A DNA stretch of 64,000 bases. Origin: Emticicia sp. C21 (GTDB lineage Bacteria > Bacteroidota > Bacteroidia > Cytophagales > Spirosomataceae). The position numbers and the translations under genes were made by a program. The notes under the pieces were generated by a model. That model was given only the letters and a program-made list of their open reading frames with translations. It did no database searches and was not told the origin of the DNA. Positions within the stretch are counted from its first letter, which is position 1, and each line of letters starts with the position of its first letter. The stretch covers positions 124,001 to 188,000 of the forward strand of contig NZ_QVMT01000012.1 of assembly GCF_003418935.1 (NCBI RefSeq), read 5' to 3'. This document shows positions 1 through 64,000 of the stretch, in pieces.

Positions 1-252
1 ATTGTTACCGCCCAAACCATAAACAATCGGCAGGTTCTTCGGATTATGTTCCTTTGTATACTTTAATAAATCAGTCTTTTCTTGGGCTGTAGTAGTAGAG
101 GTTTCTCCTGTTGTACCTTGCACAACAAAATAATCTACCCCGCCTGTGCTTGTAAAATCGAGCAGCCTGCCGTAAGCGTCAAAATCAACTTCGTGCTGTT
201 CATCAAATGGTGTTATTAAAGCTACACCTACTCCTTGTAACGGATGTGCCAT
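1..252 (-). CDS. dapA: 4-hydroxy-tetrahydrodipicolinate synthase, N-terminal part (runs off the window start)
   Basis: The first 84 codons are visible, starting at an ATG at 250-252 and reading leftwards to the window edge without a stop. The peptide opens with HPLQGVGVALITPF and carries GTTGE at residues 46-50, the substrate-binding threonine loop typical of the DapA/NAL family of TIM-barrel class I aldolases. The enzyme condenses pyruvate with aspartate semialdehyde in lysine and diaminopimelate synthesis in the cytoplasm. The Schiff-base lysine lies outside the window, so a related family member such as N-acetylneuraminate lyase or another KDG-type aldolase cannot be fully excluded; the N-terminal sequence fits DapA best. 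It is separated by 183 bp from the upstream serine-hydrolase remnant, so it is probably transcribed on its own. Confidence 0.88.
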   Translation of the reverse strand, partial: MAHPLQGVGVALITPFDEQHEVDFDAYGRLLDFTSTGGVDYFVVQGTTGETSTTTAQEKTDLLKYTKEHNPKNLPIVYGLGGNN

Positions 253-284
253 TTTTATTGAAATAATAGAGATTATCTAGATGG

Positions 285-313
285 GCAAAGTTCGTCAGAA
301 AATCGGACTTTGC
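285..313. repeat. inverted repeat between dapA and the serine hydrolase remnant
   Basis: GCAAAGTTCG at 285-294 pairs with CGGACTTTGC at 304-313 (one G-U pair) around a 9-nt loop. It lies about 30 bp upstream of dapA. No T-run follows on either strand, so it is more likely a leader hairpin or operator than an intrinsic terminator. The function is unknown. Confidence 0.35.
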
Positions 314-435
314 AAAACGATAAGGCAGTTCATAACCAACAGCCACTTTTTAAATTACAAAAAGGTTCCGTCCATAGAAACAACGTTTAAGGGCATTTTT
401 AGGATAATTTTAAAAAATTTGTTCCGTATAGTAAA

Positions 436-1715
436 TTACAAAAGTGCCTGATAAACCAGAATCCTGAATTTACGCACAATATCAGAATAATGGGCATAAG
501 GATGCACATTGGTAAATACCAACAGAATCAAATCTTCTTTGGGGTCAATAGTATATTCAGAACAATACATACCTCCCCATGTCAAAGAGCCTGGCGAAGC
601 ATTATCGCCATAATGTGAGTCAGGTGTAATGATTTGTAAACCCAGACCAAATTTATCCTGTCTGTCCCACACAAAGCTGTCACCAATCTGGTTTCTTGCC
701 ATTAAATCTACCGTACTTCTGCTTAACAATCTTTTGCCATTAAACTCTCCTTTGTTCAGTATGAATTGGCAAATTTTAGCATAATCCTGAACCGTACTTA
801 CCAAACCTGCGCCACCTGAGAAATAGGTTTTCTGTCCGGTTATGGCAAACTTGCGATAAGTGTCGTTTGTATGTAGTGTCAATTTATCACCAATATTGCC
901 TTTGGAATACAACTCCACCAACCGATTGGTCTTCTCAGCAGGCAAGTAGAAATAAGTATCATTCATCCCAAGAGGGTCAAGTATTTTTTTGCGTAAGTAC
1001 TCGACAAATGATAGGCCTGACAATACTTCAATCAAACGGCCAATCACATCGGTATTTAAGCCGTAGGTAAATTGTGTGCCGGGGTCTGATAAGAGGGGGC
1101 GGCCAGCTATTTTATCAACCACATCGCGCAGCATATCATTATCTACCGAACAGAAGAAGGGTACTTTATATTCCGGCAAGTCCTGCAGGGGATGCTCATA
1201 AGGAATACCTGCCGAATGGCTTAATAACTGACGGATAGTAATGGCTGATTTGGCAGGTCTGGTAATATACTTGCTCCTATCTTTTCTTTTTCATCATAGC
1301 TCACTAATACTTTAGCGTTTTTAAACGATGGAATATATTTAGAGATAGGTTCATCTAAAAAGAATTTACCTTCTTCAAACAGCATCATCAAGCCAACAGT
1401 AGTAATGAGTTTTGATTGAGAAGCAATTCTAAAAATATCGTCTTTCTTTAATGGAGTCTTATTTTCTAAATTACTATATCCAGAGGCTTTTTCATGCACA
1501 ATTTTACCTTTGCGAGCTATCAAAGTAACGATATTAGGAGCAATACCTTTGTCTACAATATCCTGAAAATGGGCATCCAGTTTTTTCAATCTTTCACTCG
1601 AAAACCCTACTTCTTCTGGCGTTTTGGCTTGCGTTAATATCTGAGGTATTTGTGCATTAACTCCTGTCAGCAGAAAAAGTATTAGAAAGCTTAATAAAGA
1701 AGCTAGTCTTTTCAT
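436..1715 (-). pseudogene. class C beta-lactamase-related serine hydrolase, broken by a frameshift
   Basis: Two adjacent reading frames make one protein. The N-terminal frame (1715 to 1221) has a signal peptide of about 21 residues and the S-x-x-K nucleophile motif S99-Q-S-K102. The C-terminal frame (readable to the stop at 436) continues the same family with ITIRQLLSHSAGIPYEHP and the YGLNTDVIGRLIE helix. Reading across about 1279-1292 needs one additional base in the A5-G-A4 tract (coding strand); with it the protein continues as KDRSKYITRPAKSAITIRQ and would be about 425 residues. The family comprises periplasmic esterases and penicillin-binding-protein-like hydrolases, not necessarily beta-lactamases. 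I see no slippery heptamer in the correct frame, so this is either a real single-base deletion or a sequencing/assembly error in a homopolymer. It lies downstream of the uronate operon, behind a terminator. Confidence 0.82.
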
Positions 1716-1756
1716 GGGATTTATGGTAAAATAGGGATGTTCTGAATAATAAGAAA

Positions 1757-1795
1757 GGTTTTACTACTTCTCTTAATTTTAGAAGTAGTAAAACC
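1757..1795 (-). terminator. Rho-independent terminator after the DUF4440-like gene
   Basis: A perfect 15-bp inverted repeat has arms 1757-1771 (GGTTTTACTACTTCT) and 1781-1795 with a 9-nt loop. Read on the minus strand it is followed by TTTCTTATTATT. It sits 30 bp past the stop of the gene ending at 1827 and separates the uronate operon from the serine hydrolase remnant. Confidence 0.75.
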
Positions 1796-1826
1796 ACTGT
1801 TAATTTTGCTTAGAATAAAATAAGAA

Positions 1827-2267
1827 TCAATTGGGCAATCTCGAAGACTGCCACGAGTTTAACTGCCAGCCTTTTTTACTGTCTTTGGTATAAACAACCA
1901 GATAACGCAAGTGCAAAAATACAGGTTTGTCATTCACAGGTGGTTGAGTGACAAGAACTGTTCCGTTCACTACCGCTGTCTGCCCTTTATTGTACTCTCT
2001 AACAGAGATGGCCTCTATATCTATTTTTGAATAAACGCTTGTACCATTCAGAACAGAGGCAACATAGGCTTCCTTATTATCCATTTTCCCGCTCGAATGC
2101 ACATAAATTAAATCATCAGCAAAGATTTTATTTAAAAAATCGCCGTCTTTAGCTACCTGTGCCGCAAAGCGTTTTCTTTCCAAGTCTTCAATCGTTGCTT
2201 TTACGTCTTGTCCGAAAGAGAATTGGCTAACTAATAGGAAAATCCCTAATACCATTAACTTTTTCAT
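1827..2267 (-). CDS. secreted DUF4440 / NTF2-like (SnoaL-type) protein
   Basis: This is a 146-residue protein with a clear signal peptide (MKKLMVLGIFLLVSQFSFG, cleavage after about residue 19). The mature part fits a single NTF2-like alpha+beta barrel of the DUF4440 type: an N-terminal helix with LERKRFAAQVAKD, then FLNKIFADDLIYVHSSG, and a sheet ending in WQLNSWQSSRL. Family members are small periplasmic or secreted proteins, some with isomerase-like roles and most of unknown function. It lies 49 bp downstream of the ExuT-like transporter and is the last gene before a strong terminator, so it probably belongs to the uronate operon. A link to sugar metabolism is inference from position only. 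Confidence 0.75.
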   Translation of the reverse strand: MKKLMVLGIFLLVSQFSFGQDVKATIEDLERKRFAAQVAKDGDFLNKIFADDLIYVHSSGKMDNKEAYVASVLNGTSVYSKIDIEAISVREYNKGQTAVVNGTVLVTQPPVNDKPVFLHLRYLVVYTKDSKKGWQLNSWQSSRLPN

Positions 2268-2315
2268 GCTGAATAATTTCTTAGGTTGAATAATATAATA
2301 TTTCTCGAATCTGTC

Positions 2316-3611
2316 TTACAGCTCTACTTTTTTCATTTTAGGAACCAGTAGGTGCATAATCAACCATGCCAGAAGATAGGCTGCTCCGCAGATACAGAAC
2401 ATAATGAAGTATCCGGTTTGTATCTGGCCTATTCTGGTATAGTAAACAAACATATTCTTTTGCACCAGAAAAGTAAGCAGGATACCTCCTAAACCACCAA
2501 ACATACCACCTATACCAGTTACAGAACCGGTAGCTTTTTTAGGGAACATATCAGATACTGTGGTGAAAATATTCGCACTCCATGCCTGGTGAGCTGAGGC
2601 TGCAATACCGATTACCAAAACAGCCAGCCACATATTAATTGCACCCAGATACTGAGAGAATAACACTGGTAATACGGCAAAGGCGTAGATAAGCATACTG
2701 GTTTTACGAGCCTTAAATGCAGGCCAGTTTTTATTGATAAAGTTTAAAGGCAGCCAACCACCAAAGATACTACCGAAACTACCAATGATATAAACCAAGG
2801 CAGAAGGTACGGCCACTTCAGTTTTAGAAAGACCATATTGTTTCATCAGGAAGTCCGGCAACCAGAAAAGATAGAACCACCAAACAGGGTCAGTCAGGAA
2901 TTTACCAATAGCAAATGCCCATGTCTGCCGATAAGTTAAAAGTTTTCCCCAGGATACACTTTCCTGTGAAACTGGCTCTGCTTTATCTGATTGAATATAG
3001 TCGTATTCCGCTTTTGATAAACGCTTTTGTTTTTCCGGTACTTCATAGTAAATAAACCATAAAATAAGCCAGCCAAAACCAATGACCCCGGTTAGAATAA
3101 ATGCCCACTGCCAACCCATTGTTTCGGCAATTACAGGAACAGATAATGGTACTATAATAGCACCGATATTTGTGCCTGAATTGAAAAAACCTGCAGCCAG
3201 TGCTCTTTCCTTTTGAGGGAACCATTCGGCTACCGCTTTAATAGCAGCAGGGAAGTTTCCGGCCTCTGTAACTCCTAAGAAAATACGGGCTACGATAAAA
3301 CCTAAAGTACCTGTACAAAAAGCATGAGCAACAGCCGCTACACTCCAGAGTCCGGTTGCGATGGCATAGCCTAGTTTTGTTCCGAATTTGTCAACAAAAC
3401 CACCTGCAAAAAACATCCCGAAGGCATAAGCAAATTTGAAAGCTAATTCGATATTAGCATAGTCGTTCACTTCCTGTTCAGGCGACCATTTAAAAGCTTC
3501 AGCCAGGTAAGGTTTTAAATAAGAAATTACGTTCCGGTCGAGATAATTAATAGTGGTGGCAATAAAAAGCAGACTACAGATAGTCCAACGATACTTTCCA
3601 ATTTTTTCCAT
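2316..3611 (-). CDS. MFS hexuronate/anion:cation symporter (ExuT-like, ACS family)
   Basis: This 431-residue, twelve-helix major facilitator begins MEKIGKYRWTICSLLFIATTINYLDR; the N-YLDR segment in helix 1 is characteristic of the anion:cation symporter branch containing ExuT, GudP and related sugar-acid permeases. The loop-2 region AGGFVDKFGTKLGY is the MFS signature. It is expected to bring glucuronate/galacturonate or a similar sugar acid across the inner membrane by proton symport. It follows the GH106 gene (61 bp gap) and uxaC, and is the only inner-membrane sugar transporter in the locus, so it is the probable entry point for monouronates released in the periplasm. The exact substrate cannot be told from sequence. 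Confidence 0.85.
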   Translation of the reverse strand: MEKIGKYRWTICSLLFIATTINYLDRNVISYLKPYLAEAFKWSPEQEVNDYANIELAFKFAYAFGMFFAGGFVDKFGTKLGYAIATGLWSVAAVAHAFCTGTLGFIVARIFLGVTEAGNFPAAIKAVAEWFPQKERALAAGFFNSGTNIGAIIVPLSVPVIAETMGWQWAFILTGVIGFGWLILWFIYYEVPEKQKRLSKAEYDYIQSDKAEPVSQESVSWGKLLTYRQTWAFAIGKFLTDPVWWFYLFWLPDFLMKQYGLSKTEVAVPSALVYIIGSFGSIFGGWLPLNFINKNWPAFKARKTSMLIYAFAVLPVLFSQYLGAINMWLAVLVIGIAASAHQAWSANIFTTVSDMFPKKATGSVTGIGGMFGGLGGILLTFLVQKNMFVYYTRIGQIQTGYFIMFCICGAAYLLAWLIMHLLVPKMKKVEL

Positions 3612-3671
3612 AGTTTATAGGGTTAAAAACGTTAGGTTCGGGGAAAGGAGGTTTTCCTTTCAGTGATGGAT

Positions 3672-6203
3672 TTATTTCTCAAAAACTAATTTTATTGGGC
3701 CTAACAATCCTGACGGAACAGGTTGCCATTTAGCTGCGTTAAAGGGTTGATAACGGATGTCCACCATATTGGTGTCATAAAATTTCTTCCAATTTACTCC
3801 TGTTTTATCTAAATACCTAATCCGGTTAGCCGATAAATTGGTTACTTCTATTTCTAATTTGTTCGTACTGCTTAGCATATCTGCCGTAAATGGCACCCGG
3901 AAAGGTAGAGACCAGTATTTGCCTAAGTCTTTGCCATTGAGTCTCACAGTTGCCATTTCTCTTACATCTCCTAAATCTAAATAGCCATTTTTTATCTGAT
4001 TTTTATCCAGACTGAATTGTAATTGATAATGAGCAGTTCCACTAAAATACTGAGCCGTTGAATCACTCAGATTTACCCATGATTGCAGACTATCAGTCTG
4101 AAATGAGCTTGGGATAAAAGGTTGCCCTTTTACAAAATCTACTTTCCAGTTGCCTTTTAGTGCAATCGATTCACCAACTATTTTAGAGGCAGAAACTTTT
4201 ACATTCGCTGGCTTTTGATTAAAGGCTTCAATAAATACACTTTCCCCACCAAAAAGCGATAAAGGTACTTCTATTAAATTGTTACTGATTCGTTTGACAA
4301 TTACCCAGGTACTTTTCTGATGAAGTGCATCATATACCCTAACCGCTTGCGCCGAAGTAGCCAACTGAATATTTCCTTGCTGAAACTGATTGCCTAAATT
4401 GCTGACGAAGTAAACCGTGCCATTTGAGTTTTTCTTACGAATAAATGATAAACCCAATTCAGCCATATTTTCCTGTCGGATTTTAGCAACTTTCAGACTC
4501 TCAATAATATTCTGGCTGACTGTATTACCCAATTTGGATAAAACCTGCTCAAATTGCTTTTGGCGTGTATCCCAATTATGAAAACCTGTGGTAGATTTGG
4601 GTAATTGGTTAATGAAAAACACAGGTATGCCTGCACTTTTGCATTTTTCCAGATAAACCAATGTTTCTACTGGAAGATATTGAATGAGTGGAACTACAAT
4701 CGCTTTATACGCCTGTTTCCCTTGTGTAATCAGTTGTTTATTGCCGATTTGAGAATTTTTCAATTGCAGATCAGAAACAAAATCAAAGCTATATCCATGC
4801 TTAATTAATTCTTTGCAGGCATCGCCAAAAGCTGACTTTAACATACCATCTTTCATAATGGCATGTACATCGATGGCATGCGTTTTAGCTTTATTACCCA
4901 CCGATTGCCACGCATCATAGAAAGGAAAATACATCAGGATATCATTATCAGGTTTGCTGTTTTGCAATTTTTCCTGACAGCGCGCAATGTAATTGTTTAA
5001 CTGCGGTAGATATTCCCAAAAGTGGCTCTGCTGATTGAAATTGGTTGAGGCATAAAACAACCAACCCGGAAATGGTTCATTGGGTGGTGAATAGGGGAGA
5101 CCATGATAAAAAATATGATTTACCCCCCCGATGAACGACTCATCTATAATAGGTTTGACCTGTGAAAGCGATACTTTAAAATGATTGGCAAGCCAGGTGG
5201 CTGTTTCTGAACTAACTAACTTTTTGCCGGTAATATGAGCTACTGATGAGGCCAGTTTCACGACCAATGCGTCAGGTACACCAAAGCGTTTTTCTTCATA
5301 ATCAGGGTCTATCCTGGAAAGAGGAATATCATAGGGCTTGCTACCAAAAAATTCTGTTTCCGGAATATCGGCTATGGCGTACAAATCAAGAATGTTGGCA
5401 GGTGATCCATGCGCTTCGTTACGGGTAATTTTACCTTGCTGCTTTGACCAACCAACCCATATTTTAGTAAAATCATCCCGAAGAATATCTGAAAGCGTTT
5501 CATTATAATCACCCCAGATAAGCTTTTCTCTCTCGGTTTCCGCTTTCTCTTTGGATAATACATCCAGATGAGTCTGCAAATCATACCCTCTTAACTCTTT
5601 GAATCTCTGAAAGAAATTAGCTGTCCAGTTAGCACCATATGCTTCATACGAATCATTGTAAAAAGCACGAACGGGATACTTTTTTTGCCCGAAAGCATCT
5701 TTAAAAGTTTGCAGATAACGCTCAAGAGCCGCTTTATTAAAATGGTCAACTACCAGTCCCTCACCTCCAGGTGCCGCTCTCTTTACTTTCTGATTGGTAG
5801 GAGCAAAGGTGAGTGTATACTTTCCATCTTTTTCTACGACTTTGAAAGCCTGGGCAGCATCTTGTGCCGATACATTTTTACCACCAAATGGCCAGCCTGT
5901 ACCCAAAGTCATGTCGATACCCAGATTGTTTTTCTTAGCTTCCTGCAAGGTAAAATCAAGCATATCCAACCACTCTTTCGATAAGTATGGCAGAAACTTG
6001 CTTTCTTCCCCTTTTACGCCATAAATCGGAATAATATGCATACCACCGAAACCTGCTTTGGCGTATTCCTGTAGATTCTGCCGGATTCCCTCTTTTGTAA
6101 CGGCACTACCCATCCACCACCAATAAGCCCAGGGCTTGGTTGTAGATACTTGCGCCGAAACCTGACAAACAATCAGGCAAAAAAGGAAAATAAAGCGTTT
6201 CAT
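3672..6203 (-). CDS. GH106-type alpha-L-rhamnosidase-like glycoside hydrolase
   Basis: A secreted protein of about 843 residues. I place the start at the ATG at 6203, which gives the signal peptide MKRFIFLFCLIVCQVSA; the longer reading begins with TTG inside the uxaC stop region. The N-terminus has KPWAYWWWMGSAVTKEGIR and FGGMHIIP, the signature of the GH106 TIM-barrel, followed by DMTLGTGWPFGG. The last 150 residues form a jelly-roll carbohydrate-binding module (GYLDLGDVREMATVRLNGKDLG) common in GH2/GH106 enzymes. GH106 enzymes remove terminal alpha-L-rhamnose, for example from rhamnogalacturonan. The protein is shorter than many GH106 members (about 1000 residues). The gene starts 8 nt after the uxaC stop, indicating one operon. 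The exact linkage is unknown. Confidence 0.82.
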   Translation of the reverse strand: MKRFIFLFCLIVCQVSAQVSTTKPWAYWWWMGSAVTKEGIRQNLQEYAKAGFGGMHIIPIYGVKGEESKFLPYLSKEWLDMLDFTLQEAKKNNLGIDMTLGTGWPFGGKNVSAQDAAQAFKVVEKDGKYTLTFAPTNQKVKRAAPGGEGLVVDHFNKAALERYLQTFKDAFGQKKYPVRAFYNDSYEAYGANWTANFFQRFKELRGYDLQTHLDVLSKEKAETEREKLIWGDYNETLSDILRDDFTKIWVGWSKQQGKITRNEAHGSPANILDLYAIADIPETEFFGSKPYDIPLSRIDPDYEEKRFGVPDALVVKLASSVAHITGKKLVSSETATWLANHFKVSLSQVKPIIDESFIGGVNHIFYHGLPYSPPNEPFPGWLFYASTNFNQQSHFWEYLPQLNNYIARCQEKLQNSKPDNDILMYFPFYDAWQSVGNKAKTHAIDVHAIMKDGMLKSAFGDACKELIKHGYSFDFVSDLQLKNSQIGNKQLITQGKQAYKAIVVPLIQYLPVETLVYLEKCKSAGIPVFFINQLPKSTTGFHNWDTRQKQFEQVLSKLGNTVSQNIIESLKVAKIRQENMAELGLSFIRKKNSNGTVYFVSNLGNQFQQGNIQLATSAQAVRVYDALHQKSTWVIVKRISNNLIEVPLSLFGGESVFIEAFNQKPANVKVSASKIVGESIALKGNWKVDFVKGQPFIPSSFQTDSLQSWVNLSDSTAQYFSGTAHYQLQFSLDKNQIKNGYLDLGDVREMATVRLNGKDLGKYWSLPFRVPFTADMLSSTNKLEIEVTNLSANRIRYLDKTGVNWKKFYDTNMVDIRYQPFNAAKWQPVPSGLLGPIKLVFEK

Positions 6204-6211
6204 TCTATCGA

Positions 6212-7612
6212 TTACCAACCGAAATAGTTTTTGGCGTTATTATAGCAAATGTTCTGGATAGTCTCACCAATCCAAGGAATATCATTAGGAAGTTCACCAT
6301 TTTCAATATCATTACCATAGATATTACAAAGAATACGACGGAAATACTCATGGCGAGGGAACGACAAGAAACTACGGGAATCCGTCAACATACCGATAAA
6401 GCGGCTCAAAAGACCCATGTTCGATAGCGCATTGATTTGTCTCTCCATGCCATCTTTCTGGTCAAGAAACCACCAACCCGAGCCAAACTGTACTTTTCCA
6501 GCCATCGATCCATCGTTGAAATTACCCACCATGGTGGCAATCAACTCATTATCTCTGGGATTCAGGTTATAGATAATTGTTTTAGCCAATTGGTCGTATT
6601 CATCCAGTTTACCTAAGAATTTAGATAAAGCCGCAGCCTGTGACCAGTCTCCGATAGAATCCCAACCTGTATCAGGGCCTAATATACGCATCGCGCGCTT
6701 GTTATTATTACGCAATGCTCCTAAGTGGAATTGTTGCGTCCAACCCAATTCGGCATACATTTTACCTAATTCATGTAGAATAGCCGATTTGAAAATGTTT
6801 GCTTCTGTTTCTGAAAGAGTTTTACCTGCAATAGCATTTCTAAATGCACTATCGGCTGATTCAGGTGTGAAATCGGCGGCGTAAATTTGCTCTAAGCCAT
6901 GGTCAGAGATCTGACCACCTTGTGAAGCGAAGAAATCGGCTCTCTGGCGAAGCGCCTTCAATAAATCTTCAAAAGACTGTATTTCAAAATTGACTATTGC
7001 ACCTAATTTCTGGATATAAGCCGGGAAATTAGGGTTATCAATCAAGATAAACTTATCTGGTCTGAAAGCAGGAAGTACTTTTATTTCAAAATCATCTGCT
7101 TCTCTTAATTTCTGGTGAAATTCTAATGAATCAAGCGGGTCATCAGTTGTGCAAACCACCTTTACATTCATTTTACGAAGCAGATTGCGTACCGAAAATT
7201 CCTGAGAATTGATTTTCTCTGAACTGATATCATAAATCTGCTTTGCAGTTTTAGGGCTCAAAGTATCTTTTATATCAAAATAGCGTTGTAATTCAAGGTG
7301 CGTCCAATGATATAATGGATTACGCATCGTATAAGGCACAGTCTCTGCCCATTTCTCAAATTTCTCATAATCAGAGGCATCTCCCGTGCAATATTTTTCA
7401 TTGATTCCATTGGTACGCATGGCACGCCATTTATAATGGTCGCCATAAAGCCATATTTCTGTGATATTCTTAAACACTTTATCCGACAATATCTGGTCAG
7501 GAGGCAAGTGGTTATGATAATCAATAATAGGCATATCTTTCGCAAACTCGTGATAGAGCGTGCGGGCAGTTTTGGTTTGCAATAAAAAATCTTCGTCTAA
7601 AAACGGTTTCAT
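6212..7612 (-). CDS. uxaC: glucuronate/galacturonate isomerase
   Basis: 466 residues, the usual length of UxaC. It starts MKPFLDEDFLLQTKTARTLYHEFAKDMPIIDYHNHLPP; the H33-N-H35 pair is the metal-binding motif of this amidohydrolase-fold isomerase. Further family landmarks are FHLGALRNNNKRAMRILGPDTGWDS (in segments), the central SKFLGKLDEYDQLAKTI and the C-terminal FPRHEYFRRILCNIYG. It converts D-glucuronate to D-fructuronate and D-galacturonate to D-tagaturonate in the cytoplasm. The downstream enzymes UxaB/UxuB and UxaA/UxuA are not in this window. It is flanked by GH106 (8 nt) and, upstream, a 333-bp gap with repeats, so it may start its own transcript. Confidence 0.96.
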   Translation of the reverse strand: MKPFLDEDFLLQTKTARTLYHEFAKDMPIIDYHNHLPPDQILSDKVFKNITEIWLYGDHYKWRAMRTNGINEKYCTGDASDYEKFEKWAETVPYTMRNPLYHWTHLELQRYFDIKDTLSPKTAKQIYDISSEKINSQEFSVRNLLRKMNVKVVCTTDDPLDSLEFHQKLREADDFEIKVLPAFRPDKFILIDNPNFPAYIQKLGAIVNFEIQSFEDLLKALRQRADFFASQGGQISDHGLEQIYAADFTPESADSAFRNAIAGKTLSETEANIFKSAILHELGKMYAELGWTQQFHLGALRNNNKRAMRILGPDTGWDSIGDWSQAAALSKFLGKLDEYDQLAKTIIYNLNPRDNELIATMVGNFNDGSMAGKVQFGSGWWFLDQKDGMERQINALSNMGLLSRFIGMLTDSRSFLSFPRHEYFRRILCNIYGNDIENGELPNDIPWIGETIQNICYNNAKNYFGW

Positions 7613-7945
7613 GCTCTCTGAAAGGCTAAATTTTATAGAATGACACGAGGATTTTCAGTCCTTTGCTCTGCTCTTAATAATGAGTGAAATATTGATTCAG
7701 CAAAACTATTTAGTTTCAATTAATTTATTCTGCCCTAATTTTTCTTTTTTTAATACTATTTTGACATTAGAGAAAAGAAAGCTAGTAATTATTAATATCC
7801 CGTAGGGATGGTATATTGGTAAAAAGATATTTGTTATTGATTTGTAATCCCATAGGGACGATATATTAAAAACGATATATTATCCCTACGGGATTAATAA
7901 AATTAATATCATATGATTTTCTAAAATCTATTATAACCTAAATCA
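7613..7945. other. 333-bp intergenic region between GH105 and uxaC
   Basis: This region holds no plausible gene. Its right half contains three copies of a short palindromic repeat (separate entry), and its left part is AT-rich and probably contains the uxaC promoter. I see no convincing TTG/TAnnTTTG pair and no copy of the LacI-type operator. Confidence 0.6.
7796..7896. repeat. REP-like palindromic repeat cluster (three copies)
   Basis: Three related units share the core ATCCC-N3-GGGA(T/C), followed on the same strand by an AT tail such as GGTATATT or CGATATATT. Copy A is at about 7797-7817 (plus), copy B at about 7845-7867 (plus) and copy C at about 7873-7896 in inverted orientation. B and C form a long imperfect hairpin (about 22 bp stem, short loop), and each core is itself palindromic. 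This resembles dispersed palindromic elements in intergenic regions of Bacteroidota. It lies just past the GH105 stop codon, where a hairpin could protect the mRNA end or stop transcription. I found no further copy in the window. Confidence 0.7.
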
Positions 7946-9856
7946 TCACTTCGCACTCTGCTGCAACAACCATGTAGCCAAATCCTTAGCCGCACTGAAA
8001 TTCTGATACACAATTGGAATACGTCTACCATCAGTATACTCATTATACAACCAGGGATCACCCACGGCAAATACAGTTCCCTTGCCTACTTTGGCTACAG
8101 CTATAATTACCTCTCCTTTATCACTTAATATAGCCTTTGCCGTGCCGCTTAATGCCAGCGGGGCTAATTCTTTGATATAAACAGCCTGGGTATTTTTGAA
8201 AACAGGATTATTAGCCGGAATATCCAGGCGGCCCTGTTCCCATTGCGTACCTTGAACCATATTAATGTTTTTAGGCAGGAACTGTATACCAAATTCTTTG
8301 GCCAAAAGATTGAAGTTTTTATGTTCACAATTAGCAGTGTCATTCGCCATCATGACTAATACACCCCCATTTCGTACCCAATTGCTGATAGTTCTAATAT
8401 CATCTGGCTTAATAAAATTAGGCTTGGCTGTTTCTTTTTTGGTATCAGGGTCAACAATGATATAGACATTTATATCTTTTAGATTTTCGGCGGTGGGGGC
8501 AGCTTTAATAGTATTTGTTCGTGCACCTAATTCATTAAAGATAGTACCCCATAACCAGAAACCCGAGTGCATGTGATCGTCCCAGGTATAATGGAAATTC
8601 TCCTGATTTCCATTCAGATCTTTTCTGAACTCATTGTTGAAATGCCCATCTACTGCTACAACCTTACCTTTGCCTAATGAATTCTCATTAGCAATTTCCA
8701 TTTCTACACTAGCAAAAATAAATGGCCCTACGCCCTTCAAATCATTTTTACGAATAGGTTCGCTCAGATAATACTCATAAGAACCATCACGGTAAGGGTT
8801 GCCTCCCAGACCACCTACGCTAACCGTTTTATTAAGGCTGATAGTACCATCTTTTTCTTTCTCGACAAATTCTTTCAAGATTCCCGCATAACCTTTTTTT
8901 GCTGCCGTCAGATATTTTGCATCTAAATAACCCTGTCTTACACCTTTAGCCAGGGCATATACAAACATACATGAACCCGAAGCCTCAAAGTAGTTGCCTT
9001 TACGAGTGCCTTGCGTAGTCATCTGATACCACACCCCGGTTTTTGCGTCCTGATATTTTACCAAAGCAGGGGCTAAGCGTTTCAGATATTTAATAAGATT
9101 CACTTTTTCAGGATTATTTTCGGGAAAATAATCTAAAACATCAACCAAAGCCATCGCATACCAACCAATCGCGCGACTCCAGAAATGAGGTGAAAGACCC
9201 GTTTTCTTGTCAGCCCATTTTTGCTCTTTGCTTTCATCGTAGCCGTGATACACCAGGCCGGTCTGTTCGTCTACTGCATACTTTTCAATCAAAGCAAATT
9301 GCCCGGCAATATCATCGAAATGCTCCGGCTTATTGAAGAGCTTGCTGTATTCGGCTGCAAAAGGCTCGCACATAAACAGGCCATCTAGCCACATTTGATA
9401 TGGATAGCGTTGCTTATGCCAATAACCGCCCTCTTTGGTTTTAGGCTGATTTTCAATTTGTTTCCATAACAAATTAGCTGCTTTGATGTACTTATCTTTA
9501 TCAGGTTGAGTTTGTTGGGCAAGCATCAATAATGCTCTGCCGGTAGGTACATTATCCAGATTAAAATCATTGTAAGGATAAGTTCGGATGCTGCCATCTT
9601 TCTGCACATATCGGTCTAAATCTTTACGGATATACTCAAAATATTTACCGTCTCCGGTGCGGTACCATACTTTTTCGAGTGCCTTTAACATCAGTCCTTG
9701 CTCATAATCCCACGCAGCAGGTCTATTGGGTTTAACAGCAATAGAGTCTTTATGCCATGTCATAAATGATTCGGCCATTTGTACCGAATAGGGTTTTTGT
9801 GCAAAGCTTGTCAAGCTGGCAAAAGAAAGTATAGCAAGAATTTTTTTCGTATTCAT
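7946..9856 (-). CDS. GH105 unsaturated rhamnogalacturonyl/glucuronyl hydrolase fused to a DUF4350-like domain
   Basis: About 636 residues, starting at the ATG at 9856 with signal peptide MNTKKILAILSFASLTSFA. Residues 22-380 are a GH105 (alpha/alpha)6 barrel: AWDYEQGLMLKALE, PYQMWLDGLFMCEPF with the expected catalytic Asp158, and SPHFWSRAIGWYAMALVD. GH105 enzymes hydrate and remove the 4,5-unsaturated uronate left by a lyase at the non-reducing end of oligosaccharides. Residues about 400-636 form a separate alpha/beta domain (INVYIIVDPDTKKE, WVRNGGVLVMMANDT, GKGTVFAVGDPWLYNEYTDGR) like DUF4350, resembling class I glutamine-amidotransferase folds. Its role here is unknown. The gene lies 39-45 bp behind GH95 in the same orientation. 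The product, 5-keto-4-deoxyuronate, feeds KdgF/KduI/KduD. Confidence 0.88.
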   Translation of the reverse strand: MNTKKILAILSFASLTSFAQKPYSVQMAESFMTWHKDSIAVKPNRPAAWDYEQGLMLKALEKVWYRTGDGKYFEYIRKDLDRYVQKDGSIRTYPYNDFNLDNVPTGRALLMLAQQTQPDKDKYIKAANLLWKQIENQPKTKEGGYWHKQRYPYQMWLDGLFMCEPFAAEYSKLFNKPEHFDDIAGQFALIEKYAVDEQTGLVYHGYDESKEQKWADKKTGLSPHFWSRAIGWYAMALVDVLDYFPENNPEKVNLIKYLKRLAPALVKYQDAKTGVWYQMTTQGTRKGNYFEASGSCMFVYALAKGVRQGYLDAKYLTAAKKGYAGILKEFVEKEKDGTISLNKTVSVGGLGGNPYRDGSYEYYLSEPIRKNDLKGVGPFIFASVEMEIANENSLGKGKVVAVDGHFNNEFRKDLNGNQENFHYTWDDHMHSGFWLWGTIFNELGARTNTIKAAPTAENLKDINVYIIVDPDTKKETAKPNFIKPDDIRTISNWVRNGGVLVMMANDTANCEHKNFNLLAKEFGIQFLPKNINMVQGTQWEQGRLDIPANNPVFKNTQAVYIKELAPLALSGTAKAILSDKGEVIIAVAKVGKGTVFAVGDPWLYNEYTDGRRIPIVYQNFSAAKDLATWLLQQSAK

Positions 9857-9900
9857 AATCAAGATAATAAACTATAAATAATTGAACATTCGTAGCAAAT

Positions 9901-12294
9901 CTATAATATCACATTTAAGCTTTGCCCTGCTTTCAGATTAACTTTTTTTGATTTTTTACCATTAATAAGCAAGGTTTCTCCACCTTTTTTAGAGAAAACC
10001 GTCAAGGTCTTGATATTTTTATTCGCCCAGGTCATGGAGACCTCAAAGCCTCCCCTGGCACATATGCCTTTTACTGAACCATTCGCCCAATCATCAGGCA
10101 AAGCTGGGAGTAATCGAATCTGACTATCGTCTGACTGTACCAGCATTTCAGCCACTGCAGCGGCACCTCCAAAATTCCCGTCAATCTGGAAAGGGGGGTG
10201 GGCATCAAATAGATTAGGATAAGTACCACCGCCACGGGCATAGTTGGTTTTTACGCCATCAGGTTCTACATAATGTAATAGCTCACGATACATTTTATAG
10301 GCATGATTGCCATCCCATAACCTTGCCCAGAGGTTTATCCGCCAGCCCTTTGACCAACCGGTTGTTTCATCGCCTTTAATTTCTAAAGTTTTGCGACAGG
10401 CATCGGCTAGTAATGGTGTTTTTTCAGGTGTAATATGATTGCCCGGAAACAAACCAAACAAGTGTGATTGATGGCGATGTTTCGGGTCTTCATCTTCCCA
10501 ATCATAATACCACTCCTGCAAATTCCCTTTTTTACCGATCTGATAAGGATATAATTTGGCCAATGCCTGTTCTAATTTCCCTCTGAACTCAGCATCAATA
10601 TTCAGTATTCTAGAAGCCTTGATAGTCTGCTCAAAGCATTCTCTGATCATAGCAAGGTCGGCGGTACCACCATAAAGCGTAGCGCCTTTGTATCCTGCAG
10701 AATTGACGTATTTATTCTCAGGAGAGGTAGAAGGGGAAGTTATTAAATGCCCATTCTTATCTTCAATCATAAACTCCAGACAAAACTGTGCTGCGCCACG
10801 CATAAGATCATAAGCCTCATTTTTCAGGAAGTTAATGTCTTTCGTGAAGATATAATGCTCCCACAAATGTGTGCTTAACCACGTGCCACCCATCGTCCAG
10901 TTAGCCCAAACCGGGTCGCCTTTGCCAAAATCTCCTACCGGATTACTCATCGCCCATATATCAGAGTTGTGCGCTACTGTCCAGCCATTCACACCATAGA
11001 AAGTCTTTGCCGTAATCTTTCCGGTTTCGGAGGCATTTCTGATAAAACCTAATAGCGGAGTATGCATTTCAGATAGGTTAGTATTTTCTGCCAGCCAATA
11101 ATTTTCCTCAGCATTGATATTGGTAGTATAGTTACTACTCCACGGCGGACGCATATAAGGATTCCAGATACCTTGCAAATTGGCAGGTACACCTTTAGTA
11201 CGTGAACTACTAATTAAAAGATAACGGCCATATTGAAAATATAAGACTTCTAATACTTTATCTTCTTTCCCCTCGGCATAACGCCTTAAACGTTCATCTG
11301 TTGGTAAATTGGGGGCTTGCGTAGCTCCCAGATTTAAACTTACCCGATTGAAGAATGACTGATAGTCTTTGATATGCGCGTTTTTTAACTGCGTATAGGT
11401 TTTGGCGAAAGCTTGATTCAGATTTGCAGCAGCTATTGTCTGATTATTAAGACCCTCGGTAGCGGGGTTTTTATCAAAACCATTGAAACTCGTAGCTATG
11501 GCTACAAAAAGAAGTACATCGGTGCCGTTTTTGATACCTACTGTGCTATCTGTGTGCACAATTTCACCACCGCCATTGTTTTTGATTTTGGCTAAAGTTG
11601 TAAAACGGATTCCTTTCGTTTCGTCAAATACTACTGCATCAGGGATATTCACATAATTCGGGGCAGCTTTTACAGGTGCATAACCGTTTACTGTTAGCAG
11701 ATTATCATTACCAGATACCCTGTTTTTGAGTAGGCTATTAAACTTTATATCAAAATTGAGTGCGCCAGGTTTACTGCTGCTCAACTTAATCACCATAACC
11801 TGGTCAGGGTGAGAAACAAAGTATTCTCTGGTGTACTTTACCCCATCAATCTCGTAAGTAGTCTTGGAAACTGCCTCGCCAATATTTAGCTCACGGTAAT
11901 AATTTTGTGCGTTGTCCCGATTCGCAAAATTGATGTATAAAGTACCCAACGGCGCAAAAGACTCAGAATATTTGCCCTGTATATTGCGGTAAAGTTTATC
12001 TGCTAATTGATAATCTTCATTCTTCAAAGCCTCTCTGATAGCAGGGATATTTTTATAAGCCTCCGGGTTCATATTCGCATTCACGGGCTCACCCGACCAC
12101 AAAGTGGCATCGTTTAGGTAAATCTTGTCAGATTGCACTCCACCAAAAACGGTAGCTCCTAATTTGCCATTTCCCAACACCAGCGTTTCTTCAAAATACT
12201 GCGCAGGTTTCTTATACCATAGCGTTTTATCAGGTTGTGCGTAGCTTAAACTTGTAACTGTAAAAAGTAGTAGTAGTAGTTTATATTTTTTCAT
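9901..12294 (-). CDS. GH95 alpha-L-fucosidase / alpha-L-galactosidase
   Basis: 797 residues with signal peptide ending at LSYAQ (about residue 20). It has the typical GH95 start [22 protein letters not shown] and [10 protein letters not shown]. By analogy with the Bifidobacterium AfcA active site I see the Asn pair N392-I-N394 in the [11 protein letters not shown] segment, the acid E526 in [10 protein letters not shown], and D705 in FQIDGNFGG, so the enzyme should be active. GH95 enzymes release alpha-1,2-linked L-fucose or, in rhamnogalacturonan-II degraders, L-galactose. It sits 28 bp downstream of the DUF6786-like gene in the same operon. Given GH105, GH106 and uronate catabolism around it, an RG-II, xyloglucan-fucose or arabinogalactan side chain is the likely substrate, but sequence alone does not decide which. 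Confidence 0.92.
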
Positions 12295-12321
12295 GCCCGG
12301 GTTTATTACCTTTAGATTAGT

Positions 12322-13518
12322 TTAGAGTTTAGGTACTTCAGATAAATTAATACCCAATAGCTTTTTGCTGATGGCATCTAAAGCATTTTCGGTTCCCTCA
12401 AAATGGAAAGTCCTCTGCATATGGGTCAAACTTTCATTACGCTTTAAGGCTATCGCAGGTGACGAAGTCTCTAATTCATAGAATTGTCCCATTTGTGAGC
12501 CAGAATCATTCTTGCCATCATTATAAGCATTAATGGCATCGCCCTTATACGGATTTTTCTGTATCTCCCACATTGAGTTTACGTAGTCTGTTTCTCCGTT
12601 ATAATCAAACTGAAGAATCGTCAGAATTTTATTTTCAGCATCGTAGCTACCCGCAACAGGTTTCAAAGCTTGCGGTGGAATACCGATTTTACCTCTCGAT
12701 TGCGCATCAGCTTTGAAAAACAATATATCATCTTTCTTTATTAATCGTTCAGCCGCTATTTTGCCAAAATAACTATCGTTAATCTGGTCGGCTTTACCTG
12801 ATTGATACGGAATAATAATGGTATTTTGTGGAGAAGCCTTCATCATACCCAAAAGCCAGACAGATAGTACCCCTTTCGATTTATCCCAATCTTCGGTTCC
12901 GGTATTTTTTACTACATTTTTGGTTTGATAACCAACCCAGTCCAAATCTTTCAAGGAAACTCCCAATAGTTTTTCGGCATCAGCCTGATTCAGCAAACTA
13001 ATTTCACGATTCAGGTTTACTTTGAATTTAGTGCCTGAATAGTTTTCCAGTTCCATATCTTTAGAGAAAACGGCTTTGTTTGCTTGTTTCTCTACCAAAT
13101 CATAAGAAACTGTATCTATCTCAGCAGGGGTTTGCCAGTTAGCAAAGTCGAATGTTGTTCCTTTTTTAAAGTAGACTGAATACTGCCCACCCTCAGGGCC
13201 AAACCAGAAGCGCTCTTCTCCGCCAAAGGCATTCATATGTGGCGTGTATTTTCCCGAAGCTATCACCTCATGATTAATCCAGCCGTAGCTAAAACCATTC
13301 ATGCCTTTGGCTGAACTGGTCATGACACGTGCCTGATAATCGCCCACAATGGCTACTTTCATGCTATCTTGCTCCAATAATATTACTTCTTTATACTTTT
13401 TCAGAAAATCATAATCGTAACCAAAAGTCTCCTCCGATTTCATAGTTGTTTGGGTCTTTTTGTCGGTATTACAAGCCCAGACTGATAATACCAATAGGGT
13501 TGAAAGTAGTTTTTTCAT
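12322..13518 (-). CDS. lipoprotein of the DUF6786 type, function unknown
   Basis: 398 residues with a lipoprotein signal and lipobox ending at Cys16 (LSVWAC). The body is a beta-rich protein containing TPHMNAFGGEERFWFGPEGGQYS and LSVWLLGMMKASPQNTIIIPY, which I associate with the DUF6786 family found in Bacteroidota PULs; a galactose-mutarotase-like beta sandwich is plausible from the GGEERFW/GPEGG pattern but not demonstrated. It lies 7 bp downstream of the esterase gene and 28 bp upstream of GH95, so it is co-transcribed with sugar-degrading enzymes and probably acts on or binds the same glycan at the inner or outer membrane. No catalytic residue can be named. Confidence 0.7.
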   Translation of the reverse strand: MKKLLSTLLVLSVWACNTDKKTQTTMKSEETFGYDYDFLKKYKEVILLEQDSMKVAIVGDYQARVMTSSAKGMNGFSYGWINHEVIASGKYTPHMNAFGGEERFWFGPEGGQYSVYFKKGTTFDFANWQTPAEIDTVSYDLVEKQANKAVFSKDMELENYSGTKFKVNLNREISLLNQADAEKLLGVSLKDLDWVGYQTKNVVKNTGTEDWDKSKGVLSVWLLGMMKASPQNTIIIPYQSGKADQINDSYFGKIAAERLIKKDDILFFKADAQSRGKIGIPPQALKPVAGSYDAENKILTILQFDYNGETDYVNSMWEIQKNPYKGDAINAYNDGKNDSGSQMGQFYELETSSPAIALKRNESLTHMQRTFHFEGTENALDAISKKLLGINLSEVPKL

Positions 13519-13524
13519 CCAGGT

Positions 13525-14685
13525 TTAATTTAACAGTTTCATTACTGCTTCGTCTCCTACCAGAGCGTTGGCTGGCAATGGATGTTTCTCATCAAATACT
13601 TTTAAATCAGCTGCGGTTAAAACTGTATTGACACTTTCGTCTACTTTGCCGTTTACCTTCACTTTATTGATGTCTAATTTCAGGTGCTTAGCTAAAAAAT
13701 CATAGGCTGCCAGACGTTTCGAAATGCCATAATCATGTTTTTCATTAGGTAGGTGTACGTTTTCTAAATTGTTTTCTGCGCCATAAAAAGAGTAAATTCT
13801 TTTGACGAAAGGATATTCCAACTCAGGTGTATTTTTTGTCCAGTCTCCACCGTCAGAAATCATAATCATGGGGCGAGGAGCGGCCAGAGCAGCTATTTCA
13901 ACATTAGTAGTGGTATGCGTCGGGCGTTTGTGAACAGGCATGCCGCTCTCGCAAACACAACCGCCGAAGAAAAAGCCCGATACCATCACTACGGGCACTG
14001 ATACCTTTATTCTCTGGTCGATGGCAGCCAATAAAAAGGTTTGCGTACCACCACCTGATTCTCCGGTCATACCAATTCTTTCTTTATCTATATTAGGCAG
14101 GGCTAGTAGAAAATCTAAAGCGGCAACACCATTGGCCAATTGCACTTTTACGGCTTTCGGGATTTTATGGTCACATTGCTTCGAATCTCCCATGCCAATC
14201 ATATCATAAGCAAATACTACGGCTCCCATACGTGCCAGGGTAGCACAACGTTGCTGAGTATATTCTTTGAAGCGCGGGTCTTGGCCGTGACCATGCGGAC
14301 AAAGAATCCCGGCCATTTTTCCCGTATGATTCAAAGGTCGGTAAAGATTGCCCGTTACATAAATACCATCCAGACTCTGAAATGAAACATTCTCAACACT
14401 ATAGCCATTGAGTTCTTTTTTACTGTGAATAGTAATATTTGATGGTTTCTTTAGTTTCAATTTGCTTAGCTCTGAGCCTTCCAGAATACCCTGGCGGATA
14501 AGTGCGGCGTGTTTTTCCCAGCTTTTTTTATCTGTATATTGTTTAGCTAAATCTTCATGTACTTTTACAGCCTGTTCTTCGGTGTAGAATTTCCCCTGCA
14601 TCAAATCAGGCTTTTCAGGGTTGTACTGGCTGAACGCGCCGAAACCAACCAAAGAAAGACAAATGGTGAAAAATGAGATTTTCAT
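13525..14685 (-). CDS. secreted alpha/beta-hydrolase esterase (acetylxylan-esterase-like)
   Basis: 386 residues with a signal peptide (MKISFFTICLSLVGFGAFSQ). After a helical N-terminal region, the alpha/beta-hydrolase core starts at VTGNLYRPLNHTGKMAGILCPHGHG, where HGHG forms the oxyanion strand. The nucleophile elbow is GMTGESGGGTQTF with Ser210, and the probable catalytic histidine lies in NEKHDYG. It belongs to the broad acetylxylan esterase / dienelactone hydrolase-like group. In a pectin- or arabinogalactan-type PUL it would remove acetyl or methyl esters that block glycosidases. It is 15 bp downstream of the KdgF-like gene and 6 bp upstream of the DUF6786-like gene, the tightest part of the operon. 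The ester specificity is inferred. Confidence 0.82.
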   Translation of the reverse strand: MKISFFTICLSLVGFGAFSQYNPEKPDLMQGKFYTEEQAVKVHEDLAKQYTDKKSWEKHAALIRQGILEGSELSKLKLKKPSNITIHSKKELNGYSVENVSFQSLDGIYVTGNLYRPLNHTGKMAGILCPHGHGQDPRFKEYTQQRCATLARMGAVVFAYDMIGMGDSKQCDHKIPKAVKVQLANGVAALDFLLALPNIDKERIGMTGESGGGTQTFLLAAIDQRIKVSVPVVMVSGFFFGGCVCESGMPVHKRPTHTTTNVEIAALAAPRPMIMISDGGDWTKNTPELEYPFVKRIYSFYGAENNLENVHLPNEKHDYGISKRLAAYDFLAKHLKLDINKVKVNGKVDESVNTVLTAADLKVFDEKHPLPANALVGDEAVMKLLN

Positions 14686-14700
14686 AGGAGTGAGGTTTAT

Positions 14701-15060
14701 TTATGGTTGAATAAAATCTTCCCGCATTGGATTAAAAACATCAATCAGCACACCATCTTCCATACAAACAGCTCCGTGCAAAACATCAGATGGTACAAAA
14801 TATACATCGCCCTCTTTCAGGGTTTTAGTTTCATTATTAATCGTGATTTCAAAAACACCGCTGGCAATATAGCTGATTTGCAGATGTGGGTGCTTGTGGA
14901 TAGTACCGATACCTCCTTTTTCAAAAGCGACTTTTACCAGCATAATTTCCTTTGAATAGGACATGATTTTTCGCCTGATTTTGTCGTTGACTACTTCCCA
15001 GGGAAGCTCGTTATCTTCAACTAATGTTTTTTCAAAGACGGTATGTACGAAAGAGTTCAA
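14701..15060 (-). CDS. KdgF-like cupin, unsaturated-uronate ring-opening protein
   Basis: A 119-residue single-domain cupin without a signal peptide, so cytoplasmic. Metal-ligand candidates are H55, H57 and Q61 in the HKHPHLQ motif and H95 in VPSDVLHG. The order and spacing match KdgF, which converts the cyclic 4,5-unsaturated uronate to linear 5-keto-4-deoxyuronate, the substrate of KduI. The segment PWEVVNDKIRRKIMSY is also typical of KdgF. The start must be TTG at 15058-15060: an in-frame TAA lies four codons upstream and the next ATG is at residue 33, inside the conserved region. It is the first gene of the catabolic operon and is preceded by a hairpin and a LacI-type operator. The rest of the pathway (kduI, kduD) is at 49-51 kb. 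Confidence 0.85.
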   Translation of the reverse strand: MNSFVHTVFEKTLVEDNELPWEVVNDKIRRKIMSYSKEIMLVKVAFEKGGIGTIHKHPHLQISYIASGVFEITINNETKTLKEGDVYFVPSDVLHGAVCMEDGVLIDVFNPMREDFIQP

Positions 15061-15100
15061 GGTTTGTGCTTAATAGATGGTGAGTGAATCGACTATAGTA

Positions 15101-15124
15101 TACTTTTACGGCAAGGTAAAAGTA
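15101..15124. repeat. perfect inverted repeat in the kdgF leader
   Basis: TACTTTTAC at 15101-15109 and GTAAAAGTA at 15116-15124 form a 9-bp perfect inverted repeat with a 6-nt spacer, 41 bp upstream of the kdgF TTG start. It may be a second operator or a 5'-UTR hairpin. No T-run follows on the minus strand. Confidence 0.5.
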
Positions 15125-15168
15125 CCTATTATTTCTAAAGAAAATATTTAACCCCAATTGATATTTTT

Positions 15169-15198
15169 ATGCAAACGTTATCGGGAACGTTGCCAAAA
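15169..15198 (-). promoter_or_regulatory. candidate LacI-family operator upstream of the kdgF operon
   Basis: A 30-bp element with core CGTTATCGGGAACGTT is an imperfect palindrome (half-sites built on AACGTT about a central TCGGG). It matches the element at 51228-51257, in front of kduD and the LacI-type regulator, at 27 of 30 positions. It lies 109 bp upstream of kdgF and in the upstream region of no other gene. The most likely ligand is the LacI-family protein encoded at 51378-52385. Confidence 0.72.
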
Positions 15199-15274
15199 TT
15201 GCACTTAGGTTTAATTGAATTGTAAATATCTAAGAAATCTGCCAAAAAGCATACGGAAAGTCTTTCATTCTCTA

Positions 15275-15312
15275 ATAAAAAAATCCTGATAGTTGAGGGG
15301 CTATCAGGATTT
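15275..15312 (-). terminator. Rho-independent terminator of the SusCD operon
   Basis: The arms at 15281-15292 (AAATCCTGATAG) and 15301-15312 pair perfectly over 12 bp with an 8-nt loop. On the minus strand the stem is followed directly by a T-run (15275-15283 region). It lies 38 bp past the stop of the small lipoprotein gene and separates the SusCD unit from the kdgF promoter region. Confidence 0.9.
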
Positions 15313-15349
15313 TCTGGAAACTATTTTGTTTTACTACATTAACTAACTC

Positions 15350-15826
15350 TTAATTTGTAGTAAGCGTAGCTGACTTTTGAGCCGACACCAGACCATTTTC
15401 TGCCACAATTTCAGCAAAGAAAACGCGTGCCGTTTTCGCTGTTGTCTGTGCGGTAATGGGTACAGCCAATACATAGTTTCTCAACGTAGCATCATACTTT
15501 TGTGTACCAGCCGGAATGGTAGCAACCAACGTTTGTGTCCCCGAAGCCGTAGGCGCCCAATATACCCTGAATTCTTTGACAGGTACTTCTGAGGTAAATT
15601 CGATATTAAAATTGGTATTAGTGCCCGGAGCTGCTGTCAAACCTGTCACTACTGAAGTATTGGCAGTAATCGTACGGGTTGTACCTATCCAAACCACCGA
15701 AATCTGTGCTACTTTGCCTTTGCTTGTGCTTATTTCACTCAATAAATCGGGTTCTTTGTAGCAGCCTGTCATGAAGACTGCTGAAAGCGCCAATAAAGTG
15801 AATAATACTATTCTTATATTTTTCAT
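15350..15826 (-). CDS. small SusCD-associated lipoprotein, function unknown
   Basis: 158 residues with a lipoprotein signal peptide and lipobox MTGC at Cys22. The mature part is beta-rich and Thr/Val/Ala-rich (TTRTITANTSVVTGLTAAPG, VFFAEIVAENGLVSAQ), consistent with one or two immunoglobulin/FnIII-like beta sandwiches. It is the third gene of the SusC-SusD unit (64 bp after SusD) and precedes the terminator, the position occupied in other PULs by surface glycan-binding proteins of the SusE/SusF or SGBP type. It is much shorter than those, so a binding role is inference only. Confidence 0.75.
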   Translation of the reverse strand: MKNIRIVLFTLLALSAVFMTGCYKEPDLLSEISTSKGKVAQISVVWIGTTRTITANTSVVTGLTAAPGTNTNFNIEFTSEVPVKEFRVYWAPTASGTQTLVATIPAGTQKYDATLRNYVLAVPITAQTTAKTARVFFAEIVAENGLVSAQKSATLTTN

Positions 15827-15889
15827 ATCTCTTGAAAATTAAAATTATTAAAGTTGTCAAAACCTGCTTTACTGAACTGGCAGGCAATC

Positions 15890-17323
15890 TTATTTAGTAA
15901 ATACCCACATCTTTACTCCCGGTTGTTTCAGATTAGTTTCTGCATTCTGGGCATTTCTTGTTAATTCAGAAGATGGATATTTCATGCGTTGAATACGTTG
16001 TCCGTTCAAATCAGGATTAACATTCAAAGGCATCGGGAAATCCAGATAGTTGTATTTTCTTACATCTGTCCAGATATCTCCAATCAAAAACATAGCTTTG
16101 TATTTCTCACGGATGATGTTCAACAATGTAAGATTTGCAGCACCTACATTCACTACATCAGCCGTTAAGTATGTATTCATATTCTCAGCACTTACCCCAA
16201 GTTTCTGCATGTTAGCTCTGGCAATTTCCAGATACGCATTGTAGGCTTCTGTTGTTGTTCCTGTAGAAGTAATAGAGCCACCGTTAGCCAAAAATCTTGC
16301 TTCAGCCTCTATAGCTTTTACTTCGGCATAGGTCATCATCACAATCGGTGAGTTGACGTTTGAATGCCAGGCTCTTGTAGTGAAATCTACTGTTGAACCT
16401 GCTCCTGAACCAGGAACAACACCCGAATAGGTAGTTTGTCCGTTTTTCAAACTTACCACAATTGGTAGCCGAGGGTCAACAATGCCTTGTACTTTGCCGT
16501 TCATTAAATCAACAAAAGTGCTGCCATAAGTGATTGATAAGTTACCGGTGCTATTCGCCAATGCCACACGGCTATACCACGGGCTCAGGTTTTTTGAATT
16601 GTACTGTAACTGAAAATCATCAGCATTACTTGTCATGGCATTCTGCAAAGCAGTAAGTGCCGTCTGTGACGCAGTCTGTGGATTCAAAACGGATTGGTGC
16701 ATGGCATAACGGGCTTTCAATGAATAAGCCAGACGAGACCATTTTCCTAAATCACCGCCATAAATCATATCATCAGTACCCGGTTTTGTACCCGAATTTT
16801 TAGCTAATTCAGCGATACCTTCATCCAGTAATTTCTGGATAGATGTATAAACCGTTTGCTGGCTATCATAAGCAGGAGAGAAGTTCTTCTGGTCGGCTTG
16901 CGAAAAAGGGATGTTTTCCCAGTTAGCTGTGGCTAAACCCAGATTATAAGCTAGTAAAGTTTTGGCTATACCTACATAAGCAGGATTGTTGTCGGCTGTT
17001 CCTTTCTGAACAATCAGATTCAACTGCGGAACCACATACAGGTATAAATTTGACCAACCTAAGGCATTTTCAGACTCATAATAGGCGTCAGTGCCGTTTG
17101 TACCTAAATTACTACCTAATTGTTGGGCATACTGGCCGGCATAATAGGCTTGCTGATAACTGGCCTCGCTGGTATAAAATTGAGCCGTTGATAAAAGCTC
17201 CTGTACTGTGGCATCAGATTTTAGAGTTGGGTCAACATTTACGTCGAGAAAATTCTGACATCCTGATAGGATGGTCATGAACCCGGCCACTAAGAGTGTA
17301 TATAAATAATGTACTTTTTTCAT
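15890..17323 (-). CDS. SusD/RagB-family outer-membrane glycan-binding lipoprotein
   Basis: 477 residues with lipobox LSGC (Cys22) followed by QNFLDVNVDPT, the usual mature start of this group. The helical TPR-like core is seen in AKTLLAYNLGLATANWENIPFSQ, WSRLAYSLKARYAMH and MMTYAEVKAIEAEARF; the last is the near-universal SusD C-terminal helix motif. The length and pattern suit the SusD-like subgroup 2. It binds oligosaccharides at the cell surface and acts as the lid of the SusC transporter. It is 27 bp downstream of susC and clearly co-transcribed. The ligand is inferred from the adjacent enzymes to be a rhamnose/uronate-containing plant glycan. Confidence 0.95.
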   Translation of the reverse strand: MKKVHYLYTLLVAGFMTILSGCQNFLDVNVDPTLKSDATVQELLSTAQFYTSEASYQQAYYAGQYAQQLGSNLGTNGTDAYYESENALGWSNLYLYVVPQLNLIVQKGTADNNPAYVGIAKTLLAYNLGLATANWENIPFSQADQKNFSPAYDSQQTVYTSIQKLLDEGIAELAKNSGTKPGTDDMIYGGDLGKWSRLAYSLKARYAMHQSVLNPQTASQTALTALQNAMTSNADDFQLQYNSKNLSPWYSRVALANSTGNLSITYGSTFVDLMNGKVQGIVDPRLPIVVSLKNGQTTYSGVVPGSGAGSTVDFTTRAWHSNVNSPIVMMTYAEVKAIEAEARFLANGGSITSTGTTTEAYNAYLEIARANMQKLGVSAENMNTYLTADVVNVGAANLTLLNIIREKYKAMFLIGDIWTDVRKYNYLDFPMPLNVNPDLNGQRIQRMKYPSSELTRNAQNAETNLKQPGVKMWVFTK

Positions 17324-17349
17324 TGCAATAAAATGTTTAAACGAGTGGA

Positions 17350-20300
17350 TTAGAAATTAGCTGATACACCAAACATAAAACTTCTGGTAGCAGGGTTGTT
17401 TCTTCCCACAAAACCAATCAGGTTGGTTCCTGAACCAAAGGACAAAGCTTCCGGGTCATACCCACGGAATGGTGTATTCAGGAATAAGTTCGTTCCGGTA
17501 AAGCTGAATCTTACGCCGTTTTTGAAAACGGATTTACCAATCAGACTTTGCGGAAGTGAATAATTCAAGCTAACCGTACGAAGACGAATCCATGAAGCAT
17601 CCTGAATATTTAATTTCGACCAGCTATTAAAACGCGTTGAAGTAGATGGATTGTATAAGGCATCATCTAAAAATACTTCTCTGGTATTAGGGGCATAAGT
17701 TACCGAACCGTCTGCACCTTTTTGTTCTACCACACCATTGAAAACCACTCTTTCGTAGCGTCTCTCGGTCAATTTAATAGAACCACTTCGTAGGGCATTT
17801 CTTTCACCTAAGTCGATAGCATCGCCACCATGTCTCCATTCCAATAAAGCAGATAAACTCAAGCCTTTATAGTTGAAAGTGTTAGTTAAACCACCTAACC
17901 AATCTGGTAGAGCATTGCCATATTGGGTCAGGGTTGTGCTTGTAATAGGGAAACCCGTATTGGCATCAATAATCAATTGTCCATCAGGAGATCTTCTATA
18001 ATCATAGCCCCACAAATCACCAATTTTGCTACCCTCACGGATTCTTAAACTACCGACTACGTTATCATAATAAGCAATTTCTTTCAATTCGGCAGGCATT
18101 TCAATAACCTTACCCGACATCTTCGACCAGTTTAAGGATGCATCCCAGGTGAAATCTTTGCTCTGGATAATTTTGGCTGTAGCCAATAATTCTACCCCCT
18201 GATTACGAATTAGACCAATATTGGTATAGTAAAAAGAATAACCTGATACGTTAGAAACCGGAGCTCTTACAATCTGGTCTTTGCTATCCATTGTAAAATA
18301 AGTCGCATCTAGCATGAAGCGGTTTTTGAAGAAACGTAGCTCTGTTCCTAATTCAATCGAAGTCGTGCGCTCCGGTTTCAGATTCGGATCAGCAGTAGTT
18401 GACCTACGGAAATAGCCCGGCACATTATTAGCAAACGGGAAGTTATCAGTAATATCAAAATAACTACCCGATACATAAGGGTCTGTTCCTTTACCCACCT
18501 GTGCCCACGAAGCACGCAACTTACCATAAGACAAAGTATTATTGCTGGCAAAATGCTCAGTAAAGACATAACCCGCACTAAATGATGGATAGAAAAACGA
18601 ATTATTAGCCTGTGGTAAGGTAGATACAATATCGTTTCGTCCGGTGGCATTCAGATACAAAATGTCTTTATAACTTAGCTTAGCATCGGCAAAGAAACTG
18701 GCTATGCGATAATGTGCTGGTGAATAGAAACGCTTTTGCTGGTTTCTATAAGAACTCAAATCGTTTGTAAAAGGAGCCTTAAAACCCTCACCACGAATAT
18801 AATAACTATCAGGACGTTCGCTGTTTACTAATGAATTACCCACCATTAACGAACCACTCCAGCTATCACTGAAATCTTTCTTAGCCGTTACATACAAGTT
18901 TGAGTTAAGCTCTCGATAATTCAGAAATTCGTTTACTAAGAAGCCTTTTACCTGGATACCTACGTCGAAAGTACTATCAACCTGACGGCTTCGGGTTTCA
19001 TTATAAGTATCGTAAGTTACCTGATATTTGGCGGATAGCCAGTCTGTAATATTATAGTTTAAGGTAACATCAGCTATATAACGGTTTACTTTATCGATAC
19101 GTGGGCTTTTTTCAACCAGATAACGAGGGTTATCGGTAAAGCCAGGAAGAATGTTCTTCTGAGTACCATCCGGGTTCAGATAATCGTTTACGTCATACGT
19201 ATTAGGCCAGTAAGCCAAGGCACTAAAGATAGATTTATCTCCGGCCGGTGGGCGCTTACCACCTGAATTAATATAATTGAACGAAGCAGAAACCGAAAAG
19301 TTTTTAGTAATATTATATAACCCGGCCACTTTAGCAGACGTCCGTCCGAAATCGGTATTTGGTATAATACCTGCCTGATAGCTACGGCCTAACGACACAT
19401 AGATATTACCTTTGTCGCCGCCTTTGGTCAAGGTAATATTGTTGTTATTGGTTAACCCTGTTCTATAAAATCCACGGAAGTTATCATAGATTTTATCAGT
19501 GGTATTCTGAGGGTCTAAAACCGGGCCAAAAGACTGATAAGGCGTTCTGCCAGGTCCTAAGGGAATAAACTCACCTAATCTGCCTTGCAGGAAAGTAGTT
19601 TGAATAGAGGGTGATTTTCCCAAAACATCGGCACTGATAGAAGATGAAACGGAGATACCGAGCTTACCCGATTTACCTCTTTTGGTAGTGATGATGATAG
19701 CCCCGTTCGATGCACGCAACCCATACAATGCAGTAGCTGATGGCCCTTTTAACACCGAAATACTTTCAATATCGTCCGGGTTAATATCGGCTGCCCGGTT
19801 GGTATTGGCAAACTGTTCACCCGCCCCGGGTGAGTTACTACCCGCACTTGGCAATGGATTTCCCACGCTGGTTGAGTTGGAGATAATAATTCCATCGATT
19901 ACAAAAAGCGGTTGGTTGTCAGCATTACCACTCAAAGAAGTAACCCCCCTTAAAATGATATTGATACCCGACCCCGGCGCACCACCAGAACCCGTTACAA
20001 CTGCCCCGGCAATCTTACCTTGCAGTGCACCTACCACATTCTGATTTCCGGAATTCCTGATTTCGTCTGCTTTGATAGATTGAATCGAATAGCCAATCGC
20101 ACGTTTTTCCTGCGTTTGTCCTAACGCAGTAACCACCACTTCACCTAAGGCTGAAGCAGAAGAAACCATTACCACATTAATCGTAGGTTGGTCTTGTACC
20201 AATACGGTCTGGGTTTCCATACCCACAAAACTGAAAATCAATTCAGTTCCTTTTACTGCTGAGATGCTATACTCGCCATTAGCATCTGTAACAGTTCCTG

Positions 20301-20451
20301 CGTTTTTTCCCTTAGCTGTAACATTGACACCCGGAATTGCCGTGCCATCATCTGAAGATGTAACTTTCCCTCTGATTGTATTCTGTGCGGATACGCGTAA
20401 AGAAAGCAAAAGGCATAGCAAAAAATACAGTTTGTGTAGCTTTTTTTTCAT
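17350..20451 (-). CDS. SusC/RagA-family TonB-dependent outer-membrane transporter
   Basis: 1033 residues. A signal peptide (to about residue 22) is followed by a CarboxypepD_reg/DUF4480-type beta sandwich (IRGKVTSSDDGTAIPGVNVTAKG), the TonB-box region and the plug domain (VVGALQGKIAGAVVTGSGGA, LFVIDGIIISN, SISVLKGPSATALYGLRASNGAIIITTK), then the 22-strand barrel ending in SFMFGVSANF with a terminal Phe. It imports oligosaccharides captured by SusD. It is the first gene of its operon, with a 660-bp divergent gap to the hybrid kinase at 21112. No anti-sigma-interacting (STN) domain is present, so an ECF sigma/anti-sigma pair is not indicated; regulation by the divergent two-component system is possible. 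Confidence 0.96.
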   Translation of the reverse strand: MKKKLHKLYFLLCLLLSLRVSAQNTIRGKVTSSDDGTAIPGVNVTAKGKNAGTVTDANGEYSISAVKGTELIFSFVGMETQTVLVQDQPTINVVMVSSASALGEVVVTALGQTQEKRAIGYSIQSIKADEIRNSGNQNVVGALQGKIAGAVVTGSGGAPGSGINIILRGVTSLSGNADNQPLFVIDGIIISNSTSVGNPLPSAGSNSPGAGEQFANTNRAADINPDDIESISVLKGPSATALYGLRASNGAIIITTKRGKSGKLGISVSSSISADVLGKSPSIQTTFLQGRLGEFIPLGPGRTPYQSFGPVLDPQNTTDKIYDNFRGFYRTGLTNNNNITLTKGGDKGNIYVSLGRSYQAGIIPNTDFGRTSAKVAGLYNITKNFSVSASFNYINSGGKRPPAGDKSIFSALAYWPNTYDVNDYLNPDGTQKNILPGFTDNPRYLVEKSPRIDKVNRYIADVTLNYNITDWLSAKYQVTYDTYNETRSRQVDSTFDVGIQVKGFLVNEFLNYRELNSNLYVTAKKDFSDSWSGSLMVGNSLVNSERPDSYYIRGEGFKAPFTNDLSSYRNQQKRFYSPAHYRIASFFADAKLSYKDILYLNATGRNDIVSTLPQANNSFFYPSFSAGYVFTEHFASNNTLSYGKLRASWAQVGKGTDPYVSGSYFDITDNFPFANNVPGYFRRSTTADPNLKPERTTSIELGTELRFFKNRFMLDATYFTMDSKDQIVRAPVSNVSGYSFYYTNIGLIRNQGVELLATAKIIQSKDFTWDASLNWSKMSGKVIEMPAELKEIAYYDNVVGSLRIREGSKIGDLWGYDYRRSPDGQLIIDANTGFPITSTTLTQYGNALPDWLGGLTNTFNYKGLSLSALLEWRHGGDAIDLGERNALRSGSIKLTERRYERVVFNGVVEQKGADGSVTYAPNTREVFLDDALYNPSTSTRFNSWSKLNIQDASWIRLRTVSLNYSLPQSLIGKSVFKNGVRFSFTGTNLFLNTPFRGYDPEALSFGSGTNLIGFVGRNNPATRSFMFGVSANF

Positions 20452-21111
20452 GAAAATGTAAATATATTTGGTTTTAGTATAGTAAATGTAAGAATTCTAT
20501 CTGTAACATTTACATATTTTACAACGAGATATAGGTAGGTAAAAGCTTGTTTACTTTTTAGATTTAGTTATGAAACGGCAGTTTGTATAGATAAATTTGA
20601 GATAAAGAGAGATAAAAGCGAAAGATAGTGAGAGCCTTTTCTTAGTTGATTTATATCCGAATTTAAAACTATTTGCTTTGCACTAAAATTATGTTTGAGC
20701 CAAATTTTAAAGAGGTATCTCGAGTAGTATAATTAAAAGTTTATTAAAAAGAACCTGAAATAGCCCAAATAATAAATATATTTTCATTTCAGAAAAAATA
20801 GGCATACTTATTGCAACCTTTCGGGTTAGAGTATACACCATCAAGATTTAACAAGATAAATAATTCTGTTTAGATTTTATTCAAATTTTGCTGCATCAGA
20901 ATAGACTTCTTAGCCTGATAATATTCTGATGAAAATCTATGGCACGATAATTTTGGTATTCTCAATATATTTCTAAACTGCTATCAATCAATTAAAAATT
21001 TGCAAGATTTATGTTCGTCAGCCTAAATGCTGTTCTTCATGATTGAGTGATGGATATAAAGCATATTTGTGGATTGTTGAGTCGCATTTTTTCGTGATTG
21101 TAAAACGATAT
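20452..21111. other. 660-bp divergent intergenic region between susC and the hybrid kinase
   Basis: No gene is supported here. The region is very AT-rich and must contain the promoters of both susC (minus) and the kinase (plus). It includes purine-rich GATAAAGAGAGATAAAAG near 20600 and the inverted repeat at 20894-20931. I found neither the LacI-type operator nor a tRNA or other structured RNA. A TTG-initiated extension of the kinase frame reaches 21043 but is not preferred. Confidence 0.6.
20894..20931. repeat. inverted repeat upstream of the hybrid kinase
   Basis: CATCAGAATA at 20894-20903 and TATTCTGATG at 20922-20931 form 10-bp perfect arms separated by 18 nt, about 180 bp upstream of the kinase start. 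The arm spacing suits a dimeric regulator binding two helical turns apart, or a leader hairpin. No T-run follows. Confidence 0.45.
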
Positions 21112-23958
21112 ATGGAAGAAATAGAACTTCTTAAAAAACAGATTGAACAAGAACGTGAGGCACGTGTAAAAGCCGAAACCCTTCTGCAGGAACAGAGTAT
21201 GCAGTTGAGTCAGGTGAAAGAACAATTGCGTAAATCGAATGCCAATTTAGAACGTAAGATAGAAGAAGGAGACGCTGCTCTGCAACAAAGTGAAAATCGC
21301 CACCAACAACTCATAGAATCTTTAAATGATATTATCTACAAAATCACACCCGAGGGCTATTTTACTTTTGTGAATCCGGTTGTTGAAAAAGTATTGGGGT
21401 TTAAAGCCAAAGAAATAATCGGGAAACATTTCACCGAATTAGTTTTACCTGAATATAGAGAACCGCTTGTGAATTTTTATTTGAACATGATGAAGGAGAA
21501 GCAGGGAAGTACTTATATAGAATTTCCTGTCTTGGCCAAGGATAACAGAACTGTCTGGATTGGCCAGAGCGTGCATCTTCTTAAACAAGACAATAGAATT
21601 GTCGAACTTTCTGCTGTTGCTCGTGACATAACCGAAAAGAAAAACACCGAAGACATACTTCGTACCACCCAGGGCCGATTAGCGGCTTTGATTACAAATC
21701 TGCAAAAGGCAGTGCTGGTTGAAGATGAGAACAGAAAAGTGATTTTAGTCAACCAGTTATTCTGCGACTTTTTCGGCATTACCTCTTCTCCCGAAGCCTT
21801 AATAGGCACCAATTATTTAGAATCATTAGAGCAGGTTAGTCATTCTTTCAGCGATGCCGAAGGCTTTGTGCGCAGAATGGCTCAATTATTGGACAAACAG
21901 GAAATAGTAGTGGAAGAAAAATTAACTACTATTGATGGAAGAATATTAGAACGAGATTATATCCCGATTTTTTTAGAAGGAGACTATCGTGGTAATCTCT
22001 GGAAATACACGGATATTACTCAAAGACACTTATCAGCCGAAAGTATTCGTAAGAGTGAAGAAAAATACCGTAAAATTATGGATAATATGGAGTTAGGACT
22101 CCTGGAAGTAGACAACGACCAGCGAATTATACGCGCTTATGACCGTTTTTGCCAGATGATTGGCTACTCTGAAGAAGAACTGGTAGGTAAAATTGCTCCA
22201 GAATTATTTATATCGAAAGACTATGAAGCTGTTCTGGAGGCAGAGCAAGAAAAGCGTGCCCATGGTAAAGGGAGCTCATACGAAATGAAGTTGGTAAGAA
22301 AAGACGGAAGTCCGCTTTGGGCAATCATTAGTGGCACACCTATTATTGATGAATATGGCGCTACAATAGGCTCGATAGGTATTCATTATGATATTACAGC
22401 CCGAAAGCAATTAGAACAAGAACTCGAAAAGGCCAAACAGGTAGCCGAAGAAGCTAGTCAGGCTGAAAAGCAGTTTCTGGCAAATATGAGCCACGAGATT
22501 CGCACGCCGCTCAATGCCATTATCGGAATGACCCATTTGCTATTTGATACACGCCCAAGTCAGCAACAAAAAGAATACCTTGATATACTAAAAACCACTG
22601 CCGATTTTCTTTACGGACTCATTGCTAATTTATTAGACATGGCCAAAATAGAAGATGGTAAAATAGAAGTAAAGAAAAGGCCTTTTGATCTGGTCGGTTT
22701 GTTACGTACTACCCAGCAAGTATTTAAAATCAAAATAGGTAATCGCCCGATTACTTTAGACCTGATGCTTGACGGACAAATTTCCGGTAACTATATGGGG
22801 GATGATTTGCTATTAAATCAGATTTTACTGAATATCGTAGGCAATGCCGAAAAATTCACGCAGGAGGGGGCGATTGATATAGCGGTTAAGGTTAAAAAGG
22901 AAGAAGGAGATAATGCCTTAATTGAGTTTAAGGTAACCGATACCGGCATTGGTATTCCGGAAGAAAAATTAGATTTGATATTCCAGAAATTCGAGCAGGT
23001 AACCATTCACGGGAATAAACACAAAGGAACCGGTTTAGGACTGACAATTACGAAGCAACTGGTTGAATTGCAAGGTGGAACAATTTCAGTAAAAAGTCGT
23101 GAGGGTCAGGGTTCTACTTTTACTTTTACCTTGCCATTACAGAAAGTACCCGATGGTATTAATACATTAAAGAAAGCTCCGTCGGCTGAGGGTTTAAACG
23201 TAACTCAGGTGTTAGTGGCTGAAGACAATGCTATGAACCAGAAGTATATCAGCAATTTATTGAATAAATGGAATATCCCTTTTGTAATAGCACCAGATGG
23301 GAAAAAGGCTGTAGAACTGGCACAAGAACAAGTTTTTGACATTATACTGATGGATATTCAAATGCCGAATATGGATGGTTACGAAGCAACTATTCATATC
23401 CGGAACACTGAAAATCCAAACCAGAAGACCCCTATTGTAGCGCTGACAGCCTCAGCAATGATTGATCAGAAGAACAGGGCAATGGCTGTGGGTATGAACG
23501 ATTTCATATCAAAACCTTTTACGCCTAATCATCTTCTGGGTACGATTCAGGAGTATCTGAATGCTAAAAAAGCACCGGCGAAAGAGGTAGTTTCAAGTAC
23601 AGGTGGAAAAATAGAATTGAACCGTGCTTGTCTGAACGAAATGTACGGCGACGATAAAGAATATGCCGCAGATATGTTCCATACCTTTCTGGATGAGGTT
23701 GTACCGGATTTTGGTACTTTGCAAAGTTTAATTAATGGAACCGACTGGGAGAATCTGGCAAAAGCTGTACATAAGTTGAAACCTACATTAGCAATGGTAG
23801 GATTGACAGAGTTAGAAAAAAGAATGCTTGATTTTGAAGAAAATATCAAACAAGCACCCGAAAAAGACGCTTTATTGAAAACCTGGAAAAATATTTTTGA
23901 GGATATTAATCAAAGCCTTCCACTAATACAAAATGAATTAGCCAAATTGCGAACATGA
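21112..23958 (+). CDS. hybrid sensor histidine kinase: three PAS, HisKA, HATPase, REC, HPt
   Basis: About 948 residues from the ATG at 21112 (a TTG 69 nt upstream extends the frame but adds no recognisable domain). No membrane helix is apparent, so it is probably cytosolic. Order: coiled coil 1-60; PAS 65-180, 185-305 and 318-437; HisKA with phospho-His461 in MSHEIRTPLNAIIG; HATPase with N box LLNIVGNAEKFT, DTGIGIPEEK and GTGLGLTI; REC with Asp748 in LMDIQMPNMDG; and HPt with His887 in AVHKLKPTLAMVG. It thus carries a whole His-Asp-His relay. It overlaps the LytTR regulator by 4 nt, making that its likely final target. Signals are unknown, as PAS domains can bind haem, flavin or small ligands and no diagnostic cysteine was noticed. 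Confidence 0.93.
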   Translation: MEEIELLKKQIEQEREARVKAETLLQEQSMQLSQVKEQLRKSNANLERKIEEGDAALQQSENRHQQLIESLNDIIYKITPEGYFTFVNPVVEKVLGFKAKEIIGKHFTELVLPEYREPLVNFYLNMMKEKQGSTYIEFPVLAKDNRTVWIGQSVHLLKQDNRIVELSAVARDITEKKNTEDILRTTQGRLAALITNLQKAVLVEDENRKVILVNQLFCDFFGITSSPEALIGTNYLESLEQVSHSFSDAEGFVRRMAQLLDKQEIVVEEKLTTIDGRILERDYIPIFLEGDYRGNLWKYTDITQRHLSAESIRKSEEKYRKIMDNMELGLLEVDNDQRIIRAYDRFCQMIGYSEEELVGKIAPELFISKDYEAVLEAEQEKRAHGKGSSYEMKLVRKDGSPLWAIISGTPIIDEYGATIGSIGIHYDITARKQLEQELEKAKQVAEEASQAEKQFLANMSHEIRTPLNAIIGMTHLLFDTRPSQQQKEYLDILKTTADFLYGLIANLLDMAKIEDGKIEVKKRPFDLVGLLRTTQQVFKIKIGNRPITLDLMLDGQISGNYMGDDLLLNQILLNIVGNAEKFTQEGAIDIAVKVKKEEGDNALIEFKVTDTGIGIPEEKLDLIFQKFEQVTIHGNKHKGTGLGLTITKQLVELQGGTISVKSREGQGSTFTFTLPLQKVPDGINTLKKAPSAEGLNVTQVLVAEDNAMNQKYISNLLNKWNIPFVIAPDGKKAVELAQEQVFDIILMDIQMPNMDGYEATIHIRNTENPNQKTPIVALTASAMIDQKNRAMAVGMNDFISKPFTPNHLLGTIQEYLNAKKAPAKEVVSSTGGKIELNRACLNEMYGDDKEYAADMFHTFLDEVVPDFGTLQSLINGTDWENLAKAVHKLKPTLAMVGLTELEKRMLDFEENIKQAPEKDALLKTWKNIFEDINQSLPLIQNELAKLRT

Positions 23959-24644
23959 AATTAAGATGTATCATTGTTGAAGATGAAGTAATGGCCCGAA
24001 AATCATTACAGCGACTCTGCGAGCAACATGAATCGCTTGACTTAGTTTCTGTTTTTGAGAATGCCGAAGATGCTTTGGTTTTCTTATCGACAGAAAAAGT
24101 GGACGTTATATGGCTTGATGTAGAGATGCCAGGGCTTTCTGGTTTTGACTTATTAGAAAATCTGACTACAATACCGCAAGTAGTGATGACCACTACTAAG
24201 ACAGAGTACGCGTTTGATGCCTATCAGTATCAGGTTACCGACTACCTGAAAAAACCTATTATGCTGCCACGATTCAAAATGGCTGTTGATAAAATATTAG
24301 AGCTTAACGCCCGCAAAACCACGGTTTCAACACAACGGCAAGAGATTTATGTAAAATCAGAGGGCAGGTATATTCGTTTGCCTTATTCAGATATTCTATA
24401 CATCGAAAACATCGGTGATTATGTAAAAATCTTTACTCATGACAACTCCTATATTATTCATACTACCATGAAATACCTGGAAGAAAAATTAGGAGGTCAG
24501 TTTCTACGCGTACATCGCTCATTTATTGTTCATCTTGATAAAATCGTTGATATAGAAGAAAATAACCTGGTTATAGCCAAGAAAGTAATCCCAATCAGCC
24601 GGGCCAATAAACCCGAATTAATGAACCGCTTGAATATGCTTTAA
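23955..24644 (+). CDS. LytTR-family DNA-binding response regulator
   Basis: 229 residues. The receiver (1-120) has the acidic pair E9/D10 and phosphoacceptor Asp55 in VIWLDVEMPG, and Lys near KKPI closing the domain. Residues about 130-229 are a LytTR domain (IYVKSEGRYIRLPYSDILYIE, FLRVHRSFIVHLDKI, IPISRANKPELMNRL). The start codon overlaps the kinase stop (ATGA), indicating translational coupling. It would bind direct repeats in target promoters; the divergent susC promoter and the exopolysaccharide genes downstream are the obvious local candidates, but no site has been identified. Confidence 0.95.
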   Translation: MKLRCIIVEDEVMARKSLQRLCEQHESLDLVSVFENAEDALVFLSTEKVDVIWLDVEMPGLSGFDLLENLTTIPQVVMTTTKTEYAFDAYQYQVTDYLKKPIMLPRFKMAVDKILELNARKTTVSTQRQEIYVKSEGRYIRLPYSDILYIENIGDYVKIFTHDNSYIIHTTMKYLEEKLGGQFLRVHRSFIVHLDKIVDIEENNLVIAKKVIPISRANKPELMNRLNML

Positions 24645-24762
24645 TTAGTATTGACAACGTAAATAGCTGTAAAACCCGCTCGAGACTACCTAAATATTTT
24701 TTCATGAAAAGAATATAATGGTACTTTTTTTGCTTTATTCTTACCTAAAAAATTATAATCGT

Positions 24763-25131
24763 ATGTTTGAGTTTAACGCTCATCTTGATGCTGATTACAT
24801 CAACGAAATTTATGGTGGCGATCTGACTATCGTGCAAATCATGTTTAGTTCTTTTCTGGAAGAGAGTATTCCGGTGTGGAATGAAATGTATGATAAAATC
24901 ATTAGCAAAAATTACGCTGAAGTAGGCCGCTTGGCGCATCAGATTAAACCATCTTTTTCGATGGTAGGGCTTACTTTTTTACACCCTAAGATTCAGGCCT
25001 TTGAAACTTTTGCTAAGTCAGGCCCTGCGCATGGAGAGTTGCTGACTCAATACCAACAGATCGCCGTGGATGTCAATCATGCAAAACTGGTAATTGAGGA
25101 AGAATTGAAGCGAATGGAAGACTACGTTTAA
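24763..25131 (+). CDS. stand-alone HPt phosphotransfer protein
   Basis: 122 residues from the ATG at 24763 (the 15 extra upstream codons read MVLFLLYSYLKNYNR and are not part of the fold). A single four-helix HPt domain contains AHQIKPSFSMVGL with candidate phospho-His59; the block resembles the HPt of the adjacent hybrid kinase (AVHKLKPTLAMVGL), pointing to duplication. It has no kinase or receiver of its own, so it must pass phosphate between receivers in trans. It lies 118 bp after the LytTR gene and before exopolysaccharide genes. Confidence 0.88.
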   Translation: MFEFNAHLDADYINEIYGGDLTIVQIMFSSFLEESIPVWNEMYDKIISKNYAEVGRLAHQIKPSFSMVGLTFLHPKIQAFETFAKSGPAHGELLTQYQQIAVDVNHAKLVIEEELKRMEDYV

Positions 25132-25200
25132 TGAATCCGCGAGTTGTAGGCATATATTCTATTGATAACTTCTGCTTTCCTACTATTTATATTATAATGA

Positions 25201-26409
25201 ATGAAAACTACCATTGAAATTCTATTCTGGATTTGCATAGGCTTAGTGATTTACACCTATGTAGGCTATGGTATCTTAGCCTGGATATTCGTTAAAATCA
25301 GAACAGCACTGGGCATCTCATTTCCTACGCCAAACGACCCCGATTTTCAACCCAGAGTTACCTTAGCAATACCTGCTTATAACGAAATGAGTTGTATTGA
25401 AGCGAAAGTAAAAAATTCTTTTGGCCTGGATTACCCGGCAGATAAGATAGATGTTTTGTTTGTAACCGAAGGCTCCAACGACGGTACAACTGAATACATT
25501 CAGTCTCTGATGTCTACTTATCCAAACCTGAAAATCATTGGTGGTAATGAGCGCAAAGGGAAGATAGAAGCCATGAACATGGCCGTTAAGACTATCCAGA
25601 CACCAATAGTTATTTTTACGGATGCAAACACTACCTTGAATAAATCAGTTATTAAAAATATTGTTCGCCATTTTAAAGATGAAAAGGTAGGAGCAGTAGC
25701 AGGCGAGAAACGTATTCAGGTAGATGATAGTGAGGCAGCCGCAGGAGCAGGTGAGGGTTTATACTGGAAATATGAGTCTTTCCTGAAAAAACTGGATACA
25801 AAGCTGTATTCAGTAGTAGGGGCAGCAGGCGAATTATTTGCCGTAAGAACAAATTTGCATGGTACGGTTGAAAAAGATACTTTGCTGGATGATTTCATGA
25901 TTTCATTAAGAGTAGCAGCCGATGGTTACCGGGTAATCTATGAGCCGGAAGCTTATGCTATCGAACGACCATCGTTTTCTATTCAGGATGAAATGAAACG
26001 TAAAATCCGTATTGCAGCAGGGGGATTCCAGTCAATTGCTCGTCTCGGATTTTTATGGAACATTTTTAAGTATGGATGGTTATCTTTTCAATATGTATCG
26101 CATAGAGCTATGAGATGGGCAGTAGCACCTTTTTGCCTGCCGCTTATTTTTGCATTAAATCTGGCTTTAGTATTGATAGAGGGAATGAACGAGCCTGTTA
26201 CTTTATATAAAGTCTTGTTTGTAGCACAGGTGTTATTTTATTTACTAGCCATTATTGGCTATTGGCTCGAAAATCAGAAGATCAGAATAAAGCTGCTTTT
26301 TGTGCCGTTTTACTTTTCATTCATGAACTATTGTGCTATCAGAGGTTACAATCGTTATCGCAATGGTATTACCTCAGGGATATGGGAAAAAGCCAAACGT
26401 GCGCAATAA
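25201..26409 (+). CDS. membrane GT2 glycosyltransferase (poly-GlcNAc/cellulose-synthase-like)
   Basis: 402 residues: one N-terminal helix (8-30), a cytosolic GT-A domain (VTLAIPAYNEMSCIEAKV, VIFTDANTTL as the DxD-type site, DDFMISLRV) and three C-terminal helices from about residue 290. The arrangement is that of IcaA/PgaC-like or hyaluronan-synthase-like processive GT2 enzymes, although the classical Q-x-x-R-W is not evident; the corresponding place reads KIRIAAGGFQS. A terminator directly follows, so it forms its own unit, possibly with the upstream signalling genes. It probably builds or extends an exopolysaccharide; the sugar is unknown. Confidence 0.85.
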   Translation: MKTTIEILFWICIGLVIYTYVGYGILAWIFVKIRTALGISFPTPNDPDFQPRVTLAIPAYNEMSCIEAKVKNSFGLDYPADKIDVLFVTEGSNDGTTEYIQSLMSTYPNLKIIGGNERKGKIEAMNMAVKTIQTPIVIFTDANTTLNKSVIKNIVRHFKDEKVGAVAGEKRIQVDDSEAAAGAGEGLYWKYESFLKKLDTKLYSVVGAAGELFAVRTNLHGTVEKDTLLDDFMISLRVAADGYRVIYEPEAYAIERPSFSIQDEMKRKIRIAAGGFQSIARLGFLWNIFKYGWLSFQYVSHRAMRWAVAPFCLPLIFALNLALVLIEGMNEPVTLYKVLFVAQVLFYLLAIIGYWLENQKIRIKLLFVPFYFSFMNYCAIRGYNRYRNGITSGIWEKAKRAQ

Positions 26410-26735
26410 AAGCGTTTGATATAATAAATTTCAGAAAAAACAGTTACTAATGCGTTGGTAGCTGTTTTTATTAGAAAAGTGTTAAAATGTATAATAAATC
26501 TTTGATTTTAAATCAATTGCTGTAAATTAGTCAAGATTTTCCTCCTTTTTATTGAATTCCTGCTGCCCCTTTAGACTCCGCTATTGAGTTGCTCAAAAGA
26601 ATATGATAGAAAATTTTTAATTTTTGATAAGTATTTCTTACAAAAATAAGAATAGGTATGATATTTGAAGAACTACCTGGTAAGCCCCCGGGCTTAGCTA
26701 ATATTGTTAGACGACAAACTATCGTTAGGAATAAA
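26410..26735. other. 326-bp intergenic region with terminator and exopolysaccharide promoter
   Basis: Apart from the terminator at 26436-26469, this region is AT-rich with no gene. An in-frame ATG at 26658 would extend the TolC-like protein by 26 residues, but that extension is not signal-peptide-like, whereas the ATG at 26736 opens a normal signal peptide. The promoter of the large exopolysaccharide operon should lie here. Confidence 0.55.
26436..26469 (+). terminator. Rho-independent terminator after the GT2 gene
   Basis: The arms AAAAACAGTTACTAA (26436-26450) and TTGGTAGCTGTTTTT (26455-26469) pair over 15 positions including two G-U pairs around a TGCG loop, with the T-run inside the 3' arm. 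It lies 27 bp past the GT2 stop. The A-run on the 5' side makes it potentially bidirectional. Confidence 0.8.
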
Positions 26736-27497
26736 ATGACGTGCTTTAAGAGATTTTTTACAGCAATAATTGCTGTATATATGCTTATTTATACACAAAC
26801 AGAGGTACATGCCCAGGTCACTTCTGTTGATGCTACCTTAGCAAAAGCCTTTGCTACCGATGAACTACTACCTTTTTTGATTGATGCAGCCTTAAAAAAT
26901 TCAGGAGAAGTAAAAAAGTTCGATAAAAGTATTCAATTAGCGCAAGCCAATCTGAAAATAAATAAGAACTCTATTTATAGTGCACTGGGCTTACAGGCAA
27001 GCTATGCTTATGGTACCAATTATGCAGCAGTAGCAGATGCTACAGCATCTACTAATTTTAACAGGCTTACTACCACCCAGACCGGTTTTTATAATTTAGG
27101 GGTAGGAATATCATTACCAATAACCACTGTCATTAACCGGAAACACCTGGTAAGATCAGCACAAATGCAGATGGAAGTCTTTGGTCATGAAAGAGAAACG
27201 GCCACAATGGTGGTAAAACAAGAGGTAATCAGGATGTATCAGGAGTTAAAATTATCTCAGAAATTATTAGGAATCAGCACAAACAATAAGCAATCAGCAC
27301 AATTGAATTATGATTTGGCAGAAAAAGAGTTTTTACAAGGGCAGTTGACTGTTGAACAGCTTTCAAGAGTACTTGAAATGAACAACAAGGCAAAGGTAGA
27401 GTATGAACAAACCGTAAACTTGTTTCAGACTAATCTTTTGCAATTAGAGACATTTACAGGGACAACTTTAGCATCATTATTAAAGAGAGTAAGATGA
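26736..27497 (+). CDS. half-length TolC-like outer-membrane efflux/export protein
   Basis: About 253 residues from the ATG at 26736, which gives signal peptide MTCFKRFFTAIIAVYMLIYTQTEVHAQ. The mature protein has long amphipathic helices (IDAALKNSGEVKKFDKSIQLAQANLKINK; QSAQLNYDLAEKEFLQGQ) around a beta segment (LGLQASYAYGTNY), the pattern of one OEP repeat of TolC proteins. Classical TolC has two repeats in about 450 residues, so this is half-length and could form a higher-order oligomer. Its stop overlaps the next start by 4 nt (ATGA), coupling it to the polysaccharide co-polymerase. No Wza/Poly_export gene is seen, so it may be the outer-membrane exit for the exopolysaccharide. Confidence 0.8.
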   Translation: MTCFKRFFTAIIAVYMLIYTQTEVHAQVTSVDATLAKAFATDELLPFLIDAALKNSGEVKKFDKSIQLAQANLKINKNSIYSALGLQASYAYGTNYAAVADATASTNFNRLTTTQTGFYNLGVGISLPITTVINRKHLVRSAQMQMEVFGHERETATMVVKQEVIRMYQELKLSQKLLGISTNNKQSAQLNYDLAEKEFLQGQLTVEQLSRVLEMNNKAKVEYEQTVNLFQTNLLQLETFTGTTLASLLKRVR

Positions 27498-29701
27498 GTT
27501 TTTTGCATTTTCTTAATCTGGTTTTTAAAAATCTTAAATGGTTGATAGCAGTACCTATACTATTGGCTGTGACGATATTTTATTTTACCCGAAAGGAGAA
27601 AAAAGTATATGCTTCAGAATCAACCATTTATACGGGTATTGCGTCAGGATACAGCCTGAGTGGAGAAATAAAGGCCGACTTCTTTTCTACCAGCAATGCC
27701 TTTGATAACCTATTGACGCTTATCCAGTCAAGAGATACCAAACAAGAGGTAGCCATATCCTTATTAGCAGAACATTTATCCCTTAAAAAACACGATCCGG
27801 AAGTGATGACCTGGAATGCTTACGACGAATTAAGTAAGCAGATTCCGGATAGTGTAAGAAAAATCATAGTAAAGCCTACTTTGGCTGAAACTCGCGCTGC
27901 GATAGTTAAATTGATGCAGAGTAGTGATGATAATCTCATTTATGAGCTTCTGAATTCTAAAGAACCATTCTATTCTTTAGACGCTTTAAACAAAATTGAG
28001 TCTAGCCGGATTAACTCCAGTGATTTAGTAAAACTATCTTACGAAACCAACGACCCCTTTATCTGTAAAAGGACATTGGAGTTGTTGGAGAGTATTTTCA
28101 TGGAAAAATACAAATCAATTAAAGGCGGGCAAACTACCTCAGTAGTAGATTATTTTGAGACACAGACCAGAAAAGCCTTTATCAAGCTTGATTCGGTAGA
28201 AAAACTCTTTCTGGAGTTCCACAAGAATAACGACATCATCAACTACTACGAGCAAACCAAGGCTGTAGCAGGAGAAAGAGAAGATTTATATGCCATGAAT
28301 CATGCCCTGGAAATGGACGAGTTGGCATCAAGCAAATCATTGGATAAAGTAAATGAAAGTATCAAAAATCGTGCATATCAGTCTATCTATGGCAGTGAAA
28401 TAATTGACCAGCGCCAGAAACTTTCAGACGTTTATAATAAAATTGCTAATAGTGAAATTGTCAATAAAGATGGCTCAAATAAGAGAGAATTAGATAGCTT
28501 GAGGAGTCTTGCAACTACTTACGAAGGTAATATTAGAAAATCGCTCAATAGCCTGAATCAGGAAACAAATACTCCGAATGGAATTCCGACAAAGAACGTA
28601 ATGGACGAATGGCTAAGAACTACCCTTGCTTTCGAGCAAAGTAAGGCAAAACTGGCCGTTATGGACAAACGTAAGAAAGAATTTACAGAAGAATACCGGA
28701 AGTTTGCCCCTTTAGGTGCCATTCTCAAAAAGATTGAGAGACAAATCAATGTGTCTGAACAAGAGTATCTCCAACTGCTTCATGACCTCAATCAGGCAAA
28801 ACTTTCTCAGCAAAATACGGAGCTTACTTCTAAACTGGATATTGTTGACCCACCGTTTTTGCCATTAAAACCTAATCCGTCGAAACGTATTATTTTAGTG
28901 ATAGTAGGTTTTATGGTAGGTTTTGTTTTGGTTCTGGCAGTCGTTATAGGCAGAGCATTTATTAATAAAACGCTATTAGAACCAGCAAGGGCCAAAAAAA
29001 TGGTCAATTTACCTCTATTAGGTATTTATCCATTATTGAATGATAATCCTGATTTTTTGAGACAAGCTGATTTAAGACTACTGCAACATGTACTTGCTAA
29101 GATTGATGGTCGTCAGGATACAATCTATTTAGGATTTATCAGTACGCAAAAAGGAGAGGGCAAGAGTACCATTATAGATATCTTGGAAAGACAATTGTTA
29201 GATCTGAATTATCATGTCGAAAAACAATTGTTGCTATCTAATACCGAGTATCGTCAATTGGGTATCAGTATGCCTCTTAGCTTGGCTGCGCATCAGTTAG
29301 AATGGGCAAGCGAGCAGGAGATTATCAAGCAACACGAAGATGTTGAATTAATGAAAATGCCGGGAGGAGAGTTGGTCAGAAGAAAAGAAAAAGACTTTGT
29401 ATTAGTAGAGTTTCCGGCATTAGAGAAAATGGTCATAAAGCCGGGGGTTTTTCCACCACTCAATCATTCTATTCTGGTCTGTAGAGCCAATCGTATCTGG
29501 GATAAAAAAGATAAAGAAATGGTATCTATTTTCACCCAGACAACCGGAAGCCAGCCGATGTTTATTCTGAATGGTGTAGAAACAGATTTTGCAGAAGAAT
29601 ATATCGGTGAAGTGCCAAAGAAGCGCAATGCACTCAGATCATTTATTAAGAAAATAGTAAAATTTGAATTTGGTAACAGAAAAACTGTCTATAGAGGATA
29701 A
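27494..29701 (+). CDS. Wzz/GumC-type polysaccharide co-polymerase with degenerate BY-kinase domain
   Basis: 735 residues. TM1 at about 14-32, a large periplasmic region with coiled-coil segments (residues 200-450) and TM2 at about 464-486 form a PCP-2a scaffold. The C-terminal cytoplasmic part contains a Walker A (STQKGEGKST, about residues 549-558), but the Walker A'/B asparates typical of bacterial tyrosine kinases appear changed (VLVEFPALEK in place of a V-x-I-D-T-P-P), and the C-terminus has a single Tyr rather than a Tyr cluster. It may therefore bind ATP without autophosphorylating. PCPs control chain length and couple polymerisation to export. It follows the TolC-like gene with overlapping codons and precedes wzy by 12 bp. 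Confidence 0.87.
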   Translation: MSFLHFLNLVFKNLKWLIAVPILLAVTIFYFTRKEKKVYASESTIYTGIASGYSLSGEIKADFFSTSNAFDNLLTLIQSRDTKQEVAISLLAEHLSLKKHDPEVMTWNAYDELSKQIPDSVRKIIVKPTLAETRAAIVKLMQSSDDNLIYELLNSKEPFYSLDALNKIESSRINSSDLVKLSYETNDPFICKRTLELLESIFMEKYKSIKGGQTTSVVDYFETQTRKAFIKLDSVEKLFLEFHKNNDIINYYEQTKAVAGEREDLYAMNHALEMDELASSKSLDKVNESIKNRAYQSIYGSEIIDQRQKLSDVYNKIANSEIVNKDGSNKRELDSLRSLATTYEGNIRKSLNSLNQETNTPNGIPTKNVMDEWLRTTLAFEQSKAKLAVMDKRKKEFTEEYRKFAPLGAILKKIERQINVSEQEYLQLLHDLNQAKLSQQNTELTSKLDIVDPPFLPLKPNPSKRIILVIVGFMVGFVLVLAVVIGRAFINKTLLEPARAKKMVNLPLLGIYPLLNDNPDFLRQADLRLLQHVLAKIDGRQDTIYLGFISTQKGEGKSTIIDILERQLLDLNYHVEKQLLLSNTEYRQLGISMPLSLAAHQLEWASEQEIIKQHEDVELMKMPGGELVRRKEKDFVLVEFPALEKMVIKPGVFPPLNHSILVCRANRIWDKKDKEMVSIFTQTTGSQPMFILNGVETDFAEEYIGEVPKKRNALRSFIKKIVKFEFGNRKTVYRG

Positions 29702-29713
29702 GTAGTCTCGCGA

Positions 29714-31189
29714 ATGGAAAGCAATATCTTTTATACTACTAACCGGAACATTATAAAGAATATTTGGGTGATACCCATTGTTCTTTTTACGGTTGCTTGT
29801 GGTTGGCTGATAGCCAAAAAAGGTATTGCTATAGGTGTAATTTTCCTGGTATTACCATTCATAGTAGGCTTTGTAACATTAGTGTTTCTGAAACCCCGCA
29901 TTGGCATGTTTACTTACATTGTCTATGTTTTTCTGATGCCCACTATAGGTAAACATGTGCCGGGATTGCAGGCTGGTTTAGGTACGGATGCTTTGCTCTT
30001 TCTAACGCTATTTGCGGTCTTATTCTTTAGGGGTGATAAGTTCAAATTCAGGTATATTAATAACGATTTGTTCTGGACAGCAGTCGTATGGTTTGTGATT
30101 ACTATACTGCAATTGGGCAACCCCGAGAGGCCCAGTATTCTGGGTTGGGTGTACGAAATGCGGTCGGCAACGCTATACTGGATATTAACTATCCCACTGG
30201 CTATCTTGCTCTTTTATAAAAAGTCAGATATTAATACATTCCTGACTATTATCATTGTGCTCTCTTTTATTGGAGCCATTTATGGGGTGAAGCAACAGAA
30301 ATTTGGGGTTGATGCTGCTGAAAACAGATGGTTGGAAGAAGGTCCTAAGAAAACACACGTTTTATTCGGGAAACTTCGTGTTTTTTCCTATTATTCAGAT
30401 GCCGGACAGTTTGGAGCGTCTCAGGCGCAGATTGCCATTATGTGTATCATTCTGGCAGTTGGTCCTTATACGAAGAAAAAGAAAGTAATCTATGCGATTT
30501 CAGGATTGGTGATTATGTATGGGATGCTTATTTCTGGTACACGGGGTGCTTTATTTGGCCTGGTAGGAGGGGGCTTCACCTTTCTGATACTGAGTAAGCA
30601 GATAAAAATTCTGCTCTTAGGAGCTATAGTGGGCGGAGGAGCTTTAGGAGTTCTGAAATATACCACCATAGGGAATCAGAATGCTGAAGTGAGGCGATTG
30701 CGTACATCATTAGACCCTAAAGATGCTTCTTTACAGGTGCGCTTTATTAACCAGAAAATACTAGCTGATTACATACGTAATAAGCCTTTTGGCGCGGGAG
30801 TAGGCACTATGGGTACATGGGGTACCATCTATAATAAGAATAAATACATTTCCACCATACCGCCAGACAGCCTTTATGTGAAAATATGGGGTATGTATGG
30901 CATTGTTGGGTTTCTTATCTGGTTCGGAATAATGATGTATATTATGGGTAAAAGTGCCGGAATCATCTGGAAAACCCGTGATCCAATTCTTAAAAACCAA
31001 CTGGTTTCTTTATGCTCGGGAGCCGCCGGAATCATGCTTTGTAGCTATGGTAACGAGGTGCTAAATGCCATGCCGTCAGAAGCCATCGTCTATACCAGTT
31101 TCGCGTTGATATGGTTGAGCCCGAGATGGGATACGCCTGAGCCCAAAATAGTAGAAGTTACAGAGAGCGAGGAATCGGTCTATGCCTGA
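29714..31189 (+). CDS. Wzy/O-antigen-ligase-like polysaccharide polymerase
   Basis: 491 residues with about twelve hydrophobic segments and a large periplasmic loop near residues 330-390 (IRNKPFGAGVGTMGTWG). The segment MLISGTRGALFGLVGGG (about residues 270-286) is the SGTRG-type motif common to the Wzy_C/O-antigen ligase superfamily. It would polymerise lipid-linked repeat units on the periplasmic side. It is placed between the co-polymerase and a GT2 gene in the exopolysaccharide operon, which supports the polymerase over the ligase assignment. Confidence 0.85.
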   Translation: MESNIFYTTNRNIIKNIWVIPIVLFTVACGWLIAKKGIAIGVIFLVLPFIVGFVTLVFLKPRIGMFTYIVYVFLMPTIGKHVPGLQAGLGTDALLFLTLFAVLFFRGDKFKFRYINNDLFWTAVVWFVITILQLGNPERPSILGWVYEMRSATLYWILTIPLAILLFYKKSDINTFLTIIIVLSFIGAIYGVKQQKFGVDAAENRWLEEGPKKTHVLFGKLRVFSYYSDAGQFGASQAQIAIMCIILAVGPYTKKKKVIYAISGLVIMYGMLISGTRGALFGLVGGGFTFLILSKQIKILLLGAIVGGGALGVLKYTTIGNQNAEVRRLRTSLDPKDASLQVRFINQKILADYIRNKPFGAGVGTMGTWGTIYNKNKYISTIPPDSLYVKIWGMYGIVGFLIWFGIMMYIMGKSAGIIWKTRDPILKNQLVSLCSGAAGIMLCSYGNEVLNAMPSEAIVYTSFALIWLSPRWDTPEPKIVEVTESEESVYA

Positions 31190-31202
31190 TAATCAATCCT
31201 AA

Positions 31203-31219
31203 GATTGGCTTAGCCAATC
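31203..31219. repeat. short inverted repeat between wzy-like and GT2 genes
   Basis: GATTGGC and GCCAATC (7-bp perfect arms, 3-nt loop) lie just past the stop of the polymerase gene. An alternative overlapping stem CTAAG/CTTAG exists. No T-run follows, so read-through into the GT2 gene is expected; it may serve mRNA processing. Confidence 0.4.
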
Positions 31220-31266
31220 AGATATAAATAACCTGTAATCACTTTTGTGTAAAACCTGATAATACT

Positions 31267-32442
31267 ATGAATGTACTCTACCTCTTATTAAACATTGTTC
31301 TCTACATTATTCTCGTCTACTTGTTTATACAGGTGGCTTATCTGCTTTTTTATTCTATTGCAGGTAAATTAGCTTCAAAAGAAAAATTTGCAGAAGCTAA
31401 GACACTCAGAAAAATCAGAATTTTTATTCCGGGTTATAAAGAAGATGCTGTAATTATCTCCACGGCTAAAGACGCCATTCAGCAGGATTATCCAAAAGAT
31501 AAGTATGAGGTAGTTATTATCGCTGACTCTTTCAGCGAGGCTACACTAACCACGCTAAAGTCCCTTCCGATTAAAGTCATAGAAGTAAGTTTTGAGAAAA
31601 GTACTAAAGGAAAAGCTTTAGAGAAAGCTGTTGAAGCAACGGCCCATGCCCCTGTAGATATAGTCCTGATTCTTGATGCTGACAATCACATGTCTCCCGG
31701 TTTCTTGCATGCGGTTAATAATGCCTTTGAGAAAGGCTATCAGGTAGTGCAAGGCCATAGAACTGCCAAGGATTTTAAAACACCTTTTGCTTTATTAGAT
31801 GCCTGCACCGAAGAAATCAACAATCATATTTTTCGTAGAGGTCACGTGGCTGTAGGTTTACCATCAGCCTTGATTGGCAGCGGTATGGCTTTTCAATGGG
31901 ATTTCTTCGTTTCCTTGCTCCATAATATCGGTGATACGTCAGGAGAAGATAAAGAAATGGAATACAGAATTATCAGACAAGGCAAAGACATTGCTTTTCT
32001 GGACGGGCGATATGTATATGACGAAAAGGTGGCCAAAACTGATGTTTTCAGCAAACAAAGAAGCCGCTGGATAGCCATGCAGATTGAGTTTTTCGAGAAA
32101 TATTTTGTAGAGGGTTGGGTGCAATTGTTCAGAGGGAATGTAGCTTTTTTTGATAAAGTTTTTCAAACTTATTTACTACCAAGGGTTATGCTCGTAGCCG
32201 TTGTTTGCCTCTGGTTGGTGCTAACAATATTCTTTTTTAAAGAGTTTTTGTACATCACAATTGGAATGTTTTTTGCTCTGGTTTTAGCATTGTTGATGGG
32301 TATTCCGATAAAATGGTACAACAAAAAATTGCTTATGGCATTCCTGCAGATACCGAGTGCTTTGTTCTCTATGCTAAAAGCCATGTTGCATATTGGTAAA
32401 GCCCGCAAACAATTTATTCATACACCTCATGGTGAGTCTTAA
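31267..32442 (+). CDS. membrane-bound processive GT2 glycosyltransferase
   Basis: 391 residues: N-terminal helix 5-28, GT-A domain with IFIPGYKEDAVII, VLILDADNHMSPGF (DxD), GEDKEMEYRI and QRSRWIAMQ, that is D, DxD, ED and QxxRW in order, then two to three C-terminal helices (VMLVAVVCLWLVLTIFF, IGMFFALVLALLMGI). The full motif set indicates a processive inverting enzyme such as a cellulose/hyaluronan/poly-GlcNAc synthase. It is in the exopolysaccharide operon, 77 bp after the polymerase. The sugar cannot be predicted. Confidence 0.88.
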   Translation: MNVLYLLLNIVLYIILVYLFIQVAYLLFYSIAGKLASKEKFAEAKTLRKIRIFIPGYKEDAVIISTAKDAIQQDYPKDKYEVVIIADSFSEATLTTLKSLPIKVIEVSFEKSTKGKALEKAVEATAHAPVDIVLILDADNHMSPGFLHAVNNAFEKGYQVVQGHRTAKDFKTPFALLDACTEEINNHIFRRGHVAVGLPSALIGSGMAFQWDFFVSLLHNIGDTSGEDKEMEYRIIRQGKDIAFLDGRYVYDEKVAKTDVFSKQRSRWIAMQIEFFEKYFVEGWVQLFRGNVAFFDKVFQTYLLPRVMLVAVVCLWLVLTIFFFKEFLYITIGMFFALVLALLMGIPIKWYNKKLLMAFLQIPSALFSMLKAMLHIGKARKQFIHTPHGES

Positions 32443-32461
32443 CATCTAAACAGGATTAACT

Positions 32462-32563
32462 ATGCCTTGGGATATTATTGCAGTAGTTGGGATAATAGCT
32501 GTACTCTGGGGTTTTGTAAAAGGTTTGAAAACTAAAAGCAAACGCTATGTCAGAAAAAATTGA
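32462..32563 (+). CDS. possible 33-residue single-helix membrane protein
   Basis: An ATG 19 bp past the preceding stop opens a 33-residue frame: MPWDIIAVVGIIAVLWGFVKG (first part) followed by a strongly basic tail KTKSKRYVRKN. It is one transmembrane helix with a positive-inside tail, and its end overlaps the next glycosyltransferase start by 17 nt. It exactly fills the only gap between two operon genes, which supports a real small protein; size and lack of homologues known to me leave doubt. Confidence 0.42.
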   Translation: MPWDIIAVVGIIAVLWGFVKGLKTKSKRYVRKN

Positions 32564-33788
32564 TGCGTATATTCTGATTGCCCAGCAGGAATGGGAGCTA
32601 AACTTAGGCAGTAATGCCAGAAATCTGGCTGCGGAAATCAGTAAGACCAAGCCTGTGATTTATGTAAACCCGGATATCAATATCAAATCTCTTATAACGA
32701 GGGTTGGGACTCCTTACGGGCGTAAACGGTTAAAACTGGCGTTGGGAATCGGTGAAAATACCGAAAAAATTGCTGATAACCTTTGGTTGCATACACCACA
32801 GAATATAAGCAGTTCAATTAATTTTCTGAAGAATTTCAAACTATATGACATTCTGAACAAGCGAAACAGCAGAGGTTTTTTTGATAGTTTAAAAAAGGCA
32901 GTAAAAAACCTAGGTTGGAGACCTGAGAACTGTATAGTTTTCAACGACAGTCAGATGTTTGCCGGGCCATTTGTGAAAGAGTTTTTTGGCCCATTACTGA
33001 GCTTCTATTATATCAGGGATAATCTGGTTGAGCAGGCCTATTTTAAATTTCATGGGCCTCGTATAGAACCCATAACCATTAAAGCTGCGGATGCTATTTT
33101 TGCTAATTCGGCTTATTTGGCTGAATATGGGGCGAAATATAATTCAAGAAGCCAGGATATAGGGCAAGGGTGTGAGACTGACATCTACGATGCTTTTTCA
33201 GAAAAAACAGAACCAACCGATTTAGCTTCAATTAAACACCCAAGAATAGGTTATGTAGGGTTTCTGACGCATGAACGATTGGATATTCAATTATTAGAAC
33301 AAATTGCCGAAGCAAGAAAAGACTGGCAGATAGTACTGATAGGCCCCGAAGACCCTGTATTTGAGAAAAGCCGATTACACGAAATTCCGAACGTACATTT
33401 CTTAGGATCGAAGAAAACAACAGAATTACCTGCATATATGCATTATATGGATGTTTGTATGAATCCTCAGGTGATTAATGGCTTAACAATAGGCAATTAT
33501 CCACGAAAAATTGATGAATATTTATCGATGGGTAAACCAACAGTAGCTACAGAAACGCTGGCCATGAAAATGTTCTTGCCGCATGTAGAATTGGCCGTTG
33601 GCCTGGAGGGTTATCTGAAAGCCATCGAAAAAGCTTTACAACCACAAACACATGAACACAAAGTAGCTGCCATTAACTGTGCCAAAAGCCACACATGGGA
33701 GGCCTGCGTAGAGAAAATATTTGCAGTACAAGACCAGTTGTTAAACGAAAAAGACCCAACTCAACCTAAAAGCCTTTCATCGCTGTAA
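32547..33788 (+). CDS. GT-B fold glycosyltransferase (GT4-like)
   Basis: 413 residues, no signal peptide or clear membrane helix. The N-terminal half is variable (DAYILIAQQEWELNLGSNARNLAAEI). The C-terminal half has the GT-B nucleotide-sugar domain: IGYVGFLTHERLDIQLLEQIA, WQIVLIGPEDPV, VHFLGSKKTTELPAYMHYMDVCMNP and YPRKIDEYLSMGKPTVATE, where the E-x-L-S-M-GKP segment replaces the usual E-x7-E. It resembles teichuronic/tuaH-like glycosyltransferases. It is followed 8 bp later by the flippase. It acts on a lipid-linked intermediate at the inner face of the membrane; donor and acceptor are unknown. Confidence 0.82.
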   Translation: MSEKIDAYILIAQQEWELNLGSNARNLAAEISKTKPVIYVNPDINIKSLITRVGTPYGRKRLKLALGIGENTEKIADNLWLHTPQNISSSINFLKNFKLYDILNKRNSRGFFDSLKKAVKNLGWRPENCIVFNDSQMFAGPFVKEFFGPLLSFYYIRDNLVEQAYFKFHGPRIEPITIKAADAIFANSAYLAEYGAKYNSRSQDIGQGCETDIYDAFSEKTEPTDLASIKHPRIGYVGFLTHERLDIQLLEQIAEARKDWQIVLIGPEDPVFEKSRLHEIPNVHFLGSKKTTELPAYMHYMDVCMNPQVINGLTIGNYPRKIDEYLSMGKPTVATETLAMKMFLPHVELAVGLEGYLKAIEKALQPQTHEHKVAAINCAKSHTWEACVEKIFAVQDQLLNEKDPTQPKSLSSL

Positions 33789-33796
33789 CTAATCGC

Positions 33797-35149
33797 ATGA
33801 ATTTAAAGAATATAATATCAAAACTGCGTAACAGACATTTTTTATCATTGTTTGGCAATGGGGCAATGGCCGTTTTAGGAATGGTACTTGCCGGTATTTT
33901 ATTCAGATTTATGCCATCCGACGACCTCGGGTATTGGTTCTTTTTTCAATCGGTTTTCGTATTATTAGATACATTCAGAAGTGGTTGTTTACAGGTGGCC
34001 TTGATAAAATTTTATACAGGGGCTGAAAAGGAGAAAGCAGAGGCTGTATTAGGTTCGGTATGGTATCTGGGGATTGTTATTACAGCTGCGATGGTTGCGT
34101 TAAATTTATTAGCGATTCCGTTTTTACAATTTATCGATAATCCGGGTATTGAGATTACTATTCAGTGGTTTGGCATTACTTTTCTCTGCAGTTTACCCTC
34201 AAATATTGCTATGTGGGTATTACAGGCCGAGCAACGTTTTGATAAATTATTGATTCTGAGAGTAATTAATCAGGGCTTATTTATTCTCACAGTTTTAGCA
34301 ATGATCATATTTCATGAGCTGAAACTGGATAAAATTTTGATAATAAATGCAGCATGTGTGTTGGTGGTGAGTATTTATAGCTTAATAAAAGGATGGACGC
34401 ATTTAGATACCTTTAAGAAACGAACAAAAGAATCTATCAGCGAATTGTTTCATTTTGGTAAATACAGTGTTGGTACAACCATTAGTTCTAACCTGCTTCG
34501 TAGTTCTGATACTTTTATTATCATGATAGTACTGGGTACTGCAGGGCCTGCCGCCGTAGCTATGTATAATATCCCGATGCGTCTGATGGAAGTTATAGAG
34601 ATTCCTCTCCGGAGTTTTCTGGCAACAGGTATGCCGTCTATGTCAGAGGCATTTAATAAAGATAATAAGAAAGAAGTGGTAAACATTATGCAGAAGTATG
34701 GTGGCTTACTGACTATATGCCTGATACCCATCTCTTTGATAGCCATACTATTGGCCGATTTAGCAATTGGTATTTTAGGGGGTGGTAAATATATAGATAC
34801 ACAGGCTGTTACAGTTTATCGTATTTTCATGTCTTTTGCCATGTTTTATCCGCTTGACCGATTCATGGGAGTTACCTTAGATATTATTCATCAGCCAAGA
34901 ATTAATTTTTATAAAGTATTATTAATGTTAGCGATCAATATCAGTTTTGATTTTCTGGGTTTGTATATTTTTAAGGATATTATCGGTACGGCAATTGCTA
35001 CTTTCTTTACTTTTTTAGCGGGTATTATTTTTGGATATATCTGGCTGAAAAAATATCTTGACTTTACGCTATTGGGTTTTTTTACAGTTGGGTTTAATGA
35101 AATCAAACAATTATACAGTCAGGTCTTTTTAAAAAACAAGGCTGCTTAA
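33797..35149 (+). CDS. Wzx-type polysaccharide flippase (MOP superfamily)
   Basis: 450 residues with about twelve to fourteen transmembrane helices spread evenly. Family features include the N-terminal FGNGAMAVLGMVLAGILFRFMPSDDLGYW and the central SISELFHFGKYSVGTTISSNLLRSSDTFIIMIVLG, typical of polysaccharide biosynthesis (PST) exporters. It should flip undecaprenyl-linked repeat units to the periplasm for the Wzy-like polymerase at 29714. It lies between two glycosyltransferases with 8-9 bp gaps, so it is firmly inside the operon. Confidence 0.88.
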   Translation: MNLKNIISKLRNRHFLSLFGNGAMAVLGMVLAGILFRFMPSDDLGYWFFFQSVFVLLDTFRSGCLQVALIKFYTGAEKEKAEAVLGSVWYLGIVITAAMVALNLLAIPFLQFIDNPGIEITIQWFGITFLCSLPSNIAMWVLQAEQRFDKLLILRVINQGLFILTVLAMIIFHELKLDKILIINAACVLVVSIYSLIKGWTHLDTFKKRTKESISELFHFGKYSVGTTISSNLLRSSDTFIIMIVLGTAGPAAVAMYNIPMRLMEVIEIPLRSFLATGMPSMSEAFNKDNKKEVVNIMQKYGGLLTICLIPISLIAILLADLAIGILGGGKYIDTQAVTVYRIFMSFAMFYPLDRFMGVTLDIIHQPRINFYKVLLMLAINISFDFLGLYIFKDIIGTAIATFFTFLAGIIFGYIWLKKYLDFTLLGFFTVGFNEIKQLYSQVFLKNKAA

Positions 35150-35158
35150 CAATTACCT

Positions 35159-36019
35159 ATGAAAATAGCCCATTTAATATTGACTCATGCCAGTAAGCCA
35201 GATCAATTAAAAAGATTGATAGAAAGTTTAGCGCACCCCGACGCCGATTTCTATATTCATGTTGATTTAAAGACAGATATGACGGCTTTATTACCGTTGG
35301 CCAATAGCCATGTTTTTTTTATCCATAACCGCATAAAAGTATATTGGGGGGCATATAGCATTGTTCAGGCCACTGTCAATAGTTTTTATGAAATTCTGGC
35401 TTCACGCAAAAAGTACGATTACGTAAACTTATTGAGTGGCCAGGATTACCCCTTAAAGAGTGTACAATCCATCCATGATTTCTTTGCGCATAATCCGGGC
35501 AAGGCATTTATGGATGCCTTATTGATAGATTCTGAATGGCAGGAAGCATTACCAAGATTAAGAAAGTATCATTTTGTTAATTTCCGTTTCAGTGGCAGAT
35601 ATGCACTTGAAAAAACCCTGAATCTGTTTGCTCCACGACGTAAGATGCCAAACAATTTGATTCCGGTCGGTCGATCTCAATGGTTTACTATGACCCTAAA
35701 GCATATCAAGTACATTGTTGAATACCTACAGAAGAATCAGGACGTTCAGAAGTTTTTTGAACTAACCTGGGGAGCTGATGAAATTATATTCCAGACGATT
35801 CTTTATAATTCGCCTTACAAAAACGACATTGTAAACGACAGTATGCGCTACATTGACTGGTCGGAAGGAAAGGCAAGTCCAAAGACTTTTACGATGAAGG
35901 ATTTTAAACCATTAGTTGATTCAGGAAAACTGTTTGCCAGAAAATTCAGCCTGGAAGCATCTACCGAATTATTAGATGAATTAGATAAGGCGAAGTATAA
36001 GCACAAGGAATTGCACTAG
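35159..36019 (+). CDS. GT14 beta-1,6-N-acetylglucosaminyltransferase-like protein
   Basis: 286 residues. MKIAHLILTHASKPDQLKRLIESL at the start (in pieces), FYIHVDLK, VYWGAYSIVQATVNSFYEIL and NLLSGQDYPLKS are the Core-2/I-branching enzyme motifs of GT14, and LTWGADEIIFQTIL is the C-terminal acidic motif. Bacterial members add branches in cell-surface polysaccharides and are cytosolic, unlike the Golgi enzymes. It is the last gene of the plus-strand exopolysaccharide operon and converges with the GT4 gene with an 8-bp gap and no visible terminator. Confidence 0.88.
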   Translation: MKIAHLILTHASKPDQLKRLIESLAHPDADFYIHVDLKTDMTALLPLANSHVFFIHNRIKVYWGAYSIVQATVNSFYEILASRKKYDYVNLLSGQDYPLKSVQSIHDFFAHNPGKAFMDALLIDSEWQEALPRLRKYHFVNFRFSGRYALEKTLNLFAPRRKMPNNLIPVGRSQWFTMTLKHIKYIVEYLQKNQDVQKFFELTWGADEIIFQTILYNSPYKNDIVNDSMRYIDWSEGKASPKTFTMKDFKPLVDSGKLFARKFSLEASTELLDELDKAKYKHKELH

Positions 36020-36026
36020 GATCAGC

Positions 36027-37160
36027 CTAAATGTTCAGGATTTCATTATAAATATTCACTATTTGTTCAGCAGTCTGTTTCCACGAAAACAACTTAACTC
36101 TTTGGAGACCATAAGCTATCACTTTTGTTCTCATGTCAGTATCATTTAATAACCTCACTATTTTTTCGGCAATTTCTTCGGGTTGAGTCGGGTCTACCAG
36201 CGCAGTCCCATTTCCGGCTATTTCAGGCATGGCAGAAGTATTGCTTGTAATCAGCGGCGTGCCACACTGCATAGCTTCCAGAATCGGAATTCCGAAACTT
36301 TCTCTCAGCGATGGATACAAAAACAGTTGAGCCAGTTTATACAATTTGGGCAGTTCCTGATTGACAACATAGCCAATAAGCATGATATATTTGAGCAGAT
36401 GCTCGTTGTTTTGCTCTTTTAATAAAGGCAATAAATGCTCTATCTTAAAATCGGTAATAACCAGAGTGAAATCTAATTGCTTTCTTTCATAGAGCAATCC
36501 TAAAGTCCTGATAACATTAGGCAAATTCTTTTTGGGGTCTGTATTGCCTAAAAATAGCACAAATCGCTCAGGCAAATTCATCCGTTTCCTAAAGTCCTGC
36601 AATTCCTCTGCACTATATTCATCGCCAAAATGGTTGCCGCAGGCATTATAAACAGTTCTTACTTTTTCTTCGGGCAAATTCAATTTTTCAATAATTCTAT
36701 TACGTTCATAGTCGCTCACCGTAACAATCATCGAGGCCTTTTTTGCTATTTGAGGTACGTTCCATCGCCGATAAATACCACCTAGTTTCTGATAAAAAAC
36801 TCCGTTATTACCTGTCTGTTTTTCTAAATAAATAATATCATGAATAGTAACCACCAGGGGAACATTGGTACTGATAGGAGCAGTATTGCTTGTGCAATGC
36901 AGCAAATCTATTTTATCTTTTTTGATTTCGCGGGGTAAGATATATTGTTCCCAGATAGGATATAAAGCCGGACCACTTAATTTTACCCTGACGTTTTTGG
37001 TGGAGTGGAGCGTATCTACATCTTTATAAGGCTGAGCATACGCAAAGTATTCGTGAGGAGTATTGATTTGCTGTAACTGGCGTAAAATTTCAAGTATGAC
37101 AATATCCATGCCATGCTTTTTCTGTCGAAAAATTCGTTGAGCCTCTATTCCTATACGCAT
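36027..37160 (-). CDS. GT4 glycosyltransferase
   Basis: About 377 residues starting at the ATG at 37160 (MRIGIEAQRIFRQKKHGMD, the normal GT4 start; the longer frame to 37205 adds 15 residues without family similarity). The C-terminal GT-B domain has VLFLGNTDPKKNLPNVIRTL, IMLIGYVVNQELPKLYKLAQLFLYPSLRESFGIPILEAMQCGTPLITSN, in which the E-x7-E motif (ESFGIPILE) coordinates the nucleotide sugar. It retains anomeric configuration, likely mannosyl- or glucosyl-type. It runs convergent to the GT14 gene and is the distal gene of the minus-strand glycosyltransferase group. Confidence 0.9.
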   Translation of the reverse strand: MRIGIEAQRIFRQKKHGMDIVILEILRQLQQINTPHEYFAYAQPYKDVDTLHSTKNVRVKLSGPALYPIWEQYILPREIKKDKIDLLHCTSNTAPISTNVPLVVTIHDIIYLEKQTGNNGVFYQKLGGIYRRWNVPQIAKKASMIVTVSDYERNRIIEKLNLPEEKVRTVYNACGNHFGDEYSAEELQDFRKRMNLPERFVLFLGNTDPKKNLPNVIRTLGLLYERKQLDFTLVITDFKIEHLLPLLKEQNNEHLLKYIMLIGYVVNQELPKLYKLAQLFLYPSLRESFGIPILEAMQCGTPLITSNTSAMPEIAGNGTALVDPTQPEEIAEKIVRLLNDTDMRTKVIAYGLQRVKLFSWKQTAEQIVNIYNEILNI

Positions 37161-37245
37161 CTGGTTTGCAAAGTATACTTGTGTAGATACAAAAACAAAA
37201 CGCACTCAAAAGTTCCTTTAAAGATAATTGTAATTGCAAACTATC

Positions 37246-38163
37246 TCATGATAAACTTACTTTATCATGAACATCTTTTGAGCTATTGCTGAAATTCCAG
37301 ACGAAACCCTGCCAGAAAGCTTTCAGATGTGGCCAGTCACGTTTGAGTATATATCCCAACATATTTTTAGGTACAGCAACAAAGAAATAATAAATAAACA
37401 TCAGAAATCTTTGAAATCCGAAGGTATTGCGACGTAAATAAAGTAGCCTGTTTCGACTGTAATAATGCGTTTTTAAGGTAGAACCTTTCCCGGTACTCAT
37501 TGATTCTTTATGCCAGATTCTACTTTTGGGCTCATACCAGATAGTATAACCTGCCCGCTTAAATCTTTCACAATAGTCCATCTCTTCGTAATATAAAAAG
37601 AAAAGCTCGGCCATCATGCCTACTTTCTCAAAAGCCTCTCTCGAATACATCATAGCTGCACCATGTGCTCTTGAAGTTGGTCGGGCCACATCGTGCTGTC
37701 CCTGATCTTTTTCAAAATGACCAATAGAGAATCCTCGGCCTGTAATAGGATTGATAGGCAGAAATCCGGCAAACTGAATAGTATCCGGTTCGTCGAAATA
37801 CAAAATTTTCGGACAAATGACACCAATCTTTTTGTCACTTTCCATACGGTTAACCAACGGTTCCAAAAATCCGGGGTCCACTTCTGTGTCATTGTTCAAT
37901 AGAAAAAAGTAATCACCCGTGGCTATTTCCATGCCACGATTATTACCTCCGGCAAAACCTAAATTAGCGCCTGTCTCAAGATATTTTATCCAAGGAAAAT
38001 CAATAGGTAGCTGATGCCCGGGTTCTTTATTGCTATTATCAACCACAATCACCTCAATAGATGGATAGGTGATTTTCTCCAAAGAACGAAGTAATTCGGC
38101 AGTAACAGCGGTACCATTAAAATTGACGGTAATTATCGAAACTTTAGGTGTTTTGCTTGGCAT
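37246..38163 (-). CDS. GT2 rhamnosyltransferase-like glycosyltransferase
   Basis: 305 residues with a GT-A domain: VSIITVNFNGTAVTAELLRSL, EVIVVDNSNKEPG, ANLGFAGGNNRGMEIATGDYFFLLNNDTEV (the G-N-N-x-G and N-N-D signatures of WbbL/RfbF-like enzymes), then FFLYYEEMDYCERFKRAGY and a C-terminal amphipathic region YSRNRLLYLRR. The pattern is that of dTDP-rhamnosyl- or galactofuranosyl-transferases. It is preceded by a 110-bp gap carrying a perfect 36-bp palindrome. Confidence 0.88.
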   Translation of the reverse strand: MPSKTPKVSIITVNFNGTAVTAELLRSLEKITYPSIEVIVVDNSNKEPGHQLPIDFPWIKYLETGANLGFAGGNNRGMEIATGDYFFLLNNDTEVDPGFLEPLVNRMESDKKIGVICPKILYFDEPDTIQFAGFLPINPITGRGFSIGHFEKDQGQHDVARPTSRAHGAAMMYSREAFEKVGMMAELFFLYYEEMDYCERFKRAGYTIWYEPKSRIWHKESMSTGKGSTLKTHYYSRNRLLYLRRNTFGFQRFLMFIYYFFVAVPKNMLGYILKRDWPHLKAFWQGFVWNFSNSSKDVHDKVSLS

Positions 38164-38206
38164 AAAAGACTAAACTAAATGTTTTATCCTTAAATGTTTT
38201 TCTATA

Positions 38207-38242
38207 TTATTTCGGTTTACCAGATCTGGTAAACCGAAATAA
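38207..38242. repeat. perfect 36-bp palindrome between sugar transferase and GT2 genes
   Basis: Each strand reads TTATTTCGGTTTACCAGA followed by its exact complement, with no loop and no mismatch in 18 base pairs. It starts 31 bp past the stop of the sugar transferase gene. Neither strand has a T-run after the stem, so a classical terminator is not well supported; an operator, a cruciform, or a processing/termination hairpin are options. Confidence 0.9.
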
Positions 38243-38272
38243 ATAATGCTCAATACAGGAAATGAAGTAGTC

Positions 38273-39469
38273 TTATACGTTCTCTGATTGTAATAAAGCA
38301 GGGAAAGTCATAAAGAAAATTTTCATATCATATTTGAAGGAGAAGTTTCTGGCGTATTCAATATCTAGTTGAATGCGTTCTTCTTCGGTCATATCTTTCT
38401 TACCTTTTCCTCTTTTGGTTACCTGCCATAACCCGGTTAAACCTCCCGGCCCTGCAAAGCGCTCAATGTATTCGTCAGTAGTTAATTTTTCCGCCTCATA
38501 AAGCGGCAAAGGACGGTTGCCCACCAACGACATATCTCCTAAGAAAATATTGAACAACTGTGGAAGCTCGTCAATACTGCTATTCCGTAAGAATTTGCCC
38601 AATCTGGTGATACGAGGGTCATTCTGGAATTTCATGAAAGCTACTTTCTCTTTTTTCTCAGTCAGATACATTTTTTCACAAACCATTTCACCATCCAGAT
38701 ATAATTGTTGCTGACAAGTACCTATACCTGCGCAGGTTTCACAAAGTCCGGCTACCTGTTTCACTTCCGTATTTTTGGTGTACATATTCAGCGAGCCCAT
38801 GTTTTTAATCAACTTATCGGCATCGGTGCGCATCGTACGGAATTTATAGATACTGAAAATTTTATATCCGGCACCTACGCGTTTTGATAAATAAATAACA
38901 GGTCCTTTTGAATCAAGTTTGATTAAAATGGCCACAATTATTAAAAGGGGCGAAAGTAATAATAAGGCTAGCCCGGTAGTAGAAACATCTATAAATCTTT
39001 TCCAGAGCGGAATCTTTACATCCAGAATACTTGCCTTGGTTTGTTGCATCGCTTTGTAATGACGACGCTTAATAAAATATTCAAGACGGGTAATTAAATC
39101 TCCACTGCTGAAATCGCTTGGATATATATCGTCGCCACCTTTTTCATGTAATTCTTTCAGTAAACCATGTGTAATATGGTCGCTGGTAAGAATGACCGGA
39201 AGCGCTCTTGTCCAGGCCTGGCTACGGATGGTTTCCAGAAATTTTATACCACCACTACTTCTGCCGATGACAACAGCATCAGGCGGGTAAGTATTTTTTA
39301 GATAGTCAAGACAAGCTTCAGCGCTATTCATGACCTTTACATGAATCTTCTGACCGAATCTCTTCAGAAAATCCACCACGGCTTTATCGTCTCTTTCTAC
39401 CAGAATTATCTTAATCGGAAGTTTTTCTTCGTCTGTTATTGTCGTAGTATTGGGTACAGTATTATTCAT
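38273..39469 (-). CDS. priming sugar transferase (WcaJ/PglC-type) with N-terminal pseudo-receiver and Cys4 insert
   Basis: 398 residues with an unusual build. Residues 18-130 fold like a response-regulator receiver (IKIILVERDD, ALPVILTSDH, GGDDIYPSDF), but the phosphoacceptor position after beta-3 is Gly69 (AVVIGRSSGG) and the conserved Lys is lost. Then come TM LALLLLSPLLIIVAILI and the polyprenyl-phosphate hexose-1-phosphate transferase domain: KFRTMRTDAD, NDPRITRLGKFLRNSSIDELPQ and LVGNRPLPLYE. Between RTDAD and NDPRI an insert holds Cys243, 246, 252 and 264 (C-x2-C-x5-C-x11-C), suggestive of a metal site. The enzyme starts the exopolysaccharide repeat on undecaprenyl phosphate. It lies 15 bp after a free receiver gene. 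Confidence 0.9.
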   Translation of the reverse strand: MNNTVPNTTTITDEEKLPIKIILVERDDKAVVDFLKRFGQKIHVKVMNSAEACLDYLKNTYPPDAVVIGRSSGGIKFLETIRSQAWTRALPVILTSDHITHGLLKELHEKGGDDIYPSDFSSGDLITRLEYFIKRRHYKAMQQTKASILDVKIPLWKRFIDVSTTGLALLLLSPLLIIVAILIKLDSKGPVIYLSKRVGAGYKIFSIYKFRTMRTDADKLIKNMGSLNMYTKNTEVKQVAGLCETCAGIGTCQQQLYLDGEMVCEKMYLTEKKEKVAFMKFQNDPRITRLGKFLRNSSIDELPQLFNIFLGDMSLVGNRPLPLYEAEKLTTDEYIERFAGPGGLTGLWQVTKRGKGKKDMTEEERIQLDIEYARNFSFKYDMKIFFMTFPALLQSENV

Positions 39470-39484
39470 ATACCAAAAATGAGT

Positions 39485-39889
39485 TTAATAGGCATCAACT
39501 ATAGATTTTGGTTTTACACGGCGCAAAATCGCTTTTATTTTAGCGTGTACCTCCATAGGGTTGAATGGCTTCAACATAAAGTCGTCAGCACCAATGTTCA
39601 GACATTCAATACGCTCTTTACTTTCGTCAGTTCCGGAAAGTATAATAATTGGTAAATCTGAATATAAATTACTTGCTCTGATTACTTTGGTAAATTCTTT
39701 CCCGTTTAGGTTTGGCATATTTAGGTCAGCAATGATAAAATCGGTATCATTTCCGGCTTCCAGCCAGTTCATGCCTTCCATTCCATCATTCTTGGCTGTT
39801 ACTTCAAATTCTTTATTCAGGAAATGTTCTAAAACTTTTCTAATACTTGCCTCATCATCAATTATCAGAAGTTTTAATTTTTTGTTCAT
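39485..39889 (-). CDS. single-domain response regulator (receiver only)
   Basis: 134 residues, one receiver domain with all key residues: D11/D12, phosphoacceptor Asp55 in FIIADLNMPN, Ser85, and Lys107 in FMLKPFNP. It has no output domain; the 15-residue tail is RRVKPKSIVDAY-like. It is immediately upstream (15 bp) of the pseudo-receiver-fused sugar transferase, so the two are co-expressed. A partner such as the free HPt at 24763 or the hybrid kinase could phosphorylate it, and docking to the pseudo-receiver is an attractive inference. Confidence 0.92.
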   Translation of the reverse strand: MNKKLKLLIIDDEASIRKVLEHFLNKEFEVTAKNDGMEGMNWLEAGNDTDFIIADLNMPNLNGKEFTKVIRASNLYSDLPIIILSGTDESKERIECLNIGADDFMLKPFNPMEVHAKIKAILRRVKPKSIVDAY

Positions 39890-40208
39890 CGTCGTTATAT
39901 TTTTGAGAATATGTAGAAAAGCATACTAATTGCCGGATATGTAATCTTATTGAATGAAAATGAACCGCTATATTAAGTTAAAAGAAATGTTTGGGTTCTA
40001 GGTAATAAACAGACAATTACAATTACCGGAATTACTATTTGCTATGATTACAGTTTTAAAAAATGATCTTTCAATCAGTATATTTTACAGCAATTATTTT
40101 GCCAAATCGTATGACAATTTCGTTTTTCTAAGTAGTAAACAGATGGGTTTTACAGTATTACAGCCTCACTTAATCAAGTGTAAAGTTTCTGTTATAAATA
40201 TAGTAAGA
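39890..40208. other. 319-bp intergenic region
   Basis: AT-rich, with the start of the receiver gene on the left and the stop of a GT4 gene on the right, both minus strand. The promoter for receiver and sugar transferase should lie here. I see no clear terminator, repeat, operator or small gene. Confidence 0.5.
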
Positions 40209-41336
40209 TTATTGTTGTTTATACAATTCATCATAAATTTTTTCAACTTCCCGGGTCATGCGCTCCACATTATAATCTCTTTCCACAGTCAATCTGGCTT
40301 CGCTACTCAAACGGTCTCTTAAGGCTTTGTCATTCGCTAAACGAATCAGTGCATTTGCCAATTCATCCGGATTCATAACGGGTACTAATAAGCCGTTTTT
40401 CTCATGTACAATTACCTCTTTTGTGCCATCAATGGCTGTAGCTACCACAGCTTTTGCCATAGCCATTGCTTCTAACAAAGCAATAGGCAAACCTTCCCAC
40501 AAAGATGGCAGACAGAAGATATCAATACCATGCAATACATCAGGTATATCTTGTCTGAATTTTTCAAAAATAACTCTTGAGTTAATTTTCAATTCATCCG
40601 CCATCTTCAATACTGCTTCTTTACTATCACCATCGCCGATAATCAGGAATTTTATTTTGCTATCTGCCGGAATTTTGGCAATGGCTTTTAAGAACGTAAA
40701 AGGGTCTTTCTGAGAGGTCATACGGGCAATAAAACCTACCAAAACCTCATCTTCTGCTATATTAAACTCCTTTCTTATATCTTTAAAAGATTTGGTCAGG
40801 TCGAACTTTGCCAGATTTATGCCATTGGTAATGACAGTAGCATTCTTCATGCTGAACCGCTTAGCTCCATCTTCATAATTGCTATTAGATACACAAATGG
40901 TCTTTTTTGCATTCTTGACTAAGAATTTTTCTCCAAAGGTTCGCACGGTCTTTACCAAAAAATTCTGGTCGTTATGAAAAGACCAGCCATGAACAGTATA
41001 TAATAGTGGAATGCCTAATTTTTTTGCCGCAGAAAAAGTATTGGAATTGGCTCTTGTACCATGCGCATGTACAATCTCTATTTTCTCTTCTTCCAGAATG
41101 TCCTTTACTTTCCCCCAAACAGACCTGTCAAATGGTTTTTCGGTATAAATTACGTACGTTTTTACACCCATTTCTTTCATTTTATCTACCATTGGGCCTT
41201 CTGTAAACGAAAGCACGATAGACTCGTATTTGTCTTTATTGAGTGTACTCACTAAATCAAGCACATGGGTTTCTCCGCCACCTATTTTACCCTGTCTGAT
41301 TGTTTGAAGAATTCTGATTTTTTTATTTTCTGGCAT
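40209..41336 (-). CDS. GT4 glycosyltransferase
   Basis: 375 residues. The N-terminus RILQTIRQGKIGGGETHVLDLVSTL carries the glycine-rich acceptor loop of GT4 enzymes. The C-terminal donor domain has VLVGFIARMTSQKDPFTFLKAIAKI, FLIIGDGDSKEAVLKMADEL, VIFEKFRQDIPDVLHGIDIFCLPSLWEGLPIALLEAMAMAKAVVAT; the E-x7-E motif is EGLPIALLE. A retaining cytosolic transferase, probably for the same exopolysaccharide as the neighbouring genes. It lies 319 bp upstream of the receiver gene in the same orientation. Confidence 0.92.
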   Translation of the reverse strand: MPENKKIRILQTIRQGKIGGGETHVLDLVSTLNKDKYESIVLSFTEGPMVDKMKEMGVKTYVIYTEKPFDRSVWGKVKDILEEEKIEIVHAHGTRANSNTFSAAKKLGIPLLYTVHGWSFHNDQNFLVKTVRTFGEKFLVKNAKKTICVSNSNYEDGAKRFSMKNATVITNGINLAKFDLTKSFKDIRKEFNIAEDEVLVGFIARMTSQKDPFTFLKAIAKIPADSKIKFLIIGDGDSKEAVLKMADELKINSRVIFEKFRQDIPDVLHGIDIFCLPSLWEGLPIALLEAMAMAKAVVATAIDGTKEVIVHEKNGLLVPVMNPDELANALIRLANDKALRDRLSSEARLTVERDYNVERMTREVEKIYDELYKQQ

Positions 41337-41699
41337 GTCTGGTGACTTAAAGAATAGGTAAGTATATATTTTTTAAAAGTAAAAAATTATGCACAAACCT
41401 GATGCCAATAATTTAATAAAGTTATCAAACGGGGTCATAAAGTTTTATTATCTCTATAAAGAAACTTGTCTGAATATAGTTCGTAAAGAAAACCAGTTGA
41501 ATCAGAGATTTTTAATCATATATTTTGTTAAGAACCAAAGATTATAGTTTCAGTTGAGCGGATTATTTGATTTTCGTAAGTTTTGGTTTGAATTTCGTTT
41601 AGAAATTGACTATCGGACAAACTAATTTTGTATTGTGATTTTAATCTATAAAATGTTTGCCTGAATGGATGATTAATCAAACTTTATTAGTTGAAAAGC
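41337..41699. other. 363-bp divergent intergenic region
   Basis: This region separates the minus-strand GT4 gene from the plus-strand AraC-type gene and must hold both promoters. It is strongly AT-rich. I see no repeat, hairpin or RNA gene in it. Confidence 0.5.
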
Positions 41700-42599
41700 A
41701 TGGAAAAGGTTGAGACAATTGAAGAAATGTATCAAAGGAAGTTCGAATGGCTGCCTGAGAATATCCGCAATGAAATAGGGCATTTTAATGTGTTCAGATT
41801 AGAGCCTTTGATTGACGGTAAATCTCAGCCCATTCCTTATAAACGTCGGGATTATTATAAAGTGATGCTGGTGGTAGGTAATAGCCAGATACACTATGCC
41901 GACCAAGTGATTGAGGTAAAAAAACAGGCTTTATCTTTTTCCAATCCTCAGATTCCATATAAATGGGAGCATCTGGATAATGTCAGAAGTGGTGCCTATT
42001 GCATTTTTAATCAGCACTTTTTCCATCAGTTTGGTAACCTGAGTCAATATGAGGTTTTTCAACCAAACGGAACGCATATCTTTGAATTAACCGACGAGCA
42101 GGCCACTAAAGTAAGCACTATTTATGAGCGAATGTTTGAAGAAATTGACTCTGACTATATGCACAAGTATGATGTGCTTCGCAATCTGGTGTTTGAATTA
42201 TTGCACTTTGCCATGAAAATGCAGCCATCTTCTGCATTTGATAAACAACATATCAATGCGTCTCAACGAATTGCTGCCATATTTTTAGAGTTATTAGAAA
42301 GACAATTCCCTATAGATGATGCTCACCCGGCTATTCAGTTACGCTCAGCATCTGATTTTGCTACTCAACTCAATGTACATGTAAATCATCTGAATAGGGC
42401 AGTTAAGGAAATCACGCAAAAAACGACTTCGCAATTGATCACAGAGCGTATTTTGCAGGAATCAAAAATATTGCTGAAACAGAGTAAATGGAATGTATCA
42501 GAGATTGCTTATGCCCTTGGTTTTACTGAGGTAACTCATTTCAATAATTTCTTCAAAAAGCATGTGCAAAAAAGCCCTGTGAAATTCCGGAATATTTGA
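41700..42599 (+). CDS. AraC-family transcriptional regulator
   Basis: 299 residues from the ATG at 41700 (a TTG three codons upstream is less likely). An N-terminal cupin-like sensing domain (RLEPLIDGKSQPIPYKRRDYYKVMLVVG) is followed by two helix-turn-helix motifs in the last 100 residues: SDFATQLNVHVNHLNRAVKEITQKT and WNVSEIAYALGFTEVTHFNNFFKKHVQKSPVKFR. The organisation is that of Bacteroidota AraC regulators lying next to oxidoreductases. It is 68-77 bp upstream of an aldo/keto reductase in the same direction, its likely target. The effector is unknown. Confidence 0.93.
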   Translation: MEKVETIEEMYQRKFEWLPENIRNEIGHFNVFRLEPLIDGKSQPIPYKRRDYYKVMLVVGNSQIHYADQVIEVKKQALSFSNPQIPYKWEHLDNVRSGAYCIFNQHFFHQFGNLSQYEVFQPNGTHIFELTDEQATKVSTIYERMFEEIDSDYMHKYDVLRNLVFELLHFAMKMQPSSAFDKQHINASQRIAAIFLELLERQFPIDDAHPAIQLRSASDFATQLNVHVNHLNRAVKEITQKTTSQLITERILQESKILLKQSKWNVSEIAYALGFTEVTHFNNFFKKHVQKSPVKFRNI

Positions 42600-42628
42600 T
42601 TTTCGTAAATAGGTACTGAATATTGTAA

Positions 42629-43669
<1,041 letters not shown>

Positions 43670-43720
43670 TATGCTCTGAACTAATTATTTTGACGAGAAT
43701 AATTTTCTTTTTAAAATTCA

Positions 43721-43753
43721 AGCGTTATATTTCTGAAAATATAACGCTTTTTT
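43721..43753 (+). terminator. Rho-independent terminator directly abutting a TonB receptor start codon
   Basis: AGCGTTATATTT (43721-43732) and AAATATAACGCT (43737-43748) form a perfect 12-bp stem with loop CTGA, followed by TTTTT, after which comes the ATG at 43754. It lies 51 bp past the aldo/keto reductase stop and ends its transcript. Because nothing separates it from the next start codon, it is also part of the receptor mRNA leader if that transcript starts upstream. Confidence 0.9.
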
Positions 43754-46294
43754 ATGAAGAGACTTGTTACAGTTTTCATTCTGGTATTCATATCTTATTT
43801 ATCATCATTTGCCCAACAATCAATAGAAAAAGATACCGTAAAAGCATTGAATGAAATTGTAGTTTCGGCATCAAGAATCCCTGAAGACATCGTAAAATCT
43901 CCCATAAGTATAGAATATTTAGATAAGAAAACCATTCAGAATTCTGCGCAAAGCTCTTATTTCGATGCCCTTGAAAATGTGAAAGGTCTTCAGTTAATGA
44001 CTTCGAGTCTGGGCTTTAAAGTATATAATTCAAGAGGATTTGCAAACCCAACCAATGTGCGGTTTGTACAATTGGTTGATGGTATCGATAATCAGGCGCC
44101 TCATATTGGAGCAGCTATTGCCTCTGCTTTAACACCGACCGATTTAGATATAGAACATGTAGAAGTTATCCTGGGCTCTGCTTCTGCATTATGGGGATTA
44201 AATGCACTGAATGGCATGGTGAATTTATATTCCCTATCTCCTTTTGATAAAGAAGGCTTAAGCTTTCAGCAAAAGAATGGAGTTAATCATTTGAATAGCT
44301 TGAATGCTACTCCCAAATTATTGAATGAAAGCTCTCTAAGGTATGCTAAGGTTATTAATTCTAAATTGGCTTTTAAGGTAAATCTGTTTTACCTGAGCGG
44401 TTATGACTGGATTTCTGACAATCAGACAGATTTGAATCCTAACGGAAATTCGTCTTTAATGCTTTTTGGTTCAGATAACCCTGCCATTGACCCCATTAAC
44501 TCTTATGGCAATGAGTCTTCTAATAGAAGAACGCTTACGCTGAATGGCAAAAGATATTCAGTAGCCCGTACAGGTTATTATGAAAAAGAAATTGCCGATT
44601 TTGGTATCGGTAATTTTAAAGCTGATGCTTCGGTCTACTTCCGACCTACATCCAAATCAGAACTTGTTTATACCTTTAGATACGGAATTGTGAATAATCT
44701 ATACCAACGCACCAATCGTTTCAGATTAGAAGATTACCGTATCTCACAGCATTCAGTTCAGTATAAAGACAATACTTTTCAGCTAAGAAGTTATCTGACT
44801 ACCGAAAATACCGGCAACTCTTATAATATCCGTTCGATGGCCGAAAACATAGACCGGGCATTTAAGACGGATGATATATGGTTTGCCGATTTTACCAAAA
44901 GCTTTAATACCTCTGTCTTGAACGGATTGCCTGACGTAACTGCCCTTAAGCAAGCTAGATTGGATGCTGATAAGAACCGGACACAACCTAAAACGGCCGA
45001 ATTTGATGCATTAATAGAGAAATTAAGAAAGATAAACAATTGGGATATTGGGGCAGCTTTACAAGTGCGTACGTGGATGTTTCATACAGACGGACAAGCA
45101 GATTTAACCAAAGAACTATTGGGCAATTTCAGAGAGAAAACCAATATCCAACTACTTGCCGGGTTTGACTTTCGTAATTATTGGGTATATCCTGATGGCA
45201 ACTATTTTATCAATCCTACTGATGCCGGGAAGAATATTTCTTACAATAAGACAGGAGGCTTTTTACAAGTTACCAAAAGTATGTGGGCAGATAAATTAAA
45301 ATTAGTGTCATCTATCAGAATGGATAAAAATCAATATTTCGACCCTCAATTTAATTATCGATTTGCTAGTGTGTTTTCAAATTCGCCCCAACTCAATTTG
45401 AGGGTATCCTACCAGAATGGCTATCGTTTCCCGAGTTTATTCGAGGCTTTCTCAAATGTAAATAGTGGAGGTGTGAAACGGGTAGGAGGGCTACGTATCA
45501 TGTCTGACGGTATTTTTGAAAATTCATATTTTAAAACCTCAGTAGATGCCTTTCAGGCTGCTGTAACATCGGCAGTTAATACCCAAGGGATGAATGTGAA
45601 TGAAGCTATTAAACAAAACTCAGGTTTATTGAAGAAGAATGATTATACCTATATACAGCCCGAAAAAGTTCAGAGTTTTGAACTGGGCTATAAAGGTTAT
45701 TTCTTAGAGAAACGCCTGTTTTTTGATGTGGATTTCTATTATAACCGTTACCGCAATTTCATGGCTCAGGTTGAGGCCAATATCACTAAATCTCAGAATC
45801 CTGATTCTATTGCTATTTATTTGAACAACAGAAACACCCAAAGCCGTTATCGTCTCTGGACAAACTCTAAGGCAGTAGTGCATACTTATGGCTCAAGTAT
45901 GAGTATGAAGTATCGCTTCTTTAAAAACTTTCTGATTGTCGGAAATATCTCTTATGCCACTTTGCAAAGAAAAGATTCAGGGGATGGCTTGGAAGAGGCT
46001 TTTAACACACCTGAATGGATAAGCAATCTAGCCCTGCAAAACCCTGATTTGTTTAAAAATGTAGGTTTTTCTGTTAGCTATAGGTTTCAGGATAAATATA
46101 TCTGGCAATCTTCTTTAGCAACCGGCGAAGTATCAGCCATGCACAATGTAGACGTTCAATTATCTTACCGTATACCTGACTGGAAACTGAATTTTAAACT
46201 GGCTTCAACCAATGTGCTGAATAAATACTATAGCAATTTTCTGGCAGGGCCAAGCGTGGGTGGTTTTTATTACTTCTCCATTACTTATAACTGA
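43754..46294 (+). CDS. TonB-dependent outer-membrane receptor
   Basis: 846 residues with signal peptide MKRLVTVFILVFISYLSSFAQ. Unlike SusC proteins it lacks the N-terminal carboxypeptidase-like domain and goes straight into the plug: ALNEIVVSASRIPEDIVKSPISIEYLDK, VRFVQLVDGIDNQAPHIG, and EHVEVILGSASALWGLNALNGMVNLYS. The barrel fills residues 180-846 (PEKVQSFELGYKGYFLEKRLFFDVDFYYNRY; final FYYFSITYN). There is no SusD partner, so it is a siderophore-, cobalamin- or small-molecule-type receptor rather than a glycan importer. Its start codon touches the hairpin at 43721-43753. Confidence 0.92.
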   Translation: MKRLVTVFILVFISYLSSFAQQSIEKDTVKALNEIVVSASRIPEDIVKSPISIEYLDKKTIQNSAQSSYFDALENVKGLQLMTSSLGFKVYNSRGFANPTNVRFVQLVDGIDNQAPHIGAAIASALTPTDLDIEHVEVILGSASALWGLNALNGMVNLYSLSPFDKEGLSFQQKNGVNHLNSLNATPKLLNESSLRYAKVINSKLAFKVNLFYLSGYDWISDNQTDLNPNGNSSLMLFGSDNPAIDPINSYGNESSNRRTLTLNGKRYSVARTGYYEKEIADFGIGNFKADASVYFRPTSKSELVYTFRYGIVNNLYQRTNRFRLEDYRISQHSVQYKDNTFQLRSYLTTENTGNSYNIRSMAENIDRAFKTDDIWFADFTKSFNTSVLNGLPDVTALKQARLDADKNRTQPKTAEFDALIEKLRKINNWDIGAALQVRTWMFHTDGQADLTKELLGNFREKTNIQLLAGFDFRNYWVYPDGNYFINPTDAGKNISYNKTGGFLQVTKSMWADKLKLVSSIRMDKNQYFDPQFNYRFASVFSNSPQLNLRVSYQNGYRFPSLFEAFSNVNSGGVKRVGGLRIMSDGIFENSYFKTSVDAFQAAVTSAVNTQGMNVNEAIKQNSGLLKKNDYTYIQPEKVQSFELGYKGYFLEKRLFFDVDFYYNRYRNFMAQVEANITKSQNPDSIAIYLNNRNTQSRYRLWTNSKAVVHTYGSSMSMKYRFFKNFLIVGNISYATLQRKDSGDGLEEAFNTPEWISNLALQNPDLFKNVGFSVSYRFQDKYIWQSSLATGEVSAMHNVDVQLSYRIPDWKLNFKLASTNVLNKYYSNFLAGPSVGGFYYFSITYN

Positions 46295-46341
46295 TTGAAT
46301 TAAATTATTTTACTCATTTAGTACCTCCTCCATCACTTGAG

Positions 46342-46366
46342 GGCATATTATTTATGCCATTTTTTC
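46342..46366 (+). terminator. probable terminator after the TonB receptor
   Basis: GGCATA and TATGCC form a 6-bp stem with a 5-nt loop, followed by ATTTTTT. It lies 47 bp past the receptor stop and 62 bp before the antiporter start. The stem is short, so the call is moderate. Confidence 0.55.
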
Positions 46367-46427
46367 TCAGGCACTAGCATTTTTAAACTTCTTGTTATTA
46401 ATTTTAGCTGTTAAATAAGATTCTACT

Positions 46428-48041
46428 ATGCACGACCAGTTTATCGAGTACGTTTACCTTATCCTGATTATCCTGGCATTGGTTATGGTGGCCAACAAAC
46501 TTCAATTGGCATACCCGATTGTATTAGTTTTAGGTGGCCTGGCAGTCAGTTTTTTCTCAATATTTTCAAATGTTACCATCAATCCCGATTTAATTTTCTT
46601 TATTTTTCTGCCCCCGCTATTGTACGAGTCGGCCTGGCAGGTGTCTTGGAAAGACTTCTGGCGGTGGAGACGGGTAATTATGAGTTTTGCCTTTCTGGTA
46701 GTAATTATCAATGCTTGCGTGGTTGCCTATTTTTCAGTATTAATAATCCCAGATTTTACTCTGGCATTGGGTTTTCTTTTAGGAGGTATCGTTTCACCGC
46801 CTGACGCCATTTCTTCCGCGACCATTATGCGACGCCTGAAAGTACCAAGATCATTATTAAGTCTCGGAGAAGGGGAAAGTTTATTAAATGATGCTTCTTC
46901 TTTGATTGTCTTTCGTTTTGCCTTATTAGCTATACTTACAGGCCAATTCTATTTTAAAGAGGCAGCAGGCAATTTTTTTCTGGTAGTAGTGATGGGTGTA
47001 CTGATTGGGCTTCTGGTTGCGTTAATTTTTTATGGTATACACCGATGGTTACCGACCACGCCAAGTATTGAGATTGTTCTGACGCTTATCACTCCTTATT
47101 GTATGTACTATTTTGCCGAGTATTTCCATTTTTCAGGAGTATTGGCAATCGTATGTGGCGGGCTTTTCTTGTCAAGCAAGCGAAATAAGATTCTTACCTA
47201 CGCCAGCCGTATTCAGGGTGTAAATGTATGGGGTAGTTTGGTTTTTGTAATGAATGGTTTGGTTTTTCTATTAATTGGTTTACAATTACCCTCAATTGTT
47301 GAGCAATTGGGAGATACTAAGTTAAGCGAAGCTATTTTCTATGGCCTCGCAATCTCGTTTGTTTTGATTATTGTTCGGGTACTTTGTGCTTTAGGTGCCT
47401 CCTGGTTTTCACACTGGGTTAGCCGGTTTATTACGGTGGCAGATGCTAATCCTGGGTGGAGACTACCATTGATTTTTGGCTGGGCTGGTATGCGTGGGGT
47501 AGTATCTCTGGCGGCAGCGCTTTCTATCCCTTTGCTTACCAACGAAGGGCAGCCGTTTCCATATCGTAATCTCATTCTATTCATCACCTTTATTGTCATT
47601 CTGGTAACCCTGGTTTTTCAAGGACTTACGCTTCCCTGGCTTATTAAGAGAGTGCATATGGTAGATAAATTTGCTACTATGACAGAGCATGAACAGGAAA
47701 TACTCATCCAGAAGAAAATCCTGCAATATTCTATTCAGCATTTGGAAAAAAAATATGAGGAAGATGGCGCTAAGGATAATCAACTAAACGACCTGCTTGA
47801 AAAATTAAGAATAGAGCTAAGACTATTTAACCAAACCCTAGAAGAAACAGACCCAACAGAAGAACACCCTTACAAAAGCTATCAATACACCTATCTGCAG
47901 CTATTGGAACACCAACGTGAACTACTCGATAGAATCAACCTGAAAGCAGAATTTGATGAAGAATTGGTCAGAAAATATCATTCATTGATTGATATTGAAG
48001 AGTTTAAAGTGAGGGAGAAGATGTTGCAAGAGCATCAGTGA
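46428..48041 (+). CDS. CPA1-family Na+/H+ antiporter (NhaP/YjcE-like)
   Basis: 537 residues with about twelve transmembrane helices in 1-420 and a hydrophilic helical C-terminal tail (430-537, HEQEILIQKKILQYSIQHLEKKYEE). Key features are FFIFLPPLLYESAW, GGIVSPPDAISSATIMRRLKVP and GEGESLLNDASSLIVFRFAL; the D in LLNDA is the ion-binding Asp of the family, and FGWAGMRGVVSLAAALSIP is the conserved helix with Arg. It exchanges Na+ or K+ for H+ at the inner membrane. It is in its own unit between two terminators. Confidence 0.95.
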   Translation: MHDQFIEYVYLILIILALVMVANKLQLAYPIVLVLGGLAVSFFSIFSNVTINPDLIFFIFLPPLLYESAWQVSWKDFWRWRRVIMSFAFLVVIINACVVAYFSVLIIPDFTLALGFLLGGIVSPPDAISSATIMRRLKVPRSLLSLGEGESLLNDASSLIVFRFALLAILTGQFYFKEAAGNFFLVVVMGVLIGLLVALIFYGIHRWLPTTPSIEIVLTLITPYCMYYFAEYFHFSGVLAIVCGGLFLSSKRNKILTYASRIQGVNVWGSLVFVMNGLVFLLIGLQLPSIVEQLGDTKLSEAIFYGLAISFVLIIVRVLCALGASWFSHWVSRFITVADANPGWRLPLIFGWAGMRGVVSLAAALSIPLLTNEGQPFPYRNLILFITFIVILVTLVFQGLTLPWLIKRVHMVDKFATMTEHEQEILIQKKILQYSIQHLEKKYEEDGAKDNQLNDLLEKLRIELRLFNQTLEETDPTEEHPYKSYQYTYLQLLEHQRELLDRINLKAEFDEELVRKYHSLIDIEEFKVREKMLQEHQ

Positions 48042-48044
48042 TAA

Positions 48045-48075
48045 CAAAAAACGCCCCTTTTCAGGGGCATTTTTG
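48045..48075. terminator. bidirectional terminator between antiporter and GH88 genes
   Basis: GCCCC (48053-48057) and GGGGC (48064-48068) with a 6-nt loop, flanked on the left by an A-run (48045-48051) and on the right by a T-run (48070-48074). It serves the two convergent genes. Confidence 0.87.
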
Positions 48076-48096
48076 TTGCAAAAGTTGTAAAAAGTC

Positions 48097-49284
48097 TTAA
48101 AACAATTTCTGCTTATTTTTCAAACGCTGATAGCGTAACAAGCCTTCCAGGAAATAATAATCAGCATATACTAATGGTACATCAATTTCTGATTTAAGCG
48201 GTTTTGCACCTACTGAATGTTTCAGAATAAAATGGTTGTTTTCGCCTAAATTAGCTTTGTAGGTTGGAGTTGTCAAGCTCTCTAACATAGTTTCGGCAGC
48301 ATCAAAATAGGTTTTGCTTTTTGCTTTGCCAACATAAGTACTTAGCTCAAATAAGGCTGATGCAGTAATAGCACCTGCAGAAGCATCACGCTCTTCGTTC
48401 GGGATATTTGGTGCATTGAAATCCCAGTAAGGAATTTTGTCTTTTGGTAAATTCGGATGATTCAGATAGAAATCAGCAATTTTCTCTGCTTGTGCCAGAT
48501 ACTTTTTGTCTTTGGTTTCTCTGTACATATCTGTATAACCATACAAAGCCCAGGCCTGACCTCTCGCCCATGCCGATTCATCGGCATATCCCTGATGCGT
48601 ACCTTTTTTCAATACTTCACCGTTTTCACCATAAGCAATTACGTGGTAGCTGCTATTATCAGGACGGAAATGGTTTTTGATGGTATTATCCGCATGGGTA
48701 ATGCTAAGATTAGAAAACTCCTTATTGCCTGATTCGCGTGATGCCCAGAATAAAAATTCAAGGTTCATCATATTGTCAACAATCACCGGATACTTATAGC
48801 CTTTCCAGTTATTCCATGATTTAATTAAGCCTACTTTAGGGTCAAAACGAGTCGCTAACGACTTCGCTCCGGTAAGCATAATTTCCTTATACTTTGGATT
48901 TTTGGTCAGGCGATAACCATTACCAAAAGGGCAATATAACATGAAGCCTAAATCGTGCGTGCCTGTGTTAAACTGCTCTTTTTCAACGGCCATTGTCCAT
49001 TTGTCAGCCGCCTCTTTCCATTTCTGTTCTTTGGTTTGTTCAAAAATGTACCATAGCGAACCACCGAAAAAACCACTACACCACCAACTGGTTGGCATAT
49101 CTCTTGGCGAACCATCAGGATTGGTCGATTGTGGCGTTTTGGTAATATCAGGGTGGCTTTTAAGCATGCCTTCATATTGCTGAGCAGCAAAGGCAAATTC
49201 TTTTGCTACATCAATCTTCTTCTGGCCAAAAAGAATTGAAGAAACAAAAAGTAACAAAATTGTCAATTTAGAGGTAAGTCTCAT
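48097..49284 (-). CDS. GH88 unsaturated glucuronyl hydrolase
   Basis: 395 residues with signal peptide ending near FG-Q21. The (alpha/alpha)6 barrel has the two catalytic Asp candidates at D111 (NTGTHDLGFMLYCPFG) and D170 (VDNMMNLEFLFWAS), spaced like Asp88 and Asp149 of Bacillus UGL. Other landmarks are WWCSGFFGGSLWYIFE and GYADESAWARGQAWALYGYTDMYR. The enzyme removes the 4,5-unsaturated uronate from lyase-made di- and oligosaccharides, giving 5-keto-4-deoxyuronate for KduI and KduD. It is 46 bp downstream of kduI in the same orientation. A lyase must act first, and none is in the window. Confidence 0.93.
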   Translation of the reverse strand: MRLTSKLTILLLFVSSILFGQKKIDVAKEFAFAAQQYEGMLKSHPDITKTPQSTNPDGSPRDMPTSWWCSGFFGGSLWYIFEQTKEQKWKEAADKWTMAVEKEQFNTGTHDLGFMLYCPFGNGYRLTKNPKYKEIMLTGAKSLATRFDPKVGLIKSWNNWKGYKYPVIVDNMMNLEFLFWASRESGNKEFSNLSITHADNTIKNHFRPDNSSYHVIAYGENGEVLKKGTHQGYADESAWARGQAWALYGYTDMYRETKDKKYLAQAEKIADFYLNHPNLPKDKIPYWDFNAPNIPNEERDASAGAITASALFELSTYVGKAKSKTYFDAAETMLESLTTPTYKANLGENNHFILKHSVGAKPLKSEIDVPLVYADYYFLEGLLRYQRLKNKQKLF

Positions 49285-49329
49285 TGTAAGAAAGATTGAA
49301 ATTAAATAAGCATATAAATAAGTTTTGAA

Positions 49330-50160
49330 TTAGCGCAACTCAGAAATCGGAATAAAGTCCATATCTGCAAACGATTGATTTTCACCAGCCATCCCCCAGA
49401 TAAATGAGTAGTTTGAAGTACCACAACCAGAATGCACTGACCACGGCGGAGAAATAATAGCCTGATGGTTGCTTATCCATAAATGACGGGTCTCTTGCGG
49501 TTGCCCCATCAGGTGCAATACCCTATGATTTTCAGGTACATCAAAATAACAATAAGCCTCCATACGGCGATCATGCGTATGCGATGGCATGGTATTCCAC
49601 ACACTACCCGTTTGTAGCACCGTTAAACCCATTACCAGCTGGCAACTTCTGATACCATCCAAATGAATATATTTATAAATAATCCGTTGGTTAGCTGTCT
49701 CAACCGCACCCATATTGGCCGGAGAAGCCTCTTCTTTGGTCATTAATCGGGTTGGATAGGCAGCATGTGAGGGAGCAGAAAGAATAAAGTATTTCGCAGG
49801 ATTGCTGCTATCCACACTTTCAAAAACTACTTTCTGAGCACCTTTGCCTACATATAAACAGTCTAGTTTATTAATATTGAAAGCCTCACCATCGACAGTA
49901 ATTTTGCCATTGCCAGCTACATTAATAATCCCGATTTCTCTTCTTTCCAGAAAATAGTCAGATTTCAGTTCATCATAATTGCCTAATTCAACTGCTTCGT
50001 TCTTAGGCATAATACCACCCAAAATCATGCGGTCATAGTGAGAATAAACAATATGTATCTGGTCAGGTGTAAATAAAGTTTCCACCAGAAAATTGTTTCT
50101 CAATTCGGCTGTATTCATACCCGCCGTTTCCTTAGGGCTACTTTCATATCTTGCTTGCAT
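49330..50160 (-). CDS. kduI: 5-dehydro-4-deoxy-D-glucuronate isomerase
   Basis: 276 residues, the standard KduI length. Zinc ligands H194, H196 and E201 are in the MPSHTHDRRMEAYCYF segment and H243 in PPWSVHSGCG, matching the positions in the E. coli enzyme. YSHYDRMILGGIMP at residues 39-52 is also characteristic. It converts 5-keto-4-deoxyuronate to 2,5-diketo-3-deoxygluconate in the cytoplasm. It lies 187 bp downstream of kduD with an intervening inverted-repeat region, so it may be partly independently controlled. Confidence 0.97.
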   Translation of the reverse strand: MQARYESSPKETAGMNTAELRNNFLVETLFTPDQIHIVYSHYDRMILGGIMPKNEAVELGNYDELKSDYFLERREIGIINVAGNGKITVDGEAFNINKLDCLYVGKGAQKVVFESVDSSNPAKYFILSAPSHAAYPTRLMTKEEASPANMGAVETANQRIIYKYIHLDGIRSCQLVMGLTVLQTGSVWNTMPSHTHDRRMEAYCYFDVPENHRVLHLMGQPQETRHLWISNHQAIISPPWSVHSGCGTSNYSFIWGMAGENQSFADMDFIPISELR

Positions 50161-50172
50161 ATCTTCAAATAA

Positions 50173-50346
50173 TTTAGTGATTTAGTGAATTTGTGATTGA
50201 GTGATTTTGTCCTGAACTATGATTTAGCTGATTTTAGGATTTCTCTGAATTTATAATTAGTTGTTTATTTATTCCATAATATTTCTCTATGTTCTGCCCT
50301 AAGCTAATTAATCACTCATTCACTAAATCACACAATCACTCAATGA
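50173..50346. repeat. long imperfect inverted repeat built of TAGTGAT-like units
   Basis: The left block (50173-50206) is a run of TTTAGTGA / TTGTGATTGAGTGAT-type units, and the right block (50310-50346) carries the reverse complement (ACTAAATCACACAATCACTCAA). The two blocks match over about 22-30 bp, with a 7-8-nt length difference, and enclose about 100 bp. The units look like a slippage-derived 7-8-nt repeat, placed between kduI and kduD. Confidence 0.7.
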
Positions 50347-50347
50347 T

Positions 50348-51103
50348 TTACCTCCCCATCCATCCCCCATCCACGGTCAGGATAGTGCCATGTACATAGT
50401 CAGAGGCAGAGGAAGCCAGAAATACTGCCGGGCCTTTAAAGTCCTCTGTTTCTCCCCAGCGTCCGGCCGGGATACGGGCTAATATGGAGGTACTTCTATC
50501 AGGGTCATTTCTGAGTGCTTCTGTATTATCTGTGGCAATGTAACCAGGGGCTATGGCATTTACATTAACGCCTTTTGATGCCCATTCATTGGCTAATGCT
50601 TTTACCAAACTTCCGATAGCGCCTTTGCTGGCAGCATACCCGGGTACATTGATACCACCCTGGAAGGTAAGTAATGAAGCTGTAAAAATGATCTTACCCG
50701 ATTTTTGCTCTATCATTTTGGCACCAATTTCGCGCGCCAGAATAAACTGAGAATCAAGGTTAATCGTCATTACTTTGTCCCAATACTCGTCCGGGTGTTC
50801 CGCCGCAGGCTTACGCATAATAGTACCTGCATTGTTCACAAGAATATCAATTGTTGGGAAATCAACCTTTACTTGTCGAATAAACGCATAAAGGCTCTCA
50901 CGATTACCGAAATCAGCCTGGTACGCCTTGAAATTTCTTTGTAAACCCTTAACGGTGAGTTCTACTGCACTATTTTCTAATTCGATACTAGCAGATACTC
51001 CAATGATATCAGCACCTGCTTCTGCAAGTCCGATAGCTATGGCTTTGCCTATGCCTTTGTTACAGCCTGTTACAAGCGCAACTTTGCCTGAAAGATTAAA
51101 CAT
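50348..51103 (-). CDS. kduD: 2-dehydro-3-deoxy-D-gluconate 5-dehydrogenase
   Basis: 251 residues of the SDR family, the usual KduD length. It has the cofactor motif GCNKGIGKA (14-22), the NNAG motif (90-93), and the catalytic set Ser143, Tyr156 and Lys160 in PGYAASKGA. The C-terminal VFLASSASDYVHGTILTVDGGWMGR is typical of KduD. It reduces 2,5-diketo-3-deoxygluconate to KDG using NADH. It is the first gene of the GH88/kduI/kduD set and faces the LacI-type regulator across a 274-bp gap with the candidate operator. Confidence 0.95.
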   Translation of the reverse strand: MFNLSGKVALVTGCNKGIGKAIAIGLAEAGADIIGVSASIELENSAVELTVKGLQRNFKAYQADFGNRESLYAFIRQVKVDFPTIDILVNNAGTIMRKPAAEHPDEYWDKVMTINLDSQFILAREIGAKMIEQKSGKIIFTASLLTFQGGINVPGYAASKGAIGSLVKALANEWASKGVNVNAIAPGYIATDNTEALRNDPDRSTSILARIPAGRWGETEDFKGPAVFLASSASDYVHGTILTVDGGWMGR

Positions 51104-51377
51104 TTTATGAGAGTAATAGAATTATTCAAAGATAAAGCCTGAAATCTGACTAGTAAAATCAATCAAATATACCTACGAAGATGTAAAACTAACGTAGGAA
51201 GAAACAAATAAATAATTGACTTTATTTATGCAATCGTTGTCGGGAACGTTACCAAAAAGGCTTGTTCATACCATTGGTACCGATAATTTTAATATCTTTG
51301 ATTGTCGTTCATACTTCTGGTTGTTTGTGTGTTCTACAACTGACCAATCATAAAATTGTATTTTACTTGTATTAATC
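51104..51377. promoter_or_regulatory. divergent promoter region of kduD and the LacI-type regulator
   Basis: This 274-bp region, with no gene, contains the candidate operator at 51228-51257 about midway between the two start codons (125 bp from kduD, about 121 bp from the regulator). A single site there can control both promoters, a common arrangement for autoregulated LacI-family genes. Confidence 0.7.
51228..51257. promoter_or_regulatory. candidate LacI-family operator between kduD and its regulator
   Basis: The core CGTTGTCGGGAACGTT is nearly the same as that at 15169-15198: 27 of 30 bases are identical, and the differences are at only three positions. The imperfect palindrome with AACGTT-type half-sites is in the size range for LacI-family dimers. 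Placement between the regulator and its neighbour gene supports autoregulation. Confidence 0.75.
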
Positions 51378-52385
51378 TTGGAGGCTATAACCATTAAAGA
51401 TATTGCGAAGGCGCTTAACCTCTCTACCTCAACGGTTTCGAGAGCGTTAAGGGGTAGCTATGAGATTAACCCTGAGACTAAAAAACTCGTATTGGAGTAT
51501 GCCAAGAAGATGAATTATCACCCTAATCCGATTGCTTTGAGTCTGAAAGAAAACCGAAGCCGGGCCATAGGGGTGATAGTGCCGGAGATAGCCAATAATT
51601 TTTTCTCGCAAGCGATTAATGGCATTGAAGCAGTGGCGTATGACAGGGGCTATCATGTAGTGATTTTTCAGAGCCATGAGTCTTATGAGCGCGAGCGTAG
51701 CAATATTCAACATTTGGTGGGGCGTAAAGTTGATGGAGTTCTGATTTCGTTGTCAGGACAAACCACCGAGGTAAACCATTTATCGGAAATACAAAAGAGG
51801 GGAGTACCGCTGGTAGTTTTCGACAGGATTTCAAACGAGATTGAAGCTAATAAAGTGATTGCTGATAATTTTCAGGGAGCATTTGAAGCAGCAGAACACC
51901 TGATTTTATCAGGCAGAAAAAGAATTGCCCATATTACCAGCCCGTCTTTGCTCTATACTACTAATGAAAGGTTGGAGGGATACAAGGCAGCTCTCGAAAA
52001 GCACGGCATACCCTTTAACGAGAATCTGGTGCGCTATTGCGGCTTTGCCCCGGAAGAAGCCAGAGAAGTGATTTTTGAATTATTGGATACTCAAAAACCA
52101 GATGCTATTTTTACCGCTAGTGACCGGCTTGCCTTAGATTGCTTTGCGGCTGTAAAAGCCAAAGGTATTGATATCCCTGAACAAGTGGCTTTTATAGGAT
52201 TTACCAATCTACAGGTAGCACATTTACTAGACCCTCCTTTAAGCACTGTAGTACAACCTGCTTTTGAAATTGGCAAAACGGCAGCAGAAATGCTTTTAGA
52301 TACAATTGATAATAAACGGAATACGGCCACAATAAAAACTATAAAAATACCTACAGAAGTAAATCTTCGTACTTCTTCAGACTAA
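51378..52385 (+). CDS. LacI-family transcriptional regulator of uronate/pectin genes
   Basis: 335 residues, starting at TTG (51378); the next amino acids EAITIKDIAKALNLSTSTVSRALRGSYEIN are the standard LacI helix-turn-helix, so no later start is possible. The hinge helix (YHPNPIALSLKENRS) is followed by a periplasmic-binding-protein-type effector domain (IGVIVPEIANNFFSQAINGIEAVAYDRGYHV, VPLVVFDRIS, DAIFTASDRLALDCFAAVKAKG). Likely effectors are intermediates such as KDG or an unsaturated uronate. It is divergent from kduD, and the 30-bp element between them recurs before the kdgF operon 36 kb away. A terminator hairpin follows directly. Confidence 0.94.
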   Translation: MEAITIKDIAKALNLSTSTVSRALRGSYEINPETKKLVLEYAKKMNYHPNPIALSLKENRSRAIGVIVPEIANNFFSQAINGIEAVAYDRGYHVVIFQSHESYERERSNIQHLVGRKVDGVLISLSGQTTEVNHLSEIQKRGVPLVVFDRISNEIEANKVIADNFQGAFEAAEHLILSGRKRIAHITSPSLLYTTNERLEGYKAALEKHGIPFNENLVRYCGFAPEEAREVIFELLDTQKPDAIFTASDRLALDCFAAVKAKGIDIPEQVAFIGFTNLQVAHLLDPPLSTVVQPAFEIGKTAAEMLLDTIDNKRNTATIKTIKIPTEVNLRTSSD

Positions 52386-52414
52386 AAATCCACAAACCAT
52401 GGGCTTGTGGATTT
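52386..52414 (+). terminator. terminator hairpin after the LacI-type regulator
   Basis: AAATCCACAA (52386-52395) and TTGTGGATTT (52405-52414) form a perfect 10-bp stem with a 9-nt loop that contains CCATGG. It begins directly after the regulator stop. The T-run is short (ATTTATT), so strength is moderate; it could also serve the convergent lipoprotein gene. Confidence 0.72.
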
Positions 52415-52445
52415 ATTACCTAAACTATAAATTAAAAACAAACTT

Positions 52446-53006
52446 TTATTGAATACTTAGATTGAAATCTAAGCTTACATCATCGCTGCCCGTTGTTGGT
52501 GTGCCATCTTTTACTTCTTTTCCATTTACTGGTGGTTGATGGCGTAATTGTACTTTCAGTTTACCTGTACCAGCCGCTCCGGTCTGTACAGTTCCTGTTA
52601 AGCCAATCGGAAAATTGCGGGCATCTTTATCGCCATAAGTATACGTCAAAAGACTTGTTGGCGAGGGTGTGAACACAAATAAATGTTCGTCGCTTTCTTC
52701 TTCTACCTCGTCAGTAATATTTTCAACAGGCGTTTTCGATTCATCTAACAACTCTACTGTAAGCGTATAATTTGTATTAGGCTTCAGGCTGATATTGTCG
52801 AATTTAGTAGGGGCGCTCCCACCGTCACCATCGGGGTCATTAAACACAAAAGTTTGTGTCGTACCACCCGAAGTAAAGTTTAACTTAACTGTAGTAATGA
52901 TTTCATTTTCTTCTTCTACATCTACGGCAGTGTCTTTACAAGCCACCATCGAAAATAATAGAGCTAAGATGAGGAAGCCAGAAACGATAATTCGATTTTT
53001 TTGCAT
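52446..53006 (-). CDS. lipoprotein with DPDGDGG motif, partner of the TonB receptor
   Basis: 186 residues from the ATG at 53006 (longer readings to 53066 add 20 residues that run through a palindrome). Lipobox SMVAC gives Cys23. The mature part is acidic, with EEENEIITTVKLNFTSGG, FVFNDPDGDGGSAPTKF and TDEVEEESDEHLFVF; I recognise it as the small Bacteroidota lipoprotein family sometimes named type 1 periplasmic binding fold superfamily, usually beside a TonB receptor. Runs of Asp/Glu and His suggest metal binding. Two palindromes of the TGCAA/TTGCA type lie within 90 bp upstream. It is 113 bp downstream of the receptor. Confidence 0.75.
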   Translation of the reverse strand: MQKNRIIVSGFLILALLFSMVACKDTAVDVEEENEIITTVKLNFTSGGTTQTFVFNDPDGDGGSAPTKFDNISLKPNTNYTLTVELLDESKTPVENITDEVEEESDEHLFVFTPSPTSLLTYTYGDKDARNFPIGLTGTVQTGAAGTGKLKVQLRHQPPVNGKEVKDGTPTTGSDDVSLDFNLSIQ

Positions 53007-53033
53007 GGGTTTTAGATTTAATGATGATTCTGT

Positions 53034-53054
53034 ATTTGCAACAATAGTGCAAAT
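53034..53054. promoter_or_regulatory. candidate Fur/Zur-type box 1 upstream of the lipoprotein
   Basis: ATTTGCA-N7-TGCAAAT has perfect 7-bp arms. It begins 28 bp upstream of the lipoprotein ATG and is one of three similar palindromes around the receptor and the lipoprotein. Confidence 0.6.
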
Positions 53055-53074
53055 GTAAAAACTCATTTTTGATT

Positions 53075-53093
53075 ATGCAACAATATTGCAAAT
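53075..53093. promoter_or_regulatory. candidate Fur/Zur-type box 2 upstream of the lipoprotein
   Basis: TGCAA-CAATA-TTGCA with flanking A/T, 41 bp from box 1, matching the receptor promoter box (TGCAA-CTATA-TTGCA) in arms and spacing. Two boxes in tandem are typical of metal-regulated promoters. Confidence 0.62.
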
Positions 53094-53118
53094 TAATATT
53101 CGATTAGAAAACTGGTCT

Positions 53119-55509
53119 TTAGAACGAATATTTAGCTCTGATAACAAAATTTCTCCCAATTTCATCAGCAAAGTACCTGAATCTGTTCAGGTAATCCCTA
53201 TAGGCAGTATTCAACAGGTTGTTGACCGTTAACGATACATCTAATCCGGTTCTATTATTAAACTTCAATTGTTGAGTAAAAGCCGCCGACCAAAGCGTAT
53301 AAGCAGGTGGGGGAGGAGCAAAATCTCCACCATATTGATTAAATATAATTTCATTTATCGGAATCTCGCTAAAAATTACTTTAGCAGGTACACGGTTCTG
53401 CTTGGCTACATAGAGATTCGTTAATGAAATGCCACTTTTTTTCCACTCATAACGGAGGGTATTCTCCCAACGATTAGGTGGAATCATAATCAACGGCTGT
53501 GAATGGGTAATATCTTGTGCTTGCAGGTATGATAATTTAGAATTTAAAGAGATATGTTTCTGAATCTGAAAATTACCACTCAAATCAATTCCTCTGAAAC
53601 GTGCATTGGTTTGGGTATACCAGAATTCGGGAAAAGCTCCGCGAATAGTAAGCGTAGGCCTCCCGGTTGGCGATAGGAAGATAAAATTGCGTATATAGTT
53701 ATTATATACATGCAATTCTAACTGAAAAAGCTTGGTGATATAATTAGTCGTGAACGACAAATTGGTAGCTATCTCAGCATTCAGATTTTCGTCGCCTTTT
53801 TCATAACTGGCTGCTCCATGATGAACCCCATCGCTATATAATTCATTGACAGTTGGGGCTCGCCACGCAGAAGTAAGATTCAACAAAAAATTCCATTGAG
53901 AATTTGGTCTGAAATTCAAGCCAAAAGTGCCAGTAAAATTTTCATTTTGCTTGCTATTCTCTACTACAATCTGTTGTCCTCTTGGGATTCTGTATACATC
54001 AAGATTTCTGAAATCATATCTAAGGCCACCTTCTACCTCCCATCTGTTTCTTACGATTCTTTCAATCAGAAATATACCCCCTGTCAGGTTCTGAAAATTG
54101 GGAATTAATACCGTAGAAGAACGGGGCTCACGCAAAGTACCTGTTGTCAGGTTTTGCTGAAAATTGGCATTCACTCCCATCGAACCTGTTAACAATTTAA
54201 ACAGAGGCTTATGCTCAAAAAGTACTTCCCCGGTATAGGTAGTCAACTGAAAAAGCTGAACCAGATTTTTATCACCTCGTAGAATATCAACTTCTTTCCT
54301 GTAATTGTACTGTCGACCCAAAGTAAGAGATAGCTTACCACTTTGTAGTTGATAAGTAGATTTTAGCTTTAATAAATTGTGCTGTACATCCTGATACGGT
54401 CGATCGATAGTATAAGTAAAGGTTTCTGGTGTATAAATACTTAAAGGAGTGCCACGTTTAATAGCCTCAATCAAATCAGTCACATTCCCTATATGCGAAC
54501 CTGAAAACACCCCGATTTGAGTATTAAACTGACTAAAGAAAACCTCGGATTGCCAATTTCTTCGTTTATAATTAGCACCTATCGAAAAATTGATTTCTGA
54601 AACTCCAGTATTGGCTAATCTATAATTCGGTGTAGAGATATCACCACCTCTTTTAAAAGTACCTTGCACACGATATCCGAAAGATTGAGGCACTTCTGCT
54701 TTTTTAGGTCGAAGTCCACCTTCCAGGATGCCTGAGGTCACAATCTGATTACCATTTGTAAAGTAAACTGTATTTACTTCGCCACCGGTTTTGGTTGAGT
54801 CAGGCAAAGCTTCCGGTTCCAACATAATCACTCCGGCAATGGCATCAGAGCCATAGCGCACACCCGCTGCACCTTTCAGAACCGTAATTTTTTTTGCTAC
54901 AAAAGGGTCAATTTCTGGAGCATGTTCGCTACCCCATTGTTGTGCCTCCTGGCGAATCCCATTATTCATAATCAAAACACGATTAGAGTGCATGCCATGA
55001 ATAACAGGTTTCGAGATAGAACTGCCTGTTTGGAGTGTAGTTACTCCGGATATTTGTTTTAAAGTTTCACCCAAAGACTGCCCCCTTGTCTGGTCAAGTG
55101 CGGCATTTTCCAGTACATTTTTAGTTTGGGTCAGGTTATCAATCTTTTCGGCTTTAATATCAATATTAGCTAAGTGTAATTCACCCTCCGACAATTTAAT
55201 TTCCTGCTCGGCTTCATGTACCAGTTTGACAGTATAGGTTTTATCCTGATAGCCCACAATCCTGCCGATAATGGTATACGTTCCCTGACAAAGATTGGCA
55301 ATATGATAATGTCCGGTTACATCTGTGGTAGTGCCTTTGTTTTGTTCTTTTACAAAAACTACCGCCCCTACAATCGGTTGCTTAGTAGCATTGTCTAATA
55401 CTATGCCGTGAATGAAGCAATCACAAGGAGCAGCAGGGGTGTCTTCTTTTGTTTGAGCAAAAGAAGAAGAATATAAGAAATATAAGAATATAAGAAGGCT
55501 TCTTTTCAT
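53119..55509 (-). CDS. TonB-dependent receptor (candidate metal/zinc importer)
   Basis: 796 residues from the ATG at 55509 (MKRSLLIFLYFLYSSSFAQ signal peptide; the longer frame to 55545 overlaps a regulatory palindrome). After the signal come a CarboxypepD_reg domain (IHGIVLDNATKQPIVGAVVFVKEQNKGTTTD), a plug (TRGQSLGETLKQISGVTTLQTGSSISKPVIHGMHSNRVLIMNNGIRQEAQQWGSEHAPEIDPF, in parts) and a barrel ending IRAKYSF. The plug pattern HGMHSNRVLIMNNGIRQEAQQWG is found in metal-uptake receptors such as ZnuD. The TGCAA-N5-TTGCA box 38-56 bp upstream supports metal control. Substrate assignment is inference. Confidence 0.88.
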   Translation of the reverse strand: MKRSLLIFLYFLYSSSFAQTKEDTPAAPCDCFIHGIVLDNATKQPIVGAVVFVKEQNKGTTTDVTGHYHIANLCQGTYTIIGRIVGYQDKTYTVKLVHEAEQEIKLSEGELHLANIDIKAEKIDNLTQTKNVLENAALDQTRGQSLGETLKQISGVTTLQTGSSISKPVIHGMHSNRVLIMNNGIRQEAQQWGSEHAPEIDPFVAKKITVLKGAAGVRYGSDAIAGVIMLEPEALPDSTKTGGEVNTVYFTNGNQIVTSGILEGGLRPKKAEVPQSFGYRVQGTFKRGGDISTPNYRLANTGVSEINFSIGANYKRRNWQSEVFFSQFNTQIGVFSGSHIGNVTDLIEAIKRGTPLSIYTPETFTYTIDRPYQDVQHNLLKLKSTYQLQSGKLSLTLGRQYNYRKEVDILRGDKNLVQLFQLTTYTGEVLFEHKPLFKLLTGSMGVNANFQQNLTTGTLREPRSSTVLIPNFQNLTGGIFLIERIVRNRWEVEGGLRYDFRNLDVYRIPRGQQIVVENSKQNENFTGTFGLNFRPNSQWNFLLNLTSAWRAPTVNELYSDGVHHGAASYEKGDENLNAEIATNLSFTTNYITKLFQLELHVYNNYIRNFIFLSPTGRPTLTIRGAFPEFWYTQTNARFRGIDLSGNFQIQKHISLNSKLSYLQAQDITHSQPLIMIPPNRWENTLRYEWKKSGISLTNLYVAKQNRVPAKVIFSEIPINEIIFNQYGGDFAPPPPAYTLWSAAFTQQLKFNNRTGLDVSLTVNNLLNTAYRDYLNRFRYFADEIGRNFVIRAKYSF

Positions 55510-55546
55510 GGGGTCAATCATGCGATTATATAATCGCGACGTCATA

Positions 55547-55565
55547 AATGCAACTATATTGCAAA
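55547..55565. promoter_or_regulatory. candidate Fur/Zur-type box in the receptor promoter
   Basis: TGCAA-CTATA-TTGCA, 38-56 bp upstream of the receptor ATG. It shares arms and spacing with the box at 53075-53093. Likely bound by a Fur-family repressor, which is not encoded in the window. Confidence 0.62.
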
Positions 55566-55620
55566 ATTATAAAAAAAGATGAAAGCCCCGTAAAAATAAG
55601 ATTAAAAGTAGATGAAAATC

Positions 55621-57333
55621 CTAAAACAATAGCTGTCTTTTGCCAATATTCCATCTGACACCCATAGAGAAGATATTGCTTGTAGTGGTTGTCGCTGTTT
55701 CAGGATAATTCACTTTTCTATTCTGAAAAGCCGCGTCTATGAATAGATTATGTCCGAGCATATAAGAAGCACCAATTTCTATATTCTGAATATTGGCTTC
55801 ATTACCTTGGCCGATAAAGTTATTGTAATCGTAAGGGCGCAGCAGATTGTAATTTCTTTGAATATTACCACCCCAGTTGATAAAATTATAATCTTCACCA
55901 TGTTGTGCCATCATGAAATTATAATTCAGGGTTAATCTTGGCAAAGGCTGATAGCGGGCTATGAACAGAAACTCACGGAAATTAGAGCCTAAAGGATGCG
56001 CCAGTGGCAGATTGTAATGTACAAAATTACTGTAAGTTGAGTTATGGCTGTAAGTATACGGGCGAGCCAGATTATACTCGGCCTGTAAATCAAGATTTTT
56101 GATACCTAAGGCATCTATATAGCGTAAACCTATTTGAGTAGCGTATTTGGTCGCCCACCAGCCTTTTCTTTTGAAATGCTTGAAATTAAATTCGTCTAAT
56201 ACCAATTGGCCATAGAGCGAGAAGCGTCGTAAAAAATTATACTTAAAATCGACCCCGACAATTGAATTGTCTACGCTGCCTAAGTGCCCCTCAACATAGC
56301 GATAGAAAATAATAGGATTCAGGTAGTTTACATCAAATCCTATTTTGCGTTGCCCAAATATAATGGTTTCAAATAAACCAATATTCAGGTTTTTGGTAAT
56401 ATTGGCACTCAGATGATGGAAAGTAAAATATTTAGGTGGAATCTGTTCGGTACCATCTTTAGCTACTGGCACTTGTTTATTGACGGCCTGTGCGAAGATA
56501 TTGATATATTGGAACCGTCCTACCTGAGTAATTGCTTTCAGATGCAGGTATGGTGCCGAAAAATCAGAGAGAATCAACGACCTTACTCCCGAGCCAATGA
56601 AGTTTTTATCATGCCCGAATTGCAATGTCAGATTTTTTAAAGCCTTGAATGTAATATAACCCCTTGCCGAAAAGAAATCAGTGATCATCTTTGTTGAATC
56701 ACTATCAACAATTTTGGTAAAGCCCTCATAAGGGAAACCATTATATAACCTTGAATAATCTCTGACATATTGCGGATAGGCAATCTGATTCTCGGTGAGC
56801 ATGGTATAAAAGCCCAGTTTCTTATTCAGATTCCCTCGTATTTCTATACCACGGGTATTAGTAAACGGCGAATTTTTTGCCTGATCATCTCCCCCAAAAG
56901 CAAACTGAAAAATCGGATTGATATGTATGTCAAAATCTTCGTTATGGAAATAATAAAAGTCAGATTTCTTTTGCAGGAAATACTTAAGGAATGGTTTTCT
57001 GGTATTGTTCTGGTGGGCTTTATCTTCATTCATTCCAGAAGGATAGTTGTCTGCAAGCCATTCCCAGCTATCATTTTGTAGATAAGCCAGATTAAAACGG
57101 TCAACTTTCGAAAGTTTGGCAGAAGAATCCTGCTCTAAATTAACGGCAAGTTCTAATAGATCTTTGCGACCGACAGGCTTTACATTACTGTAGAATTTAT
57201 TGGAGAGTCTTCCACTTCTTATTTCGTAACGCTCTATAAAGTGCGAATAATCGTTATTCAGCGGAGTAAATGTACTTTGTGCCGAAGAACTAAAAGATAT
57301 TACTCCCAGAAAAAAGATAAAACTCAAACGCAT
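55621..57333 (-). CDS. Wzi/RemB-like outer-membrane beta-barrel
   Basis: 570 residues with signal peptide MRLSFIFFLGVISFSSSAQ. The mature protein is rich in alternating beta-strand patterns with many aromatic residues and ends IGKRQLLF, consistent with an outer-membrane barrel. The segments FTPLNNDYSHFIERYEIRSGRLS, LQFGHDKNFIGSGVRSL and IIFYRYVEGHLGSVDNSIVGVDFKY resemble the capsule-assembly Wzi family and the flavobacterial gliding protein RemB. A role in anchoring surface polysaccharide or in motility is plausible. It lies upstream of the TonB receptor with a 112-bp gap and its own 190-bp divergent region towards ispH. Confidence 0.72.
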   Translation of the reverse strand: MRLSFIFFLGVISFSSSAQSTFTPLNNDYSHFIERYEIRSGRLSNKFYSNVKPVGRKDLLELAVNLEQDSSAKLSKVDRFNLAYLQNDSWEWLADNYPSGMNEDKAHQNNTRKPFLKYFLQKKSDFYYFHNEDFDIHINPIFQFAFGGDDQAKNSPFTNTRGIEIRGNLNKKLGFYTMLTENQIAYPQYVRDYSRLYNGFPYEGFTKIVDSDSTKMITDFFSARGYITFKALKNLTLQFGHDKNFIGSGVRSLILSDFSAPYLHLKAITQVGRFQYINIFAQAVNKQVPVAKDGTEQIPPKYFTFHHLSANITKNLNIGLFETIIFGQRKIGFDVNYLNPIIFYRYVEGHLGSVDNSIVGVDFKYNFLRRFSLYGQLVLDEFNFKHFKRKGWWATKYATQIGLRYIDALGIKNLDLQAEYNLARPYTYSHNSTYSNFVHYNLPLAHPLGSNFREFLFIARYQPLPRLTLNYNFMMAQHGEDYNFINWGGNIQRNYNLLRPYDYNNFIGQGNEANIQNIEIGASYMLGHNLFIDAAFQNRKVNYPETATTTTSNIFSMGVRWNIGKRQLLF

Positions 57334-57523
57334 TAAAATATGTTCTTTTATATAGCTAAGCTATTTGGTGCGAAAATACGGATAATTCCTTAGTTTATCT
57401 TACAGATATTTTAATTTTGTGTAATAATTAGGCAGAGTACGTATATATTTGGCACACTATATGATTAACAAATTTGGCTTACTTTTGTTCAATCATATTG
57501 ATTATTAAAATAATCATATTTCT

Positions 57524-58747
57524 ATGAAATCATTTGTTATTCCGGAGATTTATAAGAGTAATATCATTGGCAAAATAAAAGAGGTACGTCGAGCCAAAGA
57601 CAAGTTAAAGAAAGACTTTACACCTACAATAATAGATTTAGGTCCTGTCAGATTCTTGATTGCCCGTCATTTTGGTTTTTGTTATGGCGTAGAAAATGCT
57701 GTTGAGATTGCTTATAAAACAGTGAATGAAAATCCGGATAAGCGTATTTTTTTGCTGAGCGAAATGATTCATAACCCCGATGTGAATGCCGATTTGCAAT
57801 CGCAGGGAGTGAAATTTCTTATGGATACTAAAGGGAACCAGTTGATAGACTGGAATGAATTGCACCCGGATGATGCAGTAATAGTACCTGCCTTTGGTAC
57901 AACCTTAGAGATTCAGCAACAGTTAGAATCTTTGCAGATTGATCCTTACAAATATGATACGACCTGCCCTTTTGTAGAGAAAGTCTGGAACAGAGCCTCG
58001 CAGATAGGAGAGAGAGGCTATAGTATTGTAGTACACGGTAAGCCGAAGCATGAAGAAACTCGCGCCACATTTTCACATAGTAAAGAGAATGCACCCACCG
58101 TGGTAGTTAATGACATGACAGAAGCGCAGTTGTTAGCTAAGTATATTATTAAATCATTACCAAAAGAACAATTCTATCTAGATTTTGCCGGACAGTATTC
58201 GCAAGGTTTTGACCCTGACAGCGACCTGGCACGTATAGGGGTGGTAAATCAGACGACGATGTTAGCGTCTGATACTCAGGCTATTTCCGATTACCTGAAG
58301 CAGGTCATGACTGATTTCTACCAACTTCAACCACAGGAAGTAGAAAAACATTTTGCCAATACTCGTGATACCCTTTGCTATGCTACCAACGATAATCAAG
58401 AAGCAACTTATACATTATTACAAAACAAAGCTGACTTTGCGGTAGTTGTAGGTGGGTACAATAGTTCTAATACTTCGCATCTGGTAGAACTTTGTGAAGA
58501 AAAATTACCAACGTTTTTTATACAGTCGCAAGACAAAATTTTAGACAAGAATTTAATCCAACATTATGATTTACACAACAAGCAAGAGATTACAACTACC
58601 TTTATTCCGGAGCAGGAGAAAACAACCATTCTGCTTACCTGCGGCGCTTCATGCCCTGATGCAGTGATGGAAGCAGTGATGCTGAAAATTTCATCTTTTT
58701 TTAATATTACAAAAGAAATAAGAGAAGTGGTAGAGGCGTTAGAATAA
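57524..58747 (+). CDS. ispH: 4-hydroxy-3-methylbut-2-enyl diphosphate reductase
   Basis: 407 residues, the long form found in Bacteroidota, cyanobacteria and plants (E. coli: about 316). The Fe-S ligand cysteines are C53 in GFCYGVENAV, C148 in YDTTCPFVEKVW and C285 in TLCYATNDNQ; the glycine-rich GGYNSSNTSHL and TCGASCPDAVMEAV are the substrate-binding ends. It catalyses the last step of the MEP pathway, giving IPP and DMAPP. The extension is at the N-terminus and in the middle (residues 150-270). The promoter region is the 190-bp divergent gap. Confidence 0.97.
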   Translation: MKSFVIPEIYKSNIIGKIKEVRRAKDKLKKDFTPTIIDLGPVRFLIARHFGFCYGVENAVEIAYKTVNENPDKRIFLLSEMIHNPDVNADLQSQGVKFLMDTKGNQLIDWNELHPDDAVIVPAFGTTLEIQQQLESLQIDPYKYDTTCPFVEKVWNRASQIGERGYSIVVHGKPKHEETRATFSHSKENAPTVVVNDMTEAQLLAKYIIKSLPKEQFYLDFAGQYSQGFDPDSDLARIGVVNQTTMLASDTQAISDYLKQVMTDFYQLQPQEVEKHFANTRDTLCYATNDNQEATYTLLQNKADFAVVVGGYNSSNTSHLVELCEEKLPTFFIQSQDKILDKNLIQHYDLHNKQEITTTFIPEQEKTTILLTCGASCPDAVMEAVMLKISSFFNITKEIREVVEALE

Positions 58748-58882
58748 AAGATTGTAAATATTACAAGATTTAATTGAATTATTTTTAATAAAAAATTAAA
58801 GTTTTTTGTTGGTAGTAATGAAAAATTATTTAGTAAATTTACACCTGCTAGTCGCTATAACCATTCTAACCATTAATGATTT

Positions 58883-59086
58883 ATGAAAATGTTAGATTAT
58901 GTGAAAGTGATCCTGGAAAAAGTAAGTTTTGAAAGTAGTTTGTTTGAAAAAGAATTAAAAAAATCCTTAAAACTATTGTCTTTCCGAGAGGTACGCGAAT
59001 TGAGAAAATGGTGTTATGACAAATTTGGAAGTATTTATCGGGGAATTCTGAACAAAACTTTCCATCGGGCACAACTAAGTGTATAG
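58883..59086 (+). CDS. 67-residue basic helical protein, conserved-looking, function unknown
   Basis: 67 residues, MKMLDYVKVILEKVSFESSLFEKELKKSLKLLSF (in parts), then REVRELRKWCYDKFGSIYRGILNK. It has an all-helical pattern, 12-13 Lys/Arg and no signal peptide or membrane helix. The gene looks real: upstream are TTG (58809-58811) and TAAATTTA (58834-58841), similar to the Bacteroidota -33/-7 elements, and the stop is followed at once by a strong terminator, making it a monocistronic unit. I do not recognise a family; a nucleic-acid-binding or regulatory peptide fits the charge. Confidence 0.75.
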   Translation: MKMLDYVKVILEKVSFESSLFEKELKKSLKLLSFREVRELRKWCYDKFGSIYRGILNKTFHRAQLSV

Positions 59087-59120
59087 AAAAGAGCCTCTCA
59101 GACAACTGAGGGGCTTTTTT
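59087..59120 (+). terminator. Rho-independent terminator after the 67-residue gene
   Basis: GCCTCTCAG and CTGAGGGGC pair over 9 bp with one G-U and a 4-nt loop, followed by TTTTTT. It starts immediately after the stop codon. Confidence 0.93.
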
Positions 59121-59227
59121 AATGGCATGTCTTGTACTAAAAATAGCTGACTAAAAAACTAAATGCTTCTCAAATAGTTTAATGTCTGTAAACCAAATAA
59201 AGTCAACCTGTTTCAGAACATTATATA

Positions 59228-60457
59228 ATGACGAAATCGAAGAAAGTACTTATATCAGGAGCAAGTATTGCAGGCCCTACGTTGGCTTTCTGGCTGGCGA
59301 GAGCGGACTTTAAAGTTACAGTTATCGAACGTTCAGATGCTCTTCGGTTAGGAGGACAGAATATTGATATTACTGGCCCAGCTCAGAAAGTGGTTCGGAA
59401 AATGGGCATTGAATCTGACATCCGGGCCGCGCATACGGGCGAGGTAGGATTGCAGTTCGTTGGGAGTGACAACCAGCCGAAGGCCTCGTTTCCAAAGAAT
59501 AAGGCACTTACCTGGACTCAGGAATTAGAGATTATAAGGGGCGATTTAGTCCAGATTCTTTATGATAGTACAAAGAAAGATGTAACCTATCACTTCGGAG
59601 ATTGGATAGAAGAATTGAAACAACACTCTGATCAGGTAAATGTGACTTTTAACAGTGGAAAAAAAGAAACCTTTGACCTCGTTATCTTGGCCGAGGGTAT
59701 ACGCTCAAGCACTCGTGAACTGGTATTTGGTAAAGAGCCTGTATTTGATTATGTGGGACTGTACATGGCCTACTTGACTATTCCCCGCGAGAAGAGTGAC
59801 AATAAATGGTGGCGCTGGTACACCGCTGTTAAAAGCCGTGTTCTGATGCTACGTCCCGACAATCATGGAACTATGCGTGCCTCCGTCGCGTTTCTGGAAG
59901 CCGAAAAGGGCTATGAAAAACTATCGCCTGAAGAGCAGAAAAACTTGCTCAAAGCCAAGTTGAAAGGTGCAGGTTGGGAAGCCGACCGGATAAGTAAGGC
60001 TTTAGATACTTCTGAGGATGCTTACCTGGATAAAGTTGGTCAAATTAAAGCGCCGAGATGGTCAGACGGGCGTATAGCGATGATTGGCGATGCAGCCTAT
60101 TGTCCAACACCCTTAACCGGAAAAGGAACTACTCTTGCGATCGTTGGGGCTTACCTATTGGCTGGTGAATTAGCCAGACATGAAAACCACGAAGACGCAT
60201 TTGCGGCTTATGAGAAGCGAATGCGCCCATATGTAGAGGAAGTGCAGAAACTACCACCAGGCATACCCTGGATTGTGTATCCAAAGACCTCAGTTGGTGT
60301 CTCAGTACTAAATACTTTTGTGGGTATTTTTGCCAGCCGGCCAGTTCAGAAATTGGTTAGCTTGTTTACTCCAAAGACTAAAGAAAAAAGTAAACAGGAA
60401 ATTGTTCTGCCAAATTTCAAATGGCATAATTTAAAAGCAGAGGATCATCATAAATGA
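59228..60457 (+). CDS. FAD-dependent monooxygenase (PHBH/TetX-like fold)
   Basis: 409 residues, cytosolic. The N-terminal dinucleotide motif is VLISGASIAGPTLAFWLARADFKVTVIER, followed by the DG-type motif VILAEGIRSSTRELVFG and, near residue 285, the second FAD motif IAMIGDAAYCPTPLTGKGTTLAIVGAY. The family (FAD_binding_3) contains aromatic hydroxylases, TetX-like and other drug- or metabolite-oxidising enzymes; the substrate is unknown. The gene appears richer in G+C than its neighbours and stands alone, suggesting acquisition by transfer. The function as resistance gene is not supported by sequence alone. Confidence 0.88.
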   Translation: MTKSKKVLISGASIAGPTLAFWLARADFKVTVIERSDALRLGGQNIDITGPAQKVVRKMGIESDIRAAHTGEVGLQFVGSDNQPKASFPKNKALTWTQELEIIRGDLVQILYDSTKKDVTYHFGDWIEELKQHSDQVNVTFNSGKKETFDLVILAEGIRSSTRELVFGKEPVFDYVGLYMAYLTIPREKSDNKWWRWYTAVKSRVLMLRPDNHGTMRASVAFLEAEKGYEKLSPEEQKNLLKAKLKGAGWEADRISKALDTSEDAYLDKVGQIKAPRWSDGRIAMIGDAAYCPTPLTGKGTTLAIVGAYLLAGELARHENHEDAFAAYEKRMRPYVEEVQKLPPGIPWIVYPKTSVGVSVLNTFVGIFASRPVQKLVSLFTPKTKEKSKQEIVLPNFKWHNLKAEDHHK

Positions 60458-60550
60458 TATAGTTGAAGCTATTGTATCTATTTGCAAGTCCTAAAGATTT
60501 AACCGACGGTTTTAAGCAGATTAGCAAAGCTGTTGGGGGAGCTATATGAC

Positions 60551-61324
60551 CTACCTTATTTCATTAATTGCATAATAATTATAATCATTCAGCAATTGCT
60601 TCAAAAACTCATGGTCATCATCATTGCTCTCAATTTTCAATATATTCTTTAAGTGGGCAGCCAGTTTATGCACCACTTCCGGATTAAAAGTTTCACTTCC
60701 TCTTTCTAAAAGAAATTTTACCTGGTTTACCTCTTTGTCTGATAAACGCATAATTTCAGGATATTTAGGTTCATATCCTTTGCTCTTAGTAGCATAAGCA
60801 TAGATTGTATCTTCTATATAAATCTCTTTTTGTTTAGTATTAATTACTACTGTATTGGCTGCTATATCGCCAAAACGCTGATGCTTATCGCTAAAAATAA
60901 TTAGCAAACCACCAATTAAAGGGCTAAAAATGGCCAGAAAATAAAATGCCGGATGAATGAATACGAATAACCAGATGAGCCACATGTCTGCCCCTAAAAA
61001 CAGCCAGCGGGTAGCGCATTGATACACAGACGGATAATTTCCATCAGCTCCTACCACTCTTATTTTTACGATACTTTTCCCCACAGATTGTCCCTTGTTC
61101 AGCCATTCAAACAAGAATGAATAAAAAATAAATGGCATATAAATAAAAAACGAAATCAATACCGACCCATATAGAAAAGTAACATTGGTAATAGAAGAGA
61201 CAATAACCAGATACAACCACTTGATGATCCAGTCTATGATATAAGCACCAAAGCGGGCGCCCACCTGGGCCAATTCAAATCGGAGGTCAATATTCAGGTA
61301 AGTCGGAACAAAAATTGCTTTCAT
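60551..61324 (-). CDS. RDD-family membrane protein
   Basis: 257 residues. The N-terminal 150 residues hold three to four transmembrane helices and the RDD pattern RFGAYIIDWIIKWLYLV (R..D.. in helix 1) and NKGQSVGKSIVKIRVVGADG, with FGDIAANTVVI closing the domain. The C-terminal 90 residues (SDKEVNQVKFLLERGSETFNPE) are a cytosolic helical tail. RDD proteins are of uncertain function, sometimes transport-related. It is divergent to the SpoIIM gene and belongs to the conserved RDD/SpoIIM/DUF4129/DUF4350/MoxR neighbourhood of Bacteroidota. Confidence 0.92.
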   Translation of the reverse strand: MKAIFVPTYLNIDLRFELAQVGARFGAYIIDWIIKWLYLVIVSSITNVTFLYGSVLISFFIYMPFIFYSFLFEWLNKGQSVGKSIVKIRVVGADGNYPSVYQCATRWLFLGADMWLIWLFVFIHPAFYFLAIFSPLIGGLLIIFSDKHQRFGDIAANTVVINTKQKEIYIEDTIYAYATKSKGYEPKYPEIMRLSDKEVNQVKFLLERGSETFNPEVVHKLAAHLKNILKIESNDDDHEFLKQLLNDYNYYAINEIR

Positions 61325-61430
61325 TGTACAGCGCTTCGATTACCCGATAAAATTATTTTTTTTATTTTGAAAATTATAACTTTATCAAATATATTTTCTA
61401 ATTTGCTTCATTGAGGTTTCTAAAAAAATT

Positions 61431-62432
61431 ATGCGAGAAAGTACCTTTATTGATAAGAATTTTAAGCGCTGGGAAGAAATTGAAAATGACTTAAAAACAG
61501 ATCCTGATGAAATTTCATCTGATTTCATTGATTTAATGAATGATTTGTCTTACGCTCAAACACATTACCCGCATAGTAAAATCAATGAATACGTAAATTC
61601 CTTGTCATCAAGGGTTTATAAAAAAATATTTCTCCAACAAAAACAGGATAAAAATCCATTTTATCATTTCTGGGTAAAAGATTTTCCGGCTACTATCGGG
61701 CATAATATCAAAGCGCTTTGGGTGGCTACCACTATTTTTTTTACTTTCTGCATCTTAGGTTATATCTGCTCTTTTATTGATACCGATTTTATCGAGGGTA
61801 TTCTCGGACAGGATTATGTACGAATGACCGAAGAAAATATCAGAAAAGGTGAGCCATTCGGCGTATATGATTCCGAATCGCCATTGGTAATGTTCCTGTC
61901 AATTTTCTCTAATAATCTTCGTGTAGGTCTTATCCTGTTTATTTCGGGCATTTGCTTAGGCATTGGAAGTTTCTACTTTACTTTTTCCAATGGAGTAATG
62001 GTTGGTGCATTTTTATCTCTATTCATACAGAATAATTTAGGTACCGATGCCATATTTGTAATTATGCTTCATGGGACTTTTGAGCTGATGGGCCTGATAT
62101 TAGAATGCATGGCAGGATTTATTTTAGGGTTGAGTTTCTTATTCCCGGGCACATTAACCCGGAAGCAGGCTTTCAGAAAAGGATTATCAGAAAGTGTGAA
62201 AATTTATATCGGAACCATCCCTTTTACTACGCTAGCTGCCTTGATAGAAAGCTACGTGACCTATCTTGGTAAACAGGGCTTCCAGAATAATAATACACTT
62301 GTAATGCTGTTTTTGTCATTGGTCTTTATTGGCAGTTGGCTGGTTGTTGTCTGGTACTTTTTTATTTACTCTAAAAAGCTGACTGAAAAATATCCGTATG
62401 AAAAATATCTGGAAGACGTTGTTCATAGATAA
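61431..62432 (+). CDS. SpoIIM/DUF95-family membrane protein
   Basis: 333 residues. A cytosolic N-terminal domain (ESTFIDKNFKRWEEIENDLK) is followed by five or so transmembrane helices. The core motifs FSNNLRVGLILFISGICLGIGSFYFTFSNGVMVGAF and MLHGTFELMGLILECMAGFILG (stage II sporulation M family) are both present; the H-G-x-x-E motif is the most conserved part of the family. The function outside sporulating species is unknown, and it is found next to RDD and MoxR genes. It overlaps the next gene by 35 nt. Confidence 0.93.
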   Translation: MRESTFIDKNFKRWEEIENDLKTDPDEISSDFIDLMNDLSYAQTHYPHSKINEYVNSLSSRVYKKIFLQQKQDKNPFYHFWVKDFPATIGHNIKALWVATTIFFTFCILGYICSFIDTDFIEGILGQDYVRMTEENIRKGEPFGVYDSESPLVMFLSIFSNNLRVGLILFISGICLGIGSFYFTFSNGVMVGAFLSLFIQNNLGTDAIFVIMLHGTFELMGLILECMAGFILGLSFLFPGTLTRKQAFRKGLSESVKIYIGTIPFTTLAALIESYVTYLGKQGFQNNNTLVMLFLSLVFIGSWLVVVWYFFIYSKKLTEKYPYEKYLEDVVHR

Positions 62433-63129
62433 AATTTATATATTAGGGTTTATTTTCCTGTTCTCGAGCACGATGTCTTTTGCCGATAAAGGTACTTTAT
62501 CAAAGGCTCATGTAGATTCATTGAAGAGAAGTGAAAAAAAACTATGGTATGTAGACAAGTTTCAGAGTGAACAAAAACCTGTACCCAAACAAATACCGGA
62601 GGAGGAAGAAGAAAGAGGCGATTCAAGCAGAATTAGTGAAATAATCGCTTCTGTTTTTCAAGTCCTGATTTGGATTATTATCGGCTTAGCCATTATTGGG
62701 GCTTGTTATCTTATATTAAAAAACCTAAAAGGTTTTAAATTCAAAACTAATCCCGAAATTCCTGTTACTACGGCAGAAGTGCCAACAGAAGAATTGGATA
62801 TTCAGGCCGTCAATACTGTTGATTTAAGTAGTCAGATAGAAAAATGCATTCAGGATGGAAATTATCGTCTGGCTGTAAGATACTACTATTTATGGGTGAT
62901 GAAAATACTGAATGAATCTCATCAGATAGAATTTAATATCGATAAAACCAATCAGGATTATACGCAGGAACTAAGCCGGAAAAATACTTTTTCAAGAGAA
63001 AGGCTCAGGTTGTTTATTCAATGCACACGCTATTATGAGTATTTATGGTTTGGCAATTTTACTGTTTCTGAGCCTTCATTTCAAAGAATTGAAAAAACTT
63101 TTAAAGATTTTTTGACTAAAAAAGCATGA
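62398..63129 (+). CDS. DUF4129 domain protein
   Basis: 243 residues with a signal peptide (MKNIWKTLFIDKIYILGFIFLFSSTMSFA), a periplasmic acidic linker, one transmembrane helix (ASVFQVLIWIIIGLAIIGACYLIL, about residues 85-108) and a cytosolic helical domain with YRLAVRYYYLWVMKILNES and RLRLFIQCTRYYEYLWFGNF, which is the DUF4129 pattern. The start overlaps the SpoIIM gene by 35 nt and the stop overlaps the next start by 4 nt, so the three are translationally coupled. Confidence 0.88.
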   Translation: MKNIWKTLFIDKIYILGFIFLFSSTMSFADKGTLSKAHVDSLKRSEKKLWYVDKFQSEQKPVPKQIPEEEEERGDSSRISEIIASVFQVLIWIIIGLAIIGACYLILKNLKGFKFKTNPEIPVTTAEVPTEELDIQAVNTVDLSSQIEKCIQDGNYRLAVRYYYLWVMKILNESHQIEFNIDKTNQDYTQELSRKNTFSRERLRLFIQCTRYYEYLWFGNFTVSEPSFQRIEKTFKDFLTKKA

Positions 63130-64000
63130 AAGGAAACTTACTGATAGTGGGTATTATCTTGGTAGGAATAGTGATTTTTCTCTTTTTCGGGTTAGACCTT
63201 TTTTCTTCTTTAGATAAAAAGTTTGATAAGTTCTTCACAGTTAGCCCCAATTCGTATAGACCTTACGACTGCAAGTTTTTTTATGATGAATTGAAACAGA
63301 ATGCAGGCGGTGGATTCAGCGAAAACAAACTTCGTTTTGATATAAGTGGCTATGGTAGCTTAGAAAGTGTCAATAATACCTATGTAATTGTTGCCCCTAA
63401 TTTTTATCCTACAGGTGCAAGCATTCATCAACTGAAAAAATTTGCGGGTAGCGGTAATAATGTTTTTATCTCAGCTTATGGCCTTACTTCTGAATTTATC
63501 GATTCTTTATATTATTCACCTAAAAGCGATGAATTGAATACAGCCTATCCTCCTTATTTAGCTGAAAGCCGTTGGAATATTACCTGGAAAGAAGATAGCT
63601 TATCTACAAAATATAATTTATTCGGGCATAAGCCGAGCACGGCAGTTTTAGATTCTATTTACCTGCGAAGCAACGATTTGGTAACGGCCATTGATACAAT
63701 TATTACCGATAATGAAAACAGGATCCAGATGCTTGAACTAACCTGTGGATATGGGCGTATATTTCTGTGTAATAACCCGATACTTGTAAGTAATTATTTC
63801 TTGCTTTATAAAGATAATTACACGCTCTTTAATAAAATAGCCGACAAAATAAACCTGGCAGATAATAATATTATATGGGACGATTATTACCGGACCATAA
63901 ATAGCCTTGAAGATGATTCAAGAGATTCTACAGGGATAGGCAGGAGTGAGGTATTACGGGTAATATTCAAGAATCCACCATTGGTTTGGGCATTTTATAC
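63126..64000 (+). CDS. DUF4350 domain protein, 5' part (runs off the window end)
   Basis: An open frame starts at the ATG at 63126 (ATGA overlap with the DUF4129 stop) and continues to the window edge without a stop, about 291 codons. An N-terminal signal-anchor helix (NLLIVGIILVGIVIFLFFGLDLF) is followed by a domain with NSYRPYDCKFFYDELKQ and YVIVAPNFYPTGASIHQLKKFAGSGNNVFISAYG, the DUF4350 (GATase-like) fold. In this neighbourhood the next genes are usually a MoxR ATPase and DUF58 protein. Confidence 0.85.
   Translation, partial: MKGNLLIVGIILVGIVIFLFFGLDLFSSLDKKFDKFFTVSPNSYRPYDCKFFYDELKQNAGGGFSENKLRFDISGYGSLESVNNTYVIVAPNFYPTGASIHQLKKFAGSGNNVFISAYGLTSEFIDSLYYSPKSDELNTAYPPYLAESRWNITWKEDSLSTKYNLFGHKPSTAVLDSIYLRSNDLVTAIDTIITDNENRIQMLELTCGYGRIFLCNNPILVSNYFLLYKDNYTLFNKIADKINLADNNIIWDDYYRTINSLEDDSRDSTGIGRSEVLRVIFKNPPLVWAFY

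Follow-up and report, generated by a model that had tools for sequence, protein, structure and literature searches.

LacI-family sites that overlap at about 13 bp have been described upstream of 110 operons (PMC4052901); the accessible part of that study leaves their binding mode open and calls the overlap structurally puzzling and hard to reconcile with known structures. The same part gives published LacI-family motifs as 16–22 nt long; the repeat unit described here is 12. For uronates, the available sections of two studies (PMC3878776, PMC4052901) predict that the LacI-family regulators KdgR (BT0487), UxaR (BT0824) and UxuR (BT1434) of Bacteroides act in galacturonate, glucuronate and KDG catabolism.

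We analyzed a 64-kb window of Emticicia DNA (the whole stretch under study) that carries two similar elements beside uronate genes. With a probability of about 0.83, both elements are operators of the LacI-family protein encoded at 51378–52385, which would bind them as tandem 12-bp sites and most likely represses pectin and unsaturated-galacturonate catabolism. On this reading, a hitherto uncharacterised LacI protein would have a pectin regulon.

The two elements and their genes

The elements at 15169–15198 and 51228–51257 agree at 27 of 30 positions and differ at 3, and their identity continues one base leftward, giving composite operators at 15168–15198 and 51227–51257 (both +). The distal copy lies before the kdgF operon, which is on the − strand, and the regulator-proximal copy lies between kduD (−) and lacI (+). 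An IUPAC pattern merging both sites, allowing up to 3 mismatches, matched twice in the window and never in 100 dinucleotide shuffles. The 25-bp core, at up to 3 mismatches, had exactly 2 matches in the 6.64-Mb genome, both before uronate genes, and the reversed control had 0. Thus, the near-identical 30-bp pair proposed by an earlier, sequence-only reading was borne out by alignment and by the genome-wide core search, and a scatter of copies over many unrelated loci, which would have spoken against a regulon, was not seen in these mismatch pattern searches, from which weaker operators may have escaped. Looser patterns behaved differently: the single-unit pattern CGGGAACGTTNCCAAA with 3 mismatches was uninformative in this genome (66 forward and 63 reverse places, where the reversed control gave 95 and 113), and the doublet consensus at up to 2 mismatches gave 19 places. 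Since the control for the latter (79) exceeded the real count, places with 2 mismatches were left out of the analysis.

The proposed binder (51378–52385, +; 335 aa, TTG start) has an N-terminal LacI-type helix-turn-helix (PF00356, residues 5–50, E 5.7e-13, above cut-off) and a periplasmic-binding-protein-like sensor domain (PF00532, Peripla_BP_1, E 2.1e-34; PF13377, E 5.5e-32); its nearest solved structures are CcpA (3oqm, E 1.1e-56, residues 4–333) and PurR. On the other side of the proximal element are genes for a KduD-type dehydrogenase (50348–51103, −), whose best NCBIfam match is TIGR01832 kduD at 323.7 bits, slightly below the cut-off of 338.85, the 5-dehydro-4-deoxy-D-glucuronate isomerase KduI (49330–50160, −; NF002091, 441 bits against a cut-off of 250) and a candidate GH88-like unsaturated-uronyl hydrolase (48097–49284, −; PF07470, E 8.8e-9).

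The distal operon begins with a KdgF-like cupin (14701–15060, −; Pfam Cupin_2, E 7.7e-13), which had no NCBIfam match and is named by context. It continues with an esterase-like alpha/beta hydrolase (13525–14685, −; Pfam AXE1, E 6.1e-7), a DUF6786 protein (12322–13518, −) and a GH95 glycoside hydrolase (9901–12294, −), both assigned by domain search, and a GH88/GH105-type hydrolase with DUF4350 (7946–9862, −; Pfam GH88), for which the label GH105 comes from the sequence-only reading. Whether the uronate isomerase gene uxaC (6212–7612, −; domain and NCBIfam searches) belongs to the operon is uncertain, because a 333-bp gap without the doublet separates it from the previous gene. Upstream of the distal operator, a hairpin followed by a T-run (15278–15315, −; −18.2 kcal/mol, z −5.29) marks the end of the susC-susD-lipoprotein run; 0 of 200 shuffles folded equally well, and an automatic terminator scan listed no terminator. 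The SusCD operon had been placed outside the regulon. That placement stands for this genome, in which the gap upstream of susC yielded no doublet and the hairpin and T-run separate susCD from the element, but it does not extend to some relatives, which have copies before SusC-type genes (L082, L091, L095).

Two units at a fixed period

Each element reads as two complete CpG-centred LacI-type operators (GNNAWCGWTNNC) that abut in tandem with centres 12 bp apart. In the distal copy, GCAAACGTTATC (15171–15182, +) and GGGAACGTTGCC (15183–15194, +; centre 12 bp from that of unit 1) both match GNNAWCGWTNNC exactly, and in the proximal copy the matching units are GCAATCGTTGTC (51230–51241, +) and GGGAACGTTACC (51242–51253, +). 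The sequence-only reading had seen two AACGTT-type half-sites within one palindrome of about 30 bp. AACGTT instead forms the centre of a full dyad; each element therefore has two complete units, GCAAWCGTTRTC and GGGAACGTTRCC, and the 30-bp element, read from its letters, consists of two 12-bp operators in tandem rather than a single palindrome. Every 12-mer unit is an even palindrome with a central CG, as in LacI-type sites (exact GNNAWCGWTNNC match), although its symmetry is incomplete in the outer letters. The operator lies 110, 126 and 125 bp from the start codons of kdgF, kduD and lacI, respectively, within the range of about 140 to 30 bp considered for such sites. In 34 divergon sequences, 19 of the 24 operator columns carry 1.7–2.0 bits, a partly circular measure, as the rows were chosen by similarity.

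The spacing was examined in orthologs and paralogs. At 27 of 35 named orthologous loci (57–90% identity), the 500 bp upstream of the LacI gene contain the doublet; pairs with a spacing other than 12 bp, counted up to 60 bp, occurred at none of the 35. Among the 8 loci without a doublet, 5 have a single exact unit, and at L251 a 12-mer with 1 mismatch stands in a similar place; L255 and L272 had no unit at up to 1 mismatch. Lacihabitans has kept an exact copy of the unit 1 12-mer and no unit 2. These orthologs come from related genomes and are not independent, and some of the named loci belong to genomes of the genome set used below. Of 100 regions upstream of other LacI paralogs, 37 held pairs at 12 bp, 43 in all, compared with 0.0 in shuffles, and none held pairs at 11 or 13 bp; 80 regions upstream of named loci likewise lacked pairs at 13 bp, which by centre distance places these sites outside the published class at about 13 bp. 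Genome-wide searches agreed, with 68 places at spacing 12 (control, 3) and 2 at spacing 13 (control, 2). Triplets keep the same period: the 100 paralog regions include 6 pairs at 24 bp, and G013 has two arrays of three units, of which one (L095:2316-2353) faces the 3′ end of a SusD gene, upstream of another − strand ORF that leaves the locus. When the exact doublet was searched for in 296 genomes of the phylum and tallied by hand, the family and order of Emticicia gave 27 places versus 2 in the control over 12 genomes, with G221 supplying 14 of these places, the rest of the class 18 versus 12 (61 genomes) and the remaining phylum 28 versus 22 (223 genomes). Enrichment of the exact doublet is thus a feature of the order; in the class it is weak at best, and the remaining phylum shows none.

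We tentatively suggest, at somewhat under even odds, that Cytophagales LacI-family repressors as a class assemble side by side in arrays whose period is fixed at 12 bp, 2–3 dimers occupying 24–36 bp and CpG kinks splaying the neighbours, with the pectin repressor as one instance. We know of no solved LacI-DNA complex that contains such an array at 12 bp. It is plausible, though less likely than not, that the overlapping sites are filled one at a time, with unit 2 serving only to increase residence time or effective affinity, and never with two dimers on the DNA at once. Lacihabitans, which does with one unit, would fit this account, as would the overlap of canonical contact zones at such spacing, set out for about 13 bp in the accessible part of the published analysis (PMC4052901). 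The exactness of the period (none at 11 or 13 bp; 68 places at 12 against 2 at 13) argues against it, as it suggests a geometric constraint that mere rebinding would not require. A single long operator of 24 bp, with its dyad at the C/G junction of the units and one dimer bound in an unusual manner, is unlikely: the junction is itself CG, and some paralog doublets (G025, G022) are perfect 24-bp palindromes around it, but the 24-mer is asymmetric in this LacI ortholog group, every 12-mer fits the CpG-centred consensus, triplets keep the same period, and Lacihabitans has kept only unit 1.

We propose the following scheme. At the proximal locus, LacI would repress kduD-kduI-GH88-like and its own gene, and the same protein would repress kdgF-esterase-DUF6786-GH95-GH105, 36 kb away. 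A repressor dimer would bind primarily at unit 1 (GCAAWCGTTRTC), which adjoins the catabolic promoter, while a second would occupy unit 2, either beside the first or in exchange with it. Release may be triggered by an intermediate of the KduI/KduD route, namely DKI, DKII or KDG. We infer the binding by LacI, the repression, the effector's identity and the sharing of 24 bp by two dimers.

On the kduD side, 19–24 nt beyond unit 1, column conservation in the 34 divergon sequences picks out TATTTG (51205–51210, −) as a conserved promoter part, either a −7 or a −33 box. A direct −33/−7 assignment was dropped because both readings fit, and a sigma-70 scan returned no useful promoter. Taking TATTTG as the −33 box puts the operator immediately upstream of the promoter, from where LacI could activate the catabolic operons; taking it as the −7 box makes the operator overlap the −33 region, where repressors usually bind. 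LacI-family members are mostly repressors, and we regard activation as improbable.

Conservation and the extent of the proposed regulon

All 10 same-genus genomes have 1–2 copies of the element, with 0 in the control for every genome searched, and in 9 of the 10 a copy lies between the LacI gene and kduD; the site is thus conserved in relatives. More broadly, of 22 genomes with a LacI ortholog (at least 57% identity, a cut-off set at the observed gap between 57 and 50%), 19 carry the element, compared with 3 of the 36 remaining genomes (Fisher p 2e-9, uncorrected for kinship). The three that have a match but no close ortholog are G004, an 81%-complete assembly; G014, whose LacI has 48% identity; and G038, whose match (L094) lies inside an ORF in a genome where no LacI homolog was found and is probably due to chance. 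The recognition-helix stretch STSTV occurs in 35 of 35 LacI orthologs. Further copies in relatives precede genes of the GH28, pectic acid lyase, GH88/GH105, SusC, PfkB and mannitol-dehydrogenase types. Their orientation is nearly always fixed: of 13 distal sites that could be scored (contig-end sites, divergent sites and L094 being omitted), one departs from it, the second site of G031 (L063), which has the same orientation as the nearest downstream gene, 574 bp away. The adjacency of LacI and kduD in relatives, the copies at pectin genes and the co-occurrence with the LacI ortholog together lend good support to the earlier proposal of one LacI regulon over both clusters.

That the element belongs instead to another regulator (for example, a GntR-type or global one), its place beside lacI being incidental, is very improbable: in G011 and G015 (L083, L088) a mismatch-free copy does neighbour a GntR-type regulator gene at a distance from the kdu genes, and ECF sigma factor genes have copies next to them as well (L082, L086), but this genome has just 2 copies, neither beside a GntR-type gene, the element co-occurs with the LacI ortholog, and other LacI paralogs have doublet variants of their own upstream.

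Comparison with known systems

CcpA and PurR, the best solved relatives of this LacI protein, have single CpG-centred dyads as operators; to our knowledge, these are isolated single sites and not 12-bp tandems. By its family (LacI), phylum (Bacteroidota) and proposed pathway (uronate catabolism), the protein resembles Bacteroides KdgR, UxaR and UxuR as the accessible text describes them. UxuR2 of Algoriphagus marincola HL-49 is likewise a LacI-family protein of the same phylum with predicted control of two separate hexuronate loci, although these differ in gene content, with a TRAP transporter and GH109, in the available part of that report (PMC5507952).

The finding of two operators in the genome makes the genetics simple. 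The published puzzle of overlapping sites (PMC4052901) becomes testable in a clade with exact spacing, clean units, triplets and one genus lacking the second unit. A literature search of titles and abstract openings, with few subscription journals, found no description of 12-bp tandem LacI operators.

The closest parallel is E. coli GntR at gntKU, where, according to the accessible part of the published analysis (PMC4052901), two close-overlapping CpG-centred LacI-type sites likewise precede a sugar operon. Reading the sequence by eye against the GntR consensus, we place the site centres at gntK 13 bp apart. The published overlapping pairs, as far as the available text describes them, peak at about 13 bp and may include some at 12, whereas those of Emticicia are at exactly 12, and Cytophagales has triplets as well as pairs, before several paralogous LacI genes of one clade. 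Thus, overlap of LacI sites at about 13 bp was known already, and what is new is a fixed 12-bp array that recurs across Cytophagales LacI paralogs.

Two abutting predicted operator units at the pectin loci

The sequence-only reading had placed near-identical 30-bp elements at two loci, and both are present there: the distal element (15169..15198, before the kdgF-like operon) and the proximal element (51228..51257, between kduD and lacI) share 27 of 30 bases. A merged 31-base pattern, allowing up to 3 mismatches, matched only these two places in the window and none in 100 dinucleotide shuffles. The whole genome (99.94% complete; 6.64 Mb in 33 contigs) gave exactly two matches to the 25-bp core at up to 3 mismatches, both in the window, and the reversed control gave none, which speaks against occurrence at many unrelated loci.

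Each element is made up of two abutting 12-mers, GCAAWCGTTRTC and GGGAACGTTRCC, with centres 12 bp apart. Each 12-mer separately matches GNNAWCGWTNNC, a CpG-centred dyad of the LacI/PurR/CcpA type. Exact 12-mer matches in the window number five; besides the four units there is a single one, at 45420, within a gene. Since each 12-mer matches the consensus on its own and such matches are few, AACGTT is better regarded as the centre of a complete predicted operator than, as had been supposed, a half-site of one palindrome.

The proximal element lies 126 bp from kduD (minus strand) and 125 bp from lacI (51378-52385, plus strand; 335 aa, TTG start), at a locus encoding KduI (NCBIfam, over the cut-off), a KduD-type dehydrogenase (best NCBIfam match slightly below its cut-off), and GH88-like and LacI proteins (Pfam). 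The distal element lies 110 bp upstream of the kdgF-like cupin gene; the distal genes encode this cupin, esterase-like, DUF6786 and GH95 proteins, a GH88/GH105 protein with DUF4350, UxaC and GH106, and an MFS transporter is also among the genes identified. No doublet was found in the 333-bp gap before UxaC or in the susC-susD promoter gap. The susC-susD run, upstream of the distal element, faces PAS histidine kinase and LytTR response regulator genes, and a strong hairpin followed by a T-run closes it ahead of the distal element. Judged by sequence, SusCD therefore appears to lie outside the regulon in this genome, as proposed earlier. Polysaccharide-synthesis genes (glycosyl transferases, O-antigen-ligase-like, flippase-like) occupy 25201-41336, between the two pectin loci.

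Conservation of the doublet with the LacI ortholog

Among named relatives, the LacI protein comes closest to those of E. agri (90% identity) and Emticicia sp. BO119 (89%); Emticicia belongs to the Cytophagales. The element was matched with up to 3 mismatches in 22 of 58 genomes, the own genome included, with no control match in any genome. All ten other same-genus genomes carry it in one or two copies, and in nine the LacI ortholog and kduD have a copy between them, so that the element is indeed kept in relatives; in the tenth (G004, 81% complete) no close LacI ortholog was found. Searching these 58 genomes at the protein level identified orthologs of at least 57% identity in 22 (next best 50%, a second protein of genome G034; best of any other genome 49%). 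The element is present in 19 of these 22 genomes versus 3 of the 36 others (Fisher p 2e-9, uncorrected for kinship). The three ortholog genomes missing it are G013, G024 and G032, the first two with diverged versions (5 and 4 mismatches, respectively).

Among 80 named LacI loci, a 12-bp doublet lies in the 500 bp upstream of 27 of the 35 orthologs (57-90% identity) and of none of the 45 others, and no pair at any other spacing up to 60 bp was found at these loci. Five of the eight doublet-free orthologs, four from Lacihabitans and one from a Leadbetterella metagenome bin, retain only unit 1, with every base of the 12-mer matching (for L268, read from locus L097 of the same genome). In another, L251, a 12-mer carrying 1 mismatch is found about as far upstream, and L255 and L272 have no 12-mer at up to 1 mismatch. 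ATG starts are nearly absent from this ortholog group. Of the 35 orthologous loci (L242-L274, L276 and L277), 22 have TTG and 9 have GTG as the first aligned codon; three further orthologs have TTG or GTG up to 3 codons upstream of the aligned start, and ATG occurs within 3 codons of it at L272 only. A weak start codon seems, from this alignment, to be conserved, and would perhaps hold the repressor scarce.

The motif is on the LacI strand at all 17 LacI-flanking sites and antisense to the gene served at 12 of 13 single-gene distal sites (counting L091:13044, which overlaps a small ORF), the exception being L063, 574 bp from its gene. Both units are conserved across 34 unique divergon sequences, with 1.7-2.0 bits reached at 19 of the 24 operator columns, a conservation that is partly circular because the rows were picked by pattern similarity. 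Towards kduD, conservation extends to an A-rich tract and to TATTTG, the latter 19-24 nt beyond unit 1; TATTTG may be a -7 box with a -33 TTG within unit 1, or may itself be the -33 box. In genome G013 one perfect palindrome, 40 bp or longer, occurs twice in identical form (L095:8255-8294 and L095:2315-2354), each copy with three 12-bp units and A-tracts on both sides. At L095:8256 the symmetric triplet has a divergent SusC-type gene on one side and a pectic acid lyase gene on the other, in keeping with the view that unit 1, with its A-tract, is turned towards a regulated gene; against this, the identical copy at L095:2316, flanked by the 3′ end of a SusD gene and by the 5′ side of a minus-strand ORF, is faced by one gene start only.

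The 12-bp spacing beyond the ortholog group

We examined 700 bp upstream of each of 100 other LacI paralogs from the 58 genomes, best-ranked first from the protein search, setting aside 22 orthologs, nine paralogs (L053-L060 and one in L098), one contig-end gene and lower-ranked, weaker paralogs. Counting as a pair two CG-centred 12-mers with up to 1 mismatch each, there were 43 pairs at 12 bp, spread over 37 regions, none at 11 or 13 bp, 6 at 24 bp, and 11 in all at the remaining spacings up to 60 bp (at most 2 each); 20 dinucleotide shuffles gave a mean of 0.0 pairs at 12 bp. The regions contain 54 exact 12-mers, 42 with a 12-bp partner (up to 2 mismatches) and 12 isolated, compared with 0.1 and 3.1 in mononucleotide-shuffled sequence. 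By region, 32 have paired sites, 10 only isolated exact sites and 58 no exact 12-mer. Thus, doublets are the usual form where there is a recognisable site, while 63 of the 100 regions have no doublet. The paired paralogs form at least six groups (by N-terminal sequence and position, grouped by eye). Triplets of the 12-bp repeat lie upstream of one paralog group (L171, L180, L183 and L191).

The exact doublet occurs at 68 places in 31 of the 58 genomes (control 3; summed by hand, with triplets counted twice), and the same pattern at 13 bp at 2 places (control 2). A search of 296 genomes across the phylum places the excess in the order, and the class signal is weak at most. The order includes G221, whose contig C1 carries 14 exact doublets; no other genome in that search comes near this number, which may reflect an expanded regulon or several LacI regulons. 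The own genome has a second doublet type (G000:C5:79309 and G000:C12:619914, 1 mismatch each); one copy precedes a LacI paralog by 295 bp and the other is elsewhere, and the two perhaps make up that paralog's own two-site regulon.

Predicted regulon content, proposed mechanism and known systems

Gene maps, nearest genes and Pfam scans of 27 site neighbours show copies preceding kduD, kdgF-like, GH105, GH28/GDSL, pectic acid lyase and GH88 genes, as well as SusC-type, PfkB and mannitol-dehydrogenase-type genes. These are genes needed for pectin and galacturonate degradation. Less obvious fits are GH43-like, GH44, GH65, amidase and ECF sigma factor genes, and two neighbours at L063 have no Pfam match. 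GntR-type regulators adjoin copies in two genera: at L083:9901 (G011) and L088:9931 (G015), a mismatch-free element has a glycosidase gene (GH88 or GH65) on one side and, on the other, a divergent gene of the GntR family (346 or 344 aa), making a regulator cascade possible.

Most likely, the LacI protein would bind and repress both operons and its own gene, and an intermediate of the KduI/KduD route would lift this repression. Unit 1 is likely the primary site, because it is promoter-proximal and is the unit that Lacihabitans keeps; unit 2 would be auxiliary. TNNC and GNNA, the recognition segments, adjoin but do not overlap, and the DNA kinks at each CpG, away from the protein, so that neighbours would be splayed apart. 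From this geometry, two dimers together on 24 bp are conceivable. Alternate occupancy of the two units is a serious rival to such double occupancy.

An analysis of 1303 LacI-family regulators (PMC4052901) gives intersite distance peaks at 13, 22 and 32 bp, counts 110 operons preceded by overlapping sites roughly 13 bp apart, cites E. coli gntKU as a precedent for overlap, and calls overlapping sites hard to reconcile with known structures. Upstream of E. coli gntK the two centres, read by eye, are 13 bp apart, whereas those described here are 12 bp apart, and we found no earlier report of a 12-bp LacI operator array in searches of open-access papers. Functional parallels are the LacI-type KdgR, UxaR and UxuR of Bacteroides (PMC3878776) and UxuR2 of Algoriphagus (PMC5507952).
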